Shown: positions 1 through 64,000 of the stretch, piece after piece
Position numbering within the stretch: position 1 is the first letter of the stretch
Layout: every line of letters begins with the position of its first letter
NCBI RefSeq assembly: GCF_051622035.1
Contig: NC_135356.1
Coordinates: 32,098,109-32,162,108 of the forward strand
Length of the DNA: 64,000 nt
Source: Arctopsyche grandis
Taxonomy: Eukaryota; Arthropoda; Insecta; Trichoptera; Hydropsychidae
Direction of reading: 5' to 3'
Position numbers and translations under genes: made by a program
Notes under the pieces: generated by a model
Databases searched by the model: none
What the model saw: only the letters and a program-made list of their open reading frames with translations
Told to the model about the DNA's origin: nothing

Positions 1-175
1 ACAACTACGGAACATTTTTCAAAATGTTCTCCCACATACTCGGCGTTATTGGCTCGATCTTATAAAGCTGATTAAACTTACAGTAAACTATGGCATCATT
101 TGGCAATTAGTATTGTTGTCGAGTTGTTATTACGACACTTTGGGGAACCTCTTCACCGGTTGCTATTTAGGTCTG
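1..175 (-). pseudogene. O-GlcNAc transferase (OGT) exon fragment, copy 1
   Basis: Read on the minus strand this gives a recognisable piece of the OGT catalytic domain, including [31 protein letters not shown] and [13 protein letters not shown] transfers GlcNAc from UDP-GlcNAc to serine and threonine of nuclear and cytosolic proteins. Here there is a stop where a glycine is expected after TRQQY and another after KNVP, and no continuing catalytic sequence, so it cannot make a working enzyme. It is cut by the window start. A longer, independently decayed copy lies at 21500-21895. Identification is from remembered OGT family sequence; the loss of function is visible directly. Confidence 0.8.
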
Positions 176-689
176 AAGCTTTTCCAACCCATGCCTCATA
201 TGGTTCTCTGACAGGTCTTTAGTAAGAAGTATCGTCCTGGCCATAGATATAGAAGAACTTATTATAGAATAACTTATGTTATTCTATATACATATATCTA
301 TGTATGGTCCTGGCACTTTCTACGATGGTTCGGTTGTCACGCTCCGCTCTGCAATTACATATGTACATATGTATGTTCCGCCTTTGTTCTTGTCGGAAAG
401 CTCTCCTTTCTAAATGTTTTGCCCCATGGGTATTAAAAGTACGTCGCTATTTTTGCTAGCCTCTGGATTGTAGGGAGTAGCATTTAAATCCCAAAGTGAT
501 GGAGTTGCGGTGGCCACCTTTATTACTTTAATTACTTTTTATTTATTCTCTATTGACACCATTACTCCATCTTTGATTGTGATATAATTTATCATTAATA
601 GTCTAGGTAATTTTTTTTTGCCGACACATTAACATGTCTAATCGAATCGACGGCACGAGAGACAACCTTCAAATCACAAACTAGAACGC

Positions 690-960
690 GTTGAATCATT
701 CATCGAAAGATGTAGATTATATACCGAACATGGGGACGGTATACATATGTATAATCGGCTTCAACTAATCTTCTCGCAATACTCGGTTCGAATATATTTG
801 ACGGCTCAATGTAACAATCGTCATAAACGTCGTCATCGTCTATGCAATTTCTATTACTGCACAGAGATAGACGACCTAGATCATCGTTAATATTTTGGTC
901 GGAAAGTTTAATGTTGCGTGTTTCAACACGAAAGTCATTTTGACGAATTATTCTCTAAAC
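690..960 (-). pseudogene. Unidentified exon-like stretch, copy 1
   Basis: On the minus strand this aligns with the 81-codon open frame at 22592-22837, sharing the acidic run DDDDVYDDCYIEPS and ARRLVEADY. I do not recognise the protein. The aspartate-rich centre and conservation of frame between two otherwise diverged copies suggest it came from a coding exon. It sits next to the OGT fragment in both copies but nothing shows that the two belong to one gene. Confidence 0.4.
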
Positions 961-1377
961 TATAGTGAGTTTTACTATATTATACAAATATTTTGCATAC
1001 GCGATATTATAATAGTTGGACTAGGGTCGCCTGCAAAATCAGTTTGTTGGTGATTTTGTGTGATTGGTTCTTTTTTACAACTTATCCGACTGCAAATAGC
1101 GGTGGCTTGTGCGAATTATGAAACGGTGATTTTGTTACTGAAAAAATGTATGTGAATAAACTTTGCACACAACTATATAAAATTAAAATAAATGTTTCTT
1201 TTTAATTTTTTTTTATATCGTTTACATAGAATTCATTATCTTTGCGATCATCACATGCATAGGATTTTCATTAACTTTTATCCATTGAATAATTAGTTCC
1301 ATAATAAAGAAAATCAGTCACAACAAATTTGAACGTGACCAAATTTATATTTGACATATCATGAAATAGTCGAATTT

Positions 1378-2690
1378 CTAGTTGGTTCGGTTGTCGGAAC
1401 GTAGCATAGCAAGACAAGCGATACGACGATCACCACCCAAACACGGTTCAATCAGGTACACAACGATACATGGAGCATTACCCTCTTCATCATCATTTCC
1501 AACACTTTCACTTATACATGATCCGACAGGTGCATTAGCTGGATTGGAATTACCATCTGCTTCTGAATAAGTAATGACAAAATATTTATATTCAATGGAA
1601 CGGTTGTGAAAAAGAGGCTGCATATTTGACAAATCTAAAATTTAAGCTCACCATGATCACTTTGTTGAGCAGTAGGTGTAGGAGGATGATCAGGCGTAGA
1701 AGGAGGTGCCATAGGTGAAGGAGCAGGTCTCTCCGTAGGAGTAGCGGGGGGTGGTGGTCGAGCTCCCCCTGAACCTTCACCATTAAGTAAAGTACGGTCC
1801 AGCAGCACATTACTCAACGCAGGAGCTAATATTCCTCGACATATCTGAATTTCAAAGAATACATATATTATTTATCATAAAATATATCGTAAATTTCTAC
1901 AAAACATGGTGAAATGAAAGTTTACCTGATGGTATAATTTGAGAATTTCCGTTGAAGTATTTTCAGGTAATGCATTGAACCAGTCATCGAGAGGTTCACT
2001 GCGAGATGTGCAAGGAACTCGATAAAGACCATATTTAGAAACTCGCGCCACTGGTGCGTGGCGACCCAGACGGCACTGTTCATAAGCAGCCGAAAGATCT
2101 CGAAAGAAGTATTGTACTTTTGAAATTAAAACAGCACTATCAGGAACTAAAACGACGTATCCAACATCACGCGAGTATGCATCTAAATTAAAAATATTTA
2201 AAAAAAGGTCGTATTCAAGCTGCGATAGAAGGATCGTCTTGAAAATATCTGCAAATTGTGGCATTCGAAATACTTATTTTATGCGCTCGATGGTATCTTA
2301 TCGCGCATTGTCATTTTTAAGGAATCTCATTCTCTATCGTTTATAATCCATGAACGAGTACAGCATGTGGACTAATTTTTCTGTATAAATTTCTGCTAAC
2401 TCGAATGGAACTGTGATCCGGTCCTTCAAATAAGCACCACTCGTTCCTGGATAACCTAGCTACATTAGTTGAATTTTTGGTTGTCGGGTGACTGTTTGCC
2501 ACACCTTCCATCTAACTGCCGACTTTTGAATACATATGTAATAAAATCGTGCAAACGAAGCACCAGTTATATCCTTAATTGTGTGATCGGGTACTAGAAA
2601 ATGTCCCTTCCATCGCATGAAAACGAAATCGGTCGAAGCCAACGCGTCATAGTTGAACGTGTCCGAGTTCGAAGGTTCTGCATACATACT
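1378..2690 (-). pseudogene. MED13 (Mediator kinase-module subunit) multi-exon fragment
   Basis: Four exon-like pieces in MED13 order read leftward on the minus strand. 2460-2690 contains [20 protein letters not shown] and [10 protein letters not shown]. 1926-2264 contains DSAVLI, YFFRDLSAAYEQCRLGRHAP and DDWFNALPENTS and ends at a CAG|GTAAAC donor. 1652-1844 starts after a TTCAG acceptor, is rich in proline (PPPPATPTERPAPSPMAPPS) and ends ATG|GTGAGC. 1378-1562 starts after TTATTCAG and contains APCIVVYLIEP and RRIACLAML. MED13 links the CDK8 kinase module to Mediator in the nucleus. Retained introns show a DNA-level copy, not a retrocopy. Only a small part of this large (well over 1500 residue) protein is present, so I call it a gene fragment. 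Confidence 0.8.
2251..2330. repeat. Short block shared with 21411-21487
   Basis: CTGCAAATTGTGGCATTCGA and the following TATCTTATCGCGCATTGTC recur at 21411-21487 with few changes. In copy 1 the block overlaps the upstream end of the MED13 exon at 1926-2264; in copy 2 it lies beside the OGT fragment, so its order differs from the rest of the backbone. A further partial duplication of the neighbouring sequence (TCGTATTCAAGCTGCGATAG) occurs at 2211 and again at 2936. Confidence 0.7.
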
Positions 2691-2699
2691 TTAAAAGTC

Positions 2700-4280
2700 T
2701 AATTTTCTTCATTCATATTAGTATTCCGCAGAGCATTACATTTTCTGCAAGACATGGCTAGCATCGGCGACACCGGAGTTAGGACTCGACATTTGAGACC
2801 TTTTCTCTCTTAATATTCTTTTGATGCATGTAGCAAGTTACCCAGATCGCTTCTCACACAATATATGTACATAGATCTGTAGCACGCTGATCTAAATTAC
2901 TTTGCAATTTAAATTAAAAATATTTAAAAAAAAATCGTATTCAAGCTGCGATAGAAGGATCGTCTTGCCATATCATGTCGTCTTCGTACATCACGTTGTA
3001 GTCTCTTTTGGATATAACTTCCACCGGAGTGTATGAAAATCCATCGGATGTATGAAAATCATTATACCTAATATTTGGTTTAATGGTTGCCAAGACGTTA
3101 TTGTAACTTGAATAAGAGCGTTGAATATTTCTTTGGCGGTCTGTAATTTTTAATAAATCTTTTGGTGTTTTTGTTGGAAATATGTAATCAAACTTGCGGG
3201 TCTTGTCATTTGACTGATTTTATAATTAAGTGAAAGATTTCGCTGTATTTCAGATGTTTCAGGTAATGCATTTTCGAAATCGTCTATCTACAATTACTAA
3301 TTCTTAAACTTCCATGTAATTCCCACAGGGTTTTGTTAGTAACCTTGTTTTCGCCTCCATATACCATTTCCACAAGATTGTTATTGGCTTCTTTCCCCCT
3401 TTTGGTTCAGTGACTGAAAATCGTGATCTGATTTCCATCCATATCCACTCTTCAGGTCGCTACGTTTACCGACGCACAGGGTGGGAGTGGGGGTTGAATC
3501 CACATTTTCGAATAGTGTTTATTCATATTAGCTAGTCACCCACAGTGAATTCCTTTCTTTGTAACCATTACAACCTATGAGCGATTGTAATGGTTACAAA
3601 TCTACAATCGATGTTAAATAAATGGTCACAATTACAATCTCCAATCTGGACACTTGACCAACGGAAATTAGGCCGACCAGCTTAGATTTTTAAGCCCGCC
3701 TCCTTCCACCGCAGAAGAGGGAGTTGCGGCACGTCATCGTAGACGTGTCCTGAGGTTTGCCCCATTTTCGTTACCTTTCTGCCAAATGAAACCAAATATT
3801 TGTTTCAAGTGTATGTTTTTTTATGTCAATGGATACGAGTCACTTATTTGAAAAAAGGAAGATTACTTCACTTTAAGAGTACGGCAGTCATGGAGTGCAT
3901 TTTATGGTGGTTTTCACGGCACGTTGATTCAGTTAGACTTATTATAATATCTTTACTGGCTAATTCATACGGCGATACTCGTTTCGAGTTTCGCATGTGT
4001 ACATTCGTGCTGTATTTGACTTGAATTATTCGTAAGATTATTCTCTTGCGATGGATGCAGAGCTTTGTTTTTATACTGATTAAGATGATTTGTCTTGTTT
4101 AACATATCACTGGAAAGATCAAAAACCATCAAAAACGAATTATCTATTATAAAATATAGGTATGTATGTACATATATAAAAACAAACTTTCATTTATGTA
4201 CGACTATAACATTAAATATATTTTAATAATATAAATTGTAACGATGTGTACTCAAACTGAACATCCTTTGGATATAATTA
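2700..4280. other. No confident gene; degenerate duplicated pieces
   Basis: Contains a partial second copy of the AAGCTGCGATAGAAGGATCG region (about 2905-2970), an ATACGAAGACGACATGAT-type stretch on the minus strand nearby, and at 3730-3780 a block (GTAGACGTGTCCT ... TCTGCCAAATGA) shared with 23385-23445. Bases 3883-3925 resemble 5033-5060 (ATGGTGGTTTTCNC). No sustained reading frame with recognisable domains was seen. The remainder is AT-rich with TACATATG-type simple repeats. Confidence 0.5.
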
Positions 4281-4282
4281 TT

Positions 4283-4735
4283 CAGTCTTTTTTAGAAGAC
4301 TAACAGTATCCTGTAAATTTTGTGGAAGAAACAATCCTTTTTCAGTGATTATTCCAGCTATTAATGCAGCAGGATTCTATGTTCTCCGATGTGGGTCATT
4401 TCTTTTTCAGGTTTTTCACCTGTTTTTATATGATCTCCGCTTACAATTGACATATGTATTGAGGTCAAAGGAGCGGCTACGTAAAATGGCACCGAGTGAT
4501 GCTTTGCAAGCACGGCAATTTGATGAATACCGATTTTATTGGCTGTATCACCATTAGCTGCCACCCTATCAGCTCCCACGATTACGGCTGTAATATTCCT
4601 CGTTTTCATTAATGCCGCCACCATACTATCTACAATTAAAGTAGAAGGAATGTTTTCGTGAACTTGTTCGTAGGCTGTCAAACGAGCACCTTGATTGTAC
4701 GGTCTTGTTTCAGTACAATACACGTGATCTAATTT
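4283..4735 (-). pseudogene. Methylthioribose-1-phosphate isomerase (MRI1/MtnA) 3' exon fragment
   Basis: Minus-strand reading gives the C-terminal part of MRI1, the methionine-salvage enzyme that converts methylthioribose-1-phosphate to methylthioribulose-1-phosphate. Recognisable motifs are [53 protein letters not shown] and [11 protein letters not shown]. The conserved C and D of the family active site (TETRP context and GADRV) are present. After THIGEHRI the frame breaks at about 4383, where the short segment before ITEKGLFLPQNLQDTV is missing, and that tail continues in another frame to a stop near 4290. No upstream two-thirds of the gene lies next to it. I read it as a broken copy; a terminal exon with a recent frameshift is less likely. 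Confidence 0.85.
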
Positions 4736-4884
4736 CGCTGACGTTTCCTTTCGTCAACTTGGATTTGTCTTGACATAAAGGTATTTTATTGGCGATTAGG
4801 CGGTAAAATTTATTTCTTAGAATGATCTTACAATAGTTTTCTTTATTTTCTTTGTTTGTGTATTTTGTGGGGCGTTCTTTTCTC

Positions 4885-5091
4885 TCACCCATAAATAATA
4901 TGGCGTTCTCTAACTTTGCCAAGTGTTTCTGGTGTATAAAACATACATAGGTATTCATATAAAAGAAACAACACATTATTCATTAATCCTGGCAAAGATG
5001 AACCAGCTTCAACCATAATAACCCAATGATTGAGTGTATTGTATGGTGGTTTTCGCTCCTCGTAGCCGTTTACGTAACCTTTTTTATACAT
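4885..5091 (-). pseudogene. Unidentified exon-like open stretch
   Basis: Minus-strand open frame of 68 codons containing GYEERKPPYNTLNHWVIMVE and GSSLPGL. I do not recognise it. A decayed relative of its central part lies at 3883-3925, which argues for duplicated coding debris rather than random open frame. No start context or complete gene structure is visible. Confidence 0.3.
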
Positions 5092-5118
5092 ATGTTATGG
5101 AGCTTTTACCAAACGTAT

Positions 5119-5558
5119 TGTGGCGAACGGGTTTACGCGCGCGTGATGTAGAGGGCGTTATACGTCGTTATTCTTCCAAGGGTCGGGTTATGTAGAAACG
5201 TTATGTGGATAGTTATATATATATGTATAGTTATATATATGTATATAGTCGGGGAGGTTCCTGACTGCAAGTCGTCTTTGTTGATAACAGCTTCCTCGTG
5301 CTCGGGAAGCTGGCTCTGCGGTCGTCTTCTCGTTCCTCTCACGGCTGAGGTTTCTCCGGAAACGGCGCGAGGAATGCAGGGGACGTTGTGCTGGAACTCA
5401 GGGGAGGGAGTGATGCTACACTCGACCTCGCGGCGGTTCTTCAGCATGGAGGGTGATAGATCTCTGGGCCCCGTCTCCCCCTGGCTTTTCCCTGGGTGGC
5501 CACTCGAAATAAAAGGCGAGTGTTGCCCTATGGGACGATGGGGGAACGTCGCGTTACA
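5119..5558. mobile_element. Solo LTR, family 1, copy 1 (440 bp)
   Basis: Starts TGTGGCGAACGGGTTTACGC and ends GTCGCGTTACA, the TG...CA ends of an LTR, and is bracketed by the 4-bp duplication GTAT (5115-5118 and 5559-5562). It aligns with the 499 bp copy at 8298-8796: CGTTATACGTCGTTATTCTT, GGGGAGGTTCCTGACTGCAA and the GC-rich middle are shared. No internal retroviral-type domain lies next to it, so it is a solo LTR left by recombination between the two LTRs of an element. A 4-bp duplication fits Ty3/Gypsy-like integrases, but the family is not proved. The copy has a TATATATATG microsatellite near 5215. Confidence 0.85.
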
Positions 5559-5562
5559 GTAT

Positions 5563-6825
5563 TTATTTAATGTTATGGAACTGTTGCCAAACAGTTTTCA
5601 CTTAATTTTAAACTACATTACATTCATAGATTTAATGTTGAATAATATGTTTATGAAGAAAAAAAGAGAATATCAGTTAAACATTGCCATTGTGAATAAG
5701 ATCAGTGATGGAGTTGCGGTCGCCATGCCTCTTATATTATCATTTGTATATGTAATATTTGTATGTAGTTTTTGTCATACTGGGTCATAGTGACACAACA
5801 TTTGTACCAAAACCTTCGCTTGACCACAAATTTATTTCCCAACTACTCACCAAACAAATTCTTTATAATATACATATTATATATTATATTTGTATGAAGA
5901 TTTTGTGGTTAATAGATGTGAACAAATATACCTACGTATATAAAGAGTTGTATTCGTCTGCAAATGGAACTTTAAAGACCTGTACATTTTCCACTAATTA
6001 AATTTACACGTAGGTGTGTACGATTTTTCTTGTTGTATTTATGTATGAATATATACGTGTGTGTATCTCTTATTTATGTGTTTGAGGTAGAGTTCATTCC
6101 ATTTGAAAAACAGCATGAATGATTTTTTTCAAAATATAAAGCAAATTTATTTGGTATGGGTTTGATGGCAATCTACATATATGTTAATTGTAAACATGTA
6201 TAATAATCATGTTTTTACTATAATTTTTGTACATATCTTAAACTGTGTAGTCCACTAGTTTCTTTGGAGCAATCTGGAAGACGATTGTGCATGATTAATT
6301 TAAATAAATAAATAAAAATAAAATTTGCAAAAGAGCGTAACCTATTTAATTTCAAGTAAAAATTGCGTTTGCAATTTACCTTTTATTTGTAATGGGTTTT
6401 GAATTTATATTTTGTAAATGTGATGTGAGTTTGATCGCATTTGTACCTGTGTGTCCAATTTTACTTGATGTTTTACATTTATATTTGTTAATAAAATTGA
6501 ATTTGTCAAAAAAAAAGTACAATTTCGTATTATTTGTAATCTTATGTTTTTCATTATATTTTCACCGTTAATTGTTCAGAAATGATTTTTTGCTTTTATA
6601 AATGTAAATAAAATTGAATTTACAAAAAAATAACACTATCGTATTATTTTCATCCTGATGCTTTTAATTATATCTCTTACAAAGTGTACCCAAAAGTAGA
6701 AGAATATCCATGCAGAATATCCACAGTAGAGTAAGTATAAAATTCTCATTATGCTTCCTTACCAAAATCTCAATTTATGATTATGAATAAGGATTGATTT
6801 ATTTCATCATAATTGACAGGACGCC
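5563..6825. repeat. Shared backbone block B, copy 1
   Basis: Diverged direct repeat of 25525-26784, collinear from TTATTTAATGTTATGGAACT to AATTGACAG. It contains short open frames (such as ELLPNSFHLILNYITFIDLM) conserved between copies, of unknown meaning. Near 6248-6325 it includes TTTGGAGCAATCTG ... ATTAATTTAAATAAATAAA, which matches the 3' end of LINE B (13441 onward), so at least part of the block is an old LINE 3' end. Copy 2 is interrupted exactly at the block's right edge by hAT-3. The right-arm image of copy 1 (62822-64000) is cut by the window edge. Confidence 0.85.
6241..6325 (+). mobile_element. Old LINE 3' end related to LINE B
   Basis: CTTTGGAGCAATCTGGAAGA, then GATTGTGC, then ATTAATTTAAATAAATAAAT matches the 3' terminus of LINE B at 13437-13502, including the (AAAT)n-type tail. 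The 5' half of the stem that LINE B forms here has decayed. Equivalent copies are at 26202-26280 and, inverted, 63322-63406. No reverse-transcriptase coding sequence is attached, so this is a strongly 5'-truncated insertion or tail remnant. Confidence 0.6.
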
Positions 6826-6829
6826 GAAA

Positions 6830-8035
6830 CAAAGTAAACCTTTTACAAAAGTAAAATCTGTTCTTATTTCGATGATCAATCAATCATCGTTAACGTTTCT
6901 TCCTTGTCATTTTCTTCCTAGTGAATGATATTGGAAAAGTGGCAACACTGTTACCACTCAACTGTCAAAATTTATAAAATTACTAAGGAATGCTTGTGAA
7001 ATTGTATTTTCGCCTGTATAATTAAATATATCCAATTGAACCAATTGGACTACAAATTCGTCATAAGGATAGGGAAAATATATTTTAACTAGGGACATAA
7101 TACATACATACACATTCCGGAAGTCACGTCTTGAATGCATGGGCAGGTAAGACAAATCCTAAATTATTTTTTTTTAAATCTTGTTCTCGACGTTAGGATC
7201 TTTTTAATGTTTTCATAAATACTCGTGATAAATCTGCATTAAATAGTTTATACAAATATTAAAATTTTTCGAGTAAAATCATCATTTGAAAATATTATTC
7301 AAAATATCTAACTACATAGGTCTATTATTATAATTATGAAAAAATATTCGTTTAACCGCATTTCTTAAGAGGGTGACTTTTTGATCCTTATTGCTTTAAA
7401 ATGCTTAATGATTCACATGATTGAATCGATTTTGAATGATGATTTGGGTGAACTATCATCAATGTGCACATATTTTCAATGAAGTAATATAAAAGAACAC
7501 TCAATTTACAAAAGCAAAAAACAATAAACTAAGATATTATTATTTAGGTGAGATAGTTTATTGTAGCGAAGATGTAAAAACATATTATCATTAAATAGCA
7601 GCGATATAAACACAACTGCGATTTTGAGATTCATCCGATTACTCTGTGGTCATGTAGAAATGCGATTTCCCGAAGAAGCAGAGCTGATTTTGTACACGGA
7701 AAAGATTAATTAGACAGCCTGGTAATTAAATATAGGTATAAACAATTATTTAATACCAATTAGTGAAAAAATATGATCGCAAATATGCATAAACAATATC
7801 GTGATCTTAAATTTATAGTTGCCGAGAAATTAAAGGCTGATTCAATTCAAACATTTACATTCAAGTCATTACAAGTCATACATTTCATGCAGGAAATACG
7901 TTGACTTACATGTGGTGTATAAATATTGATTGGGTCGATAAGAACAGGACAAGAAAAAATGATTATTGAAATAGTCTCAATAAATTATTCAAATCTTCAT
8001 AGTAAAAATATTTCATTATTTTTAGTGTCGCAATT
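6830..8035. other. AT-rich stretch, no recognisable gene
   Basis: About 1.2 kb of AT-rich sequence with no domain I recognise. A minus-strand open stretch at 6958-7155 (VQLVQLDIFNYTGENTISQA) has a possible TATACAG acceptor inside it, which could mark an exon end, but I cannot name it. The same sequence recurs inverted at 61612-62817. Confidence 0.5.
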
Positions 8036-8037
8036 AA

Positions 8038-9757
8038 TATTTATTTATTTCATAGTTTTGAAGAACCTATTGCGCCACAATGGCCTACATTTGATGATGA
8101 AAAACAGAAAAATAAAAAATAAAATACATAAAATAAAAAGCAAAAATAGAAAAACATGATAAAATGAAAAAATAAAAATAAAAATAATAAATAAGAAAAA
8201 GAATAAGTGTACAAACGTGTAATTATCAAAAATCACATTCTTAGTTTCATATTGAACAAAAGAGAAATAGTACATAAAGAGGAAGAAAAAGAAAAAGTGT
8301 GACGAACGGATTTACGCGCGTCGTGTAGAGGGCGTTATACGTCGTTATTCTTCCAAGAGTCGAGTTATGTAGAAACGTGGACTAACCTTGGGATAGTTAT
8401 ATATATATATATATATATATGTATATAGTCGGGGAGGTTCCTGACTGCAAGTCGTCTGCGTTGATAACAGCTTCCTCGTGCTCGGGAAACTGGCTCTGCG
8501 GTCGTCTTCTCGTTGAAGCACCGCTGGTCGGGTCACAGCAGCGGGAGGGGGGAGGCAGGAGACAAACTCCGTACTGCCTCGTGTGGACACAAGATGGCGA
8601 TCTCTGGGCGTCTCTGAAGACGCTCGGCGGAGATGCTGGAGGTAGGTCTGTCCCGGCTGACGGCTGGATGTAGAGAGAGCTGCTCTCGATACTTCTCGAG
8701 AGGGGTATGGTGTTGGCACGGTAAAGTAACTGGTGCCACCCTAAAGATTACTACCGCTACCAACTGAAGGGACACTCGGGAGAACGTCGCGTTACAAAAG
8801 TAAAATAAAATAAAACAAAATATAAATAAAAATAAAATCACAGCGAGGCTCAAATGAAGAGAGTAGATTAAGATTCCACTCATACATCACATTCAAATTA
8901 AGAAAGTAATGATGAGCTCAGGTCACCAGATAAATATGTTAAAATAATATCCGATAACCTACGCTCACCTAGGTGGAAAATATCGCATTCAGGGACGGCA
9001 GCAACGATTTCATTGAGAAGTCGAATAGCTCTTGGTATAGGAGCCATTCGAAAAATAACTGTGCGGGCAGGAGGTACAGCCATCAAATGATGATGTCTAC
9101 CACACACATAGTTATTAGGGACATAAAGTCCCAACTGCTCCAGCAACAACGGGCATGACGTATTACCACGCAGTAGCTGGAGAACGAAACGAATGAACGA
9201 GAAGTTTCTCCGAAGTTCAAGGGAATTATACCCAAGCGTGCCCAAAAGCAAAGGAGTAGGATAGAGATATGGGTAGTACCCATACTCTTTCTTATATAGA
9301 AAACGAAGAAATGCTTTTTGCACTTTTTCGATAATTAGAGAGTAGTTTGCTTTATGCGGATTCCACACAATCGCATTATACTCTAGCTTACCTCTAACAA
9401 GCGAGTTGAAAAGCAAGCGAGAAGACAAGGGGCTGGAGAATAACCTAGCGTATCTCATGACAAATCCAAGTTGACAAAAAGGAAACGTCAGCGACTGTCT
9501 TGATGTGGTTGTGAAAGGTGAATTGAGGATCAAAAGTGATACCCAAGTCGACCATAGATTCCACACGCGTCAACAACACGGATCCAATGGAATATCCGTG
9601 ATAATAGAGCAAATTCGCACGTCTATAACTCATAATGGCACATTTACTAGTATTCAGTTCAAGCCCTAAACTGGAACTGAACTCTAAAACAGCGTTAATA
9701 TCCGCTTGAAGGAGAGAGGCTTGCCTCTCATCCTTAACAGCAAAGAATAATTTAACA
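8038..9757 (-). mobile_element. LINE A, 3' portion (reverse transcriptase C-terminus and 3' UTR)
   Basis: Minus-strand jockey-like non-LTR retrotransposon. From 9757 leftward it encodes KLFFAVKDERQASLLQADIN, DLGITFDPQFTFHNHI, RGKLEYNAIVWNPHKANYSL and LRFLYKKEYGYYPYLYP, the thumb and C-terminal region of this reverse-transcriptase family. The frame shifts near 9470 (T-run before the GTCAACTTGG segment), so the ORF is broken into 9445-9633 and 8898-9566. A solo LTR (8298-8796) splits the 3' UTR. The end at about 8038 is the terminal (AAAT)n tail preceded by GGCGCAATAGGTTCTTC. It continues upstream at 13503 once LINE B is removed. Confidence 0.85.
8298..8796. mobile_element. Solo LTR, family 1, copy 2 (499 bp), nested in LINE A
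   Basis: TGTGACGAACGGATTTACGC to CGTCGCGTTACA, flanked by the 4-bp duplication AAAG (8294-8297 and 8797-8800). Same family as 5119-5558 but longer, with an extra segment around 8515-8740. It carries a (TA)n microsatellite at 8398-8420. The sequence on either side rejoins as the A-rich 3' UTR of LINE A, so LINE A was in place first. No internal retroelement coding sequence is present. Confidence 0.88.
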
Positions 9758-10399
9758 GTTTTAATAGTTCTTGTGAGCTTTTACAATATGATCTTAATGC
9801 TCTTCATGATTGGTCGTTAACCAACTGCTTGCCTCTTAATGTCTCCAAGTGCAAGGTTATGTGTTACTCCAGATCCAGATCCACCCCCGATCGTACCTTT
9901 CTATATCTTGTTGGTAACTTTTTATTGAACTGGATGGATTCAACTGTTGATCTTGAAGTTGCATTCTAGAGTGACCTAAATTTCTCTGTTCATATCGACT
10001 CTGTGTGTTCCTCTGCCTCACGAATGCTTGGGTTTGTCTTTCGTAATTCTCGACACTACCATAATCCCGCTGTTTTGAGATTGCTGTACAATGCTCTAGT
10101 TAGGAGTATCTTGGAATACGCCTCTATAATCTGGAATCCTTACACTAAGTCTCTATCTGTGAAGCTTGAACTTGCCCAAAGACGATTTCTCAGACTGCTT
10201 TATAAGGAGCAATATGGGATTTACCCATACTTATTTCCATCAAAATTCGTCATGGGTATGGTCGGCTACACTTCTCTTGACCACAGGAGGAGTGTTGCCC
10301 TCATCAAGTTCTCGTTTTCCATATTTAGAGGCTGTATCTCCTGTCCGTCTATCCTGGCTGAGTTGGGCCTTCATGCTCCAGAGAGTGTGGTATGGACCC
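9758..10399 (+). mobile_element. LINE B, 5'-truncated, upstream part
   Basis: Plus-strand copy of a LINE related to LINE A. It encodes LHDWSLTNCLPLNVSKCKVM, then after a stop near 9969 SRMLGFVFRNSRHY, RSILEYASIIWNPYTKSLSV and RFLRLLYKEQYGIYPYLFP, all reverse-transcriptase C-terminal region. It starts abruptly in the middle of the RT, typical of 5' truncation during target-primed reverse transcription. Removing 9758-13502 rejoins LINE A codons across FADYV|KLFF with AACA repeated on both sides (9754-9757 and 13503-13506), the likely target duplication. hAT-1 interrupts it at 10400. Confidence 0.85.
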
Positions 10400-13107
10400 C
10401 AGTGGCGTATATTGGGTGTGTGCTAGGTGTGCGGCGCACACCCGTGAAAACCAAAGACCACATAAAGTAGTATTTTAATACAAAATAATGTGTTGTTGTA
10501 TAAACAGGCATTGATGTGTATGGTGTATTTACCGCGTGCGCTAAATGTATGGTGTATGGTGTGGTGTGCAGTCTGCAGCGTGTTGTGTGATGTTAGATGT
10601 AGTTTGTGCGCCGCGACGAGAGAATACCTATGCCGTGCAGCAAATTGGTGGGTTTGGTTGGAGTGTGCAGGCGGATATTCGCTTGTATAGGTTTGTTCGC
10701 GATATTAAGACGTACGGTGTGCTACGACTTCAGAGCACCGCGCACCGCACCGCACCGCACCGCACCGCACCGCACCACTCGGCAATTGACCGAATGCGAT
10801 GCGACACGTGGTCTCGTACTTTTTCGCACATTCGTATTTTTATGGTCATATCTCAGTCATACCTCTAATAACTAATAATGGCTAACAGTGTTCAAGACAT
10901 TTTAACTATTCCGTTTTCAAATAGAAGTTTTGAGATAAAATTAAAAATAATTAAAGATGGGAAACCGTGTCCGTCTCTTCCAAATTTATCCAGTTTGCAT
11001 AAAGAAAAAACAAAAGTTTACACTAGACATTTTTGCGTTTCAAATTATAAAAAAATCGAATGGATTACAGGCTGTGAAATTCGATCCAAACTTTTCTGCT
11101 GGCCATGTTTATTGTTCTCCAAAGATATTAATGTGTGGAACAAAGAAGGATTTGCTGATCTCAACCATTTGACAGCAGCACTGAAGAAACACGAAGGATC
11201 GCAGGCACACGTTCAATCATTTCTTTCCATACAAATGTTTGGCAAACAACGAATCGACGTATTAATTGACAGTCAACGTAAAGCCGAAATAAGTCGACAT
11301 AATGAACAAGTAAATAAAAATAGAGATGTTTTAAAACGAATTATTAACGCAATAATCTATCTAGGAAAACAAGAACTGTCCCTGCGAGGTCACGACGAGT
11401 CATGTAATTCCGTAAACAAAGGCAATTACATTGAATATCTAAATGCTCTTCGAGAATATGATTCTGTTTTAGATACTCATTTAAATACTGCTACTACCTT
11501 TCGTGGTACTTCTCCAAGTATACAAAATGACATAATCGAAGCAATCGCTCATGTTATTAAAGTTCATATAAAAAATGAAGTAGAGTCAGCAAGTTTTGTT
11601 GCTATTATTCTCGATGAAACTTCAGATATAATGACAAAATCACAGCTCTCAACAGTTTTACGTTTTGTATGTAAAGGCATTGTACATGAACGGTTTATTA
11701 GTTTTACAGACGTTAGTGCTGATAAAACATCTAATGGTCTATTCCGTCACGTGGTGAACATAGTTGAAGAATTTAAAATTCAAGACAAATTGGTTGGACA
11801 GACTTATGATGGAGCAAGTGTAATGAGTGGACACGTAAATGGTTTGCAATCCAAAGTCCTCAATGCTTATCCTTTTGCTCTTTTTACACACTGTTATGCT
11901 CATGTATTGAATTTAGTATTGCAGCAAGGTCTTTCTGATATTAAAGAAAGTAAATCATTTTTTCAAACTTTAAATGGATTGTCTACATACTTTTCAAAAT
12001 CTTCCAAAAGAGTATTCACCCACAAGGTGGAATTTTACATCTCGTTTAAGTAGCACAGTACAACAATACAGAAGTCAATTTACAGATTTTTTTCGACATG
12101 TTATAGAAAATTGTGAATTATGGGACACAGATACTGTTATAAAAGCACGAGGGTTTTTAGGCTTTTTAGAGGATTTTCAAACAATTAAACTTCTTCAATT
12201 TTTTTCAAAACTGTTTGGAATAACTGATGTTTTGTATAACATTCTTCAATCTAAATCTTCGGACGTTTTATATTGTTGTAAAAAAATTAATGATGTTTTG
12301 CAGCAACTGAAATACGAAAGGGATAATAATTTTGAAATGTTATGGAATAATTATTTAAATGAAAAAAATGATGATCATGATCGTAGGCCACAAAGATTAA
12401 AAAATTATTCAGAAGTAGAAGATAAAACTTCATTTCGTCAATTATATTTCAAAATAGTTGATAGCATAATCGCACAAGTCGAATGTAGATATTCTTCACT
12501 TTCCAAATTAGAATATTTTCACCTTCTTTGTAATGATAAATATGACGAATATAAAGAAAATTTTCCAAATGTTTTAATTAATAAATTAAAAGATTTTTAT
12601 GGATCACTGTTTGATTATATTCGATTGAAAAACGAACTCATTGTGCTATATTCCAGCTCTGAATTTTCAGAGAAACCTGTTCATGAATTAATACAATTCA
12701 TGACAAAAAATAACCTCGAATCTGGTTTTAAAGAGGTGTTTAAGCTGGGAGAATTAATATTAACGATACCAAGCAGTACAGCTTCAGCAGAACGTTCTTT
12801 TTCGGCGCTGAAAAGAATAAAAACTTGCTATAGAGGTACGCAAGGTCAAGATAGATTATGTGGCCTTAGCTTAATTTCAATAGAAAAAAAGTTATTGGTG
12901 GAATTAAAACAGAAAGACACATTCTATGCAGACGTGATTGAAAAGTTTATGTCTCAGAAACGTCGCATTGAACTTATGTATAAATAACTAATAAATTAAA
13001 CATTTTTGTAATGCAAAACGAGTATTTTTTTTTAATTGCTAATTTTATACCCTATGCCCTACGGCATACACAGCACACCCGGTATTAACACCCACCGTCC
13101 GCCACTG
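10400..13107 (+). mobile_element. hAT-1 DNA transposon (2,708 bp), nested in LINE B
   Basis: Ends are CAGTGGCGTATATTGGGTGT at the left and, reading inward from the right, CAGTGGCGGACGGTGGGTGT. The terminal 8 bp are identical and the inner part is imperfect. A perfect 8-bp target duplication ATGGACCC flanks it (10392-10399 and 13108-13115), the hallmark of hAT transposition. It encodes a TTF-zinc-finger/ZMYM-like transposase (10878-12987) that is frameshifted. A (CGCAC)n microsatellite lies near 10738-10776, upstream of the coding region. Excising it restores the LINE B reading frame across the junction, which proves the insertion order. Confidence 0.95.
10878..12987 (+). pseudogene. hAT-1 transposase, ZMYM/TTF-type, frameshifted
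   Basis: Two overlapping frames, 10878-12053 and 11974-12987, together span one transposase. The first has an N-terminal TTF-type zinc-finger region (TGCEIRSKLFCWPCLLFSKD followed by HLTAALKKHEGSQAH) and the RNase-H-like core with AIILDETSDIMTKSQLSTVL and VGQTYDGASVMSGHVNGLQ, the D residues of which fit catalytic positions. The second has TRWNFTSRLS and the hAT dimerisation segment ILTIPSSTASAERSFSALKR. The frame changes near SKSSKR/TRWN around 12000-12030, apparently with a short deletion. The lesion is also in the right-arm copy, so it predates the inverted duplication. Position 11680 gives I here and N in the right arm. Confidence 0.88.
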
Positions 13108-13502
13108 ATGGACCCGCCATCGTCCCCTTTTTCACACTCCTTTGGCTAGAACTGTGGCATTTAGTTATTCTCCCATTCCTCGCGGCCTCCGTTTCTTAAA
13201 TTCTCTGGATGGTGCCATTGACATTTGTCATGTCTCTCTTCGTTCTCTGCACCAATTCCTAAGTTATGGAGGTCGCGACCATTTAGAAAGGTTGAGTTAG
13301 TGTTTTTAATTATGATTTTATTATGATTTCATGTTTTATTTAGTTATCCTTTCCTTATTTGATTTGTATATGAAATTTGTTTATTTTACTTGTATTTTTT
13401 ACTATTGTACTTCTTAATATTTTTAGCACACTCGTCGCTTTGGAGCAATCTGTTAGACGAGTGTGCTTGATTAATTGATTTTGTAAAATAAATAAATAAA
13501 TA
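13108..13502 (+). mobile_element. LINE B, 3' part and tail
   Basis: Continuation of LINE B after hAT-1. In the frame that follows from 10399 the first segment encodes FSYSPIPRGLRFLNSLDG and ends at a stop near 13299. The 3' UTR carries an 11-bp perfect stem, GCACACTCGTC (13426-13436) with GACGAGTGTGC (13456-13466), around a loop containing TTTGGAGCAATCTG, and ends in (AAAT)n at 13502. Directly beyond it LINE A resumes on the opposite strand. Confidence 0.85.
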
Positions 13503-13901
13503 AACATAGTCTGCAAACAAGAGACATGAAGCATTGCGTAATACTTTAGGGAGGTTATTAATAACTATAGTAAAAAGTAAAGGGCCTAAGGTGGACCCCT
13601 GAGTTACACCAGATCGCGTAAAATATGAAGGAGATTCATAAATAACATATCTAACAAATTGCTTCCTATCACTAAGATAAGAAGCAAAGAGTTTAAGAAG
13701 ACGTGGAGAAAAGCCCACGTCAGCTAATCTGATCATAAGAACGTCACTATTGACAAGATCAAAGGCTTTACGAAAGTCAAAGTAGGCTACATCAACTTGT
13801 TGACCACCGTCAACTTTAGACATGGTATAATAAGAAAAGCAGGCAATATTAGTGGTAGTGGAACGACATGGTGAAAAACCATGCTGCTCATCACACAACA
13901 A
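13503..13901 (-). mobile_element. LINE A, reverse transcriptase palm segment
   Basis: Minus-strand RT region: EQHGFSPCRSTTTN, VAYFDFRKAFDLVNSDVL, SGVTQGSTLGPLLFTIVINN and LLFADYV. The first catalytic aspartate (AYFDFRKAF) is present. The usual FADD is FADY here, so the second catalytic aspartate of the pair is lost. The frame is interrupted at FADYV by the LINE B insertion and continues at 9757. Upstream it abuts an AT-rich tract at 13905-13985 that replaces several hundred residues between the endonuclease and RT domains. Confidence 0.85.
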
Positions 13902-13904
13902 TCT

Positions 13905-13985
13905 TATTATAAATTTAAATTTAAAGATAAATTTATAAATTTAAAGATTAAAGATAAAATTATAAATTTAAAGATAAATTTATAA
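13905..13985. repeat. AT-rich tandem tract at an internal LINE deletion
   Basis: Irregular repeats of AAATTTAAAGATAAATTTAT. It lies between the endonuclease fragment and the RT fragment of LINE A, where the family normally has several hundred codons, so it marks an internal deletion healed through microhomology-rich sequence. The right-arm image is at 55662-55742. Confidence 0.6.
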
Positions 13986-14483
13986 TTTCTTGATGAATTG
14001 GAGAATTTTCATTCATTTCAAGGTTTTGCCAGTCCAAATTTGGTAGATTAAAATCACCAGTTATTAAGAATTTTGAATCAGGATATTTTAATCTGATTGT
14101 TTCAATATTATTTATAAAATTATTATATACACTAATGTCAGAGGATGGAGGGATGTAAACACAACCGAATATGCACTTTACATTGAAAATTTTGGTTGAT
14201 ATAAATATTTGTTCGATGGAATTGTTTGTGTTGATGATGACAGATGATGAATGAACTTTTTTAATAAGAATTGCCACGCCACCGCCTCGAGTCTTCGTAC
14301 TGGTGTTTATGTTTCTATCATATCTATACATATTGTATGTATGAAAGTTTAGTTCGGAATCATTTATAAGGTTGTGTAGCCACGTTTCTGTTAATAATAT
14401 GATGTCATATGCGGAAGCAGCTATAGCATTTTTAAGGAATTGTATTTTAGATATAATGCTTCTGACATTTTGGTAATATATTG
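13960..14483 (-). mobile_element. LINE A ORF2, apurinic-type endonuclease domain fragment
   Basis: Minus-strand frame beginning right after the ORF1 stop with YYQNVRSI, then LLTETWL, KTRGGGVAILI and FLITGDFNLPNLDW. These are the N-terminal catalytic N, the ETW metal-binding motif and the GDFN motif of the exonuclease/endonuclease/phosphatase fold used by LINEs to nick target DNA. The domain ends prematurely at 13960 with a stop, before the C-terminal SDH motif. The ORF1 to ORF2 spacing is almost zero, as in jockey-like elements. Confidence 0.82.
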
Positions 14484-15128
14484 TTAGTTTTTTGTACTAT
14501 TTTTATTTATTATTTTAGGCACTCCGTTAAAATATTTTATTATTAAGTCACTTTCACCTTTGTCTTTTCTGGTATTCATTTCGTTCCACAAATTGTTTAT
14601 ATGTAGTCTTTGCATGTACGTTAGGTCGTTTTTTATTTTAATTCCTAGTTTGGGTCCTTTTCTAAGTAATGATATTGCTGTTTGCTGTACATCGAGTTTA
14701 ACTTTTAGGGGCCTTGGCTTCGTACCTTGTTTTAATCCGATTCTATGAGCGGTGAATTTGTGGTTAGGTAGCTCGGCTTTTGACAATAAATTTGCGATTA
14801 CATTATTGTCGTCATTATTACCTGTTTCAGTAATGTCAAATATGATAACATTGTTTTTTCTATTTTTTCTTTCTTCCATTTCACTAACAAGTTCCAATGT
14901 CGATTCAATCGTGGTGGGTGTATCTTTAGACATATACATTTTGGTAGCTGACAGCTCTCCTTCCAGCATTGCAATATTACAGGACATTTCGCCTACAGTT
15001 TGCGAGATATCAGAGGTGAAAGGCATCAATTTGGCCATTTGGTCCTTGCTAAATCTATTGACAGGGTCCATGAGGACTTGGACCATACTCTCTAATATTT
15101 TGGAGACACTTTGCACGTACTTGGCCAT
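14484..15128 (-). CDS. LINE A ORF1 protein (214 residues)
   Basis: Minus-strand ORF from ATGGCC at 15128 to TAA at 14484, the one intact LINE A frame. The N-terminal half is helical and likely coiled-coil (SKILESMVQVL, then SEMEERKNRKN). The C-terminal half has an RRM-like pattern: NNVIIFDI, FTAHRIGLKQ, RPLKVKL, then LISLLRKG-type helix spacing and a basic tail. This resembles the RNA-binding ORF1 proteins of insect jockey and L1-like elements, which coat the LINE RNA. No zinc knuckle was seen. It is followed immediately by the endonuclease frame. The 5' UTR probably starts near 15215. Because ORF2 is broken, any product would act only in trans. Confidence 0.75.
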   Translation of the reverse strand: MAKYVQSVSKILESMVQVLMDPVNRFSKDQMAKLMPFTSDISQTVGEMSCNIAMLEGELSATKMYMSKDTPTTIESTLELVSEMEERKNRKNNVIIFDITETGNNDDNNVIANLLSKAELPNHKFTAHRIGLKQGTKPRPLKVKLDVQQTAISLLRKGPKLGIKIKNDLTYMQRLHINNLWNEMNTRKDKGESDLIIKYFNGVPKIINKNSTKN

Positions 15129-15215
15129 TTTATATTTTATTTATTAACAATGAAGAAGTAGCAAAAACACACTTTGGCGACACGACCGAACGCGACAACG
15201 AACACAACAATTATA

Positions 15216-15434
15216 TTAGATATTAAGTGGGTACAATTTTTGACGTGTAAACGTCTTTCCTTTTAGGACCACAGTATAGAGAGTGCATCCTGAGATTTCT
15301 TGGTTCAAAAGGTCTTGTTCGATAGATATTAAAAAATAATTGAATAATTTTTTTAAATGTCTAAATTTTGAAATTGACGGGGACAAATGACTCTCGGACT
15401 GGGACACCGGGACACAGACCTCGAAACTGGGACA
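15216..15434. mobile_element. Remnant of the element that hAT-2 entered, left part
   Basis: Removing hAT-2 joins this stretch to 18129-18172, giving a region with repeated GGGACA and TGTCCC words ending AGGGCTGCCATACGTCC when read on the minus strand. Such ends are common in small non-autonomous DNA transposons, but no matching second terminus was found here, so it may be truncated by LINE A. Function unknown. Confidence 0.45.
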
Positions 15435-18128
15435 TAGGCTTGTGTAGTTCGCGAACGAACTAGGTCGTAAGAGCGCTCCCACAGGTGAACTAGTCGAACT
15501 AGTTCCCTCACTCCTCGTTCCATAGTTCCATAGTTCACTAGTTCGTGACCGAATGAGTGAGAGTGGGACGGCACTACACTAATACTGCCGCTCGCTCACT
15601 GCACATGCGCGTCTTGTTCACTCTTACGATCTAGTTCGTTCGCGAACTACACAAGACAGTTCGTTCGCGAACTACACAAGAATTTCATTAGTTTGTGACC
15701 GAATGAACGAGAGTGACGTTAACCGAACGTTAAATAAATTTTAAAATAATAAGACACTGTCGTTATCAAGTAGCTTATGCTTCTAATGTATAATAACAAT
15801 TACTATTAACAATTAATTAATTTCTTTAATATACTTTAAAAATAGTTTACGTATAGGGTTAATGTGTTTTGTTATAGGGTATTTGTTACGATGTCATCAA
15901 AAAGAAAACATAGCCCCTTGTGGACTCATTTTACAGAAGACATTGATAATAAAAAAGCGAAATGTAACCATTGTTCAACAATAATAAGTATTGCGGGCGG
16001 ATCGAATGGTAATTTAACCCGACATATGAAAACAAAACACCTTTTGATCCCATTAACTGCTGAAAGACAAACACCGATATTACCTAGTTTAAACTCACTT
16101 CAATCAAGTCAAAGCACATGCGAATCGGAGAATATAATTTCAGCATCATCAAATATAGTAGACTCCCAACAATCGATGACCCAATACATTCGTAGACCAC
16201 CGCCAGTTCCAAAGATTGAGCAAATTGATAAACAACTTGTCAATATGGTAGCTAAAGGGCATCACGCCTTAAGAATCGTAGAAGAAACAGAATTTCGTAA
16301 ACTTATTGAATTAGTTTCTCAATGCCCAGGCTATAAACTACCATCAAGAAAAACGTTATCGGAAAATTTAATGTCAAGAATTCACAATGACGTCATGGCT
16401 GAAGCAAAAATAAAGGTACAAGCAGCACCAGCGTTGTCTCTTAGTACTGATGGTTGGACGTCTAGAAATAACGACAGCTATATAGCTATTGTAGCTCATT
16501 TTATAAATGAAGAGACTAAACTTCACTCAGTATTACTTGGTTGTATCAATTATAAAGAGCGACATACTAGTCAAAACTTGTGCGACTTTATGAAAGTTGT
16601 TATGGCGGAGTGGAACATTTCACACACAGTTGCTGCCATTGTTAGCGATAATGCAGCAAATATCTTATCTGCTGTTAGACTTGGTGATTGGCGGTCCATC
16701 TCATGTTTCGCTCACTCTCTAAATCTTGTTGTACAAGAAGCTACGAAAAAGATATGTGACGTTTTGGGAAGAGTTAAAAATATTGTCGAGTTTTTTATTC
16801 GTAGCACACAAGGAAAACATAAATTGACTGCTACGCAGCAGCAAATGAATTTGCCTGTTCTTAAGCTCAAGCAGGATGTACAAACCTGCTGGAATTCCAC
16901 TTTTGACATGCTCAAGCGAATAGTACAGGTAAAGGATGCAGTGATTGCTACCGTTGCACTTCTACGCCCTGATTTAACTTTAAATGAAGGGGACTGGGAA
17001 GTCATAGAGGAAGTTTTACCGTTACTCAGTCCATTCTACGAGATTACCTTAGAAATAAGTGCCGAGAAAAACGTCACTTTATCTAAAATAATAATTTTGT
17101 GTAATTTACTAACAAATTTTTTACAAAAACATGTTTCTTACAATACAAAAATAGTTGATGTGCAGTCTCTGCTAAAGAAAGGCATGGAAGATCGTTTAAA
17201 AGATATAGAGAAGAATATGTTATACGCAGAGTGTACGATTTTGGATCCTCGATTTAAGACGAGGGGATTCAAAAATCAAAGAGCCTGTGAAATGGTAGTA
17301 CAAGCCCTTAGAAATAAAATCGGCCAAGTACAATTAGTTCAAGGGGGTACTCCAGAGGCTGTTCCTACTTCCAGCGACGCATCAACATCTATACCTAGTA
17401 ATAAAAATAGCTGCATATGGGATGAATACGACCAAGAAATACAAAAAATTACTAGGCCAGATAACCAGCTTGCTGCTGGCATTCGCGAATTAGATAAATA
17501 CCTAAATGAAGAGTATCTAAATCGTAAAGAAGATCCGCTTCAATGGTGGCATGAACGTCGTTTGATATACCCTCACGTTTACGCGTATGTTTTGAAAAGA
17601 TTTTGTGCCGTAGCAACATCTGTGCCCTGCGAACGCGTTTTTTCAGCGACGGGTCAAGTCCTTAATGAACGTAGAACACTATTGTCATCGAATAAAGTGT
17701 CCAAATTGATATTTTTACACAGTAATATGTAATATTATTTTTCCATTTTATTTTTTTTTTATACATACGATCTCACTCAAACAAGTCATTATGTTTAATT
17801 GTTAGGTAACAACTTTATAAGTGTAAGTGATATTTTTTACAAGAACTAACCAGTACCTAATAGTAATATAATTGTTGATTATTTCTAAAAAAATATAAAA
17901 AATTTGATTATTTTTGTTTTCTTTTTTGCGTCATGTGTTATTCTTTCATCGAGCCAAAACGAGCGAACAATCTGCGAGTGAACGATCTGCGAGCGAACGA
18001 ACGAGCGAACGATCTGCCTTTCACTGATTCGAGCTGGGAGCTGACGAACTAGAAGAGCGAACTAGTTCGTTTAGGAGCGGCGAACTAAACTGAGAGATCT
18101 GATTTGCGAACTACTATGCCCAAGCCTA
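15435..18128 (+). mobile_element. hAT-2 DNA transposon (2,694 bp) with intact transposase ORF
   Basis: Ends TAGGCTTGTGTAGTTCGCGA at the left and, reading inward from the right, TAGGCTTGGGCATAGTAGTT. A perfect 8-bp target duplication CTGGGACA flanks it (15427-15434 and 18129-18136). Between the left end and the ORF the subterminal word GTTCGTTCGCGAACTACACA recurs near 15627 and 15658, matching the inverted terminal sequence. The right subterminal region (17950-18110) has repeated GAACGATCTGCGAG-type words. These arrays are typical transposase-binding sites. With intact ends, duplication and ORF this is the most plausible autonomous element in the window. Confidence 0.95.
15891..17732 (+). CDS. 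hAT-2 transposase, BED-zinc-finger type (614 residues)
   Basis: Uninterrupted ORF. I choose the ATG at 15891 (MSSKRKHSPLWTHF) instead of the in-frame ATG at 15864, because the BED domain starts directly after it. The BED zinc finger has C-x2-C and H-x4-H (AKCNHCS ... LTRHMKTKH). The RNase-H-like core includes LSLSTDGWTSRNNDSY (DGW, first catalytic aspartate), AAIVSDNAANI (second), and CFAHSLNLVVQEA (CxxH). The C-terminal hAT dimerisation domain is present: WWHERRLIYPHVYAYVLKRF then ATSVPCERVFSATGQVLNER. The length fits ZBED-type hAT transposases (about 600-700). It excises and reinserts the element with 8-bp duplications. The right-arm copy is identical in protein. Confidence 0.93.
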   Translation: MSSKRKHSPLWTHFTEDIDNKKAKCNHCSTIISIAGGSNGNLTRHMKTKHLLIPLTAERQTPILPSLNSLQSSQSTCESENIISASSNIVDSQQSMTQYIRRPPPVPKIEQIDKQLVNMVAKGHHALRIVEETEFRKLIELVSQCPGYKLPSRKTLSENLMSRIHNDVMAEAKIKVQAAPALSLSTDGWTSRNNDSYIAIVAHFINEETKLHSVLLGCINYKERHTSQNLCDFMKVVMAEWNISHTVAAIVSDNAANILSAVRLGDWRSISCFAHSLNLVVQEATKKICDVLGRVKNIVEFFIRSTQGKHKLTATQQQMNLPVLKLKQDVQTCWNSTFDMLKRIVQVKDAVIATVALLRPDLTLNEGDWEVIEEVLPLLSPFYEITLEISAEKNVTLSKIIILCNLLTNFLQKHVSYNTKIVDVQSLLKKGMEDRLKDIEKNMLYAECTILDPRFKTRGFKNQRACEMVVQALRNKIGQVQLVQGGTPEAVPTSSDASTSIPSNKNSCIWDEYDQEIQKITRPDNQLAAGIRELDKYLNEEYLNRKEDPLQWWHERRLIYPHVYAYVLKRFCAVATSVPCERVFSATGQVLNERRTLLSSNKVSKLIFLHSNM

Positions 18129-18180
18129 CTGGGACATGTCCCTGTCAACGCGGACGTATGGCAGCCCTAGTGTACGGGCA
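18129..18180. mobile_element. Remnant of the element that hAT-2 entered, right end
   Basis: Follows the second CTGGGACA and ends TATGGCAGCCCTAG at about 18172, the terminal-inverted-repeat-like end of the host element described at 15216-15434. No coding content. Confidence 0.4.
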
Positions 18181-19210
18181 TGTCGATTAGTGGTGTTGGC
18201 GTGTGCGTCGAAATGAGCTGCGTCGTTCGCATATTCGACCAATCGCTATCGCCGTGGGTGAACCCCCACTCCCAGCCATTACATCGGAAGCACTGCTCGC
18301 AGTCGGCAGAAGTGGTGCGTCCATCGCGGTGAGTGCACGTCGCTGGGCTCTCAGCTCTGAGTTCGTGCCAATGCGGACCGCAATGTTCGCCGCCATTTTC
18401 CGGCAGAAGTGCAGCGGCCATCGCGGCGGGTGCGCGTCGCTGAGCTCTGAGCTGCCGCTACCCGCCCCCCCCCCACCACCACCCCCAACCCCCCGCAGGT
18501 ACGCTATTATTGTAGCTTTATTGTTGCCCTTTCGATCGTTGGTCGCGTTTGCCGTGGGGTGGGGTTGATTGCTTTCGTCGATCGATTGCACAAGTGCTGG
18601 CCGAGGCGTCTGCGACCAAATAATCACAGCCACCGCGACCTTGGAATCGCGTCTCGTCATCCCCCTCGACTGTGGCGTCGTTTCCTTTCCGTTTCTCTCT
18701 CTCTATCAATATTACCACGCGATCCGCGCATCACTGATCCGGCTAGTGGCAGAATCGCATTTTACATTTTGTGCTAATGCAGATCGCAATGTTCGCCGCC
18801 ATTTTCCGGCAGAAGTGGTACGGCCATCGCGGTGAGTGCACAACGCTGAGCCCTGAGCTGCCCCTCCCCTCCCCCAACGCTATTATTGTAGCTTTATTGG
18901 CTACGTTCACACTACCGATATCTACACCCGACATTTTCGAATTTTCCATATCCAGTTCCTTTATTGCAACCCGTGGTTGCTATTTAGGAACTGGTTATGG
19001 AAAATAGCCATTGTTGCCGCGTTTCAATCGGTTGGTCGCGTTTGCCGTGGATTGATTGCTTTCGTCGATCGATTGCACAAGTGCTCGTCGATTGATTGCA
19101 CATTTGCCACCAAACAATCAGAGCCACCGCGACCTTGGAATCGCGTCTCGTCATCCCCCTCGACTGTGGCGTCGTTTCCTTTCCGTGTCGTTTGCGCGCT
19201 TCGACGAATG
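18180..19210. repeat. GC-rich degenerate tandem duplication (about 400 bp unit)
   Basis: 18376-18680 and 18780-19190 are diverged copies sharing CGCAATGTTCGCCGCCATTT, TCCGGCAGAAGTG, CTATTATTGTAGCTTTATTG and TTGATTGCTTTCGTCGATCG. A third partial copy lies near 18300-18370. The first copy carries a C-rich run at 18460-18500. Copy 2 is interrupted by the 111 bp MITE at 18899-19009. Open frames here are low-complexity by-products of GC content; I see no gene. Confidence 0.7.
18899..19009. mobile_element. 111 bp hairpin MITE in second tandem copy
   Basis: Ends GGCTA ... TAGCC with ATT repeated on both sides (18896-18898, 19010-19012). It is absent from the equivalent point of the first tandem copy near 18520, so the empty site is visible. 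It contains a 20-bp inverted repeat with one mismatch, ATTTTCCATATCCAGTTCCT (18941-18960) and its complement at 18986-19005. A 3-bp duplication would fit a PIF/Harbinger- or ISL2EU-like source, but that assignment is open. Confidence 0.65.
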
Positions 19211-19214
19211 CCTC

Positions 19215-19789
19215 GAAATATACTATATATAAAAACGGACTGTCGCTAAATATATATATTTGTATATTGGACGATCAACCGTCAACCAGTATGCGGAACA
19301 AAAAATTTTTTTTTCATTTTTTTCAGTTTTTTCAGCTTTTTTCATATTTCTCATTTTTTCAGCTTTTTTCATATTTTTCAGTTTTTTTCATATTTCTCAT
19401 TTTTGTCATATTTTTCATTTTTTTCAGTTTTTCCCGCTTTTTTCATATTTTTCATTTTTTTCAGTTTTTTTCATATTTATCATATTTTTGTGCTACGGGC
19501 GCCAGAGGCGTCCGGAGCACTGGGGGCGAAGGCCCCGGGGGCGCCGGGGGCAAAGGCCCCGGGGTGCCGAAAGCAACGGGGGCGCTGGGGGCAAAGGCGT
19601 CGAGACGTCGGCGATGCACAAAACATAATTCGTAATTCGTATTCACTTCGTAATTTGTCAATCGTAACTTCTAATTCGTGCATCAATTTCTTTCCGAAAC
19701 CAGTCGATTCAATATCTTTAACTTTATTTTTATTCGAGTTTCATTTCCTTTTTGAAACCACCCGTTGAAATCAACGGGCCCAACACTAG
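19215..19789 (+). mobile_element. Non-autonomous Helitron-like element, 3' end clear
   Basis: The 3' end has an 18-nt hairpin CCCGTTGAAATCAACGGG (19761-19778), then 7 nt, then CTAG (19786-19789) followed by T. This hairpin-plus-CTRR terminus is diagnostic of Helitrons, which insert into AT without target duplication. The 5' boundary is less certain; CTATATATAAAAACGGACTG near 19217 resembles insect Helitron 5' ends. The body holds a (TTTTTTCAT)-like pyrimidine tract at 19300-19490 and a GC-rich imperfect palindrome repeat (GGGCGAAGGCCCCGGGGGCG) at 19490-19615. No Rep/helicase gene. Confidence 0.65.
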
Positions 19790-20007
19790 TATAAAAATAA
19801 TTACTGTATTGAAATTGTCGGTCATATCTACATAATTTCATAAATGCTCTCTGATAATTTCATAAATGCGAATAAATTTATTCGTCAAAAAATCAATTTT
19901 ATTTTAAATTTTGCCATAGTTTATAGCATAGGATATATTTTTAGATTTTTTTCTCTTCAAAAAGTTGTATAAAAAAGCTGGTTACCCTAGTCAAAAATTA
20001 TAGTTTT

Positions 20008-20885
20008 TTGCTGACACCCAACAGAGTCCCGAAAGAACGCGGTCATTTCCTGAAAATGAAGCTGTACTTCCAGCCGATCCAGAACTGCTGATACATGTTG
20101 CTGAGGTTGTGTCCAAATATCATCAGGTATTTTCGAAAATCCAGAGATTGATAAACTTTCCTATGTGTTTTAGTTTGGCTTTTTATTTGTACTCATTTAA
20201 TTGACTTCTAGCCGATCCTGAACTGCTGATAAAATTTCCCGAAGTTGTATCCAAATATCACCAGGTATCTTCGAAAGTCCAAATATTGTTAAACTTAATT
20301 GTGTGTTTTAGTTTGACTTTGGCTTTGTACTCATTTGAAACGTACGTTTCTATTTCAGATAGTTGCTGATAACAAACGGAGTCTCGAAAGAACGCGGTCA
20401 TTTCCTGAAAATGAAGCTGTACTTCCAGCCGATCCAGAACTGCCGATACAATTTGCTGAAGTTGTGTCCAAATATCATCAGGTATTTTCGAAAATCCAGA
20501 GATTGATTAACTTTCCTATGTGTTTTAGTTTGACTTTTTATTTGTACTCATTCGAGTGACGTTTTTATTTCAGATCGTTGCTGATAACAAACGGAGACTG
20601 GAAAAAATGCAGTCTTTTCCTGAAATGAAGCTGTACTGCTAGCCGATCCTGAACTGCTGATAAAATTTCCCGAAGTTGTATCCAAATATCACCAGGTATT
20701 TTCGAAAGTCCAAATATTGTTAAACTTAATTGTGTGTTTTAGTTTGACTTTGGCTTTGTACTCATTTGATTGACGTTTCTATTTCAGATCGTTTCTGATA
20801 CCAGAAGGAGACCGGAAAAAAGGCGGTCTTTTCCTGAAAATTAACCTGTACTGCCAGCCGATCCAGAACTGCCGATGCATTCTCG
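20008..20885 (+). pseudogene. Tandem array of about five copies of one 123-nt exon, degenerate
   Basis: Five units of about 215 bp, each an exon-like core plus intron. Unit 3 is intact: TATTTCAG acceptor, exon 20359-20481 (123 nt, 41 codons, phase 0), donor CAG|GTATTT. Its translation includes IVADNKRSLERTRSFPENEA and AEVVSKYHQ. Unit 4 (20574-20695) is 122 nt, one base short, with a stop. Unit 5 starts at 20788 and has a TAA. Units 1 (to 20126) and 2 (to 20264) are truncated. A symmetrical 3n exon is what allows in-frame exon duplication in a functional gene. I do not recognise the protein. Decay shows it is no longer selected. Confidence 0.7.
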
Positions 20886-20889
20886 CTCG

Positions 20890-21480
20890 TGATGAGGTTT
20901 GTACCATCGCTGTATGTACGTCAAAAACGACACACGTCCATCATTGTCATCGTTTCATCGTATTCTCCAGTGAATTCGCTGCATTTTTCTTTTATAATTT
21001 AGAATTTGGTATCTGCGAGGTGCCGCACCCATTCACGTGTGGTCTATTTTATTTCCAAAGTTTTTGTGCAATTAATTTGTACAATGAAATGTACAGTTAC
21101 CTGCATATTAGTAAATCGATTCTTATGTCGTGAGACGCCAATACGACCAATTATATTACTATTACTATATATTAATCTACTGTGTGAATCCACATAGTGG
21201 GAACAGCTCATTATAAAAGTAATATTGAAACGTGTCATTGGGTCTTTGGTACTTTTAATGTACTACATATCTTAATATGGTTGTCACCTTTCATTCGCGC
21301 TTGAAACCAGATACTTTTTCACCTAGATTGCTCGTCAAATATTGCATCATTTCGAAACTGCCATTGTCAGCGATTTTGGAAAATGTTACTTTGCAAGACA
21401 AAAAATTTCTGCAAATTGTGGCATTCGAAATACTTTTTCTATCCTCTCGACAGTATCTTATCGCGCATTGTCTTTTTTAA
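20890..21480. other. No recognised gene
   Basis: Contains the 21411-21487 block shared with 2251-2330 and several short open frames without known domains. Nothing else supported. Confidence 0.5.
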
Positions 21481-21499
21481 GGAATTTTATACTCCAGTC

Positions 21500-21895
21500 T
21501 AGAGTTTGAGTACCAGTCTAGAGACCATCCATACTACGTGGTTGTGGGTATATCCATTACAAAGAGGAGTGTCTAAACACACATCAGCTAATTGTCCTCG
21601 TCACACATGTTCTTTTTTCGCTACTACATTGGAAAATATGATTCGTCCTCCTGGACGTCCAAATTGTTGGGCTACCAATTTTAATATTTGCTTCACCGGC
21701 AGCAGGAAATTTTAAAAGCCACAGACACACAACTACGGAATATTTTTCAAAATGTTCTCCCACATACTCGGCGTTATTGGCTCTATCTTATAAAGCTGAT
21801 TAAACTTACAAGAAACTATGGCATCATTTGGCAATGAGTATTGTTGTCGAGTAGCTATTACGATACTTTGAGGAGCCTCTTCACCGGTTGCTATT
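21500..21895 (-). pseudogene. O-GlcNAc transferase (OGT) catalytic-domain fragment, copy 2
   Basis: Minus-strand pieces from the UDP-GlcNAc-binding half of OGT. 21723-21895 matches copy 1 at 1-175 ([18 protein letters not shown]). 21530-21716 continues it as GGRIIFSNVVAKKEHV and, after a stop, RGQLADVCLDTPLCNGYTH, which includes residues lining the donor-sugar pocket in the real enzyme. There are stops and at least one frame change between the pieces. The join at about 21720 matches the sequence order in OGT, so this is one decayed segment, not two captures. Confidence 0.85.
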
Positions 21896-21934
21896 TACAT
21901 AGGTCTGAAGCTTTTCCAACCCATGCCTCATATG

Positions 21935-22036
21935 TAGAGGTAGGATAGTCACAGTGCTATCCATTGTTCGGCAAACCTTTAACAATGCATTTACAACCTT
22001 TGAACAATACACGGCCCCCTCAGGCTCCGGTGACTA
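21935..22036. mobile_element. 102 bp hAT-type MITE with 8-bp duplication CTCATATG
   Basis: CTCATATG flanks the segment at 21927-21934 and 22037-22044, while the paralogous block at about 195-205 has a single CTCATATG and no insert. The ends begin TAG on both sides when read inward (TAGAGGTAGG, TAGTCACCGG), and AGTCAC/GTGACT lies close to both ends. The 8-bp duplication points to mobilisation by a hAT transposase; no sequence link to hAT-1 or hAT-2 ends beyond TAG is evident. Confidence 0.75.
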
Positions 22037-22591
22037 CTCATATGGTTCTCTGACAGTTCTTTAGAAAGAAGTATCGTCCTGGCTATAGACATAGAATAAC
22101 TATATGTTATTCTATATGTATGGTCCTGGCACTTTCTACGATGGTTCGGTAGTCCTGGCACTTGTCGGAAAGCTCTCCTTTCTAAATGTTTTGCCCTATG
22201 GGTATTAAAAGTACGTCGCTATTTTTGCTAGCCTCTGGTTTGTAGGGAGTAGCATTTAAATCCCAAAGTGATGGAGTTGCGGTGGCCACCTTTATTACTT
22301 TAATTACTTTTTATTTGTTCTCTATCGACGACACCAGTCTTCCATCTTTTTTGTGATAATAATGTATCATTAATAGTCTAGGTAAATTTTTTTGCCGCCA
22401 CATTTTCATGTCTAATCGAATCGACGGCACGATGGACAACCTTCAAATCACTAACGTATCTTTTTCCAATAAATTTAGAACGAGAACGCGTTGAATCATT
22501 CATCGATGGATGTCAATCGTGTCCATGTACCTAATTAGTACATAATTTTATTTTTTTTTATCTTAAAAAAATTTCTCACGTCTAAAAGCTG

Positions 22592-22837
22592 TTATATGTT
22601 ACATAGATTGCAGTTTACCGAACATGGGGACGGTATATAATCGGCTTCAACTAATCTTCTCGCAATACTCGGTTCAAATACAATTGACGGCTCGATGTAA
22701 CAATCGTCATAAACGTCGTCATCATCTATGCAAATTCTATTACTGCACACAGATAGACGATCTACATCATCGTTAATATTTTGGTCGGAAAGTCTGATGT
22801 TGCGTGTTTCAACACGAAAGTCTTTTTGACGTATCAT
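22592..22837 (-). pseudogene. Unidentified exon-like stretch, copy 2
   Basis: 81-codon minus-strand open frame with SVCSNRICIDDDDVYDDC and EPSIARRLVEADYIPS. Conserved in frame with 690-960. Function not recognised. No splice sites could be fixed with confidence. Confidence 0.4.
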
Positions 22838-23619
22838 TCTAAAACCGCCGTTTTAAAATTCGCTGAAATTTTCATGTTGCATACCGCTAGGTATGGAAAA
22901 CTTCTTTAAATTGCACACAAGAGTTTTACTATATTATATTTTTTGCATACGCGATATTATAATAGTTGGACTAAGGACGCCTGCAAAATCAGTTTGTTGG
23001 TGATTTTGTGTAATTAGTTCTTTTTTACAACTTATCCGACTGCAAATAGCGGTGGCTTGTGCCAATTATTGAATGTTCAGCTTTGAATCTGTGCAAAAAA
23101 GTTTGCTCACTTTTGGAATGTAAATCATTACGATTGATCGCATGTTTGACTAGACAAAAAATCACACTGTCTTCTGATTCCAATTTGTCACATAAGAGCA
23201 ATATAAGAAAAGTAAATATTTATTTTGGTTAAATCATTTGCTATAGTATTTGTTTTTATTATTTGTATATATGACTAAAAAAATTCACCATAGCCCATAC
23301 AATAATATGTTGTTTACATATGTAAAAAAATCTATTGTTTTAAAATCATTTTGAGGGCTTTAATTTAAAATCATTAGAGGGCGTTATTGTAGACGTGTCC
23401 TTTGATTTGGCCCTCTTCGTTCCTCTTCTGCCAAATGAGATATGTTAGCTCGTCCGAGATATGTTATATATGTATGTAGATACCGCATATCTATTTTGAA
23501 TCTCCCCAGCACATTACACAAGCAGTGTGACTAGTGACTACACATACCTTTTTGAGGCTACGAAACACGCTTGGCATCACACTAATCCTTATTATTTCCA
23601 GTCTTTAATGGCTCAGAGT

Positions 23620-23872
23620 ATGAATACTGAACCGTCTTGAGTGGCTGCGGCGAACGATTGATTGTTTTCGCAAGGAGCCATACCGATGACGGGTCCTGCG
23701 CCACGATTAAACATCGATTTCGATCTAAACACATATATTTCTTGATAACTTTATGTTTATTATAATGTATATCTCAGTGGCAATATTATAATAACAAACA
23801 GCTTACCTATTAACTAAGCTTATTCCTTCTAATTTTGCCAAATCCCAAAGGCGAACTGTGCCATCGTTCGAA
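23620..23872 (-). pseudogene. VPS15/PIK3R4-like WD40 two-exon fragment
   Basis: Minus strand. First exon to 23809 encodes SNDGTVRLWDLAKLEGISLV and ends at a donor G|GTAAGC. After an intron of about 80 bp, a TTTAG acceptor precedes 23727 onward: KSMFNRGAGPVIGMAPCENN then SFAAATQDGSVFIL. This aligns by memory with the WD40 domain of VPS15 (PIK3R4), the regulatory kinase-like subunit of the class III PI3-kinase complex in autophagy and endosomal sorting. The spacing from NDGTV to the second blade supports the match. A stop follows FIL. Only about 60 codons of a protein above 1000 residues remain. Position 23682 differs between arms. Confidence 0.65.
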
Positions 23873-24348
23873 CTGCGAACTGTGCCATGTACTCATGTAT
23901 CTAGGTACATTGAGCAAATGAACAATGAACGGCGCAAACTAGTTCCGGTCTCTAATTATTACATTTCCCTGGAATTTTATCATTAAAAATTACATCAAAA
24001 TCATCTGTCAGATCGACGCGATGACAGCTGGCTATTCCGGCACGCATTTTTGCCACCCATACGCTGTTGTAAAACATAATTGTTCAACATTGAATTTGTA
24101 AATTCATTATATTTTCATTAAACATATGTATGTTTTTCAAAGCTATTATATGTATATGTATGTACATACATAAAATATGTACACATAATGTATTCAGAAT
24201 AATTTCCGTAAATTTTCTCATAATCCTATTATCGATTTTTTTATTGTATAATACTATCCATTCCGATATGGGCTCATCGTGATTTAATTTTTCCTTTCAA
24301 TAAAGGCGATCCTTGAAAGGAAATTTCATCGCGAGACTTTTCAATTAC

Positions 24349-24425
24349 CTTTTCCGTAATACTCCACACGGAAAATTCAATCGGAACGCTGGCGCCAACA
24401 TTGATTAATCCCTCGCCGTGAAAGG
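24349..24425 (-). pseudogene. Unidentified 77-nt exon-like segment
   Basis: Minus strand: TTTTCAG acceptor, then FHGEGLINVGASVPIEFSVW and SITEK, then a GTAATT donor. The pattern of clean splice sites around an open frame suggests a real exon of origin; I do not recognise the protein. It sits between the VPS15-like and CaMKII fragments. Confidence 0.4.
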
Positions 24426-24631
24426 CTGAAAATAGTCTCTTATTACGTCGCCAATATATTGATGTGTATATATATTATATATATTTTCAGCTACAGGACG
24501 AATATAGACCACCTGGCGAGGCTGATAGAAGATCAACCGACGAAATCTCTAGATAGAGTGGTACATGTAGGTACATATTTATATCTCTAGATACATGTAG
24601 GTACATATTTATGTATATGTAGGCTCAATTA

Positions 24632-24845
24632 CTAACTTGGACTATCGTCCTCTCCAACATCGGTAATACCGGCTCTGGCTTTTATCTGATTGTATAAACG
24701 ATGTTGCTGCTCACATCCCAAAACGGAGGATAGCAGACAATTATAAATTTTTCAAAAGAACTTCAATTGCCGAACCAAAATCCGCTAATTTTACAGCAGC
24801 TCCCTTGCTTTGCTCGCTAGCAGTAAATTCTCAGGTTTCAAATGT
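24632..24845 (-). pseudogene. CaMKII kinase-domain fragment, inverted copy
   Basis: Minus-strand reading gives LKPENLLLASKARGAAVKLA followed by DFGSAIEV, the catalytic-loop LKPEN and DFG magnesium-binding motifs of calcium/calmodulin-dependent protein kinase II. It then skips to YPPFWD and, after a frameshift, QHRLYNQIKA. The HRD aspartate is not included, the activation segment is missing, and the DFG is followed by S where L is normal. Clearly non-functional. Its 3' part overlaps in content with the plus-strand fragment at 25073-25254. Confidence 0.85.
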
Positions 24846-25072
24846 TCGAACCGTCGGAATTGTTTACTTTTAAAATGAATGCCAATAGAATATTCGCTTT
24901 CAAAATTGATGTTCATTTGGTTGTGCTTTCAAAATGTTCCCACATGAGCTTCTCGTTGGGTATTTGCATTGGATTTTACAGATAACATTGCCGACGGTTT
25001 GTCTTTTGTAGCGAATACAGTAGGCGGATTAGGTTTGGAGTTCATCGAACTTACACTTATGTGTGTAAAAAT

Positions 25073-25254
25073 TTCTTAAGAATGAACAGTACAGAAAGCC
25101 AGTAGATATTTGGGCTTGCGGAGTAATTTTTTATATTTTATACTTGTCGGCTATACAACAAGATAAAAGCCAGAAAAAAGAACATCGTTTACACAACCAG
25201 ATAAAAGCCGGAGCCGGTATTACCGATGCTGGAGATGACGATAGTCCAAGTTGG
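25073..25254 (+). pseudogene. CaMKII kinase-domain fragment, direct copy
   Basis: Plus strand: LKNEQYRKPVDIWACGVIFY (kinase subdomain IX, the conserved DIWACGV), then after a scrambled stretch HRLHNQIKAGAGITDAGDDD and SPSW followed by GTAATA, a possible donor. It shares its last 100 bp with the inverted fragment at 24632-24845, including flanking CCTACATATACATAAATATG. The GYPPFWDED segment is missing. Not functional. Confidence 0.8.
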
Positions 25255-25524
25255 TAATATAGCCTACATATACATAAATATGTACCTACATACATGTGTA
25301 CTCTTCGTATATATTTGTAAATTTTTGTGTAAAGTTTGTATAAAGTGTAAGTTCCACTAACATTTTGATGTTTTCTGCGTTTGCTTTGCCTTTAATATTC
25401 ACCAATCCCAAATACATAATTTTCAAAATTATCATTATCGTCTCCAATAACATGAACTGTCACGTTTTATTATCTACTTAATGTGCAATCTGTCTATTCA
25501 TCTACCGTAATAGAAAATAAACGA

Positions 25525-26784
25525 TTATTTAATGTTATGGAACTGTTGCCAAACAGTTTTCACTTAATTTTAAATTACATTACATTCATAGATTTAATGT
25601 TGAATAATATGTTTTTGAAGAAAAAAAGAGTATATCAGTTAAACATTGCCATTGTGAATAAGATCAGTGATGGAGTTGCGGTCGCCATGCCTCTTATATT
25701 ATCATATATGTAATATTTGTATGTAGTTTTTGTCATACTGGGTCATAGTGACACAACAGTTGTACCAAAACCTTATATTTATTTCCCAACTACTCACCAA
25801 ACAAATTCTTTATAATATACATATTATATATTATATTTGTATGAAGATTTTGTGGTTAATAGATGTGAACAAATATACCTACGTATATAAAAAGTTGTAT
25901 TCGTCTGCAAATGGAACTTTAAAGACCTGTACATTTTCCACTAATTAAATTTACACGTAGGTGTGTACGATTTCTGTTGGTGTATTTATGTATGAATATA
26001 TACGTATGTGTATCTCTTATTTATGTGTTTGAGGTAGAGTTCATTCCATTTGCAAAACAGCATGTATAATTTTATTCAAAATATAAAACAAATTTATTTG
26101 GTATGGGTTTGATGGCAATCTACATATATGGTAATTGTAAAAATGTATAATAATCATGTTTTTATTTATAATTTTTGTACATATCTTGATCTATGTAGTC
26201 CACCAGTTACTTTGGAGTAATCTGGAAGAAGATTGTGCATGATTAATTTAAATAAATAAATAAAAATAAAATTTGCAAAAGAGCGTAACCTATTTAATTT
26301 CAAGTAAAAATAGCGTTTGCAATTTACATTTTATTTGTAATGGGTTTTGAATTTATATTTTGTAAATGTGGTGTGAGTTTGATCGCAGTTGTCCCCGTGT
26401 GTCCAATTTTACTTGATGTTTTACATTTATATTTGTTAATAAAATTGAATTTGTCAAAAAAAAAGTACAATGTCGTATTATTTGTAGTCTGATGTTTTTC
26501 ATTATATTTTCACCGTTAATTGTTCAGAAATGATGTTTTGCTTTTATAAATGTAAATAAAATTGAATTTACAAAAAAAGAACACTATCGTATTTTTTTCA
26601 CCCTGATTCTTTTAATTATATCTCTTACAATGTGTACCCAAAAGTAGAAGAATAAATGATTAAATTGCAGAATATCCACAGTAGAGTAAGTATAAAATTC
26701 TTACTATGCTTCTAAGGAAGCCAAAATCTCAATTTATGATTATGAATAAGGATTCATTTATTTCACCATAATTGACAGCACGCC
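25525..26784. repeat. Shared backbone block B, copy 2
   Basis: Diverged direct repeat of 5563-6825, with one notable loss near 25770 (GCTTGACCACAAATT-type segment absent). It ends precisely where hAT-3 begins (TAGAGG at 26785), while copy 1 continues with unrelated sequence, so copy 1 shows the uninterrupted site. Confidence 0.85.
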
Positions 26785-27964
26785 TAGAGGTTGTGATCGA
26801 GAAATCTCGTGAAATTTTGATGTGAAATTTCGAGATTCTCATTTCTCGAGAATATTTTATTATGAAAATTCGAGATTCTTGTTTCTCGAGAAAACGTTAA
26901 TTACAATCTCGAAAATATCGAGAATATTTTAAATTTATCACTACACGTTTTTTTCAATAAACTAACTGATTTATATTCTTATTAACGAGTAAATAATTTT
27001 GTTTAAGTATTTTAATATGTATAGATGGTCATCGGTAGAGACCCGTATTTTGGGCATCTATTTTTGTCAATTTTAACATTTTCATTTTGCATTTTAGCGT
27101 TTTTGGGCATTAAAATTGTTCAATTTAAAATTTATGTACATATACAATTTAAAGACAACACAACCATTAAAAGATATTAGAAAAATTCAAAAATATTTTG
27201 AAATTAAAATTACAATAAAAAAAACATGAATATAAAAATACAAAGAAAAAATATGAATATAAAAATATAATACCAATTAAAATTGATTAAAACTTAAAAT
27301 GGAGCATATTTCTACAGATTATTTTTTCAGATTCGTGCAACGAACGGTAACAATTATATTGTATTTACTAAAATACCATTCAGCATCCACACTATTAACG
27401 GGACTCCAAATAGATTTTAGAACGACACAACCAAACTCTTCATATTTAATTTTTGTTGTCATCAATAATAGCGATATATCCGGCGTGGATCAACTTTTTT
27501 ATATTCTCTATTAATTGTCTAAAATGTGCTGATATCCTTCCAAACATTCAGCCTCTGTTACATTACATTAAACAATGGCAGGTTTCTAAAAAACAAAACT
27601 GTTTCTTTAACATTAATATTAGATTTTGAACCTGCCACAGATGGATTGAATAGTTTACTCAATGTTCGGAGGAATAGATTTCTCATTTAGTCTTGAGTGC
27701 AAGTCTAGTTTTAAAACGCTTTTTTGAGCAGCCTTTTGGATACACAGCTCCAATTGTCTTCTTTTGTTTGCAGTAGTAGACAAAAGCAGTCGCTTGGTTT
27801 CGACAGGAAAAACACCGTCTGTAGTAAACTGCAAGCTCTGTTTATCCTTTCAATTTCTTCACATAATAAATGGGCAAAGGGATAGGAAGACCCTTCTACA
27901 TTGTCTATTAATTTTATAAATTTTATGCAAATTTCACTTTTGTTTATTATTTTAGCATCTATTC
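26785..27964 (-). pseudogene. hAT-3 transposon remnant with dead transposase
   Basis: The end TAGAGGTTGTGATCGAGAAA lies at 26785 next to block B, with palindromic TCTCGAGA and ATCTCGA words repeated through 26940, a typical subterminal array. Minus-strand coding remnants include AHLLCEEIERINRACSLLQT at about 27860 and the dimerisation motif SPVNSVDAEWYFSKYNIIVT near 27400, in several frames with stops. The segment resembles the small hAT transposases related to CGGBP1. The other terminus is not seen, because an R1-like LINE interrupts it at 27965. Confidence 0.7.
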
Positions 27965-28866
27965 TTTTTTTTTTTTCGCTGCGCTGGAGGTGGGGAATCT
28001 TCGAAAGACAGCCTACAGTCCGAATTGCAGGGTAGTGCCGGATTTTACCGGCTAAACCCCACCCCCGACCTCCACTCTCTGGGACCTCTGTGTATTACTT
28101 CAAGGAGTGGTGGTCCATTCATTCATCTTCGTTCATTCTTTGTTTCTAGTCGTTCTTTCTTTCTTTATTCCATTCATCTCGCGTGCATTCTTCTCTCTCG
28201 TTCATGCGCCTCTTTCTTGCGCATCACCGTTGACGCGAACGTGTCGATGACTACCCAAGCTTCCATCTTCTCTATTAGCGTCTTGCCCAGGTTTTCAGGT
28301 GAGGTCACTCCGATTTCCTTCATTCTTTTTCTTTCTTCCGCCCAAGCTGGGCACTCAAAAAGGGTATGCTCTGCGTCGTTCACTTCGGCTTCGCAGTGGT
28401 AGCATTTTGTTTCGGCCTCCTTTTGTATCCTGTGGATGTGCTTGCCAAAGCAGCCGTGGTCCGTCAGCAGCTGTGTCAAGTGGAAACTGGTGTCGCCGTG
28501 TTTCCTCTCGACCCAGTCGCCCACGGATGGGATGATCCTGTAGGTAAAGCGTCCTTTACATTCTTCGTCCCACCGCCTCTGCCAGCACCTCATCAGCTTT
28601 TGCCGTATTTCCTTCCGCCTGCGTGTCGCTGCTTCTCGGGATTCCGATGCATTGCCTCTCGAGCCGTCGAAGAGTTGCTTCCTCTCCTTTGCGAGCAGAT
28701 CGATCGGGTTGATTCCTGCAACTACCAGAACAGCGTTCTCGGAGACAGTCGAGTACGCCGTGGCTACTCTGAGTGCGCTCCTCCGCTGTACTGAGGCATA
28801 CTTTTTCCTCGTCCTTTCTATTTCCATGGAATCCGCCCAGATCGGTGCTGCGTAGAGAAGCGTCAA
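27965..28866 (-). mobile_element. R1-like LINE, 5'-truncated, with A12 tail
   Basis: Minus-strand LINE fragment inserted in hAT-3. The 230-codon open frame (28866-28174) is the C-terminal region after the RT: LLYAAPIWADSMEIERTRKK, then GRFTYRIIPSVGDW, and the CCHC-type motif CYHCEAEVNDAEHTLFECPA. The 3' UTR runs to 27977 and the poly-A tail is the T12 run at 27965-27976. Sequences outside the two ends (AATAGATGCTAAAAT and ATTAATGCTTAAT, read on the minus strand) look like a worn target duplication. Without RT and endonuclease it is immobile. Position 28785 makes R here and W in the right arm. Confidence 0.82.
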
Positions 28867-28883
28867 TTAAGCATTAATAGCAA

Positions 28884-29251
28884 TGTTTCGATAGCTGCGG
28901 GGGCTGAGTGTGTGTGGGTAGATGACCAGCGACTGTGTATGTGGTCGTCGTCGTCTCGATCAGCTCGCTCTGGAACGGTGCGGCGTGGGGGAATTAGAAA
29001 GTCAGTTTAGCTTAACCTGTTTATTGACAGTTGAATGGCCGAGCCGAGGAGTTTTGCTCGGCGCCTCTGCCCCTTTATGGCGGGGCTGTGGATGAGTACG
29101 CTGGCCGGTCAGGAAGGGTAGACCAGCCACACCAAGACCTTCTCGGTTGGCGTCTCGCGAGCGTCTGGTTTGACAGCTGGCGCGCATCGGCAGACGAGCG
29201 CGCAGTCCGTAAGAGCCCAAAACACGGCCATGTGGGCTTTTGGCTCGAACA
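28884..29251 (-). mobile_element. LTR, family 2 (368 bp), left arm
   Basis: TGTTTCGATAGCTGCGGG to GGCTCGAACA, TG...CA ends. In the right arm the same LTR is 40396-40763, and a damaged partner lies at 39659-39821. On this side no duplication flanks it (GCAA against ATCT), because the partner LTR is missing: the arm ends at 29791 inside the element's internal region. Bases 29252-29791 are that internal remnant and contain no retroelement domains. Confidence 0.75.
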
Positions 29252-29939
29252 ATCTCCCCGGGTTGGAATATTAACAAAGATTTCAACATACAATTCATTT
29301 GATTCAGATAGTGGACTTTGCTTAAATTTAATGACGGACATCGTCAAATTATTACACTATATCTATTTAAAATATTCGAAATAAATTCAACATTACAGCG
29401 TGCGAACCCAATTGATTCAAATATTTTATTCATATACTTAAAACCAAACACATGTTACAATTAAATATCTTATTTAATATCAATATGTATTATATATCGA
29501 TAAAGAATTATTTGCAAAGCTAATATGTGAATCGAAAAAATATGCGTACATTCCGCATCCGTGATAGATTATCCTGAACACGTATACAAAAGATTTCCAT
29601 GGTAATTAATTACACTCATTCTCCTCCGAACGAGTAGTCAATATTTAGGTCCACGTTGAGGTCCGAACAATGATAACAAACATCAACATTCTATACAAGA
29701 ATACACAACAAATACAAAATGTGAATTTTTCACTAAAAGAAATGTTCTTATCTTCATCCTGGGAGGTATATAAATTGTTAACAAATAAGTTCCACACTTG
29801 AAACTACATTCAATTTGAACGGATATTATTTAAGCCTATTTAAACGATAAATGAATACATTGCAGTACATGCGTATAAGCAGTATGTACATAAGACATAA
29901 GCATTGGATATGGAGGTACTATTTCTAACGTGATTTTCA

Positions 29940-31525
29940 AACATTTTCTTAGGAACTAAAGACAGCCACCACACTACAGTACACTTCGGCAAACGAACTC
30001 TTCGGTCCGCCGACGGATCACGAGAAGCTGTCTGATGGCAGTTCCCGGAGCGGTTGGTGGTTGGGACTGAGCCCAGTTCCCCACTAACAACCCAGCCGAA
30101 CGAAGTGTTCAACAGGTGAATGGTAGAGCCCCGTTCGCTGGCGAGTGATGGAGGAATTGAAATGTTCCTCCTACCGTTTGTGAGGGACTGATGGAATGCC
30201 AAGCATCCGAGGACCATGTCGATTGCACCCGGGGAATCAAATGTGGGGTCAGCAAGGTAAATGCGCTGTGGCAACCCCAACCGTAATTCCGACACGTCTC
30301 TGGATGGAACTTTGTTCATGATCTTGGGGATTACTAAGAATTCCATCTCCTTTATTTTGGCATGGCTCCTCGACCCCCGAGGAGCAACGTGCAGGACTAC
30401 GCCCTGGGAGATTGGCGTTTCCTGACAGCCTACCCCGACCATGCTTGCATTCAATGCATGTGGTTGGACATTAGAGATGATGTTGAGTTCCGACCCACTG
30501 TCGAGCAGTGCTCGACATTTATTCCAACGCCCATCGCTCCCACGGGCAGACAGCACCACTGTGGATAACAGAACGGTGCGAGGGGCTGTTGCTGCCCTGG
30601 TGGTTGAATGCAGGGAATGAAGGCTAGACGCGTGTGGCGCTTCATTAGCGAAACTTGCTTCCTTTGGGATATGAGCGGCGTCTAGGTACCTGGAAGTGCT
30701 ATGGGACTCAGCGTGCAGCAGTGTGTGGTGTGCTTTGCGACAGTGGGAGCAACGCGTTTGTGTGCTTTGTGGCCAGGACGCAGACAGTTAATGCAGAGAT
30801 TTAGCTTCTTCGCAAGGCTGGTTCGCTCTGGTAAGGCCAGTTTCCGGAACGATGAGCATGAGTGGAGCAAGTGGTCACCCCGACCCTTAGGGCAGGAAGC
30901 TACCTCGACTCTCGAGTGGTAAACGGAAGCCTTGGTAGTTACATTCGTGCAGGGGCGCGGCGCGTGCATCCTCTGGATGGACTCACCGTTCATTTGCACC
31001 TGGTACTGAAACTTAAGGAAACTTAAAAATTTGTCGAAGGTCCAGTCCTCGTGCTTCACCGACTGCGTCCCATTGCCGGGCCGTGTACCGGTCCAGCTTG
31101 GAAGACAGGGAATCACGATGCCCATGGAACCGAGGGTGCGGACATGCATGGTGATGTCATCAACCAGCCGCCGCAACCCTTGACCGACGTCACGGCCCAC
31201 AGGCTCAGCGTTGAGCAGTGCCTGCACGTGTCTCTGGACCAACAACCTTTTATTATTGTACCGGTCCTCGAAAATGGACCAAGCGGTGGTGAAGGCTCAG
31301 TTGGTCGGTGGCGAGTTGGTCAACCGTGAGACGGACGATTTGATCGACCGGCACTAACTGATTTGGAGGGGGGGGGGGGGTTCCTCCCGACGAGAGGACG
31401 GCTGGAGGTATAGCTCCATACAACCGCACGGGTCCCCTGGTTGCGGATATGGGAATGACTCCCGTAGTCAAGCCAAGCCGCGGACGACTTGACGTAGTCA
31501 AGCCAAGCCGCGTAGCCAAAATCAA
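29940..31525 (-). pseudogene. BEL/Pao retrotransposon gag-protease fragment
   Basis: Minus-strand fragment in three broken frames. About 31525-31250 is the proline-rich gag N-terminus; 31245-30682 covers the gag core and a zinc knuckle (CINCLRPGHKAHK); 30559-29940 has the retropepsin-like domain with ALLDSGSELNIIS, the DSG catalytic motif of BEL/Pao proteases, followed by AIDMVLGCLAF and the FGWVVSGE segment. No reverse transcriptase, RNase H, integrase or LTR follows; the fragment stops near 29940, about 150 bp from the palindrome breakpoint. A G14 run lies at about 31366-31381. It differs from the plus-strand BEL/Pao element next door, so it is another subfamily. Confidence 0.8.
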
Positions 31526-31529
31526 GCCG

Positions 31530-32200
31530 CGGACGACTGGGTGGGCAGCCCTAGTCGATTTAACGATTTATGCACCGCACCGAATGCGTATGAAGTGACG
31601 TCACAAGCGATGGTGTTACCCTGTGTAGCAAGTCGGGGAGTCACCCTTTCCCAACCCAACGTTTCTCGTTTCCCGACTAAAAAAACTAATATTAAACAAA
31701 CTAAATCTTAATAAATTCCTCCATAAGAAAATACATATCAAATTATATTCTTCATTTGGTGTCACCCCCCTCCCCACAGGATGGTGACACCCTGGTGCGG
31801 TCTGCAACTTCCCCCATGCGATGTCACTGCTCCATATTGGAATATACACTGGAACTGGAATATATTGGAATACACCATATTTATATCAGGAATATCAGCA
31901 GCCTTGAGCTCCATGTGCAAATAATGTTTTCTTAAAATATCGTAGAAGGCTTTCGCCTTCATTCGGTATCCGACAGAAAGTATGCGAATGATGGTTGAAA
32001 ATATCTGAATCAAATCAGTCTGAATTGAATATTCAAGCTCACACCATCTCGTGGTCTTCATAGAAGAGATTTGTTACAAATTAGACGATTTTCAATTTTT
32101 CATTAATTATTCTGAGGAGCTTTATCATGTTTTATGGAGCTGAGGAGAAAGAGAAGCTTCTTCATTTTTATACAGGGTGCTTTTAGAGGTCATTACACTT
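31530..32200. other. Unclassified repeat-like stretch
   Basis: Includes GATGGTGTTACCCTGTGTAG (31610) and GGATGGTGACACCCTGGTGC (31782), short related words around an AT-rich segment, and CACTCCATATTGGAATATA repeats near 31840. It looks like the end of a DNA transposon but no boundary or duplication could be fixed. No gene seen. Confidence 0.35.
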
Positions 32201-32202
32201 AC

Positions 32203-32437
32203 TGTTCCGACTTTATATATCGATGTGTGGCACACAGTCTCATTAACTAATTTGTCGATTGGCGTCACTGATAAATCGTAGCGGAAGCGACTCAACCGGG
32301 CAACCGGTCAGGTAGTCGACATAGGGCGAGCGCTCGAGAACGTCGTGTGTCTCGAACGCTTTGCTGATCCAAATTCCACATGTATAATTTTACATATCAA
32401 TAAACTACATCTAAACCATTATCGAAGTCTTTTCCAT
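32203..32437 (+). repeat. BEL/Pao 5' LTR
   Basis: About 235 bp. Begins TGTTCCGACT, contains GAACGCTTTGCTGATCCAAATT and a CATATCAATAAACTAC polyadenylation-type region near the end. It aligns with 38876-39089. The last bases (TTCCATGATGG) diverge from the 3' LTR (TTCCAACA), so its exact end is uncertain. Confidence 0.75.
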
Positions 32438-33019
32438 GATGGTCATTTCAAACCGGACACCAGTAACCTAAGCCACAAAACCAAAACGGACAAACCAAAA
32501 GGATAAACGTGGTCGAGAAAAAATGGATGTCAATTATTAAGAAATCGGTATCGTTCCTTTTATACTATCCCTATCATTCCAATACTAATAATATGTTTGC
32601 TTCTATTTCAGCAATAAATCGATTGATATACAGATGTACATGTAACCGCGTGGTTGGAGACGCAAAATTAGATACATAAAAACATAACCTACAAAAGCGC
32701 ATGGGACACAGAAGTAATCCGAAATTATCAGAACGATCAGATAAACGGCAAAAAATATATCAAGTAAGTAAATGTATTTAATCACAGGCCATCTTTTAAA
32801 AGGACAATCATGTAAGTAGGACAGTTTTAAAAAAATATATATTCACGTAATCGTATATAATAATATCGCGCACACGAAGGAATGTTTCATCGGTCGCATC
32901 GAATTTCTTATTAAAAGTGTAAAATCAATAGATGTAGTGTAAAATCAGGAAAGCACGTGTCGAATTTAAACTGCGACAATAAGTCACAGTTAGCCCCCCC
33001 CCCCCCTCCACAATAAATG

Positions 33020-33270
33020 TGGAAGTTATTCGTTCCATAATGTGTGATGGAACAGTTTGTGATAACAAATCACAAGACACGGTGTTTAACACAGTGTTGT
33101 TTTACTTGTAGCCCGAAGGTGGCTTAAATCAAGTACATACCAATTCGGTATATTTCTTCGTTCCATAATGTGTGCTGGAACAGTTTGTGATAACAAATCA
33201 CAAGACACAGTGTTTAAAACAGTGTTGTTTCACTTGTAGCCAAAGGTGGCATAAAACAAATACCCACCAA
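33020..33270 (+). repeat. Two tandem 120-bp repeats in the BEL/Pao leader
   Basis: TTCGTTCCATAATGTGTG at about 33028 recurs at about 33151, followed in both by GGAACAGTTTGTGATAACAA and CAGTGTTGTTT. A third, shorter relative begins near 33292 (AAAATGTGTTGGATAGAA). They precede the gag start at 33456 and may be packaging or translation-related leader repeats; the role is not shown by sequence. A C14 run lies just upstream at 32995-33006. Confidence 0.75.
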
Positions 33271-33455
33271 GTAGGTGTTGTTATTTTCTTCCAAAATGTG
33301 TTGGATAGAATCTGGTGATAATAGTTAAAGTAGAATATAGAGATTCACTGTTAATTATTGAATATTGTTACCACATCTCTACTAATAGTTCAATTGACGG
33401 CTACAGTAGAGGATAACTTTTTTATGAGACGAAATAGTGCAACTTTTTGAAACAA

Positions 33456-34638
33456 ATGTCAAGTTCTGAAAACGAGGAAATAGAAGTTTCAACTTCCAAG
33501 TCGCGTAAGACTCGAAGTCCAACTAGGAACTTAGAATTTATTAGAGGCAGGTCAAGCTCTAGAGTACATCAGACTCGAGGTCATACTCAATTGATAAAAA
33601 CATTAGCGAAAGAAAATAAAGTAGAAGTTACAATGGCGTCAATAGAATTAAGGTATTCGGGCGCGTTACAAAGACTAAAAAGGAAAATAGAAAGAACCTC
33701 CGAAATAAATGAAGGACAGTATCAATTCATTAAAAAAGCATACGACTATTTCCAAAAACTCCATTATGAGTATTTAGATAACCTCACAGATATAGAGCAG
33801 GCGGATCTAATAGACGAAGAGTACGACATGATTTCAATGACAGTTCAAAATCTTAAGGCGACATTAGATAGACAATCCATTCAAGATAGTAAACTAAATG
33901 TAGAGCAAGCAACAATTCAATTTGCTAGAGATAAACTACCAACGTTAACTATTCCTACATTTCAGGGAGATCCATCCGAATGGAAATAAAATAGGAAATA
34001 AACCTGAATATTCTAATATCACTAAATTACTATATTTGCATCAATCATTACTCGGTCCCGCTTTAGCAGCTGTATCAGGGTTAGATATTAGCTCAGACAA
34101 TTATGAAATAACGTGGAGTATTTTAGATAAGCAATACAATTTACCAAGATTTAATCTCACTAATTAAACTAGGATCAACTCACTTTGTGATCTAAAATTA
34201 ATCACAAGGGAATCATATATCGAATTGAGAGATCTATTGAATAAGGTAACGGTATGTATTAAAAACATTGAATCATTGGGTTACGCGAGAGAAATTTTAG
34301 ATCCATGGGTAAAATGTCTAGTTCTAAGGAAATTACCCTTTAGTTTATTAAAGGACTGGGAAACATCTCTAGTTGACAGAGAAATGCCACCGTACGAAAA
34401 GTTAGAGACATTCCTGCAGAATAGATGTAACGTATTACAATCTACTGCATCTGTAACTACGGTGAAAGAATTCCCTCATAACCGTCAACGAATCAGGAGA
34501 ACTCATGTCGCGAACAAAAACCCATCAAGCAGGGTAAACTCATGTGCGTTTTGTCGAAACAATCATTTCATAGGTAAATGCGATAAATTCAAAGCAAAAT
34601 CCAGTTCGGAAAGAAATGAATTCGTTAAATCTACATAA
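33456..34638 (+). pseudogene. BEL/Pao gag remnant
   Basis: An open frame from about 33456 (MSSSENEEIEVSTSKSRK) to a stop at 33989 covers the basic N-terminus, a helical middle (RYSGALQRLKRKIERTSEIN) and LPTLTIPTFQGDPSEW, the usual start of the DUF1759 gag domain. After a stop and deletion the domain continues at 34000-34620 in another frame, with a further stop at 34165, as LRDLLNKVTVCIKNIESLGY and SCAFCRNNHFIGKC. The gag would coat retrotransposon RNA. At least two lesions. Confidence 0.8.
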
Positions 34639-35860
34639 TACCATGTGTTTTAAATGTTTAAATTCAACTCATAAGATAACAAATTGTAGGTCTAACTTTA
34701 ATTGCTTAAGGTACAAACAAAACCATCATACTTTTTTGCATCAGGACGATATATCTAGTTCAAATAATACGGAAAGGAAATCAATTAATGCTCATTCTAC
34801 TCATTTCTCTCAAAGGGAGATCATTTTACCCACGGTACAAGTAGACATTATAACGTCCAACGGAACGGTCGTTAAGGGCCGTACATTATTAGATTCCGGC
34901 TCACAAGTCAACTATGTTACCACATCTTTCGCTAAGAAGAATAATTTCAAATTAGAAAAAATCTCTCAAAAAATTGTAGGTATCGCTAATCAAGAAAGTA
35001 GCATTCGTCACATCACCAAAATGACCATAAGGTCTTCAACCACTAATTACTCAACCAAGGTGTTGTGTTTGGTATTACCGGAAATCACCGGAGACATTCC
35101 AATTGTGAAACTGGATCAACAGTTGATTTCGATTCCAGCGGGAATGAGTTTATCAGATCCCCTTTGGAATAAACCGACGCCAATCGACTTATTGCTCGGC
35201 GCCGAAATTTGTGTTCATGCTATGAAAGCAGGAACCATCCAGTTAGGAAAGGGTATGCCTATTTTAAAGGATACCGAATTCGGATGGACAATCGTAGGTT
35301 CATATCCCGAAATAAATAAAGCTCCAGAGAAGAGCCACATAGGCTTAAGTCAATTAGACAGTCATATTCAAAACTTTTGGATGATAGAACAAGTTCCTAT
35401 TGTGAAACATCAATCTCTTGAGGAGAAAAGATGTGAGGAACATTTCAAAGTACGCACATCACGAGACAAGAACGGTAGATTCTGTGTAGCTTTACCATTC
35501 AAAAATTCCCCGGTAGTACTAGGAAGTTCATTACATCTCGCGGAAAAGAGACACAAGGTATTGGAAAGACGTTTTCTAACTAATAATAATTTAAAAACGG
35601 AATACAATAAAGTATTAGAGGAGTATGTAGAATTAGGACATATGTCAGAGTGTGAACCACCGGAGGCACATGAGGTTCATTGTTATTCACCTCATCACGT
35701 CGTGGTTAAGGAGTCTAGCCTTACCACTAAATATCGTGTAGTTTTTGATGCGTCCGCAAAGACAACGTCCAACATCTCACTAAATAATATTTTGATGGTG
35801 GGACCTAGTGTCCAATCAATTCAGTTTAAGGTTAAGTTTATTTTTATTAAAACTCATTGA
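34616..35860 (+). pseudogene. BEL/Pao zinc knuckle, protease and truncated RT
   Basis: Open frame of 414 codons. CFKCLNSTHKITNCRSNFNC gives zinc-knuckle cysteines, KGRTLLDSGSQVNYVT the aspartic protease DSG, then DLLLGAEICVHAM and FGWTIVGSYPE as in the BEL/Pao DUF1758 region. The RT linker follows (HHVVVKESSLTTKYRVVFDA, SLNNILMVGPSVQ) and the frame then ends at 35860. The RT fingers-palm with catalytic aspartates should follow; it is absent, and RNase-H-side sequence starts within 20 codons, so most of the RT is deleted. Confidence 0.82.
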
Positions 35861-35861
35861 A

Positions 35862-36250
35862 TTTATTCCTCAGACAATCTTCAAAAAATGGAAAGAGTGT
35901 CAATTATCCAATACAGTCATGAAACTTTATAAAATTCCTAGATTGATAATACTAAATAGCGCCATTAATATACAAGTACATGGATTTTGTGACGCATCCG
36001 AGAAAGCTTATGGTGCTTGTATTTATGTAAAATGTACTGATCAATTAGGAAATTCCAAATGTCATCTTGTTTGTTCTCATTCGAGAGTCGCTCCGCTCAG
36101 TTTTAACCATTCCGCGTTTAGAGCTGTGCTCCACTATGTTATTATCAAAGTTAATGAAGTCAACAGTTGACCAATTAACAATTCACATTAATGACAAATA
36201 TTATTGGACTGATTCTACAGTCGCATTGCATTGTAGAAATTAGATGAATC
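35862..36250 (+). pseudogene. BEL/Pao RNase-H-side remnant
   Basis: Contains FCDASEKAYGACIYVKC, the characteristic start of the BEL/Pao RNase-H-like region, and in another frame YYWTDSTVALHC, its second acidic motif. Frame is lost near 36165 and a small tandem duplication (TTAGATGAATCACG twice, 36241 and 36270) marks another lesion. Confidence 0.7.
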
Positions 36251-36263
36251 ACGCCCTAGTTGG

Positions 36264-37847
36264 TTGAAATTAGATGAATCACGATGGCCTCGAAGACCTC
36301 CGGAGATCACAATAGATCTTCCAGAAAGAATGGTGGTCACTAACGCTACCCTTGTGAGGGAGAATGATTGGATAGATAAATATTCTCATCTTCCAAGACT
36401 CCTTCGAGTGTTATCATATGTTCGCCGGCCACTAAGGAACAAACAATTAAACGTTAGAGAAACTAACGAACCGTCCGCTTTAGAATTAAAAGATGCTTTA
36501 AATAATTTGATAAGGTTATCGCAAATGGAATCATTTCCATTGGAATATCGTTTGCTAAGTAAGGGACATCCAATTCCCAGTAGCAGTAAATTGGCTAAAT
36601 TGTCCCCTGTATTCCATGAGAATTTAATTTGTGTTGGAAGTAGACTTCTTCTGGGAACAACCCTATCAACGTCACCCATTATATTGTCAAATAAGCATAA
36701 ACTTACACACATGATTGTCCGAGATGTGCACCTGAAGTATATTCACCTAGGTACTCAAGCCTTACTGTCGTTATTGCGACAGACCTATTGGCCATTAGCC
36801 GGACATAATACTGTTAAAGGAGTAGTACGTTCATGTGTCATTTGTTTTAGAAATAAACCATTGTCACATAATAGATTAATGGGATTACTCCCGCTTGAAC
36901 GTACATACCACTGCAAATTTTCCTTTCAGTCATGTGGGGATAGACTTCGCAGGACCTTTTCCTGTGAAGAGTGGTTGCAATAAGAATTCTAAGATAATTA
37001 AGGGTTACGTTTGTGTCTTTGTGTGTTTTTCCAGTAAAGCAGCCCACTTGGAACTTGTCGGAGACTTAACGAGTTCAAATTTCTTAAATCGTAGCCAGAC
37101 GTGGCAGGCCACGATATATTCCGACAATGCTACTAATTTTGTGGGTGCAAGTTGTGAACTCGTTAATTTAGTAAAATTAATTTATGAACGTCCTCATGAG
37201 GAGAAGCTAGTACGGTATGTAGCCTCCAAAGGAATTCGTTGGAAGTTTAACCCGCCATGGGCGCCTCACATGGGAGGGCTGTGGGAAGCAGCGGTTAAAT
37301 CCATGAAAATTCATTTAAACAAGGTGTTAAAGGCCACCACCTTAAATTTCGAATCATTCTGTACAGTATTGACTCAAATAGAAGCTTGCATGAATTCCCG
37401 TCCTCTTAGTCCCATGTCATCAGATCCACTAGACCTTTTACCCCTCACACCAGGACATTTCTTAATTGGCAGATCCTTACTGGCTCTTCCAATGGAGGTT
37501 AAATATAACACTAATGTCCATGCCAATCTGCTTCAGATACAATTGACCACAGCAGAATTTTGGAAACGTTGGTCGGCGGAATATTTACATTCTTTGCAGT
37601 TACGACACAAATGGAAGAAGGACCAAGCAACAATCTGAGTGTGGGTCAAATGGTCCTGTTAAAGGAAGAACACATGCTGCCAACCCGATGGATCCTGGGT
37701 CGAGTCACTAAATTGTATCCCGGACCAGATGGCAGAGTTCCAGTCGTCGACGTCTTTACTGCCAACGGAGAGTTTCGTCGGTCCAGTCATCTAGTGGCGC
37801 CATTGCCGATTCTACCACAGGAACCACTTGACAGGAAGGAAGATTAG
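36264..37847 (+). pseudogene. BEL/Pao integrase and C-terminal domain, frameshifted
   Basis: 36264-36983 ends with the integrase zinc-binding domain: DVHLKYIHLGTQALLSLLRQ (H and H) then CVICFRNKP (C-x2-C). The core resumes in another frame at 36920-37638: GIDFAGPFPVKSG (first catalytic D), IYSDNATNFVGA (second D) and NPPWAPHMGGLWEAAVKSMK (E), so all three DDE residues are still legible. A deletion lies near 37090 (FLNRSQTW). 37640-37847 carries RWILGRVTKLYPGPDGRVPV, the DUF5641-like tail. Integrase inserts the cDNA into the genome; here it is broken in at least three places. Confidence 0.83.
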
Positions 37848-37849
37848 CA

Positions 37850-38875
37850 AGAAGGAGAAACAGCAGCTTCAATTCCGTCAACTTCGGTCGCTTAATCTAA
37901 CCCGAAGACACTACCCCCGACGCATATATTACTTATTAGATTTAATCATAAGTTTAAATCGTTCAATGTTAATAGTATTACTCATTAATTCACTTAAATT
38001 GTGTTGTGTGTATAATTTAAGCTGTTTTCATTTTAACATTCGGCAGTATATATCTCCGAATTCAATCTAATCATTTTGTCTTTATAATATAAGACTTGTC
38101 TCATGTCATCACTCGGCAGTATTTATCTCCGAGTTAAATTTTACTGTTCAAATTCACCAGGTAAATGTTATATTCATGATCTTGTTAGCATTAGTCTCCA
38201 AGCCAACTTAATGGAGCATTTTAAATTATTTCATGTCTACATATTTATAACCTGACGGTAGTCATCCGCAGGTCTTATGTATCTTTATTATGAATACATA
38301 AGTTAACTTTTACTGTTTATATTATCTATGTGAATCATAGAATAAGTAAATACCATAGCACTGAACATCTCAATGTTTAACGTTGAGATATCTATAATCA
38401 TAGCTCACCTTGATTTCCTGTTTGTAGGAATGAATGATTAACGTTCTAATGTACTTTTAATTCAGCAACGTTTGTGTTGCTTATTTATGAAATCAAGTTA
38501 ACTTAGGAGCATTACACTCACTAGTTAATTTTTAGAGAGCTGTAATTAGTCAATATTGTATTATCTAAGTTAACATCAAGATGAGGAATGCTTAAATGTT
38601 TTAAATTATACAGTCCACTCTCTCTTCTTTAAAGTATACTTATCTTGTAATGCTTATTCACAGCTACAAAGGAGATTTCAAAAATTTTAATGTAAATAAA
38701 TATAACACTGAACCAATAAATTGATTATATCCTCACATTGGATGAGGCAAAAGGTTTCATTACTCACCCTCTATTGAATTATTTTAAGAGCTATGATTTG
38801 TTGTAAACGACTCATCAGTGATGCTGTAACTCTGTAGAATAACTGTATTATCAACAGTTCTCCTATGTGGGACTA
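37850..38875. other. BEL/Pao 3' internal region, no gene
   Basis: AT-rich, about 1 kb between the last coding remnant and the 3' LTR. It has a short duplication of CGGCAGTATATATCTCCGA (38041) and CGGCAGTATTTATCTCCGAG (38113) and several AACGTTGAGATATC-like words. I see no coding sequence. Confidence 0.5.
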
Positions 38876-39089
38876 TGTTCCGACTTTATATCGACGTGTG
38901 GAAAACAGTCGTGTTAACTCATTTATCGGTTGGTATCGCTGATGAGCCGGTCTCGGGCAACCACAGTCAGCAGTTGGGCGGCGTACGAGAACCTTGTGTT
39001 CGTCGAACGCTTTGCGGATTCAAATTCCACATGTAAATTTTACATATCAATAAACTTCATCTAAACCATTATCGAAGTCTTTTCCAACA
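38876..39089 (+). repeat. BEL/Pao 3' LTR
   Basis: TGTTCCGACTTTATATCGAC to TCTTTTCCAACA, about 214 bp, pairing with 32203-32437. TG...CA ends are both present here. Confidence 0.8.
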
Positions 39090-39650
39090 TTGATGCAAGA
39101 ATTATACTTGAATTTTTTCGTGACGAGCACACATGTTTAAGGGGTCGAAAAAAATAGTGGAAGAAAAATCGAACAAGGGTAAAGTGCCACTTCCGGTTGA
39201 CGGATGTTTATCAAATTGTATACATAACTTGGTATTAAGCTTAAACTTATAGATATGAAATTTAAGTTCAATAAACTAAAAATTGTCTGAGAAAATATAA
39301 AAAACGTCGATTCTCTAAAGTAAAAGTACTACTTCCGGTACAGGTAAAAATATTTAAAAAAACATAAGGTTCTATTACATGTAAAAAAAATCCAGTCCGA
39401 TTCAGTTGGCAGTTTGGGAGATAATTGAATTCAAATAATTACACCTATAAGGGGAGGTAGCATTTCCGGTCAACTTAAAAATTTGAAAAAAAAATTATCT
39501 CGTGTCGATAAGAATTTCAGTAACCGATACTAAATTTCAGTTCGATAGGACTAACGGTGTTCAAAAAATCCCCAAAATACACAGAAACACAGACACACAC
39601 ATTTTTTCTAGATCACGAAAACGTGATCAGTAGAGACACGTATTTTGGGC
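39090..39650. repeat. Repeat with three spaced TTCCGG motifs
   Basis: ACTTCCGGT-type words at 39189, 39331 and 39462 (spacing 142 and 131 bp) each precede similar AT-rich text with AAAAATT and ATAAACT words, suggesting a degenerate tandem repeat. It ends ACACAGACACACACATTTTT, a palindrome GATCACGAAAACGTGATC (39611-39628) and GTAGAGACACGTATTTTGGG, a phrase also found at 27034 in hAT-3. No coding content. Family not identified. Confidence 0.5.
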
Positions 39651-39658
39651 ATTTTGCT

Positions 39659-39821
39659 TGTTCGAGCCAAAAGCCCACATGGCCGTGTTTTGGGCTCTAA
39701 CGGGCTGCGCGCTCGTCTGCCAGACCAGACGCTCGCGAAAGGCCAACCGAGAAGGTCTTGGTGTGGCTGGTCTACCTTTCCTGACCAGCCCCGCCATAAA
39801 GGGGCAGAGGCGCCGAGAAAA
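39659..39821 (+). mobile_element. Family 2 LTR, damaged copy at the spacer edge
   Basis: TGTTCGAGCCAAAAGCCCAC and the following 160 bp match 40396-40590 with small deletions (the GATGCGCGCCAGCTGTC and CAGCGTACTCATCC segments are absent), then the copy breaks off at GGCGCCGAG. It is preceded by TTGCT (39654-39658), which also follows the intact LTR at 40764-40768. I infer that 39659-40763 is one retroelement with two LTRs. It straddles the palindrome boundary at 39856. Confidence 0.75.
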
Positions 39822-40395
39822 AAAGTGTAGTAGTTTTGGTGGTTATTTGGTGGAAAACTTATTTGTTAACAATTTATATACCTCCCAGGATGAAGATAAG
39901 AACATTTCTTTTAGTGAAAAATTCACATTTTGTATTTGTTGTGTATTCTTGTATAGAATGTTGATGTTTGTTATCATTGTTCGGACCTCAACGTGGACCT
40001 AAATATTGACTACTCGTTCGGAGGAGAATGAGTGTAATTAATTACCATGGAAATCTTTTGTATACGTGTTCAGGATAATCTATCACGGATGCGGAATGTA
40101 CGCATATTTTTTCGATTCACATATTAGCTTTGCAAATAATTCTTTATCGATATATAATACATATTGATATTAAATAAGATATTTAATTGTAACATGTGTT
40201 TGGTTTTAAGTATATGAATAAAATATTTGAATCAATTGGGTTCGCACGCTGTAATGTTGAATTTATTTCGAATATTTTAAATAGATATAGTGTAATAATT
40301 TGACGATGTCCGTCATTAAATTTAAGCAAAGTCCACTATCTGAATCAAATGAATTGTATGTTGAAATCTTTGTTAATATTCCAACCCGGGGAGAT

Positions 40396-40763
40396 TGTTC
40401 GAGCCAAAAGCCCACATGGCCGTGTTTTGGGCTCTTACGGACTGCGCGCTCGTCTGCCGATGCGCGCCAGCTGTCAAACCAGACGCTCGCGAGACGCCAA
40501 CCGAGAAGGTCTTGGTGTGGCTGGTCTACCCTTCCTGACCGGCCAGCGTACTCATCCACAGCCCCGCCATAAAGGGGCAGAGGCGCCGAGCAAAACTCCT
40601 CGGCTCGGCCATTCAACTGTCAATAAACAGGTTAAGCTAAACTGACTTTCTAATTCCCCCACGCCGCACCGTTCCAGAGCGAGCTGATCGAGACGACGAC
40701 GACCACATACACAGTCGCTGGTCATCTACCCACACACACTCAGCCCCCGCAGCTATCGAAACA
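40396..40763 (+). mobile_element. Family 2 LTR, intact copy, right arm
   Basis: Mirror of 28884-29251. In this orientation it reads TGTTCGAGCC to TATCGAAACA and is followed by TTGCT. It is the 3' LTR of the boundary-spanning element. GTTAAGCTAAACTGACTTTC and a CGAGACGACGACGACC stretch lie in its 3' half. Confidence 0.75.
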
Positions 40764-40780
40764 TTGCTATTAATGCTTAA

Positions 40781-41682
40781 TTGACGCTTCTCTACGCAGC
40801 ACCGATCTGGGCGGATTCCATGGAAATAGAAAGGACGAGGAAAAAGTATGCCTCAGTACAGTGGAGGAGCGCACTCAGAGTAGCCACGGCGTACTCGACT
40901 GTCTCCGAGAACGCTGTTCTGGTAGTTGCAGGAATCAACCCGATCGATCTGCTCGCAAAGGAGAGGAAGCAACTCTTCGACGGCTCGAGAGGCAATGCAT
41001 CGGAATCCCGAGAAGCAGCGACACGCAGGCGGAAGGAAATACGGCAAAAGCTGATGAGGTGCTGGCAGAGGCGGTGGGACGAAGAATGTAAAGGACGCTT
41101 TACCTACAGGATCATCCCATCCGTGGGCGACTGGGTCGAGAGGAAACACGGCGACACCAGTTTCCACTTGACACAGCTGCTGACGGACCACGGCTGCTTT
41201 GGCAAGCACATCCACAGGATACAAAAGGAGGCCGAAACAAAATGCTACCACTGCGAAGCCGAAGTGAACGACGCAGAGCATACCCTTTTTGAGTGCCCAG
41301 CTTGGGCGGAAGAAAGAAAAAGAATGAAGGAAATCGGAGTGACCTCACCTGAAAACCTGGGCAAGACGCTAATAGAGAAGATGGAAGCTTGGGTAGTCAT
41401 CGACACGTTCGCGTCAACGGTGATGCGCAAGAAAGAGGCGCATGAACGAGAGAGAAGAATGCACGCGAGATGAATGGAATAAAGAAAGAAAGAACGACTA
41501 GAAACAAAGAATGAACGAAGATGAATGAATGGACCACCACTCCTTGAAGTAATACACAGAGGTCCCAGAGAGTGGAGGTCGGGGGTGGGGTTTAGCCGGT
41601 AAAATCCGGCACTACCCTGCAATTCGGACTGTAGGCTGTCTTTCGAAGATTCCCCACCTCCAGCGCAGCGAAAAAAAAAAAA
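40781..41682 (+). mobile_element. R1-like LINE, right-arm copy
   Basis: Mirror of 27965-28866, plus strand. The open frame 40781-41473 encodes the same C-terminal region; TGG at 40862 gives VQWRSALR where the left arm has VQRRSALR. The A12 tail is 41671-41682, the same length as in the left arm. Confidence 0.82.
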
Positions 41683-42862
41683 GAATAGATGCTAAAATAA
41701 TAAACAAAAGTGAAATTTGCATAAAATTTATAAAATTAATAGACAATGTAGAAGGGTCTTCCTATCCCTTTGCCCATTTATTATGTGAAGAAATTGAAAG
41801 GATAAACAGAGCTTGCAGTTTACTACAGACGGTGTTTTTCCTGTCGAAACCAAGCGACTGCTTTTGTCTACTACTGCAAACAAAAGAAGACAATTGGAGC
41901 TGTGTATCCAAAAGGCTGCTCAAAAAAGCGTTTTAAAACTAGACTTGCACTCAAGACTAAATGAGAAATCTATTCCTCCGAACATTGAGTAAACTATTCA
42001 ATCCATCTGTGGCAGGTTCAAAATCTAATATTAATGTTAAAGAAACAGTTTTGTTTTTTAGAAACCTGCCATTGTTTAATGTAATGTAACAGAGGCTGAA
42101 TGTTTGGAAGGATATCAGCACATTTTAGACAATTAATAGAGAATATAAAAAAGTTGATCCACGCCGGATATATCGCTATTATTGATGACAACAAAAATTA
42201 AATATGAAGAGTTTGGTTGTGTCGTTCTAAAATCTATTTGGAGTCCCGTTAATAGTGTGGATGCTGAATGGTATTTTAGTAAATACAATATAATTGTTAC
42301 CGTTCGTTGCACGAATCTGAAAAAATAATCTGTAGAAATATGCTCCATTTTAAGTTTTAATCAATTTTAATTGGTATTATATTTTTATATTCATATTTTT
42401 TCTTTGTATTTTTATATTCATGTTTTTTTTATTGTAATTTTAATTTCAAAATATTTTTGAATTTTTCTAATATCTTTTAATGGTTGTGTTGTCTTTAAAT
42501 TGTATATGTACATAAATTTTAAATTGAACAATTTTAATGCCCAAAAACGCTAAAATGCAAAATGAAAATGTTAAAATTGACAAAAATAGATGCCCAAAAT
42601 ACGGGTCTCTACCGATGACCATCTATACATATTAAAATACTTAAACAAAATTATTTACTCGTTAATAAGAATATAAATCAGTTAGTTTATTGAAAAAAAC
42701 GTGTAGTGATAAATTTAAAATATTCTCGATATTTTCGAGATTGTAATTAACGTTTTCTCGAGAAACAAGAATCTCGAATTTTCATAATAAAATATTCTCG
42801 AGAAATGAGAATCTCGAAATTTCACATCAAAATTTCACGAGATTTCTCGATCACAACCTCTA
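41683..42862 (+). pseudogene. hAT-3 remnant, right-arm copy
   Basis: Mirror of 26785-27964. Here the decayed transposase reads on the plus strand, with SPVNSVDAEWYFSKYN near 42240-42290. The terminal TAGAGGTTG end is at 42854-42862 on the complement, adjoining backbone block B. Confidence 0.7.
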
Positions 42863-44122
42863 GGCGTGCTGTCAATTATGGTGAAATAAATGAATCCTTA
42901 TTCATAATCATAAATTGAGATTTTGGCTTCCTTAGAAGCATAGTAAGAATTTTATACTTACTCTACTGTGGATATTCTGCAATTTAATCATTTATTCTTC
43001 TACTTTTGGGTACACATTGTAAGAGATATAATTAAAAGAATCAGGGTGAAAAAAATACGATAGTGTTCTTTTTTTGTAAATTCAATTTTATTTACATTTA
43101 TAAAAGCAAAACATCATTTCTGAACAATTAACGGTGAAAATATAATGAAAAACATCAGACTACAAATAATACGACATTGTACTTTTTTTTTGACAAATTC
43201 AATTTTATTAACAAATATAAATGTAAAACATCAAGTAAAATTGGACACACGGGGACAACTGCGATCAAACTCACACCACATTTACAAAATATAAATTCAA
43301 AACCCATTACAAATAAAATGTAAATTGCAAACGCTATTTTTACTTGAAATTAAATAGGTTACGCTCTTTTGCAAATTTTATTTTTATTTATTTATTTAAA
43401 TTAATCATGCACAATCTTCTTCCAGATTACTCCAAAGTAACTGGTGGACTACATAGATCAAGATATGTACAAAAATTATAAATAAAAACATGATTATTAT
43501 ACATTTTTACAATTACCATATATGTAGATTGCCATCAAACCCATACCAAATAAATTTGTTTTATATTTTGAATAAAATTATACATGCTGTTTTGCAAATG
43601 GAATGAACTCTACCTCAAACACATAAATAAGAGATACACATACGTATATATTCATACATAAATACACCAACAGAAATCGTACACACCTACGTGTAAATTT
43701 AATTAGTGGAAAATGTACAGGTCTTTAAAGTTCCATTTGCAGACGAATACAACTTTTTATATACGTAGGTATATTTGTTCACATCTATTAACCACAAAAT
43801 CTTCATACAAATATAATATATAATATGTATATTATAAAGAATTTGTTTGGTGAGTAGTTGGGAAATAAATATAAGGTTTTGGTACAACTGTTGTGTCACT
43901 ATGACCCAGTATGACAAAAACTACATACAAATATTACATATATGATAATATAAGAGGCATGGCGACCGCAACTCCATCACTGATCTTATTCACAATGGCA
44001 ATGTTTAACTGATATACTCTTTTTTTCTTCAAAAACATATTATTCAACATTAAATCTATGAATGTAATGTAATTTAAAATTAAGTGAAAACTGTTTGGCA
44101 ACAGTTCCATAACATTAAATAA
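42863..44122. repeat. Shared backbone block B, copy 2, right arm
   Basis: Mirror of 25525-26784, including the old LINE 3' end, here at 43367-43445. Confidence 0.85.
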
Positions 44123-44392
44123 TCGTTTATTTTCTATTACGGTAGATGAATAGACAGATTGCACATTAAGTAGATAATAAAACGTGACAGTTCATGTTAT
44201 TGGAGACGATAATGATAATTTTGAAAATTATGTATTTGGGATTGGTGAATATTAAAGGCAAAGCAAACGCAGAAAACATCAAAATGTTAGTGGAACTTAC
44301 ACTTTATACAAACTTTACACAAAAATTTACAAATATATACGAAGAGTACACATGTATGTAGGTACATATTTATGTATATGTAGGCTATATTA

Positions 44393-44574
44393 CCAACTTG
44401 GACTATCGTCATCTCCAGCATCGGTAATACCGGCTCCGGCTTTTATCTGGTTGTGTAAACGATGTTCTTTTTTCTGGCTTTTATCTTGTTGTATAGCCGA
44501 CAAGTATAAAATATAAAAAATTACTCCGCAAGCCCAAATATCTACTGGCTTTCTGTACTGTTCATTCTTAAGAA
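44393..44574 (-). pseudogene. CaMKII fragment, right-arm image of 25073-25254
   Basis: Same sequence on the opposite strand: RKPVDIWACGVIFY and HNQIKAGAGITDAG. No difference seen from the left arm. Confidence 0.8.
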
Positions 44575-44801
44575 ATTTTTACACACATAAGTGTAAGTTC
44601 GATGAACTCCAAACCTAATCCGCCTACTGTATTCGCTACAAAAGACAAACCGTCGGCAATGTTATCTGTAAAATCCAATGCAAATACCCAACGAGAAGCT
44701 CATGTGGGAACATTTTGAAAGCACAACCAAATGAACATCAATTTTGAAAGCGAATATTCTATTGGCATTCATTTTAAAAGTAAACAATTCCGACGGTTCG
44801 A

Positions 44802-45015
44802 ACATTTGAAACCTGAGAATTTACTGCTAGCGAGCAAAGCAAGGGAGCTGCTGTAAAATTAGCGGATTTTGGTTCGGCAATTGAAGTTCTTTTGAAAAAT
44901 TTATAATTGTCTGCTATCCTCCGTTTTGGGATGTGAGCAGCAACATCGTTTATACAATCAGATAAAAGCCAGAGCCGGTATTACCGATGTTGGAGAGGAC
45001 GATAGTCCAAGTTAG
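44802..45015 (+). pseudogene. CaMKII fragment, right-arm image of 24632-24845
   Basis: Plus-strand LKPENLLLASKARGAAVKLA and DFGSAIEV. Same lesions as the left-arm copy. Confidence 0.85.
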
Positions 45016-45774
45016 TAATTGAGCCTACATATACATAAATATGTACCTACATGTATCTAGAGATATAAATATGTACCTACATGTACCACTCTATCTAGAG
45101 ATTTCGTCGGTTGATCTTCTATCAGCCTCGCCAGGTGGTCTATATTCGTCCTGTAGCTGAAAATATATATAATATATATACACATCAATATATTGGCGAC
45201 GTAATAAGAGACTATTTTCAGCCTTTCACGGCGAGGGATTAATCAATGTTGGCGCCAGCGTTCCGATTGAATTTTCCGTGTGGAGTATTACGGAAAAGGT
45301 AATTGAAAAGTCTCGCGATGAAATTTCCTTTCAAGGATCGCCTTTATTGAAAGGAAAAATTAAATCACGATGAGCCCATATCGGAATGGATAGTATTATA
45401 CAATAAAAAAATCGATAATAGGATTATGAGAAAATTTACGGAAATTATTCTGAATACATTATGTGTACATATTTTATGTATGTACATACATATACATATA
45501 ATAGCTTTGAAAAACATACATATGTTTAATGAAAATATAATGAATTTACAAATTCAATGTTGAACAATTATGTTTTACAACAGCGTATGGGTGGCAAAAA
45601 TGCGTGCCGGAATAGCCAGCTGTCATCGCGTCGATCTGACAGATGATTTTGATGTAATTTTTAATGATAAAATTCCAGGGAAATGTAATAATTAGAGACC
45701 GGAACTAGTTTGCGCCGTTCATTGTTCATTTGCTCAATGTACCTAGATACATGAGTACATGGCACAGTTCGCAG

Positions 45775-46027
45775 TTCGAACGATGGCACAGTTCGCCTTT
45801 GGGATTTGGCAAAATTAGAAGGAATAAGCTTAGTTAATAGGTAAGCTGTTTGTTATTATAATATTGCCACTGAGATATACATTATAATAAACATAAAGTT
45901 ATCAAGAAATATATGTGTTTAGATCGAAATCGATGTTTAATCGTGGCGCAGGACCCGTCATCGGCATGGCTCCTTGCGAAAACAATCAATCGTTCGCCGC
46001 AGCCACTCAAGACGGTTCAGTATTCAT
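45775..46027 (+). pseudogene. VPS15/PIK3R4-like WD40 fragment, right arm
   Basis: Mirror of 23620-23872: NDGTVRLWDLAKLEG, donor GTAAGC, intron, acceptor, FNRGAGPVIGMAPCENN. Position 45965 carries C where the left arm requires T, a silent or near-silent change in the decayed frame and one of the three arm-specific substitutions seen. Confidence 0.65.
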
Positions 46028-46576
46028 ACTCTGAGCCATTAAAGACTGGAAATAATAAGGATTAGTGTGATGCCAAGCGTGTTTCGTAGCCTCAAAAAGG
46101 TATGTGTAGTCACTAGTCACACTGCTTGTGTAATGTGCTGGGGAGATTCAAAATAGATATGCGGTATCTACATACATATATAACATATCTCGGACGAGCT
46201 AACATATCTCATTTGGCAGAAGAGGAACGAAGAGGGCCAAATCAAAGGACACGTCTACAATAACGCCCTCTAATGATTTTAAATTAAAGCCCTCAAAATG
46301 ATTTTAAAACAATAGATTTTTTTACATATGTAAACAACATATTATTGTATGGGCTATGGTGAATTTTTTTAGTCATATATACAAATAATAAAAACAAATA
46401 CTATAGCAAATGATTTAACCAAAATAAATATTTACTTTTCTTATATTGCTCTTATGTGACAAATTGGAATCAGAAGACAGTGTGATTTTTTGTCTAGTCA
46501 AACATGCGATCAATCGTAATGATTTACATTCCAAAAGTGAGCAAACTTTTTTGCACAGATTCAAAGCTGAACATTC

Positions 46577-47918
46577 AATAATTGGCACAAGCCACCGCTA
46601 TTTGCAGTCGGATAAGTTGTAAAAAAGAACTAATTACACAAAATCACCAACAAACTGATTTTGCAGGCGTCCTTAGTCCAACTATTATAATATCGCGTAT
46701 GCAAAAAATATAATATAGTAAAACTCTTGTGTGCAATTTAAAGAAGTTTTCCATACCTAGCGGTATGCAACATGAAAATTTCAGCGAATTTTAAAACGGC
46801 GGTTTTAGAATGATACGTCAAAAAGACTTTCGTGTTGAAACACGCAACATCAGACTTTCCGACCAAAATATTAACGATGATGTAGATCGTCTATCTGTGT
46901 GCAGTAATAGAATTTGCATAGATGATGACGACGTTTATGACGATTGTTACATCGAGCCGTCAATTGTATTTGAACCGAGTATTGCGAGAAGATTAGTTGA
47001 AGCCGATTATATACCGTCCCCATGTTCGGTAAACTGCAATCTATGTAACATATAACAGCTTTTAGACGTGAGAAATTTTTTTAAGATAAAAAAAAATAAA
47101 ATTATGTACTAATTAGGTACATGGACACGATTGACATCCATCGATGAATGATTCAACGCGTTCTCGTTCTAAATTTATTGGAAAAAGATACGTTAGTGAT
47201 TTGAAGGTTGTCCATCGTGCCGTCGATTCGATTAGACATGAAAATGTGGCGGCAAAAAAATTTACCTAGACTATTAATGATACATTATTATCACAAAAAA
47301 GATGGAAGACTGGTGTCGTCGATAGAGAACAAATAAAAAGTAATTAAAGTAATAAAGGTGGCCACCGCAACTCCATCACTTTGGGATTTAAATGCTACTC
47401 CCTACAAACCAGAGGCTAGCAAAAATAGCGACGTACTTTTAATACCCATAGGGCAAAACATTTAGAAAGGAGAGCTTTCCGACAAGTGCCAGGACTACCG
47501 AACCATCGTAGAAAGTGCCAGGACCATACATATAGAATAACATATAGTTATTCTATGTCTATAGCCAGGACGATACTTCTTTCTAAAGAACTGTCAGAGA
47601 ACCATATGAGTAGTCACCGGAGCCTGAGGGGGCCGTGTATTGTTCAAAGGTTGTAAATGCATTGTTAAAGGTTTGCCGAACAATGGATAGCACTGTGACT
47701 ATCCTACCTCTACATATGAGGCATGGGTTGGAAAAGCTTCAGACCTATGTAAATAGCAACCGGTGAAGAGGCTCCTCAAAGTATCGTAATAGCTACTCGA
47801 CAACAATACTCATTGCCAAATGATGCCATAGTTTCTTGTAAGTTTAATCAGCTTTATAAGATAGAGCCAATAACGCCGAGTATGTGGGAGAACATTTTGA
47901 AAAATATTCCGTAGTTGT
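46577..47918. repeat. Shared backbone block A, copy 2, right arm
   Basis: Mirror of 21730-23070, including the unidentified exon-like frame (46810-47055, plus) and the 102 bp MITE (47611-47712, flanked by CATATGAG on this strand). Confidence 0.85.
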
Positions 47919-48147
47919 GTGTCTGTGGCTTTTAAAATTTCCTGCTGCCGGTGAAGCAAATATTAAAATTGGTAGCCCAACAATTTGGACGTCCAGGAGG
48001 ACGAATCATATTTTCCAATGTAGTAGCGAAAAAAGAACATGTGTGACGAGGACAATTAGCTGATGTGTGTTTAGACACTCCTCTTTGTAATGGATATACC
48101 CACAACCACGTAGTATGGATGGTCTCTAGACTGGTACTCAAACTCTA
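47752..48147 (+). pseudogene. OGT catalytic-domain fragment, right arm
   Basis: Mirror of 21500-21895 and now on the plus strand: [20 protein letters not shown], then GGRIIFSNVVAKKEHV, a TGA, and RGQLADVCLDTPLCNG. Lesions are identical to the left arm. Confidence 0.85.
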
Positions 48148-48761
48148 GACTGGAGTATAAAATTCCTTAAAAAAGACAATGCGCGATAAGATACTGTCGA
48201 GAGGATAGAAAAAGTATTTCGAATGCCACAATTTGCAGAAATTTTTTGTCTTGCAAAGTAACATTTTCCAAAATCGCTGACAATGGCAGTTTCGAAATGA
48301 TGCAATATTTGACGAGCAATCTAGGTGAAAAAGTATCTGGTTTCAAGCGCGAATGAAAGGTGACAACCATATTAAGATATGTAGTACATTAAAAGTACCA
48401 AAGACCCAATGACACGTTTCAATATTACTTTTATAATGAGCTGTTCCCACTATGTGGATTCACACAGTAGATTAATATATAGTAATAGTAATATAATTGG
48501 TCGTATTGGCGTCTCACGACATAAGAATCGATTTACTAATATGCAGGTAACTGTACATTTCATTGTACAAATTAATTGCACAAAAACTTTGGAAATAAAA
48601 TAGACCACACGTGAATGGGTGCGGCACCTCGCAGATACCAAATTCTAAATTATAAAAGAAAAATGCAGCGAATTCACTGGAGAATACGATGAAACGATGA
48701 CAATGATGGACGTGTGTCGTTTTTGACGTACATACAGCGATGGTACAAACCTCATCACGAG

Positions 48762-49639
48762 CGAGAATGCATCGGCAGTTCTGGATCGGCTGGCAGTACA
48801 GGTTAATTTTCAGGAAAAGACCGCCTTTTTTCCGGTCTCCTTCTGGTATCAGAAACGATCTGAAATAGAAACGTCAATCAAATGAGTACAAAGCCAAAGT
48901 CAAACTAAAACACACAATTAAGTTTAACAATATTTGGACTTTCGAAAATACCTGGTGATATTTGGATACAACTTCGGGAAATTTTATCAGCAGTTCAGGA
49001 TCGGCTAGCAGTACAGCTTCATTTCAGGAAAAGACTGCATTTTTTCCAGTCTCCGTTTGTTATCAGCAACGATCTGAAATAAAAACGTCACTCGAATGAG
49101 TACAAATAAAAAGTCAAACTAAAACACATAGGAAAGTTAATCAATCTCTGGATTTTCGAAAATACCTGATGATATTTGGACACAACTTCAGCAAATTGTA
49201 TCGGCAGTTCTGGATCGGCTGGAAGTACAGCTTCATTTTCAGGAAATGACCGCGTTCTTTCGAGACTCCGTTTGTTATCAGCAACTATCTGAAATAGAAA
49301 CGTACGTTTCAAATGAGTACAAAGCCAAAGTCAAACTAAAACACACAATTAAGTTTAACAATATTTGGACTTTCGAAGATACCTGGTGATATTTGGATAC
49401 AACTTCGGGAAATTTTATCAGCAGTTCAGGATCGGCTAGAAGTCAATTAAATGAGTACAAATAAAAAGCCAAACTAAAACACATAGGAAAGTTTATCAAT
49501 CTCTGGATTTTCGAAAATACCTGATGATATTTGGACACAACCTCAGCAACATGTATCAGCAGTTCTGGATCGGCTGGAAGTACAGCTTCATTTTCAGGAA
49601 ATGACCGCGTTCTTTCGGGACTCTGTTGGGTGTCAGCAA
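48762..49639 (-). pseudogene. Degenerate tandem exon array, right arm
   Basis: Mirror of 20008-20885. The intact 123-nt unit is 49166-49288 on the minus strand, with its CTGAAATA (acceptor) and AAATACCTG (donor) on the plus-strand reading. Confidence 0.7.
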
Positions 49640-49857
49640 AAAACTATAATTTTTGACTAGGGTAACCAGCTTTTTTATACAACTTTTTGAAGAGAAAAAA
49701 ATCTAAAAATATATCCTATGCTATAAACTATGGCAAAATTTAAAATAAAATTGATTTTTTGACGAATAAATTTATTCGCATTTATGAAATTATCAGAGAG
49801 CATTTATGAAATTATGTAGATATGACCGACAATTTCAATACAGTAATTATTTTTATA

Positions 49858-50432
49858 CTAGTGTTGGGCCCGTTGATTTCAACGGGTGGTTTCAAAAAGG
49901 AAATGAAACTCGAATAAAAATAAAGTTAAAGATATTGAATCGACTGGTTTCGGAAAGAAATTGATGCACGAATTAGAAGTTACGATTGACAAATTACGAA
50001 GTGAATACGAATTACGAATTATGTTTTGTGCATCGCCGACGTCTCGACGCCTTTGCCCCCAGCGCCCCCGTTGCTTTCGGCACCCCGGGGCCTTTGCCCC
50101 CGGCGCCCCCGGGGCCTTCGCCCCCAGTGCTCCGGACGCCTCTGGCGCCCGTAGCACAAAAATATGATAAATATGAAAAAAACTGAAAAAAATGAAAAAT
50201 ATGAAAAAAGCGGGAAAAACTGAAAAAAATGAAAAATATGACAAAAATGAGAAATATGAAAAAAACTGAAAAATATGAAAAAAGCTGAAAAAATGAGAAA
50301 TATGAAAAAAGCTGAAAAAACTGAAAAAAATGAAAAAAAAATTTTTTGTTCCGCATACTGGTTGACGGTTGATCGTCCAATATACAAATATATATATTTA
50401 GCGACAGTCCGTTTTTATATATAGTATATTTC
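49858..50432 (-). mobile_element. Helitron-like element, right arm
   Basis: Mirror of 19215-19789. The 3' CTAG and hairpin are at 49858-49886 on the minus strand; the purine-rich AAAAATGAAAAATATG tract is at 50160-50345. Confidence 0.65.
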
Positions 50433-50436
50433 GAGG

Positions 50437-51467
50437 CATTCGTCGAAGCGCGCAAACGACACGGAAAGGAAACGACGCCACAGTCGAGGGGGATGACGAG
50501 ACGCGATTCCAAGGTCGCGGTGGCTCTGATTGTTTGGTGGCAAATGTGCAATCAATCGACGAGCACTTGTGCAATCGATCGACGAAAGCAATCAATCCAC
50601 GGCAAACGCGACCAACCGATTGAAACGCGGCAACAATGGCTATTTTCCATAACCAGTTCCTAAATAGCAACCACGGGTTGCAATAAAGGAACTGGATATG
50701 GAAAATTCGAAAATGTCGGGTGTAGATATCGGTAGTGTGAACGTAGCCAATAAAGCTACAATAATAGCGTTGGGGGAGGGGAGGGGCAGCTCAGGGCTCA
50801 GCGTTGTGCACTCACCGCGATGGCCGTACCACTTCTGCCGGAAAATGGCGGCGAACATTGCGATCTGCATTAGCACAAAATGTAAAATGCGATTCTGCCA
50901 CTAGCCGGATCAGTGATGCGCGGATCGCGTGGTAATATTGATAGAGAGAGAGAAACGGAAAGGAAACGACGCCACAGTCGAGGGGGATGACGAGACGCGA
51001 TTCCAAGGTCGCGGTGGCTGTGATTATTTGGTCGCAGACGCCTCGGCCAGCACTTGTGCAATCGATCGACGAAAGCAATCAACCCCACCCCACGGCAAAC
51101 GCGACCAACGATCGAAAGGGCAACAATAAAGCTACAATAATAGCGTACCTGCGGGGGGTTGGGGGTGGTGGTGGGGGGGGGGCGGGTAGCGGCAGCTCAG
51201 AGCTCAGCGACGCGCACCCGCCGCGATGGCCGCTGCACTTCTGCCGGAAAATGGCGGCGAACATTGCGGTCCGCATTGGCACGAACTCAGAGCTGAGAGC
51301 CCAGCGACGTGCACTCACCGCGATGGACGCACCACTTCTGCCGACTGCGAGCAGTGCTTCCGATGTAATGGCTGGGAGTGGGGGTTCACCCACGGCGATA
51401 GCGATTGGTCGAATATGCGAACGACGCAGCTCATTTCGACGCACACGCCAACACCACTAATCGACAT
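50437..51467. repeat. GC-rich tandem duplication, right arm
   Basis: Mirror of 18180-19210, including the 111 bp hairpin MITE at 50638-50748. The homopolymer G and C runs have the same length as in the left arm. Confidence 0.7.
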
Positions 51468-51518
51468 GCCCGTACACTAGGGCTGCCATACGTCCGCGTT
51501 GACAGGGACATGTCCCAG

Positions 51519-54212
51519 TAGGCTTGGGCATAGTAGTTCGCAAATCAGATCTCTCAGTTTAGTTCGCCGCTCCTAAACGAACTAGTTCGCTCTTCTAGTT
51601 CGTCAGCTCCCAGCTCGAATCAGTGAAAGGCAGATCGTTCGCTCGTTCGTTCGCTCGCAGATCGTTCACTCGCAGATTGTTCGCTCGTTTTGGCTCGATG
51701 AAAGAATAACACATGACGCAAAAAAGAAAACAAAAATAATCAAATTTTTTATATTTTTTTAGAAATAATCAACAATTATATTACTATTAGGTACTGGTTA
51801 GTTCTTGTAAAAAATATCACTTACACTTATAAAGTTGTTACCTAACAATTAAACATAATGACTTGTTTGAGTGAGATCGTATGTATAAAAAAAAAATAAA
51901 ATGGAAAAATAATATTACATATTACTGTGTAAAAATATCAATTTGGACACTTTATTCGATGACAATAGTGTTCTACGTTCATTAAGGACTTGACCCGTCG
52001 CTGAAAAAACGCGTTCGCAGGGCACAGATGTTGCTACGGCACAAAATCTTTTCAAAACATACGCGTAAACGTGAGGGTATATCAAACGACGTTCATGCCA
52101 CCATTGAAGCGGATCTTCTTTACGATTTAGATACTCTTCATTTAGGTATTTATCTAATTCGCGAATGCCAGCAGCAAGCTGGTTATCTGGCCTAGTAATT
52201 TTTTGTATTTCTTGGTCGTATTCATCCCATATGCAGCTATTTTTATTACTAGGTATAGATGTTGATGCGTCGCTGGAAGTAGGAACAGCCTCTGGAGTAC
52301 CCCCTTGAACTAATTGTACTTGGCCGATTTTATTTCTAAGGGCTTGTACTACCATTTCACAGGCTCTTTGATTTTTGAATCCCCTCGTCTTAAATCGAGG
52401 ATCCAAAATCGTACACTCTGCGTATAACATATTCTTCTCTATATCTTTTAAACGATCTTCCATGCCTTTCTTTAGCAGAGACTGCACATCAACTATTTTT
52501 GTATTGTAAGAAACATGTTTTTGTAAAAAATTTGTTAGTAAATTACACAAAATTATTATTTTAGATAAAGTGACGTTTTTCTCGGCACTTATTTCTAAGG
52601 TAATCTCGTAGAATGGACTGAGTAACGGTAAAACTTCCTCTATGACTTCCCAGTCCCCTTCATTTAAAGTTAAATCAGGGCGTAGAAGTGCAACGGTAGC
52701 AATCACTGCATCCTTTACCTGTACTATTCGCTTGAGCATGTCAAAAGTGGAATTCCAGCAGGTTTGTACATCCTGCTTGAGCTTAAGAACAGGCAAATTC
52801 ATTTGCTGCTGCGTAGCAGTCAATTTATGTTTTCCTTGTGTGCTACGAATAAAAAACTCGACAATATTTTTAACTCTTCCCAAAACGTCACATATCTTTT
52901 TCGTAGCTTCTTGTACAACAAGATTTAGAGAGTGAGCGAAACATGAGATGGACCGCCAATCACCAAGTCTAACAGCAGATAAGATATTTGCTGCATTATC
53001 GCTAACAATGGCAGCAACTGTGTGTGAAATGTTCCACTCCGCCATAACAACTTTCATAAAGTCGCACAAGTTTTGACTAGTATGTCGCTCTTTATAATTG
53101 ATACAACCAAGTAATACTGAGTGAAGTTTAGTCTCTTCATTTATAAAATGAGCTACAATAGCTATATAGCTGTCGTTATTTCTAGACGTCCAACCATCAG
53201 TACTAAGAGACAACGCTGGTGCTGCTTGTACCTTTATTTTTGCTTCAGCCATGACGTCATTGTGAATTCTTGACATTAAATTTTCCGATAACGTTTTTCT
53301 TGATGGTAGTTTATAGCCTGGGCATTGAGAAACTAATTCAATAAGTTTACGAAATTCTGTTTCTTCTACGATTCTTAAGGCGTGATGCCCTTTAGCTACC
53401 ATATTGACAAGTTGTTTATCAATTTGCTCAATCTTTGGAACTGGCGGTGGTCTACGAATGTATTGGGTCATCGATTGTTGGGAGTCTACTATATTTGATG
53501 ATGCTGAAATTATATTCTCCGATTCGCATGTGCTTTGACTTGATTGAAGTGAGTTTAAACTAGGTAATATCGGTGTTTGTCTTTCAGCAGTTAATGGGAT
53601 CAAAAGGTGTTTTGTTTTCATATGTCGGGTTAAATTACCATTCGATCCGCCCGCAATACTTATTATTGTTGAACAATGGTTACATTTCGCTTTTTTATTA
53701 TCAATGTCTTCTGTAAAATGAGTCCACAAGGGGCTATGTTTTCTTTTTGATGACATCGTAACAAATACCCTATAACAAAACACATTAACCCTATACGTAA
53801 ACTATTTTTAAAGTATATTAAAGAAATTAATTAATTGTTAATAGTAATTGTTATTATACATTAGAAGCATAAGCTACTTGATAACGACAGTGTCTTATTA
53901 TTTTAAAATTTATTTAACGTTCGGTTAACGTCACTCTCGTTCATTCGGTCACAAACTAATGAAATTCTTGTGTAGTTCGCGAACGAACTGTCTTGTGTAG
54001 TTCGCGAACGAACTAGATCGTAAGAGTGAACAAGACGCGCATGTGCAGTGAGCGAGCGGCAGTATTAGTGTAGTGCCGTCCCACTCTCACTCATTCGGTC
54101 ACGAACTAGTGAACTATGGAACTATGGAACGAGGAGTGAGGGAACTAGTTCGACTAGTTCACCTGTGGGAGCGCTCTTACGACCTAGTTCGTTCGCGAAC
54201 TACACAAGCCTA
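51519..54212 (-). mobile_element. hAT-2 transposon, right arm
   Basis: Mirror of 15435-18128, with the 8-bp duplication TGTCCCAG on each side (51511-51518 and 54213-54220). Terminal and subterminal repeats are the same. Both hAT-2 copies sit at the same place in each arm and carry the same duplication, so the second copy arose by duplication of the arm and not by independent transposition. Confidence 0.95.
51915..53756 (-). CDS. hAT-2 transposase, right-arm copy (614 residues)
   Basis: Minus-strand intact ORF with the start chosen at the ATG before SSKRKHSPLW (53756). Same BED finger, DGW core and dimerisation motif VPCERVFSATGQVLNE; the protein is identical to the left-arm one. Two intact identical transposase genes in opposite orientation could both be expressed if a promoter in the 5' subterminal region is active; no promoter could be defined from sequence. 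Confidence 0.93.
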   Translation of the reverse strand: MSSKRKHSPLWTHFTEDIDNKKAKCNHCSTIISIAGGSNGNLTRHMKTKHLLIPLTAERQTPILPSLNSLQSSQSTCESENIISASSNIVDSQQSMTQYIRRPPPVPKIEQIDKQLVNMVAKGHHALRIVEETEFRKLIELVSQCPGYKLPSRKTLSENLMSRIHNDVMAEAKIKVQAAPALSLSTDGWTSRNNDSYIAIVAHFINEETKLHSVLLGCINYKERHTSQNLCDFMKVVMAEWNISHTVAAIVSDNAANILSAVRLGDWRSISCFAHSLNLVVQEATKKICDVLGRVKNIVEFFIRSTQGKHKLTATQQQMNLPVLKLKQDVQTCWNSTFDMLKRIVQVKDAVIATVALLRPDLTLNEGDWEVIEEVLPLLSPFYEITLEISAEKNVTLSKIIILCNLLTNFLQKHVSYNTKIVDVQSLLKKGMEDRLKDIEKNMLYAECTILDPRFKTRGFKNQRACEMVVQALRNKIGQVQLVQGGTPEAVPTSSDASTSIPSNKNSCIWDEYDQEIQKITRPDNQLAAGIRELDKYLNEEYLNRKEDPLQWWHERRLIYPHVYAYVLKRFCAVATSVPCERVFSATGQVLNERRTLLSSNKVSKLIFLHSNM

Positions 54213-54518
54213 TGTCCCAGTTTCGAGGTCTGTGTCCCGGTGTCCCAGTCCGAGAGTCATTTGTCCCCGTCAATTTCAAAATTTAGACATTTAAAAAAAT
54301 TATTCAATTATTTTTTAATATCTATCGAACAAGACCTTTTGAACCAAGAAATCTCAGGATGCACTCTCTATACTGTGGTCCTAAAAGGAAAGACGTTTAC
54401 ACGTCAAAAATTGTACCCACTTAATATCTAATATAATTGTTGTGTTCGTTGTCGCGTTCGGTCGTGTCGCCAAAGTGTGTTTTTGCTACTTCTTCATTGT
54501 TAATAAATAAAATATAAA

Positions 54519-55163
54519 ATGGCCAAGTACGTGCAAAGTGTCTCCAAAATATTAGAGAGTATGGTCCAAGTCCTCATGGACCCTGTCAATAGATTTAGCA
54601 AGGACCAAATGGCCAAATTGATGCCTTTCACCTCTGATATCTCGCAAACTGTAGGCGAAATGTCCTGTAATATTGCAATGCTGGAAGGAGAGCTGTCAGC
54701 TACCAAAATGTATATGTCTAAAGATACACCCACCACGATTGAATCGACATTGGAACTTGTTAGTGAAATGGAAGAAAGAAAAAATAGAAAAAACAATGTT
54801 ATCATATTTGACATTACTGAAACAGGTAATAATGACGACAATAATGTAATCGCAAATTTATTGTCAAAAGCCGAGCTACCTAACCACAAATTCACCGCTC
54901 ATAGAATCGGATTAAAACAAGGTACGAAGCCAAGGCCCCTAAAAGTTAAACTCGATGTACAGCAAACAGCAATATCATTACTTAGAAAAGGACCCAAACT
55001 AGGAATTAAAATAAAAAACGACCTAACGTACATGCAAAGACTACATATAAACAATTTGTGGAACGAAATGAATACCAGAAAAGACAAAGGTGAAAGTGAC
55101 TTAATAATAAAATATTTTAACGGAGTGCCTAAAATAATAAATAAAAATAGTACAAAAAACTAA
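54519..55163 (+). CDS. LINE A ORF1 protein, right-arm copy
   Basis: Plus-strand mirror of 14484-15128, 214 residues, no difference seen. Followed directly by the endonuclease frame. Confidence 0.75.
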   Translation: MAKYVQSVSKILESMVQVLMDPVNRFSKDQMAKLMPFTSDISQTVGEMSCNIAMLEGELSATKMYMSKDTPTTIESTLELVSEMEERKNRKNNVIIFDITETGNNDDNNVIANLLSKAELPNHKFTAHRIGLKQGTKPRPLKVKLDVQQTAISLLRKGPKLGIKIKNDLTYMQRLHINNLWNEMNTRKDKGESDLIIKYFNGVPKIINKNSTKN

Positions 55164-55687
55164 CAATATATTACCAAAATGTCAGAAGCATTATATCTAA
55201 AATACAATTCCTTAAAAATGCTATAGCTGCTTCCGCATATGACATCATATTATTAACAGAAACGTGGCTACACAACCTTATAAATGATTCCGAACTAAAC
55301 TTTCATACATACAATATGTATAGATATGATAGAAACATAAACACCAGTACGAAGACTCGAGGCGGTGGCGTGGCAATTCTTATTAAAAAAGTTCATTCAT
55401 CATCTGTCATCATCAACACAAACAATTCCATCGAACAAATATTTATATCAACCAAAATTTTCAATGTAAAGTGCATATTCGGTTGTGTTTACATCCCTCC
55501 ATCCTCTGACATTAGTGTATATAATAATTTTATAAATAATATTGAAACAATCAGATTAAAATATCCTGATTCAAAATTCTTAATAACTGGTGATTTTAAT
55601 CTACCAAATTTGGACTGGCAAAACCTTGAAATGAATGAAAATTCTCCAATTCATCAAGAAATTATAAATTTATCTTTAAATTTATAA
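55164..55687 (+). mobile_element. LINE A endonuclease fragment, right arm
   Basis: Plus-strand mirror of 13960-14483 with LLTETWL, RGGGVAILI and ITGDFNLPNL; same premature stop and same AT-rich deletion scar downstream. Confidence 0.82.
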
Positions 55688-55745
55688 TTTTATCTTTAAT
55701 CTTTAAATTTATAAATTTATCTTTAAATTTAAATTTATAATAAGA

Positions 55746-56144
55746 TTGTTGTGTGATGAGCAGCATGGTTTTTCACCATGTCGTTCCACTACCACTAATA
55801 TTGCCTGCTTTTCTTATTATACCATGTCTAAAGTTGACGGTGGTCAACAAGTTGATGTAGCCTACTTTGACTTTCGTAAAGCCTTTGATCTTGTCAATAG
55901 TGACGTTCTTATGATCAGATTAGCTGACGTGGGCTTTTCTCCACGTCTTCTTAAACTCTTTGCTTCTTATCTTAGTGATAGGAAGCAATTTGTTAGATAT
56001 GTTATTTATGAATCTCCTTCATATTTTACGCGATCTGGTGTAACTCAGGGGTCCACCTTAGGCCCTTTACTTTTTACTATAGTTATTAATAACCTCCCTA
56101 AAGTATTACGCAATGCTTCATGTCTCTTGTTTGCAGACTATGTT
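55746..56144 (+). mobile_element. LINE A reverse transcriptase palm segment, right arm
   Basis: Plus-strand mirror of 13503-13901, with FDFRKAFDLVN and the FADY variant of FADD. Interrupted by inverted LINE B at 56145. Confidence 0.85.
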
Positions 56145-56539
56145 TATTTATTTATTTATTTTACAAAATCAATTAATCAAGCACACTCGTCTAACAGATT
56201 GCTCCAAAGCGACGAGTGTGCTAAAAATATTAAGAAGTACAATAGTAAAAAATACAAGTAAAATAAACAAATTTCATATACAAATCAAATAAGGAAAGGA
56301 TAACTAAATAAAACATGAAATCATAATAAAATCATAATTAAAAACACTAACTCAACCTTTCTAAATGGTCGCGACCTCCATAACTTAGGAATTGGTGCAG
56401 AGAACGAAGAGAGACATGACAAATGTCAATGGCACCATCCAGAGAATTTAAGAAACGGAGGCCGCGAGGAATGGGAGAATAACTAAATGCCACAGTTCTA
56501 GCCAAAGGAGTGTGAAAAAGGGGACGATGGCGGGTCCAT
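56145..56539 (-). mobile_element. LINE B 3' part, right arm
   Basis: Mirror of 13108-13502, minus strand, with the GCACACTCGTC stem-loop at 56181-56221 and the (ATTT)n-looking tail next to LINE A. Confidence 0.85.
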
Positions 56540-59247
56540 CAGTGGCGGACGGTGGGTGTTAATACCGGGTGTGCTGTGTATGCCGTAGGGCATAGGGTAT
56601 AAAATTAGCAATTAAAAAAAAATACTCGTTTTGCATTACAAAAATGTTTAATTTATTAGTTATTTATACATAAGTTCAATGCGACGTTTCTGAGACATAA
56701 ACTTTTCAATCACGTCTGCATAGAATGTGTCTTTCTGTTTTAATTCCACCAATAACTTTTTTTCTATTGAAATTAAGCTAAGGCCACATAATCTATCTTG
56801 ACCTTGCGTACCTCTATAGCAAGTTTTTATTCTTTTCAGCGCCGAAAAAGAACGTTCTGCTGAAGCTGTACTGCTTGGTATCGTTAATATTAATTCTCCC
56901 AGCTTAAACACCTCTTTAAAACCAGATTCGAGGTTATTTTTTGTCATGAATTGTATTAATTCATGAACAGGTTTCTCTGAAAATTCAGAGCTGGAATATA
57001 GCACAATGAGTTCGTTTTTCAATCGAATATAATCAAACAGTGATCCATAAAAATCTTTTAATTTATTAATTAAAACATTTGGAAAATTTTCTTTATATTC
57101 GTCATATTTATCATTACAAAGAAGGTGAAAATATTCTAATTTGGAAAGTGAAGAATATCTACATTCGACTTGTGCGATTATGCTATCAACTATTTTGAAA
57201 TATAATTGACGAAATGAAGTTTTATCTTCTACTTCTGAATAATTTTTTAATCTTTGTGGCCTACGATCATGATCATCATTTTTTTCATTTAAATAATTAT
57301 TCCATAACATTTCAAAATTATTATCCCTTTCGTATTTCAGTTGCTGCAAAACATCATTAATTTTTTTACAACAATATAAAACGTCCGAAGATTTAGATTG
57401 AAGAATGTTATACAAAACATCAGTTATTCCAAACAGTTTTGAAAAAAATTGAAGAAGTTTAATTGTTTGAAAATCCTCTAAAAAGCCTAAAAACCCTCGT
57501 GCTTTTATAACAGTATCTGTGTCCCATAATTCACAATTTTCTATAACATGTCGAAAAAAATCTGTAAATTGACTTCTGTATTGTTGTACTGTGCTACTTA
57601 AACGAGATGTAAAATTCCACCTTGTGGGTGAATACTCTTTTGGAAGATTTTGAAAAGTATGTAGACAATCCATTTAAAGTTTGAAAAAATGATTTACTTT
57701 CTTTAATATCAGAAAGACCTTGCTGCAATACTAAATTCAATACATGAGCATAACAGTGTGTAAAAAGAGCAAAAGGATAAGCATTGAGGACTTTGGATTG
57801 CAAACCATTTACGTGTCCACTCATTACACTTGCTCCATCATAAGTCTGTCCAACCAATTTGTCTTGAATTTTAAATTCTTCAACTATGTTCACCACGTGA
57901 CGGAATAGACCATTAGATGTTTTATCAGCACTAACGTCTGTAAAACTAATAAACCGTTCATGTACATTGCCTTTACATACAAAACGTAAAACTGTTGAGA
58001 GCTGTGATTTTGTCATTATATCTGAAGTTTCATCGAGAATAATAGCAACAAAACTTGCTGACTCTACTTCATTTTTTATATGAACTTTAATAACATGAGC
58101 GATTGCTTCGATTATGTCATTTTGTATACTTGGAGAAGTACCACGAAAGGTAGTAGCAGTATTTAAATGAGTATCTAAAACAGAATCATATTCTCGAAGA
58201 GCATTTAGATATTCAATGTAATTGCCTTTGTTTACGGAATTACATGACTCGTCGTGACCTCGCAGGGACAGTTCTTGTTTTCCTAGATAGATTATTGCGT
58301 TAATAATTCGTTTTAAAACATCTCTATTTTTATTTACTTGTTCATTATGTCGACTTATTTCGGCTTTACGTTGACTGTCAATTAATACGTCGATTCGTTG
58401 TTTGCCAAACATTTGTATGGAAAGAAATGATTGAACGTGTGCCTGCGATCCTTCGTGTTTCTTCAGTGCTGCTGTCAAATGGTTGAGATCAGCAAATCCT
58501 TCTTTGTTCCACACATTAATATCTTTGGAGAACAATAAACATGGCCAGCAGAAAAGTTTGGATCGAATTTCACAGCCTGTAATCCATTCGATTTTTTTAT
58601 AATTTGAAACGCAAAAATGTCTAGTGTAAACTTTTGTTTTTTCTTTATGCAAACTGGATAAATTTGGAAGAGACGGACACGGTTTCCCATCTTTAATTAT
58701 TTTTAATTTTATCTCAAAACTTCTATTTGAAAACGGAATAGTTAAAATGTCTTGAACACTGTTAGCCATTATTAGTTATTAGAGGTATGACTGAGATATG
58801 ACCATAAAAATACGAATGTGCGAAAAAGTACGAGACCACGTGTCGCATCGCATTCGGTCAATTGCCGAGTGGTGCGGTGCGGTGCGGTGCGGTGCGGTGC
58901 GGTGCGCGGTGCTCTGAAGTCGTAGCACACCGTACGTCTTAATATCGCGAACAAACCTATACAAGCGAATATCCGCCTGCACACTCCAACCAAACCCACC
59001 AATTTGCTGCACGGCATAGGTATTCTCTCGTCGCGGCGCACAAACTACATCTAACATCACACAACACGCTGCAGACTGCACACCACACCATACACCATAC
59101 ATTTAGCGCACGCGGTAAATACACCATACACATCAATGCCTGTTTATACAACAACACATTATTTTGTATTAAAATACTACTTTATGTGGTCTTTGGTTTT
59201 CACGGGTGTGCGCCGCACACCTAGCACACACCCAATATACGCCACTG
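56540..59247 (-). mobile_element. hAT-1 transposon, right arm
   Basis: Mirror of 10400-13107, with GGGTCCAT duplications at 56532-56539 and 59248-59255. Same terminal repeats and (GTGCG)n microsatellite. Confidence 0.95.
56660..58769 (-). pseudogene. hAT-1 transposase, frameshifted, right arm
   Basis: Mirror of 10878-12987. Same frameshift between 57594 and 57673. Position 57967 makes an asparagine codon (CKGNVHERF) where the left arm has isoleucine (CKGIVHERF). Confidence 0.88.
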
Positions 59248-59889
59248 GGGTCCATACCACACTCTCTGGAGCATGAAGGCCCAACTCAGCCAGGATAGAC
59301 GGACAGGAGATACAGCCTCTAAATATGGAAAACGAGAACTTGATGAGGGCAACACTCCTCCTGTGGTCAAGAGAAGTGTAGCCGACCATACCCATGACGA
59401 ATTTTGATGGAAATAAGTATGGGTAAATCCCATATTGCTCCTTATAAAGCAGTCTGAGAAATCGTCTTTGGGCAAGTTCAAGCTTCACAGATAGAGACTT
59501 AGTGTAAGGATTCCAGATTATAGAGGCGTATTCCAAGATACTCCTAACTAGAGCATTGTACAGCAATCTCAAAACAGCGGGATTATGGTAGTGTCGAGAA
59601 TTACGAAAGACAAACCCAAGCATTCGTGAGGCAGAGGAACACACAGAGTCGATATGAACAGAGAAATTTAGGTCACTCTAGAATGCAACTTCAAGATCAA
59701 CAGTTGAATCCATCCAGTTCAATAAAAAGTTACCAACAAGATATAGAAAGGTACGATCGGGGGTGGATCTGGATCTGGAGTAACACATAACCTTGCACTT
59801 GGAGACATTAAGAGGCAAGCAGTTGGTTAACGACCAATCATGAAGAGCATTAAGATCATATTGTAAAAGCTCACAAGAACTATTAAAAC
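59248..59889 (-). mobile_element. LINE B upstream part, right arm
   Basis: Mirror of 9758-10399, minus strand, with LEYASIIWNPYTKSLSV and LLYKEQYGIYPYLFP. Confidence 0.85.
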
Positions 59890-61609
59890 TGTTAAATTAT
59901 TCTTTGCTGTTAAGGATGAGAGGCAAGCCTCTCTCCTTCAAGCGGATATTAACGCTGTTTTAGAGTTCAGTTCCAGTTTAGGGCTTGAACTGAATACTAG
60001 TAAATGTGCCATTATGAGTTATAGACGTGCGAATTTGCTCTATTATCACGGATATTCCATTGGATCCGTGTTGTTGACGCGTGTGGAATCTATGGTCGAC
60101 TTGGGTATCACTTTTGATCCTCAATTCACCTTTCACAACCACATCAAGACAGTCGCTGACGTTTCCTTTTTGTCAACTTGGATTTGTCATGAGATACGCT
60201 AGGTTATTCTCCAGCCCCTTGTCTTCTCGCTTGCTTTTCAACTCGCTTGTTAGAGGTAAGCTAGAGTATAATGCGATTGTGTGGAATCCGCATAAAGCAA
60301 ACTACTCTCTAATTATCGAAAAAGTGCAAAAAGCATTTCTTCGTTTTCTATATAAGAAAGAGTATGGGTACTACCCATATCTCTATCCTACTCCTTTGCT
60401 TTTGGGCACGCTTGGGTATAATTCCCTTGAACTTCGGAGAAACTTCTCGTTCATTCGTTTCGTTCTCCAGCTACTGCGTGGTAATACGTCATGCCCGTTG
60501 TTGCTGGAGCAGTTGGGACTTTATGTCCCTAATAACTATGTGTGTGGTAGACATCATCATTTGATGGCTGTACCTCCTGCCCGCACAGTTATTTTTCGAA
60601 TGGCTCCTATACCAAGAGCTATTCGACTTCTCAATGAAATCGTTGCTGCCGTCCCTGAATGCGATATTTTCCACCTAGGTGAGCGTAGGTTATCGGATAT
60701 TATTTTAACATATTTATCTGGTGACCTGAGCTCATCATTACTTTCTTAATTTGAATGTGATGTATGAGTGGAATCTTAATCTACTCTCTTCATTTGAGCC
60801 TCGCTGTGATTTTATTTTTATTTATATTTTGTTTTATTTTATTTTACTTTTGTAACGCGACGTTCTCCCGAGTGTCCCTTCAGTTGGTAGCGGTAGTAAT
60901 CTTTAGGGTGGCACCAGTTACTTTACCGTGCCAACACCATACCCCTCTCGAGAAGTATCGAGAGCAGCTCTCTCTACATCCAGCCGTCAGCCGGGACAGA
61001 CCTACCTCCAGCATCTCCGCCGAGCGTCTTCAGAGACGCCCAGAGATCGCCATCTTGTGTCCACACGAGGCAGTACGGAGTTTGTCTCCTGCCTCCCCCC
61101 TCCCGCTGCTGTGACCCGACCAGCGGTGCTTCAACGAGAAGACGACCGCAGAGCCAGTTTCCCGAGCACGAGGAAGCTGTTATCAACGCAGACGACTTGC
61201 AGTCAGGAACCTCCCCGACTATATACATATATATATATATATATATATAACTATCCCAAGGTTAGTCCACGTTTCTACATAACTCGACTCTTGGAAGAAT
61301 AACGACGTATAACGCCCTCTACACGACGCGCGTAAATCCGTTCGTCACACTTTTTCTTTTTCTTCCTCTTTATGTACTATTTCTCTTTTGTTCAATATGA
61401 AACTAAGAATGTGATTTTTGATAATTACACGTTTGTACACTTATTCTTTTTCTTATTTATTATTTTTATTTTTATTTTTTCATTTTATCATGTTTTTCTA
61501 TTTTTGCTTTTTATTTTATGTATTTTATTTTTTATTTTTCTGTTTTTCATCATCAAATGTAGGCCATTGTGGCGCAATAGGTTCTTCAAAACTATGAAAT
61601 AAATAAATA
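59890..61609 (+). mobile_element. LINE A 3' portion, right arm
   Basis: Mirror of 8038-9757, plus strand; broken RT C-terminal frames at 60014-60202 and 60081-60749; tail (AAAT)n ends near 61609. Confidence 0.85.
60851..61349. mobile_element. Solo LTR family 1, right arm
   Basis: Mirror of 8298-8796 with CTTT on both sides (60847-60850 and 61350-61353). The (TA)n tract has the same length as in the left arm. Confidence 0.88.
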
Positions 61610-61611
61610 TT

Positions 61612-62817
61612 AATTGCGACACTAAAAATAATGAAATATTTTTACTATGAAGATTTGAATAATTTATTGAGACTATTTCAATAATCATTTTTTCTTGTCC
61701 TGTTCTTATCGACCCAATCAATATTTATACACCACATGTAAGTCAACGTATTTCCTGCATGAAATGTATGACTTGTAATGACTTGAATGTAAATGTTTGA
61801 ATTGAATCAGCCTTTAATTTCTCGGCAACTATAAATTTAAGATCACGATATTGTTTATGCATATTTGCGATCATATTTTTTCACTAATTGGTATTAAATA
61901 ATTGTTTATACCTATATTTAATTACCAGGCTGTCTAATTAATCTTTTCCGTGTACAAAATCAGCTCTGCTTCTTCGGGAAATCGCATTTCTACATGACCA
62001 CAGAGTAATCGGATGAATCTCAAAATCGCAGTTGTGTTTATATCGCTGCTATTTAATGATAATATGTTTTTACATCTTCGCTACAATAAACTATCTCACC
62101 TAAATAATAATATCTTAGTTTATTGTTTTTTGCTTTTGTAAATTGAGTGTTCTTTTATATTACTTCATTGAAAATATGTGCACATTGATGATAGTTCACC
62201 CAAATCATCATTCAAAATCGATTCAATCATGTGAATCATTAAGCATTTTAAAGCAATAAGGATCAAAAAGTCACCCTCTTAAGAAATGCGGTTAAACGAA
62301 TATTTTTTCATAATTATAATAATAGACCTATGTAGTTAGATATTTTGAATAATATTTTCAAATGATGATTTTACTCGAAAAATTTTAATATTTGTATAAA
62401 CTATTTAATGCAGATTTATCACGAGTATTTATGAAAACATTAAAAAGATCCTAACGTCGAGAACAAGATTTAAAAAAAAATAATTTAGGATTTGTCTTAC
62501 CTGCCCATGCATTCAAGACGTGACTTCCGGAATGTGTATGTATGTATTATGTCCCTAGTTAAAATATATTTTCCCTATCCTTATGACGAATTTGTAGTCC
62601 AATTGGTTCAATTGGATATATTTAATTATACAGGCGAAAATACAATTTCACAAGCATTCCTTAGTAATTTTATAAATTTTGACAGTTGAGTGGTAACAGT
62701 GTTGCCACTTTTCCAATATCATTCACTAGGAAGAAAATGACAAGGAAGAAACGTTAACGATGATTGATTGATCATCGAAATAAGAACAGATTTTACTTTT
62801 GTAAAAGGTTTACTTTG
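61612..62817. other. AT-rich stretch, no recognisable gene, right arm
   Basis: Mirror of 6830-8035; the open stretch with VQLVQLDIFNYTGENTISQA is on the plus strand at 62492-62689. Confidence 0.5.
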
Positions 62818-62821
62818 TTTC

Positions 62822-64000
62822 GGCGTCCTGTCAATTATGATGAAATAAATCAATCCTTATTCATAATCATAAATTGAGATTTTGGTAAGGAAGCATAATG
62901 AGAATTTTATACTTACTCTACTGTGGATATTCTGCATGGATATTCTTCTACTTTTGGGTACACTTTGTAAGAGATATAATTAAAAGCATCAGGATGAAAA
63001 TAATACGATAGTGTTATTTTTTTGTAAATTCAATTTTATTTACATTTATAAAAGCAAAAAATCATTTCTGAACAATTAACGGTGAAAATATAATGAAAAA
63101 CATAAGATTACAAATAATACGAAATTGTACTTTTTTTTTGACAAATTCAATTTTATTAACAAATATAAATGTAAAACATCAAGTAAAATTGGACACACAG
63201 GTACAAATGCGATCAAACTCACATCACATTTACAAAATATAAATTCAAAACCCATTACAAATAAAATGTAAATTGCAAACGCAATTTTTACTTGAAATTA
63301 AATAGGTTACGCTCTTTTGCAAATTTTATTTTTATTTATTTATTTAAATTAATCATGCACAATCGTCTTCCAGATTGCTCCAAAGAAACTAGTGGACTAC
63401 ACAGTTTAAGATATGTACAAAAATTATAGTAAAAACATGATTATTATACATGTTTACAATTAACATATATGTAGATTGCCATCAAACCCATACCAAATAA
63501 ATTTGCTTTATATTTTGAAAAAAATCATTCATGCTGTTTTTCAAATGGAATGAACTCTACCTCAAACACATAAATAAGAGATACACACACGTATATATTC
63601 ATACATAAATACAACAAGAAAAATCGTACACACCTACGTGTAAATTTAATTAGTGGAAAATGTACAGGTCTTTAAAGTTCCATTTGCAGACGAATACAAC
63701 TCTTTATATACGTAGGTATATTTGTTCACATCTATTAACCACAAAATCTTCATACAAATATAATATATAATATGTATATTATAAAGAATTTGTTTGGTGA
63801 GTAGTTGGGAAATAAATTTGTGGTCAAGCGAAGGTTTTGGTACAAATGTTGTGTCACTATGACCCAGTATGACAAAAACTACATACAAATATTACATATA
63901 CAAATGATAATATAAGAGGCATGGCGACCGCAACTCCATCACTGATCTTATTCACAATGGCAATGTTTAACTGATATTCTCTTTTTTTCTTCATAAACAT
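62822..64000. repeat. Shared backbone block B, copy 1, right arm, cut by window edge
   Basis: Mirror of 5647-6825. It continues the inverted repeat to the last base, so the solo LTR at 5119-5558 and the MED13/MRI1/OGT fragments may also have an image beyond 64000. That cannot be judged from this window. Confidence 0.85.

Follow-up and report, generated by a model that had tools for sequence, protein, structure and literature searches.

Palindromes with near-identical arms raise the question of whether their uniformity reflects recent duplication or continued gene conversion. The window analyzed here, a 64,000-nucleotide stretch of the caddisfly Arctopsyche grandis (C2:32098109-32162108), poses this question within a genome assembly of 189 contigs that total 475,669,232 bases; a size of 485.66 Mb is given for a previous assembly of this caddisfly (PMC12576367). 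The original prediction described a giant palindrome and left recency and conversion as alternatives. That observation is correct but too small, as the DNA of the window is one of many copies. We consider it likely that the window is one unit of a young and still changing ampliconic array, made of palindromes and located on the probable Z; recent copying and turnover across the whole array would explain why its copies are nearly identical.

Mirror structure of the window

Ungapped alignment of the left arm (5647-29791) with the reverse complement of 39856-64000 gave four differences over 24,145 positions and no indels. The mismatches lie at left-arm positions 6380, 11680, 23682, and 28785, one more than the three substitutions first counted by eye. 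Arm identity ends at the predicted inner junctions (29791/29792 and 39855/39856), whereas the predicted outer limit was merely the end of the window. When 40 kb of extra sequence was taken per side, the ungapped mirror extended to window position -4244 with two additional differences, and BLAST returned an arm block of 34,121 bp in which there are 8 mismatches and 2 gaps. Collinear mirror blocks at 97.5-99.7% identity continue beyond this block to -31264 and 83775, interrupted by one-sided insertions, the largest of which (~15 kb) is in the left arm. The palindrome is thereby confirmed in the assembly, with arms that run beyond the window. The reported absence of indels holds only for the inner part, because the outer mirror blocks carry one-sided insertions. 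Two long inverted arms of >99% identity therefore surround a spacer that is unique relative to the arms, save for short pieces; its left part recurs in other palindromes. Coordinates are collected in Table 1.

A 3,463-bp arm piece (52077-55539 and 14108-17570) recurs at 99.97% identity inside the left 15-kb insertion (-18114 to -14652), indicating that pieces also move within the array. The same one-sided insertion holds GC-rich tandem arrays at approximately -20.7 to -18.4 kb (periods of ~72, 90, and 450 bp), and others occur on the right at ~96.8-98.5 kb (periods of 72 and 15 bp).

Table 1. Features of the palindrome in window coordinates; negative positions and positions above 64000 lie in the flanking sequence.
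Feature	Position	Strand	Remarks
Left arm	1..29791 in window; on to -4329 at 99.97%, then broken blocks to -31264	+	Alignment
Spacer	29792..39855		10,064 bp, between inner junctions
Right arm	39856..64000 in window; on to 73972	-	Alignment
OGT (O-GlcNAc transferase) fragment	1..268, beginning at -230	-	In-frame stops
MED13 fragment	1395..2182	-	788 bp; 99.1% to C7:18944842-18945629, parent's frame breaks kept
GID4 (Vac_ImportDeg) fragment	2463..2690	-	
MTRI (methylthioribose-1-phosphate isomerase) fragment	4370..4741	-	Inside 130-aa open frame 4364-4753
Broken non-LTR retrotransposon	13458..15128	-	Endonuclease and reverse transcriptase domains
Second OGT fragment	21523..21897	-	Intron-free, in-frame stops; mirror copy 47750-48124 (+)

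Extent of the array and identity of its chromosome

Querying the genome with 3 kb spanning the left inner junction retrieved at least 35 places with ≥98% identity and ≥1.2 kb covered. Of the matches scored, 33 fall within 30.997-34.339 Mb of C2 and two on C162; the count is a lower bound because 40 of 470 candidates were scored. Palindromes were called where neighboring copies followed one another in plus then minus order within 15 kb. This rule yielded nine palindromes on C2 and a tenth on C162, hence at least 10, and left 15 of the 33 C2 junction copies unpaired. For window positions 1-5646 (39 of 1,797 candidates scored), we found at least six full-length copies at 100% identity after rounding, including both arms of the window itself, and a further copy of 5.6 kb at 99%. 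OGT pieces were found at no fewer than 66 distinct sites within 30.80-34.46 Mb of C2, with 29 in plus and 37 in minus orientation (80 of 122 candidates scored).

The array is ~3.7 Mb long and ~5 Mb from the contig end. Near its left end, a 20-kb stretch matches the array beyond ~30.789 Mb and only sporadically up to that point, where the left edge may lie. On the right, the edge was not reached, as a 20-kb stretch at 34.37-34.39 Mb still matches the array throughout. Many near-identical large copies are thus clustered on one chromosome, one hallmark of an ampliconic region, another being multi-copy genes with germ-line expression. Array pieces also occur on the unplaced contigs C121 and C162, so the assembly leaves the array not fully resolved.

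Orthologues of Z-linked genes suggest that C2 is the probable Z chromosome of Arctopsyche grandis. Two of three markers, per and Pgd, are located on C2; Tpi, which is Z-linked in silkworm too, is on C3 and speaks against this assignment. A W or Y chromosome is not favored, given that per and Pgd lie on C2 and that caddisflies are regarded as lacking a W. By these marker positions, which are indirect evidence, the palindrome probably does not fall on a sex-limited, non-recombining chromosome of the Y type. The marker search also encountered intron-free, full-length TIM and 6PGD frames on the small contigs C55, C84, and C122. These look bacterial, and the assembly may therefore hold contaminant or symbiont contigs.

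Host-gene fragments in the arms

Pfam scans, with stops read as X, covered window positions 1-10 kb and 20-30 kb on both strands, 10-20 kb on the minus strand, and the further stretch L013 on both strands. In these stretches, the scans returned pieces of MED13, GID4, MTRI, and OGT along with retrotransposon domains, and no whole host gene; the host-gene content is fragments. One kinase match and other weak domain matches fell below their cut-offs, and a tRNA search and an RNA-family search, the latter at gathering scores, gave no match in the window. The open reading frame at 14484-15128, which adjoins the endonuclease and reverse transcriptase domains, presumably belongs to the broken non-LTR retrotransposon, and we take further frames in the arm and spacer to be hAT- and BEL/Pao-like. 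Most of the array is probably non-coding or selfish sequence and would not supply functional proteins.

With the frame at 1878-2273 of MED13 as query, a single protein was found, Arctopsyche grandis LOC143921205, which is 98% identical across 37% of that frame. Aligned with its parent on C7, the MED13 piece has sharp ends. All ten array copies found span the same 788 bp with one pair of end points and are 99.1-99.2% identical to the parent; the three compared base by base have six substitutions relative to it in common. The parent's coding stretches are split by frame changes, which we read as introns, and these are kept in the copy, so the piece appears to have been copied from DNA. The OGT pieces carry in-frame stops and run without gaps across the points that split the OGT gene at C2:24.23 Mb, features that suggest derivation from a decayed processed copy. 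Besides that split gene, a single open frame of 1,031 aa with the whole OGT catalytic domain lies at C12:10281156-10282754 and is possibly a retrogene.

All 14 copies of the MTRI piece keep a 130-aa frame open, a pattern that would also fit a working product; no other genomic place has a comparable match that could identify its parent. GID4 pieces lie at 2.4-2.7 kb and to the left of the window, and full-length MED13-GID4-MTRI stretches are present in only part of the copies. Elsewhere in the arms, a tandem repeat at 20066-20876 (mirror 48771-49581) comprises ~3 copies of a 214-bp unit with a related 138-bp period. Its plus-strand frames repeat an exon-like stretch of ~45 aa, for which we found no credible PDB match.

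Relations among arms and the source of near-identity

Both inner arms of ten palindromes (20 arms, from 18 loci and the window) were compared over window positions 25429-29791. Partner arms differ by 1 (A), 11 (B), 18 (C), 38 (D), 42 (E), 8 (F), 0 (G), 3 (H), 4 (I), and 3 (J) substitutions, the window's own pair by a single one in the 4.4 kb. Arms of different palindromes differ by 0 to 45 substitutions (mean 18.7). The partner mean of 12.8 compares with 18.2 for random pairing (P = 0.04 from 20,000 shuffles, a rough value because shuffles ignore relatedness among arms), and partners are thus weakly closer than random pairs. For 7 of the 20 arms, the partner is the nearest or joint nearest relative. 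Palindromes H and I lie 1.75 Mb apart and match each other crosswise, and E joins an A-like arm to a D-like arm, relations compatible with large units being copied and exchanged throughout the array. The spacers also differ among palindromes. The 6-kb overlap with the left part of the window's spacer is whole in three of seven other loci and partial in four; the D spacer has an internal jump of ~5 kb, and the G spacer is partly inverted, a piece from its right end coming, in reversed order, after the arm and 187 bp from the left edge.

Three other explanations can be considered. Older palindromes might be kept identical by gene conversion between their own two arms, as described for the human Y. 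The window's pair and pair G are uniform enough that some arm-to-arm conversion is possible, and the lower partner mean points the same way. Such maintenance is nonetheless improbable as the general cause, since the partners in C, D, and E have diverged while arms of separate palindromes differ by as little as 0, and partners are nearest or joint nearest for only 7 of the 20 arms. The original interpretation is partly supported. Of its two alternatives, recency is favored, and conversion within a palindrome probably adds little. It is likewise unlikely that mis-joined repeats or unresolved haplotypes created the inverted copies or their number. The array is known here from the assembly alone, many copies are nearly identical, and pieces remain on C121 and C162; against this, the ten palindromes differ in variants, indels, and spacer forms, one sits on a separate 168-kb contig, and one-sided insertions distinguish the arms.

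By analogy with Drosophila hairpin RNAs and Dox genes, the array could conceivably function in producing small RNAs or in genetic conflict. Conflict would have driven amplification on the Z, and inverted gene fragments would yield small RNAs against their parent genes. Inverted copies of host-gene fragments do lie on a chromosome that is probably a sex chromosome, and the MED13 piece is similar enough to its parent that small RNAs could match it. We regard this reading as very improbable, as no pathway evidently links the four genes, a 10-kb spacer seems long for a hairpin transcript, and the full-length three-gene stretches are missing from some copies.

In the favored account of a recently copied array, a mosaic of transposons and MED13, OGT, GID4, and MTRI pieces would have undergone inverted duplication. 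Units including whole palindromes would then have multiplied along a single chromosome, in either orientation, probably by duplication and exchange between misaligned copies; arm-to-arm conversion within a palindrome would have contributed little. Assuming a butterfly value of ~3e-9 mutations per site and generation, the 8 mismatches in 34.1 kb place the split of the arms ~40,000 generations ago, and a divergence of 0.8-0.9% places MED13 capture at ~1.3-1.5 million generations ago; both are rough figures that assume no conversion and ignore polymorphism.

Several known systems share parts of this architecture. The chicken Z amplicon and the HSR and R2d2 arrays of mouse are, like the caddisfly array, extensive and built of young, near-identical units, in one case on a Z; they are mainly tandem and carry transcribed genes. 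No insect palindrome array was recognized among the titles and opening abstract lines searched, a sample with few subscription papers that does not imply absence from print. Human Y palindromes are likewise large inverted repeats around a spacer, and the arms of the caddisfly palindrome are >99.9% identical; the human ones number eight on a chromosome specific to males, carry testis gene families, and are described as owing their arm identity to gene conversion (PMC3723533, PMC3308322). The Arctopsyche array instead has at least 10 palindromes on a probable Z, partner arms that are often not closest, and broken gene pieces. Mammalian X palindromes, like those on the probable Z, lie on the sex chromosome that has a homologous partner in one sex only, and each usually holds members of one gene family (PMC3308322), whereas the Arctopsyche array has several gene fragments and transposons. 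Drosophila Dox genes and their hairpin RNAs resemble the array in having inverted copies and captured gene pieces that were amplified on a sex chromosome, a probable one in the caddisfly; the Arctopsyche units are far larger and known here from DNA sequence.
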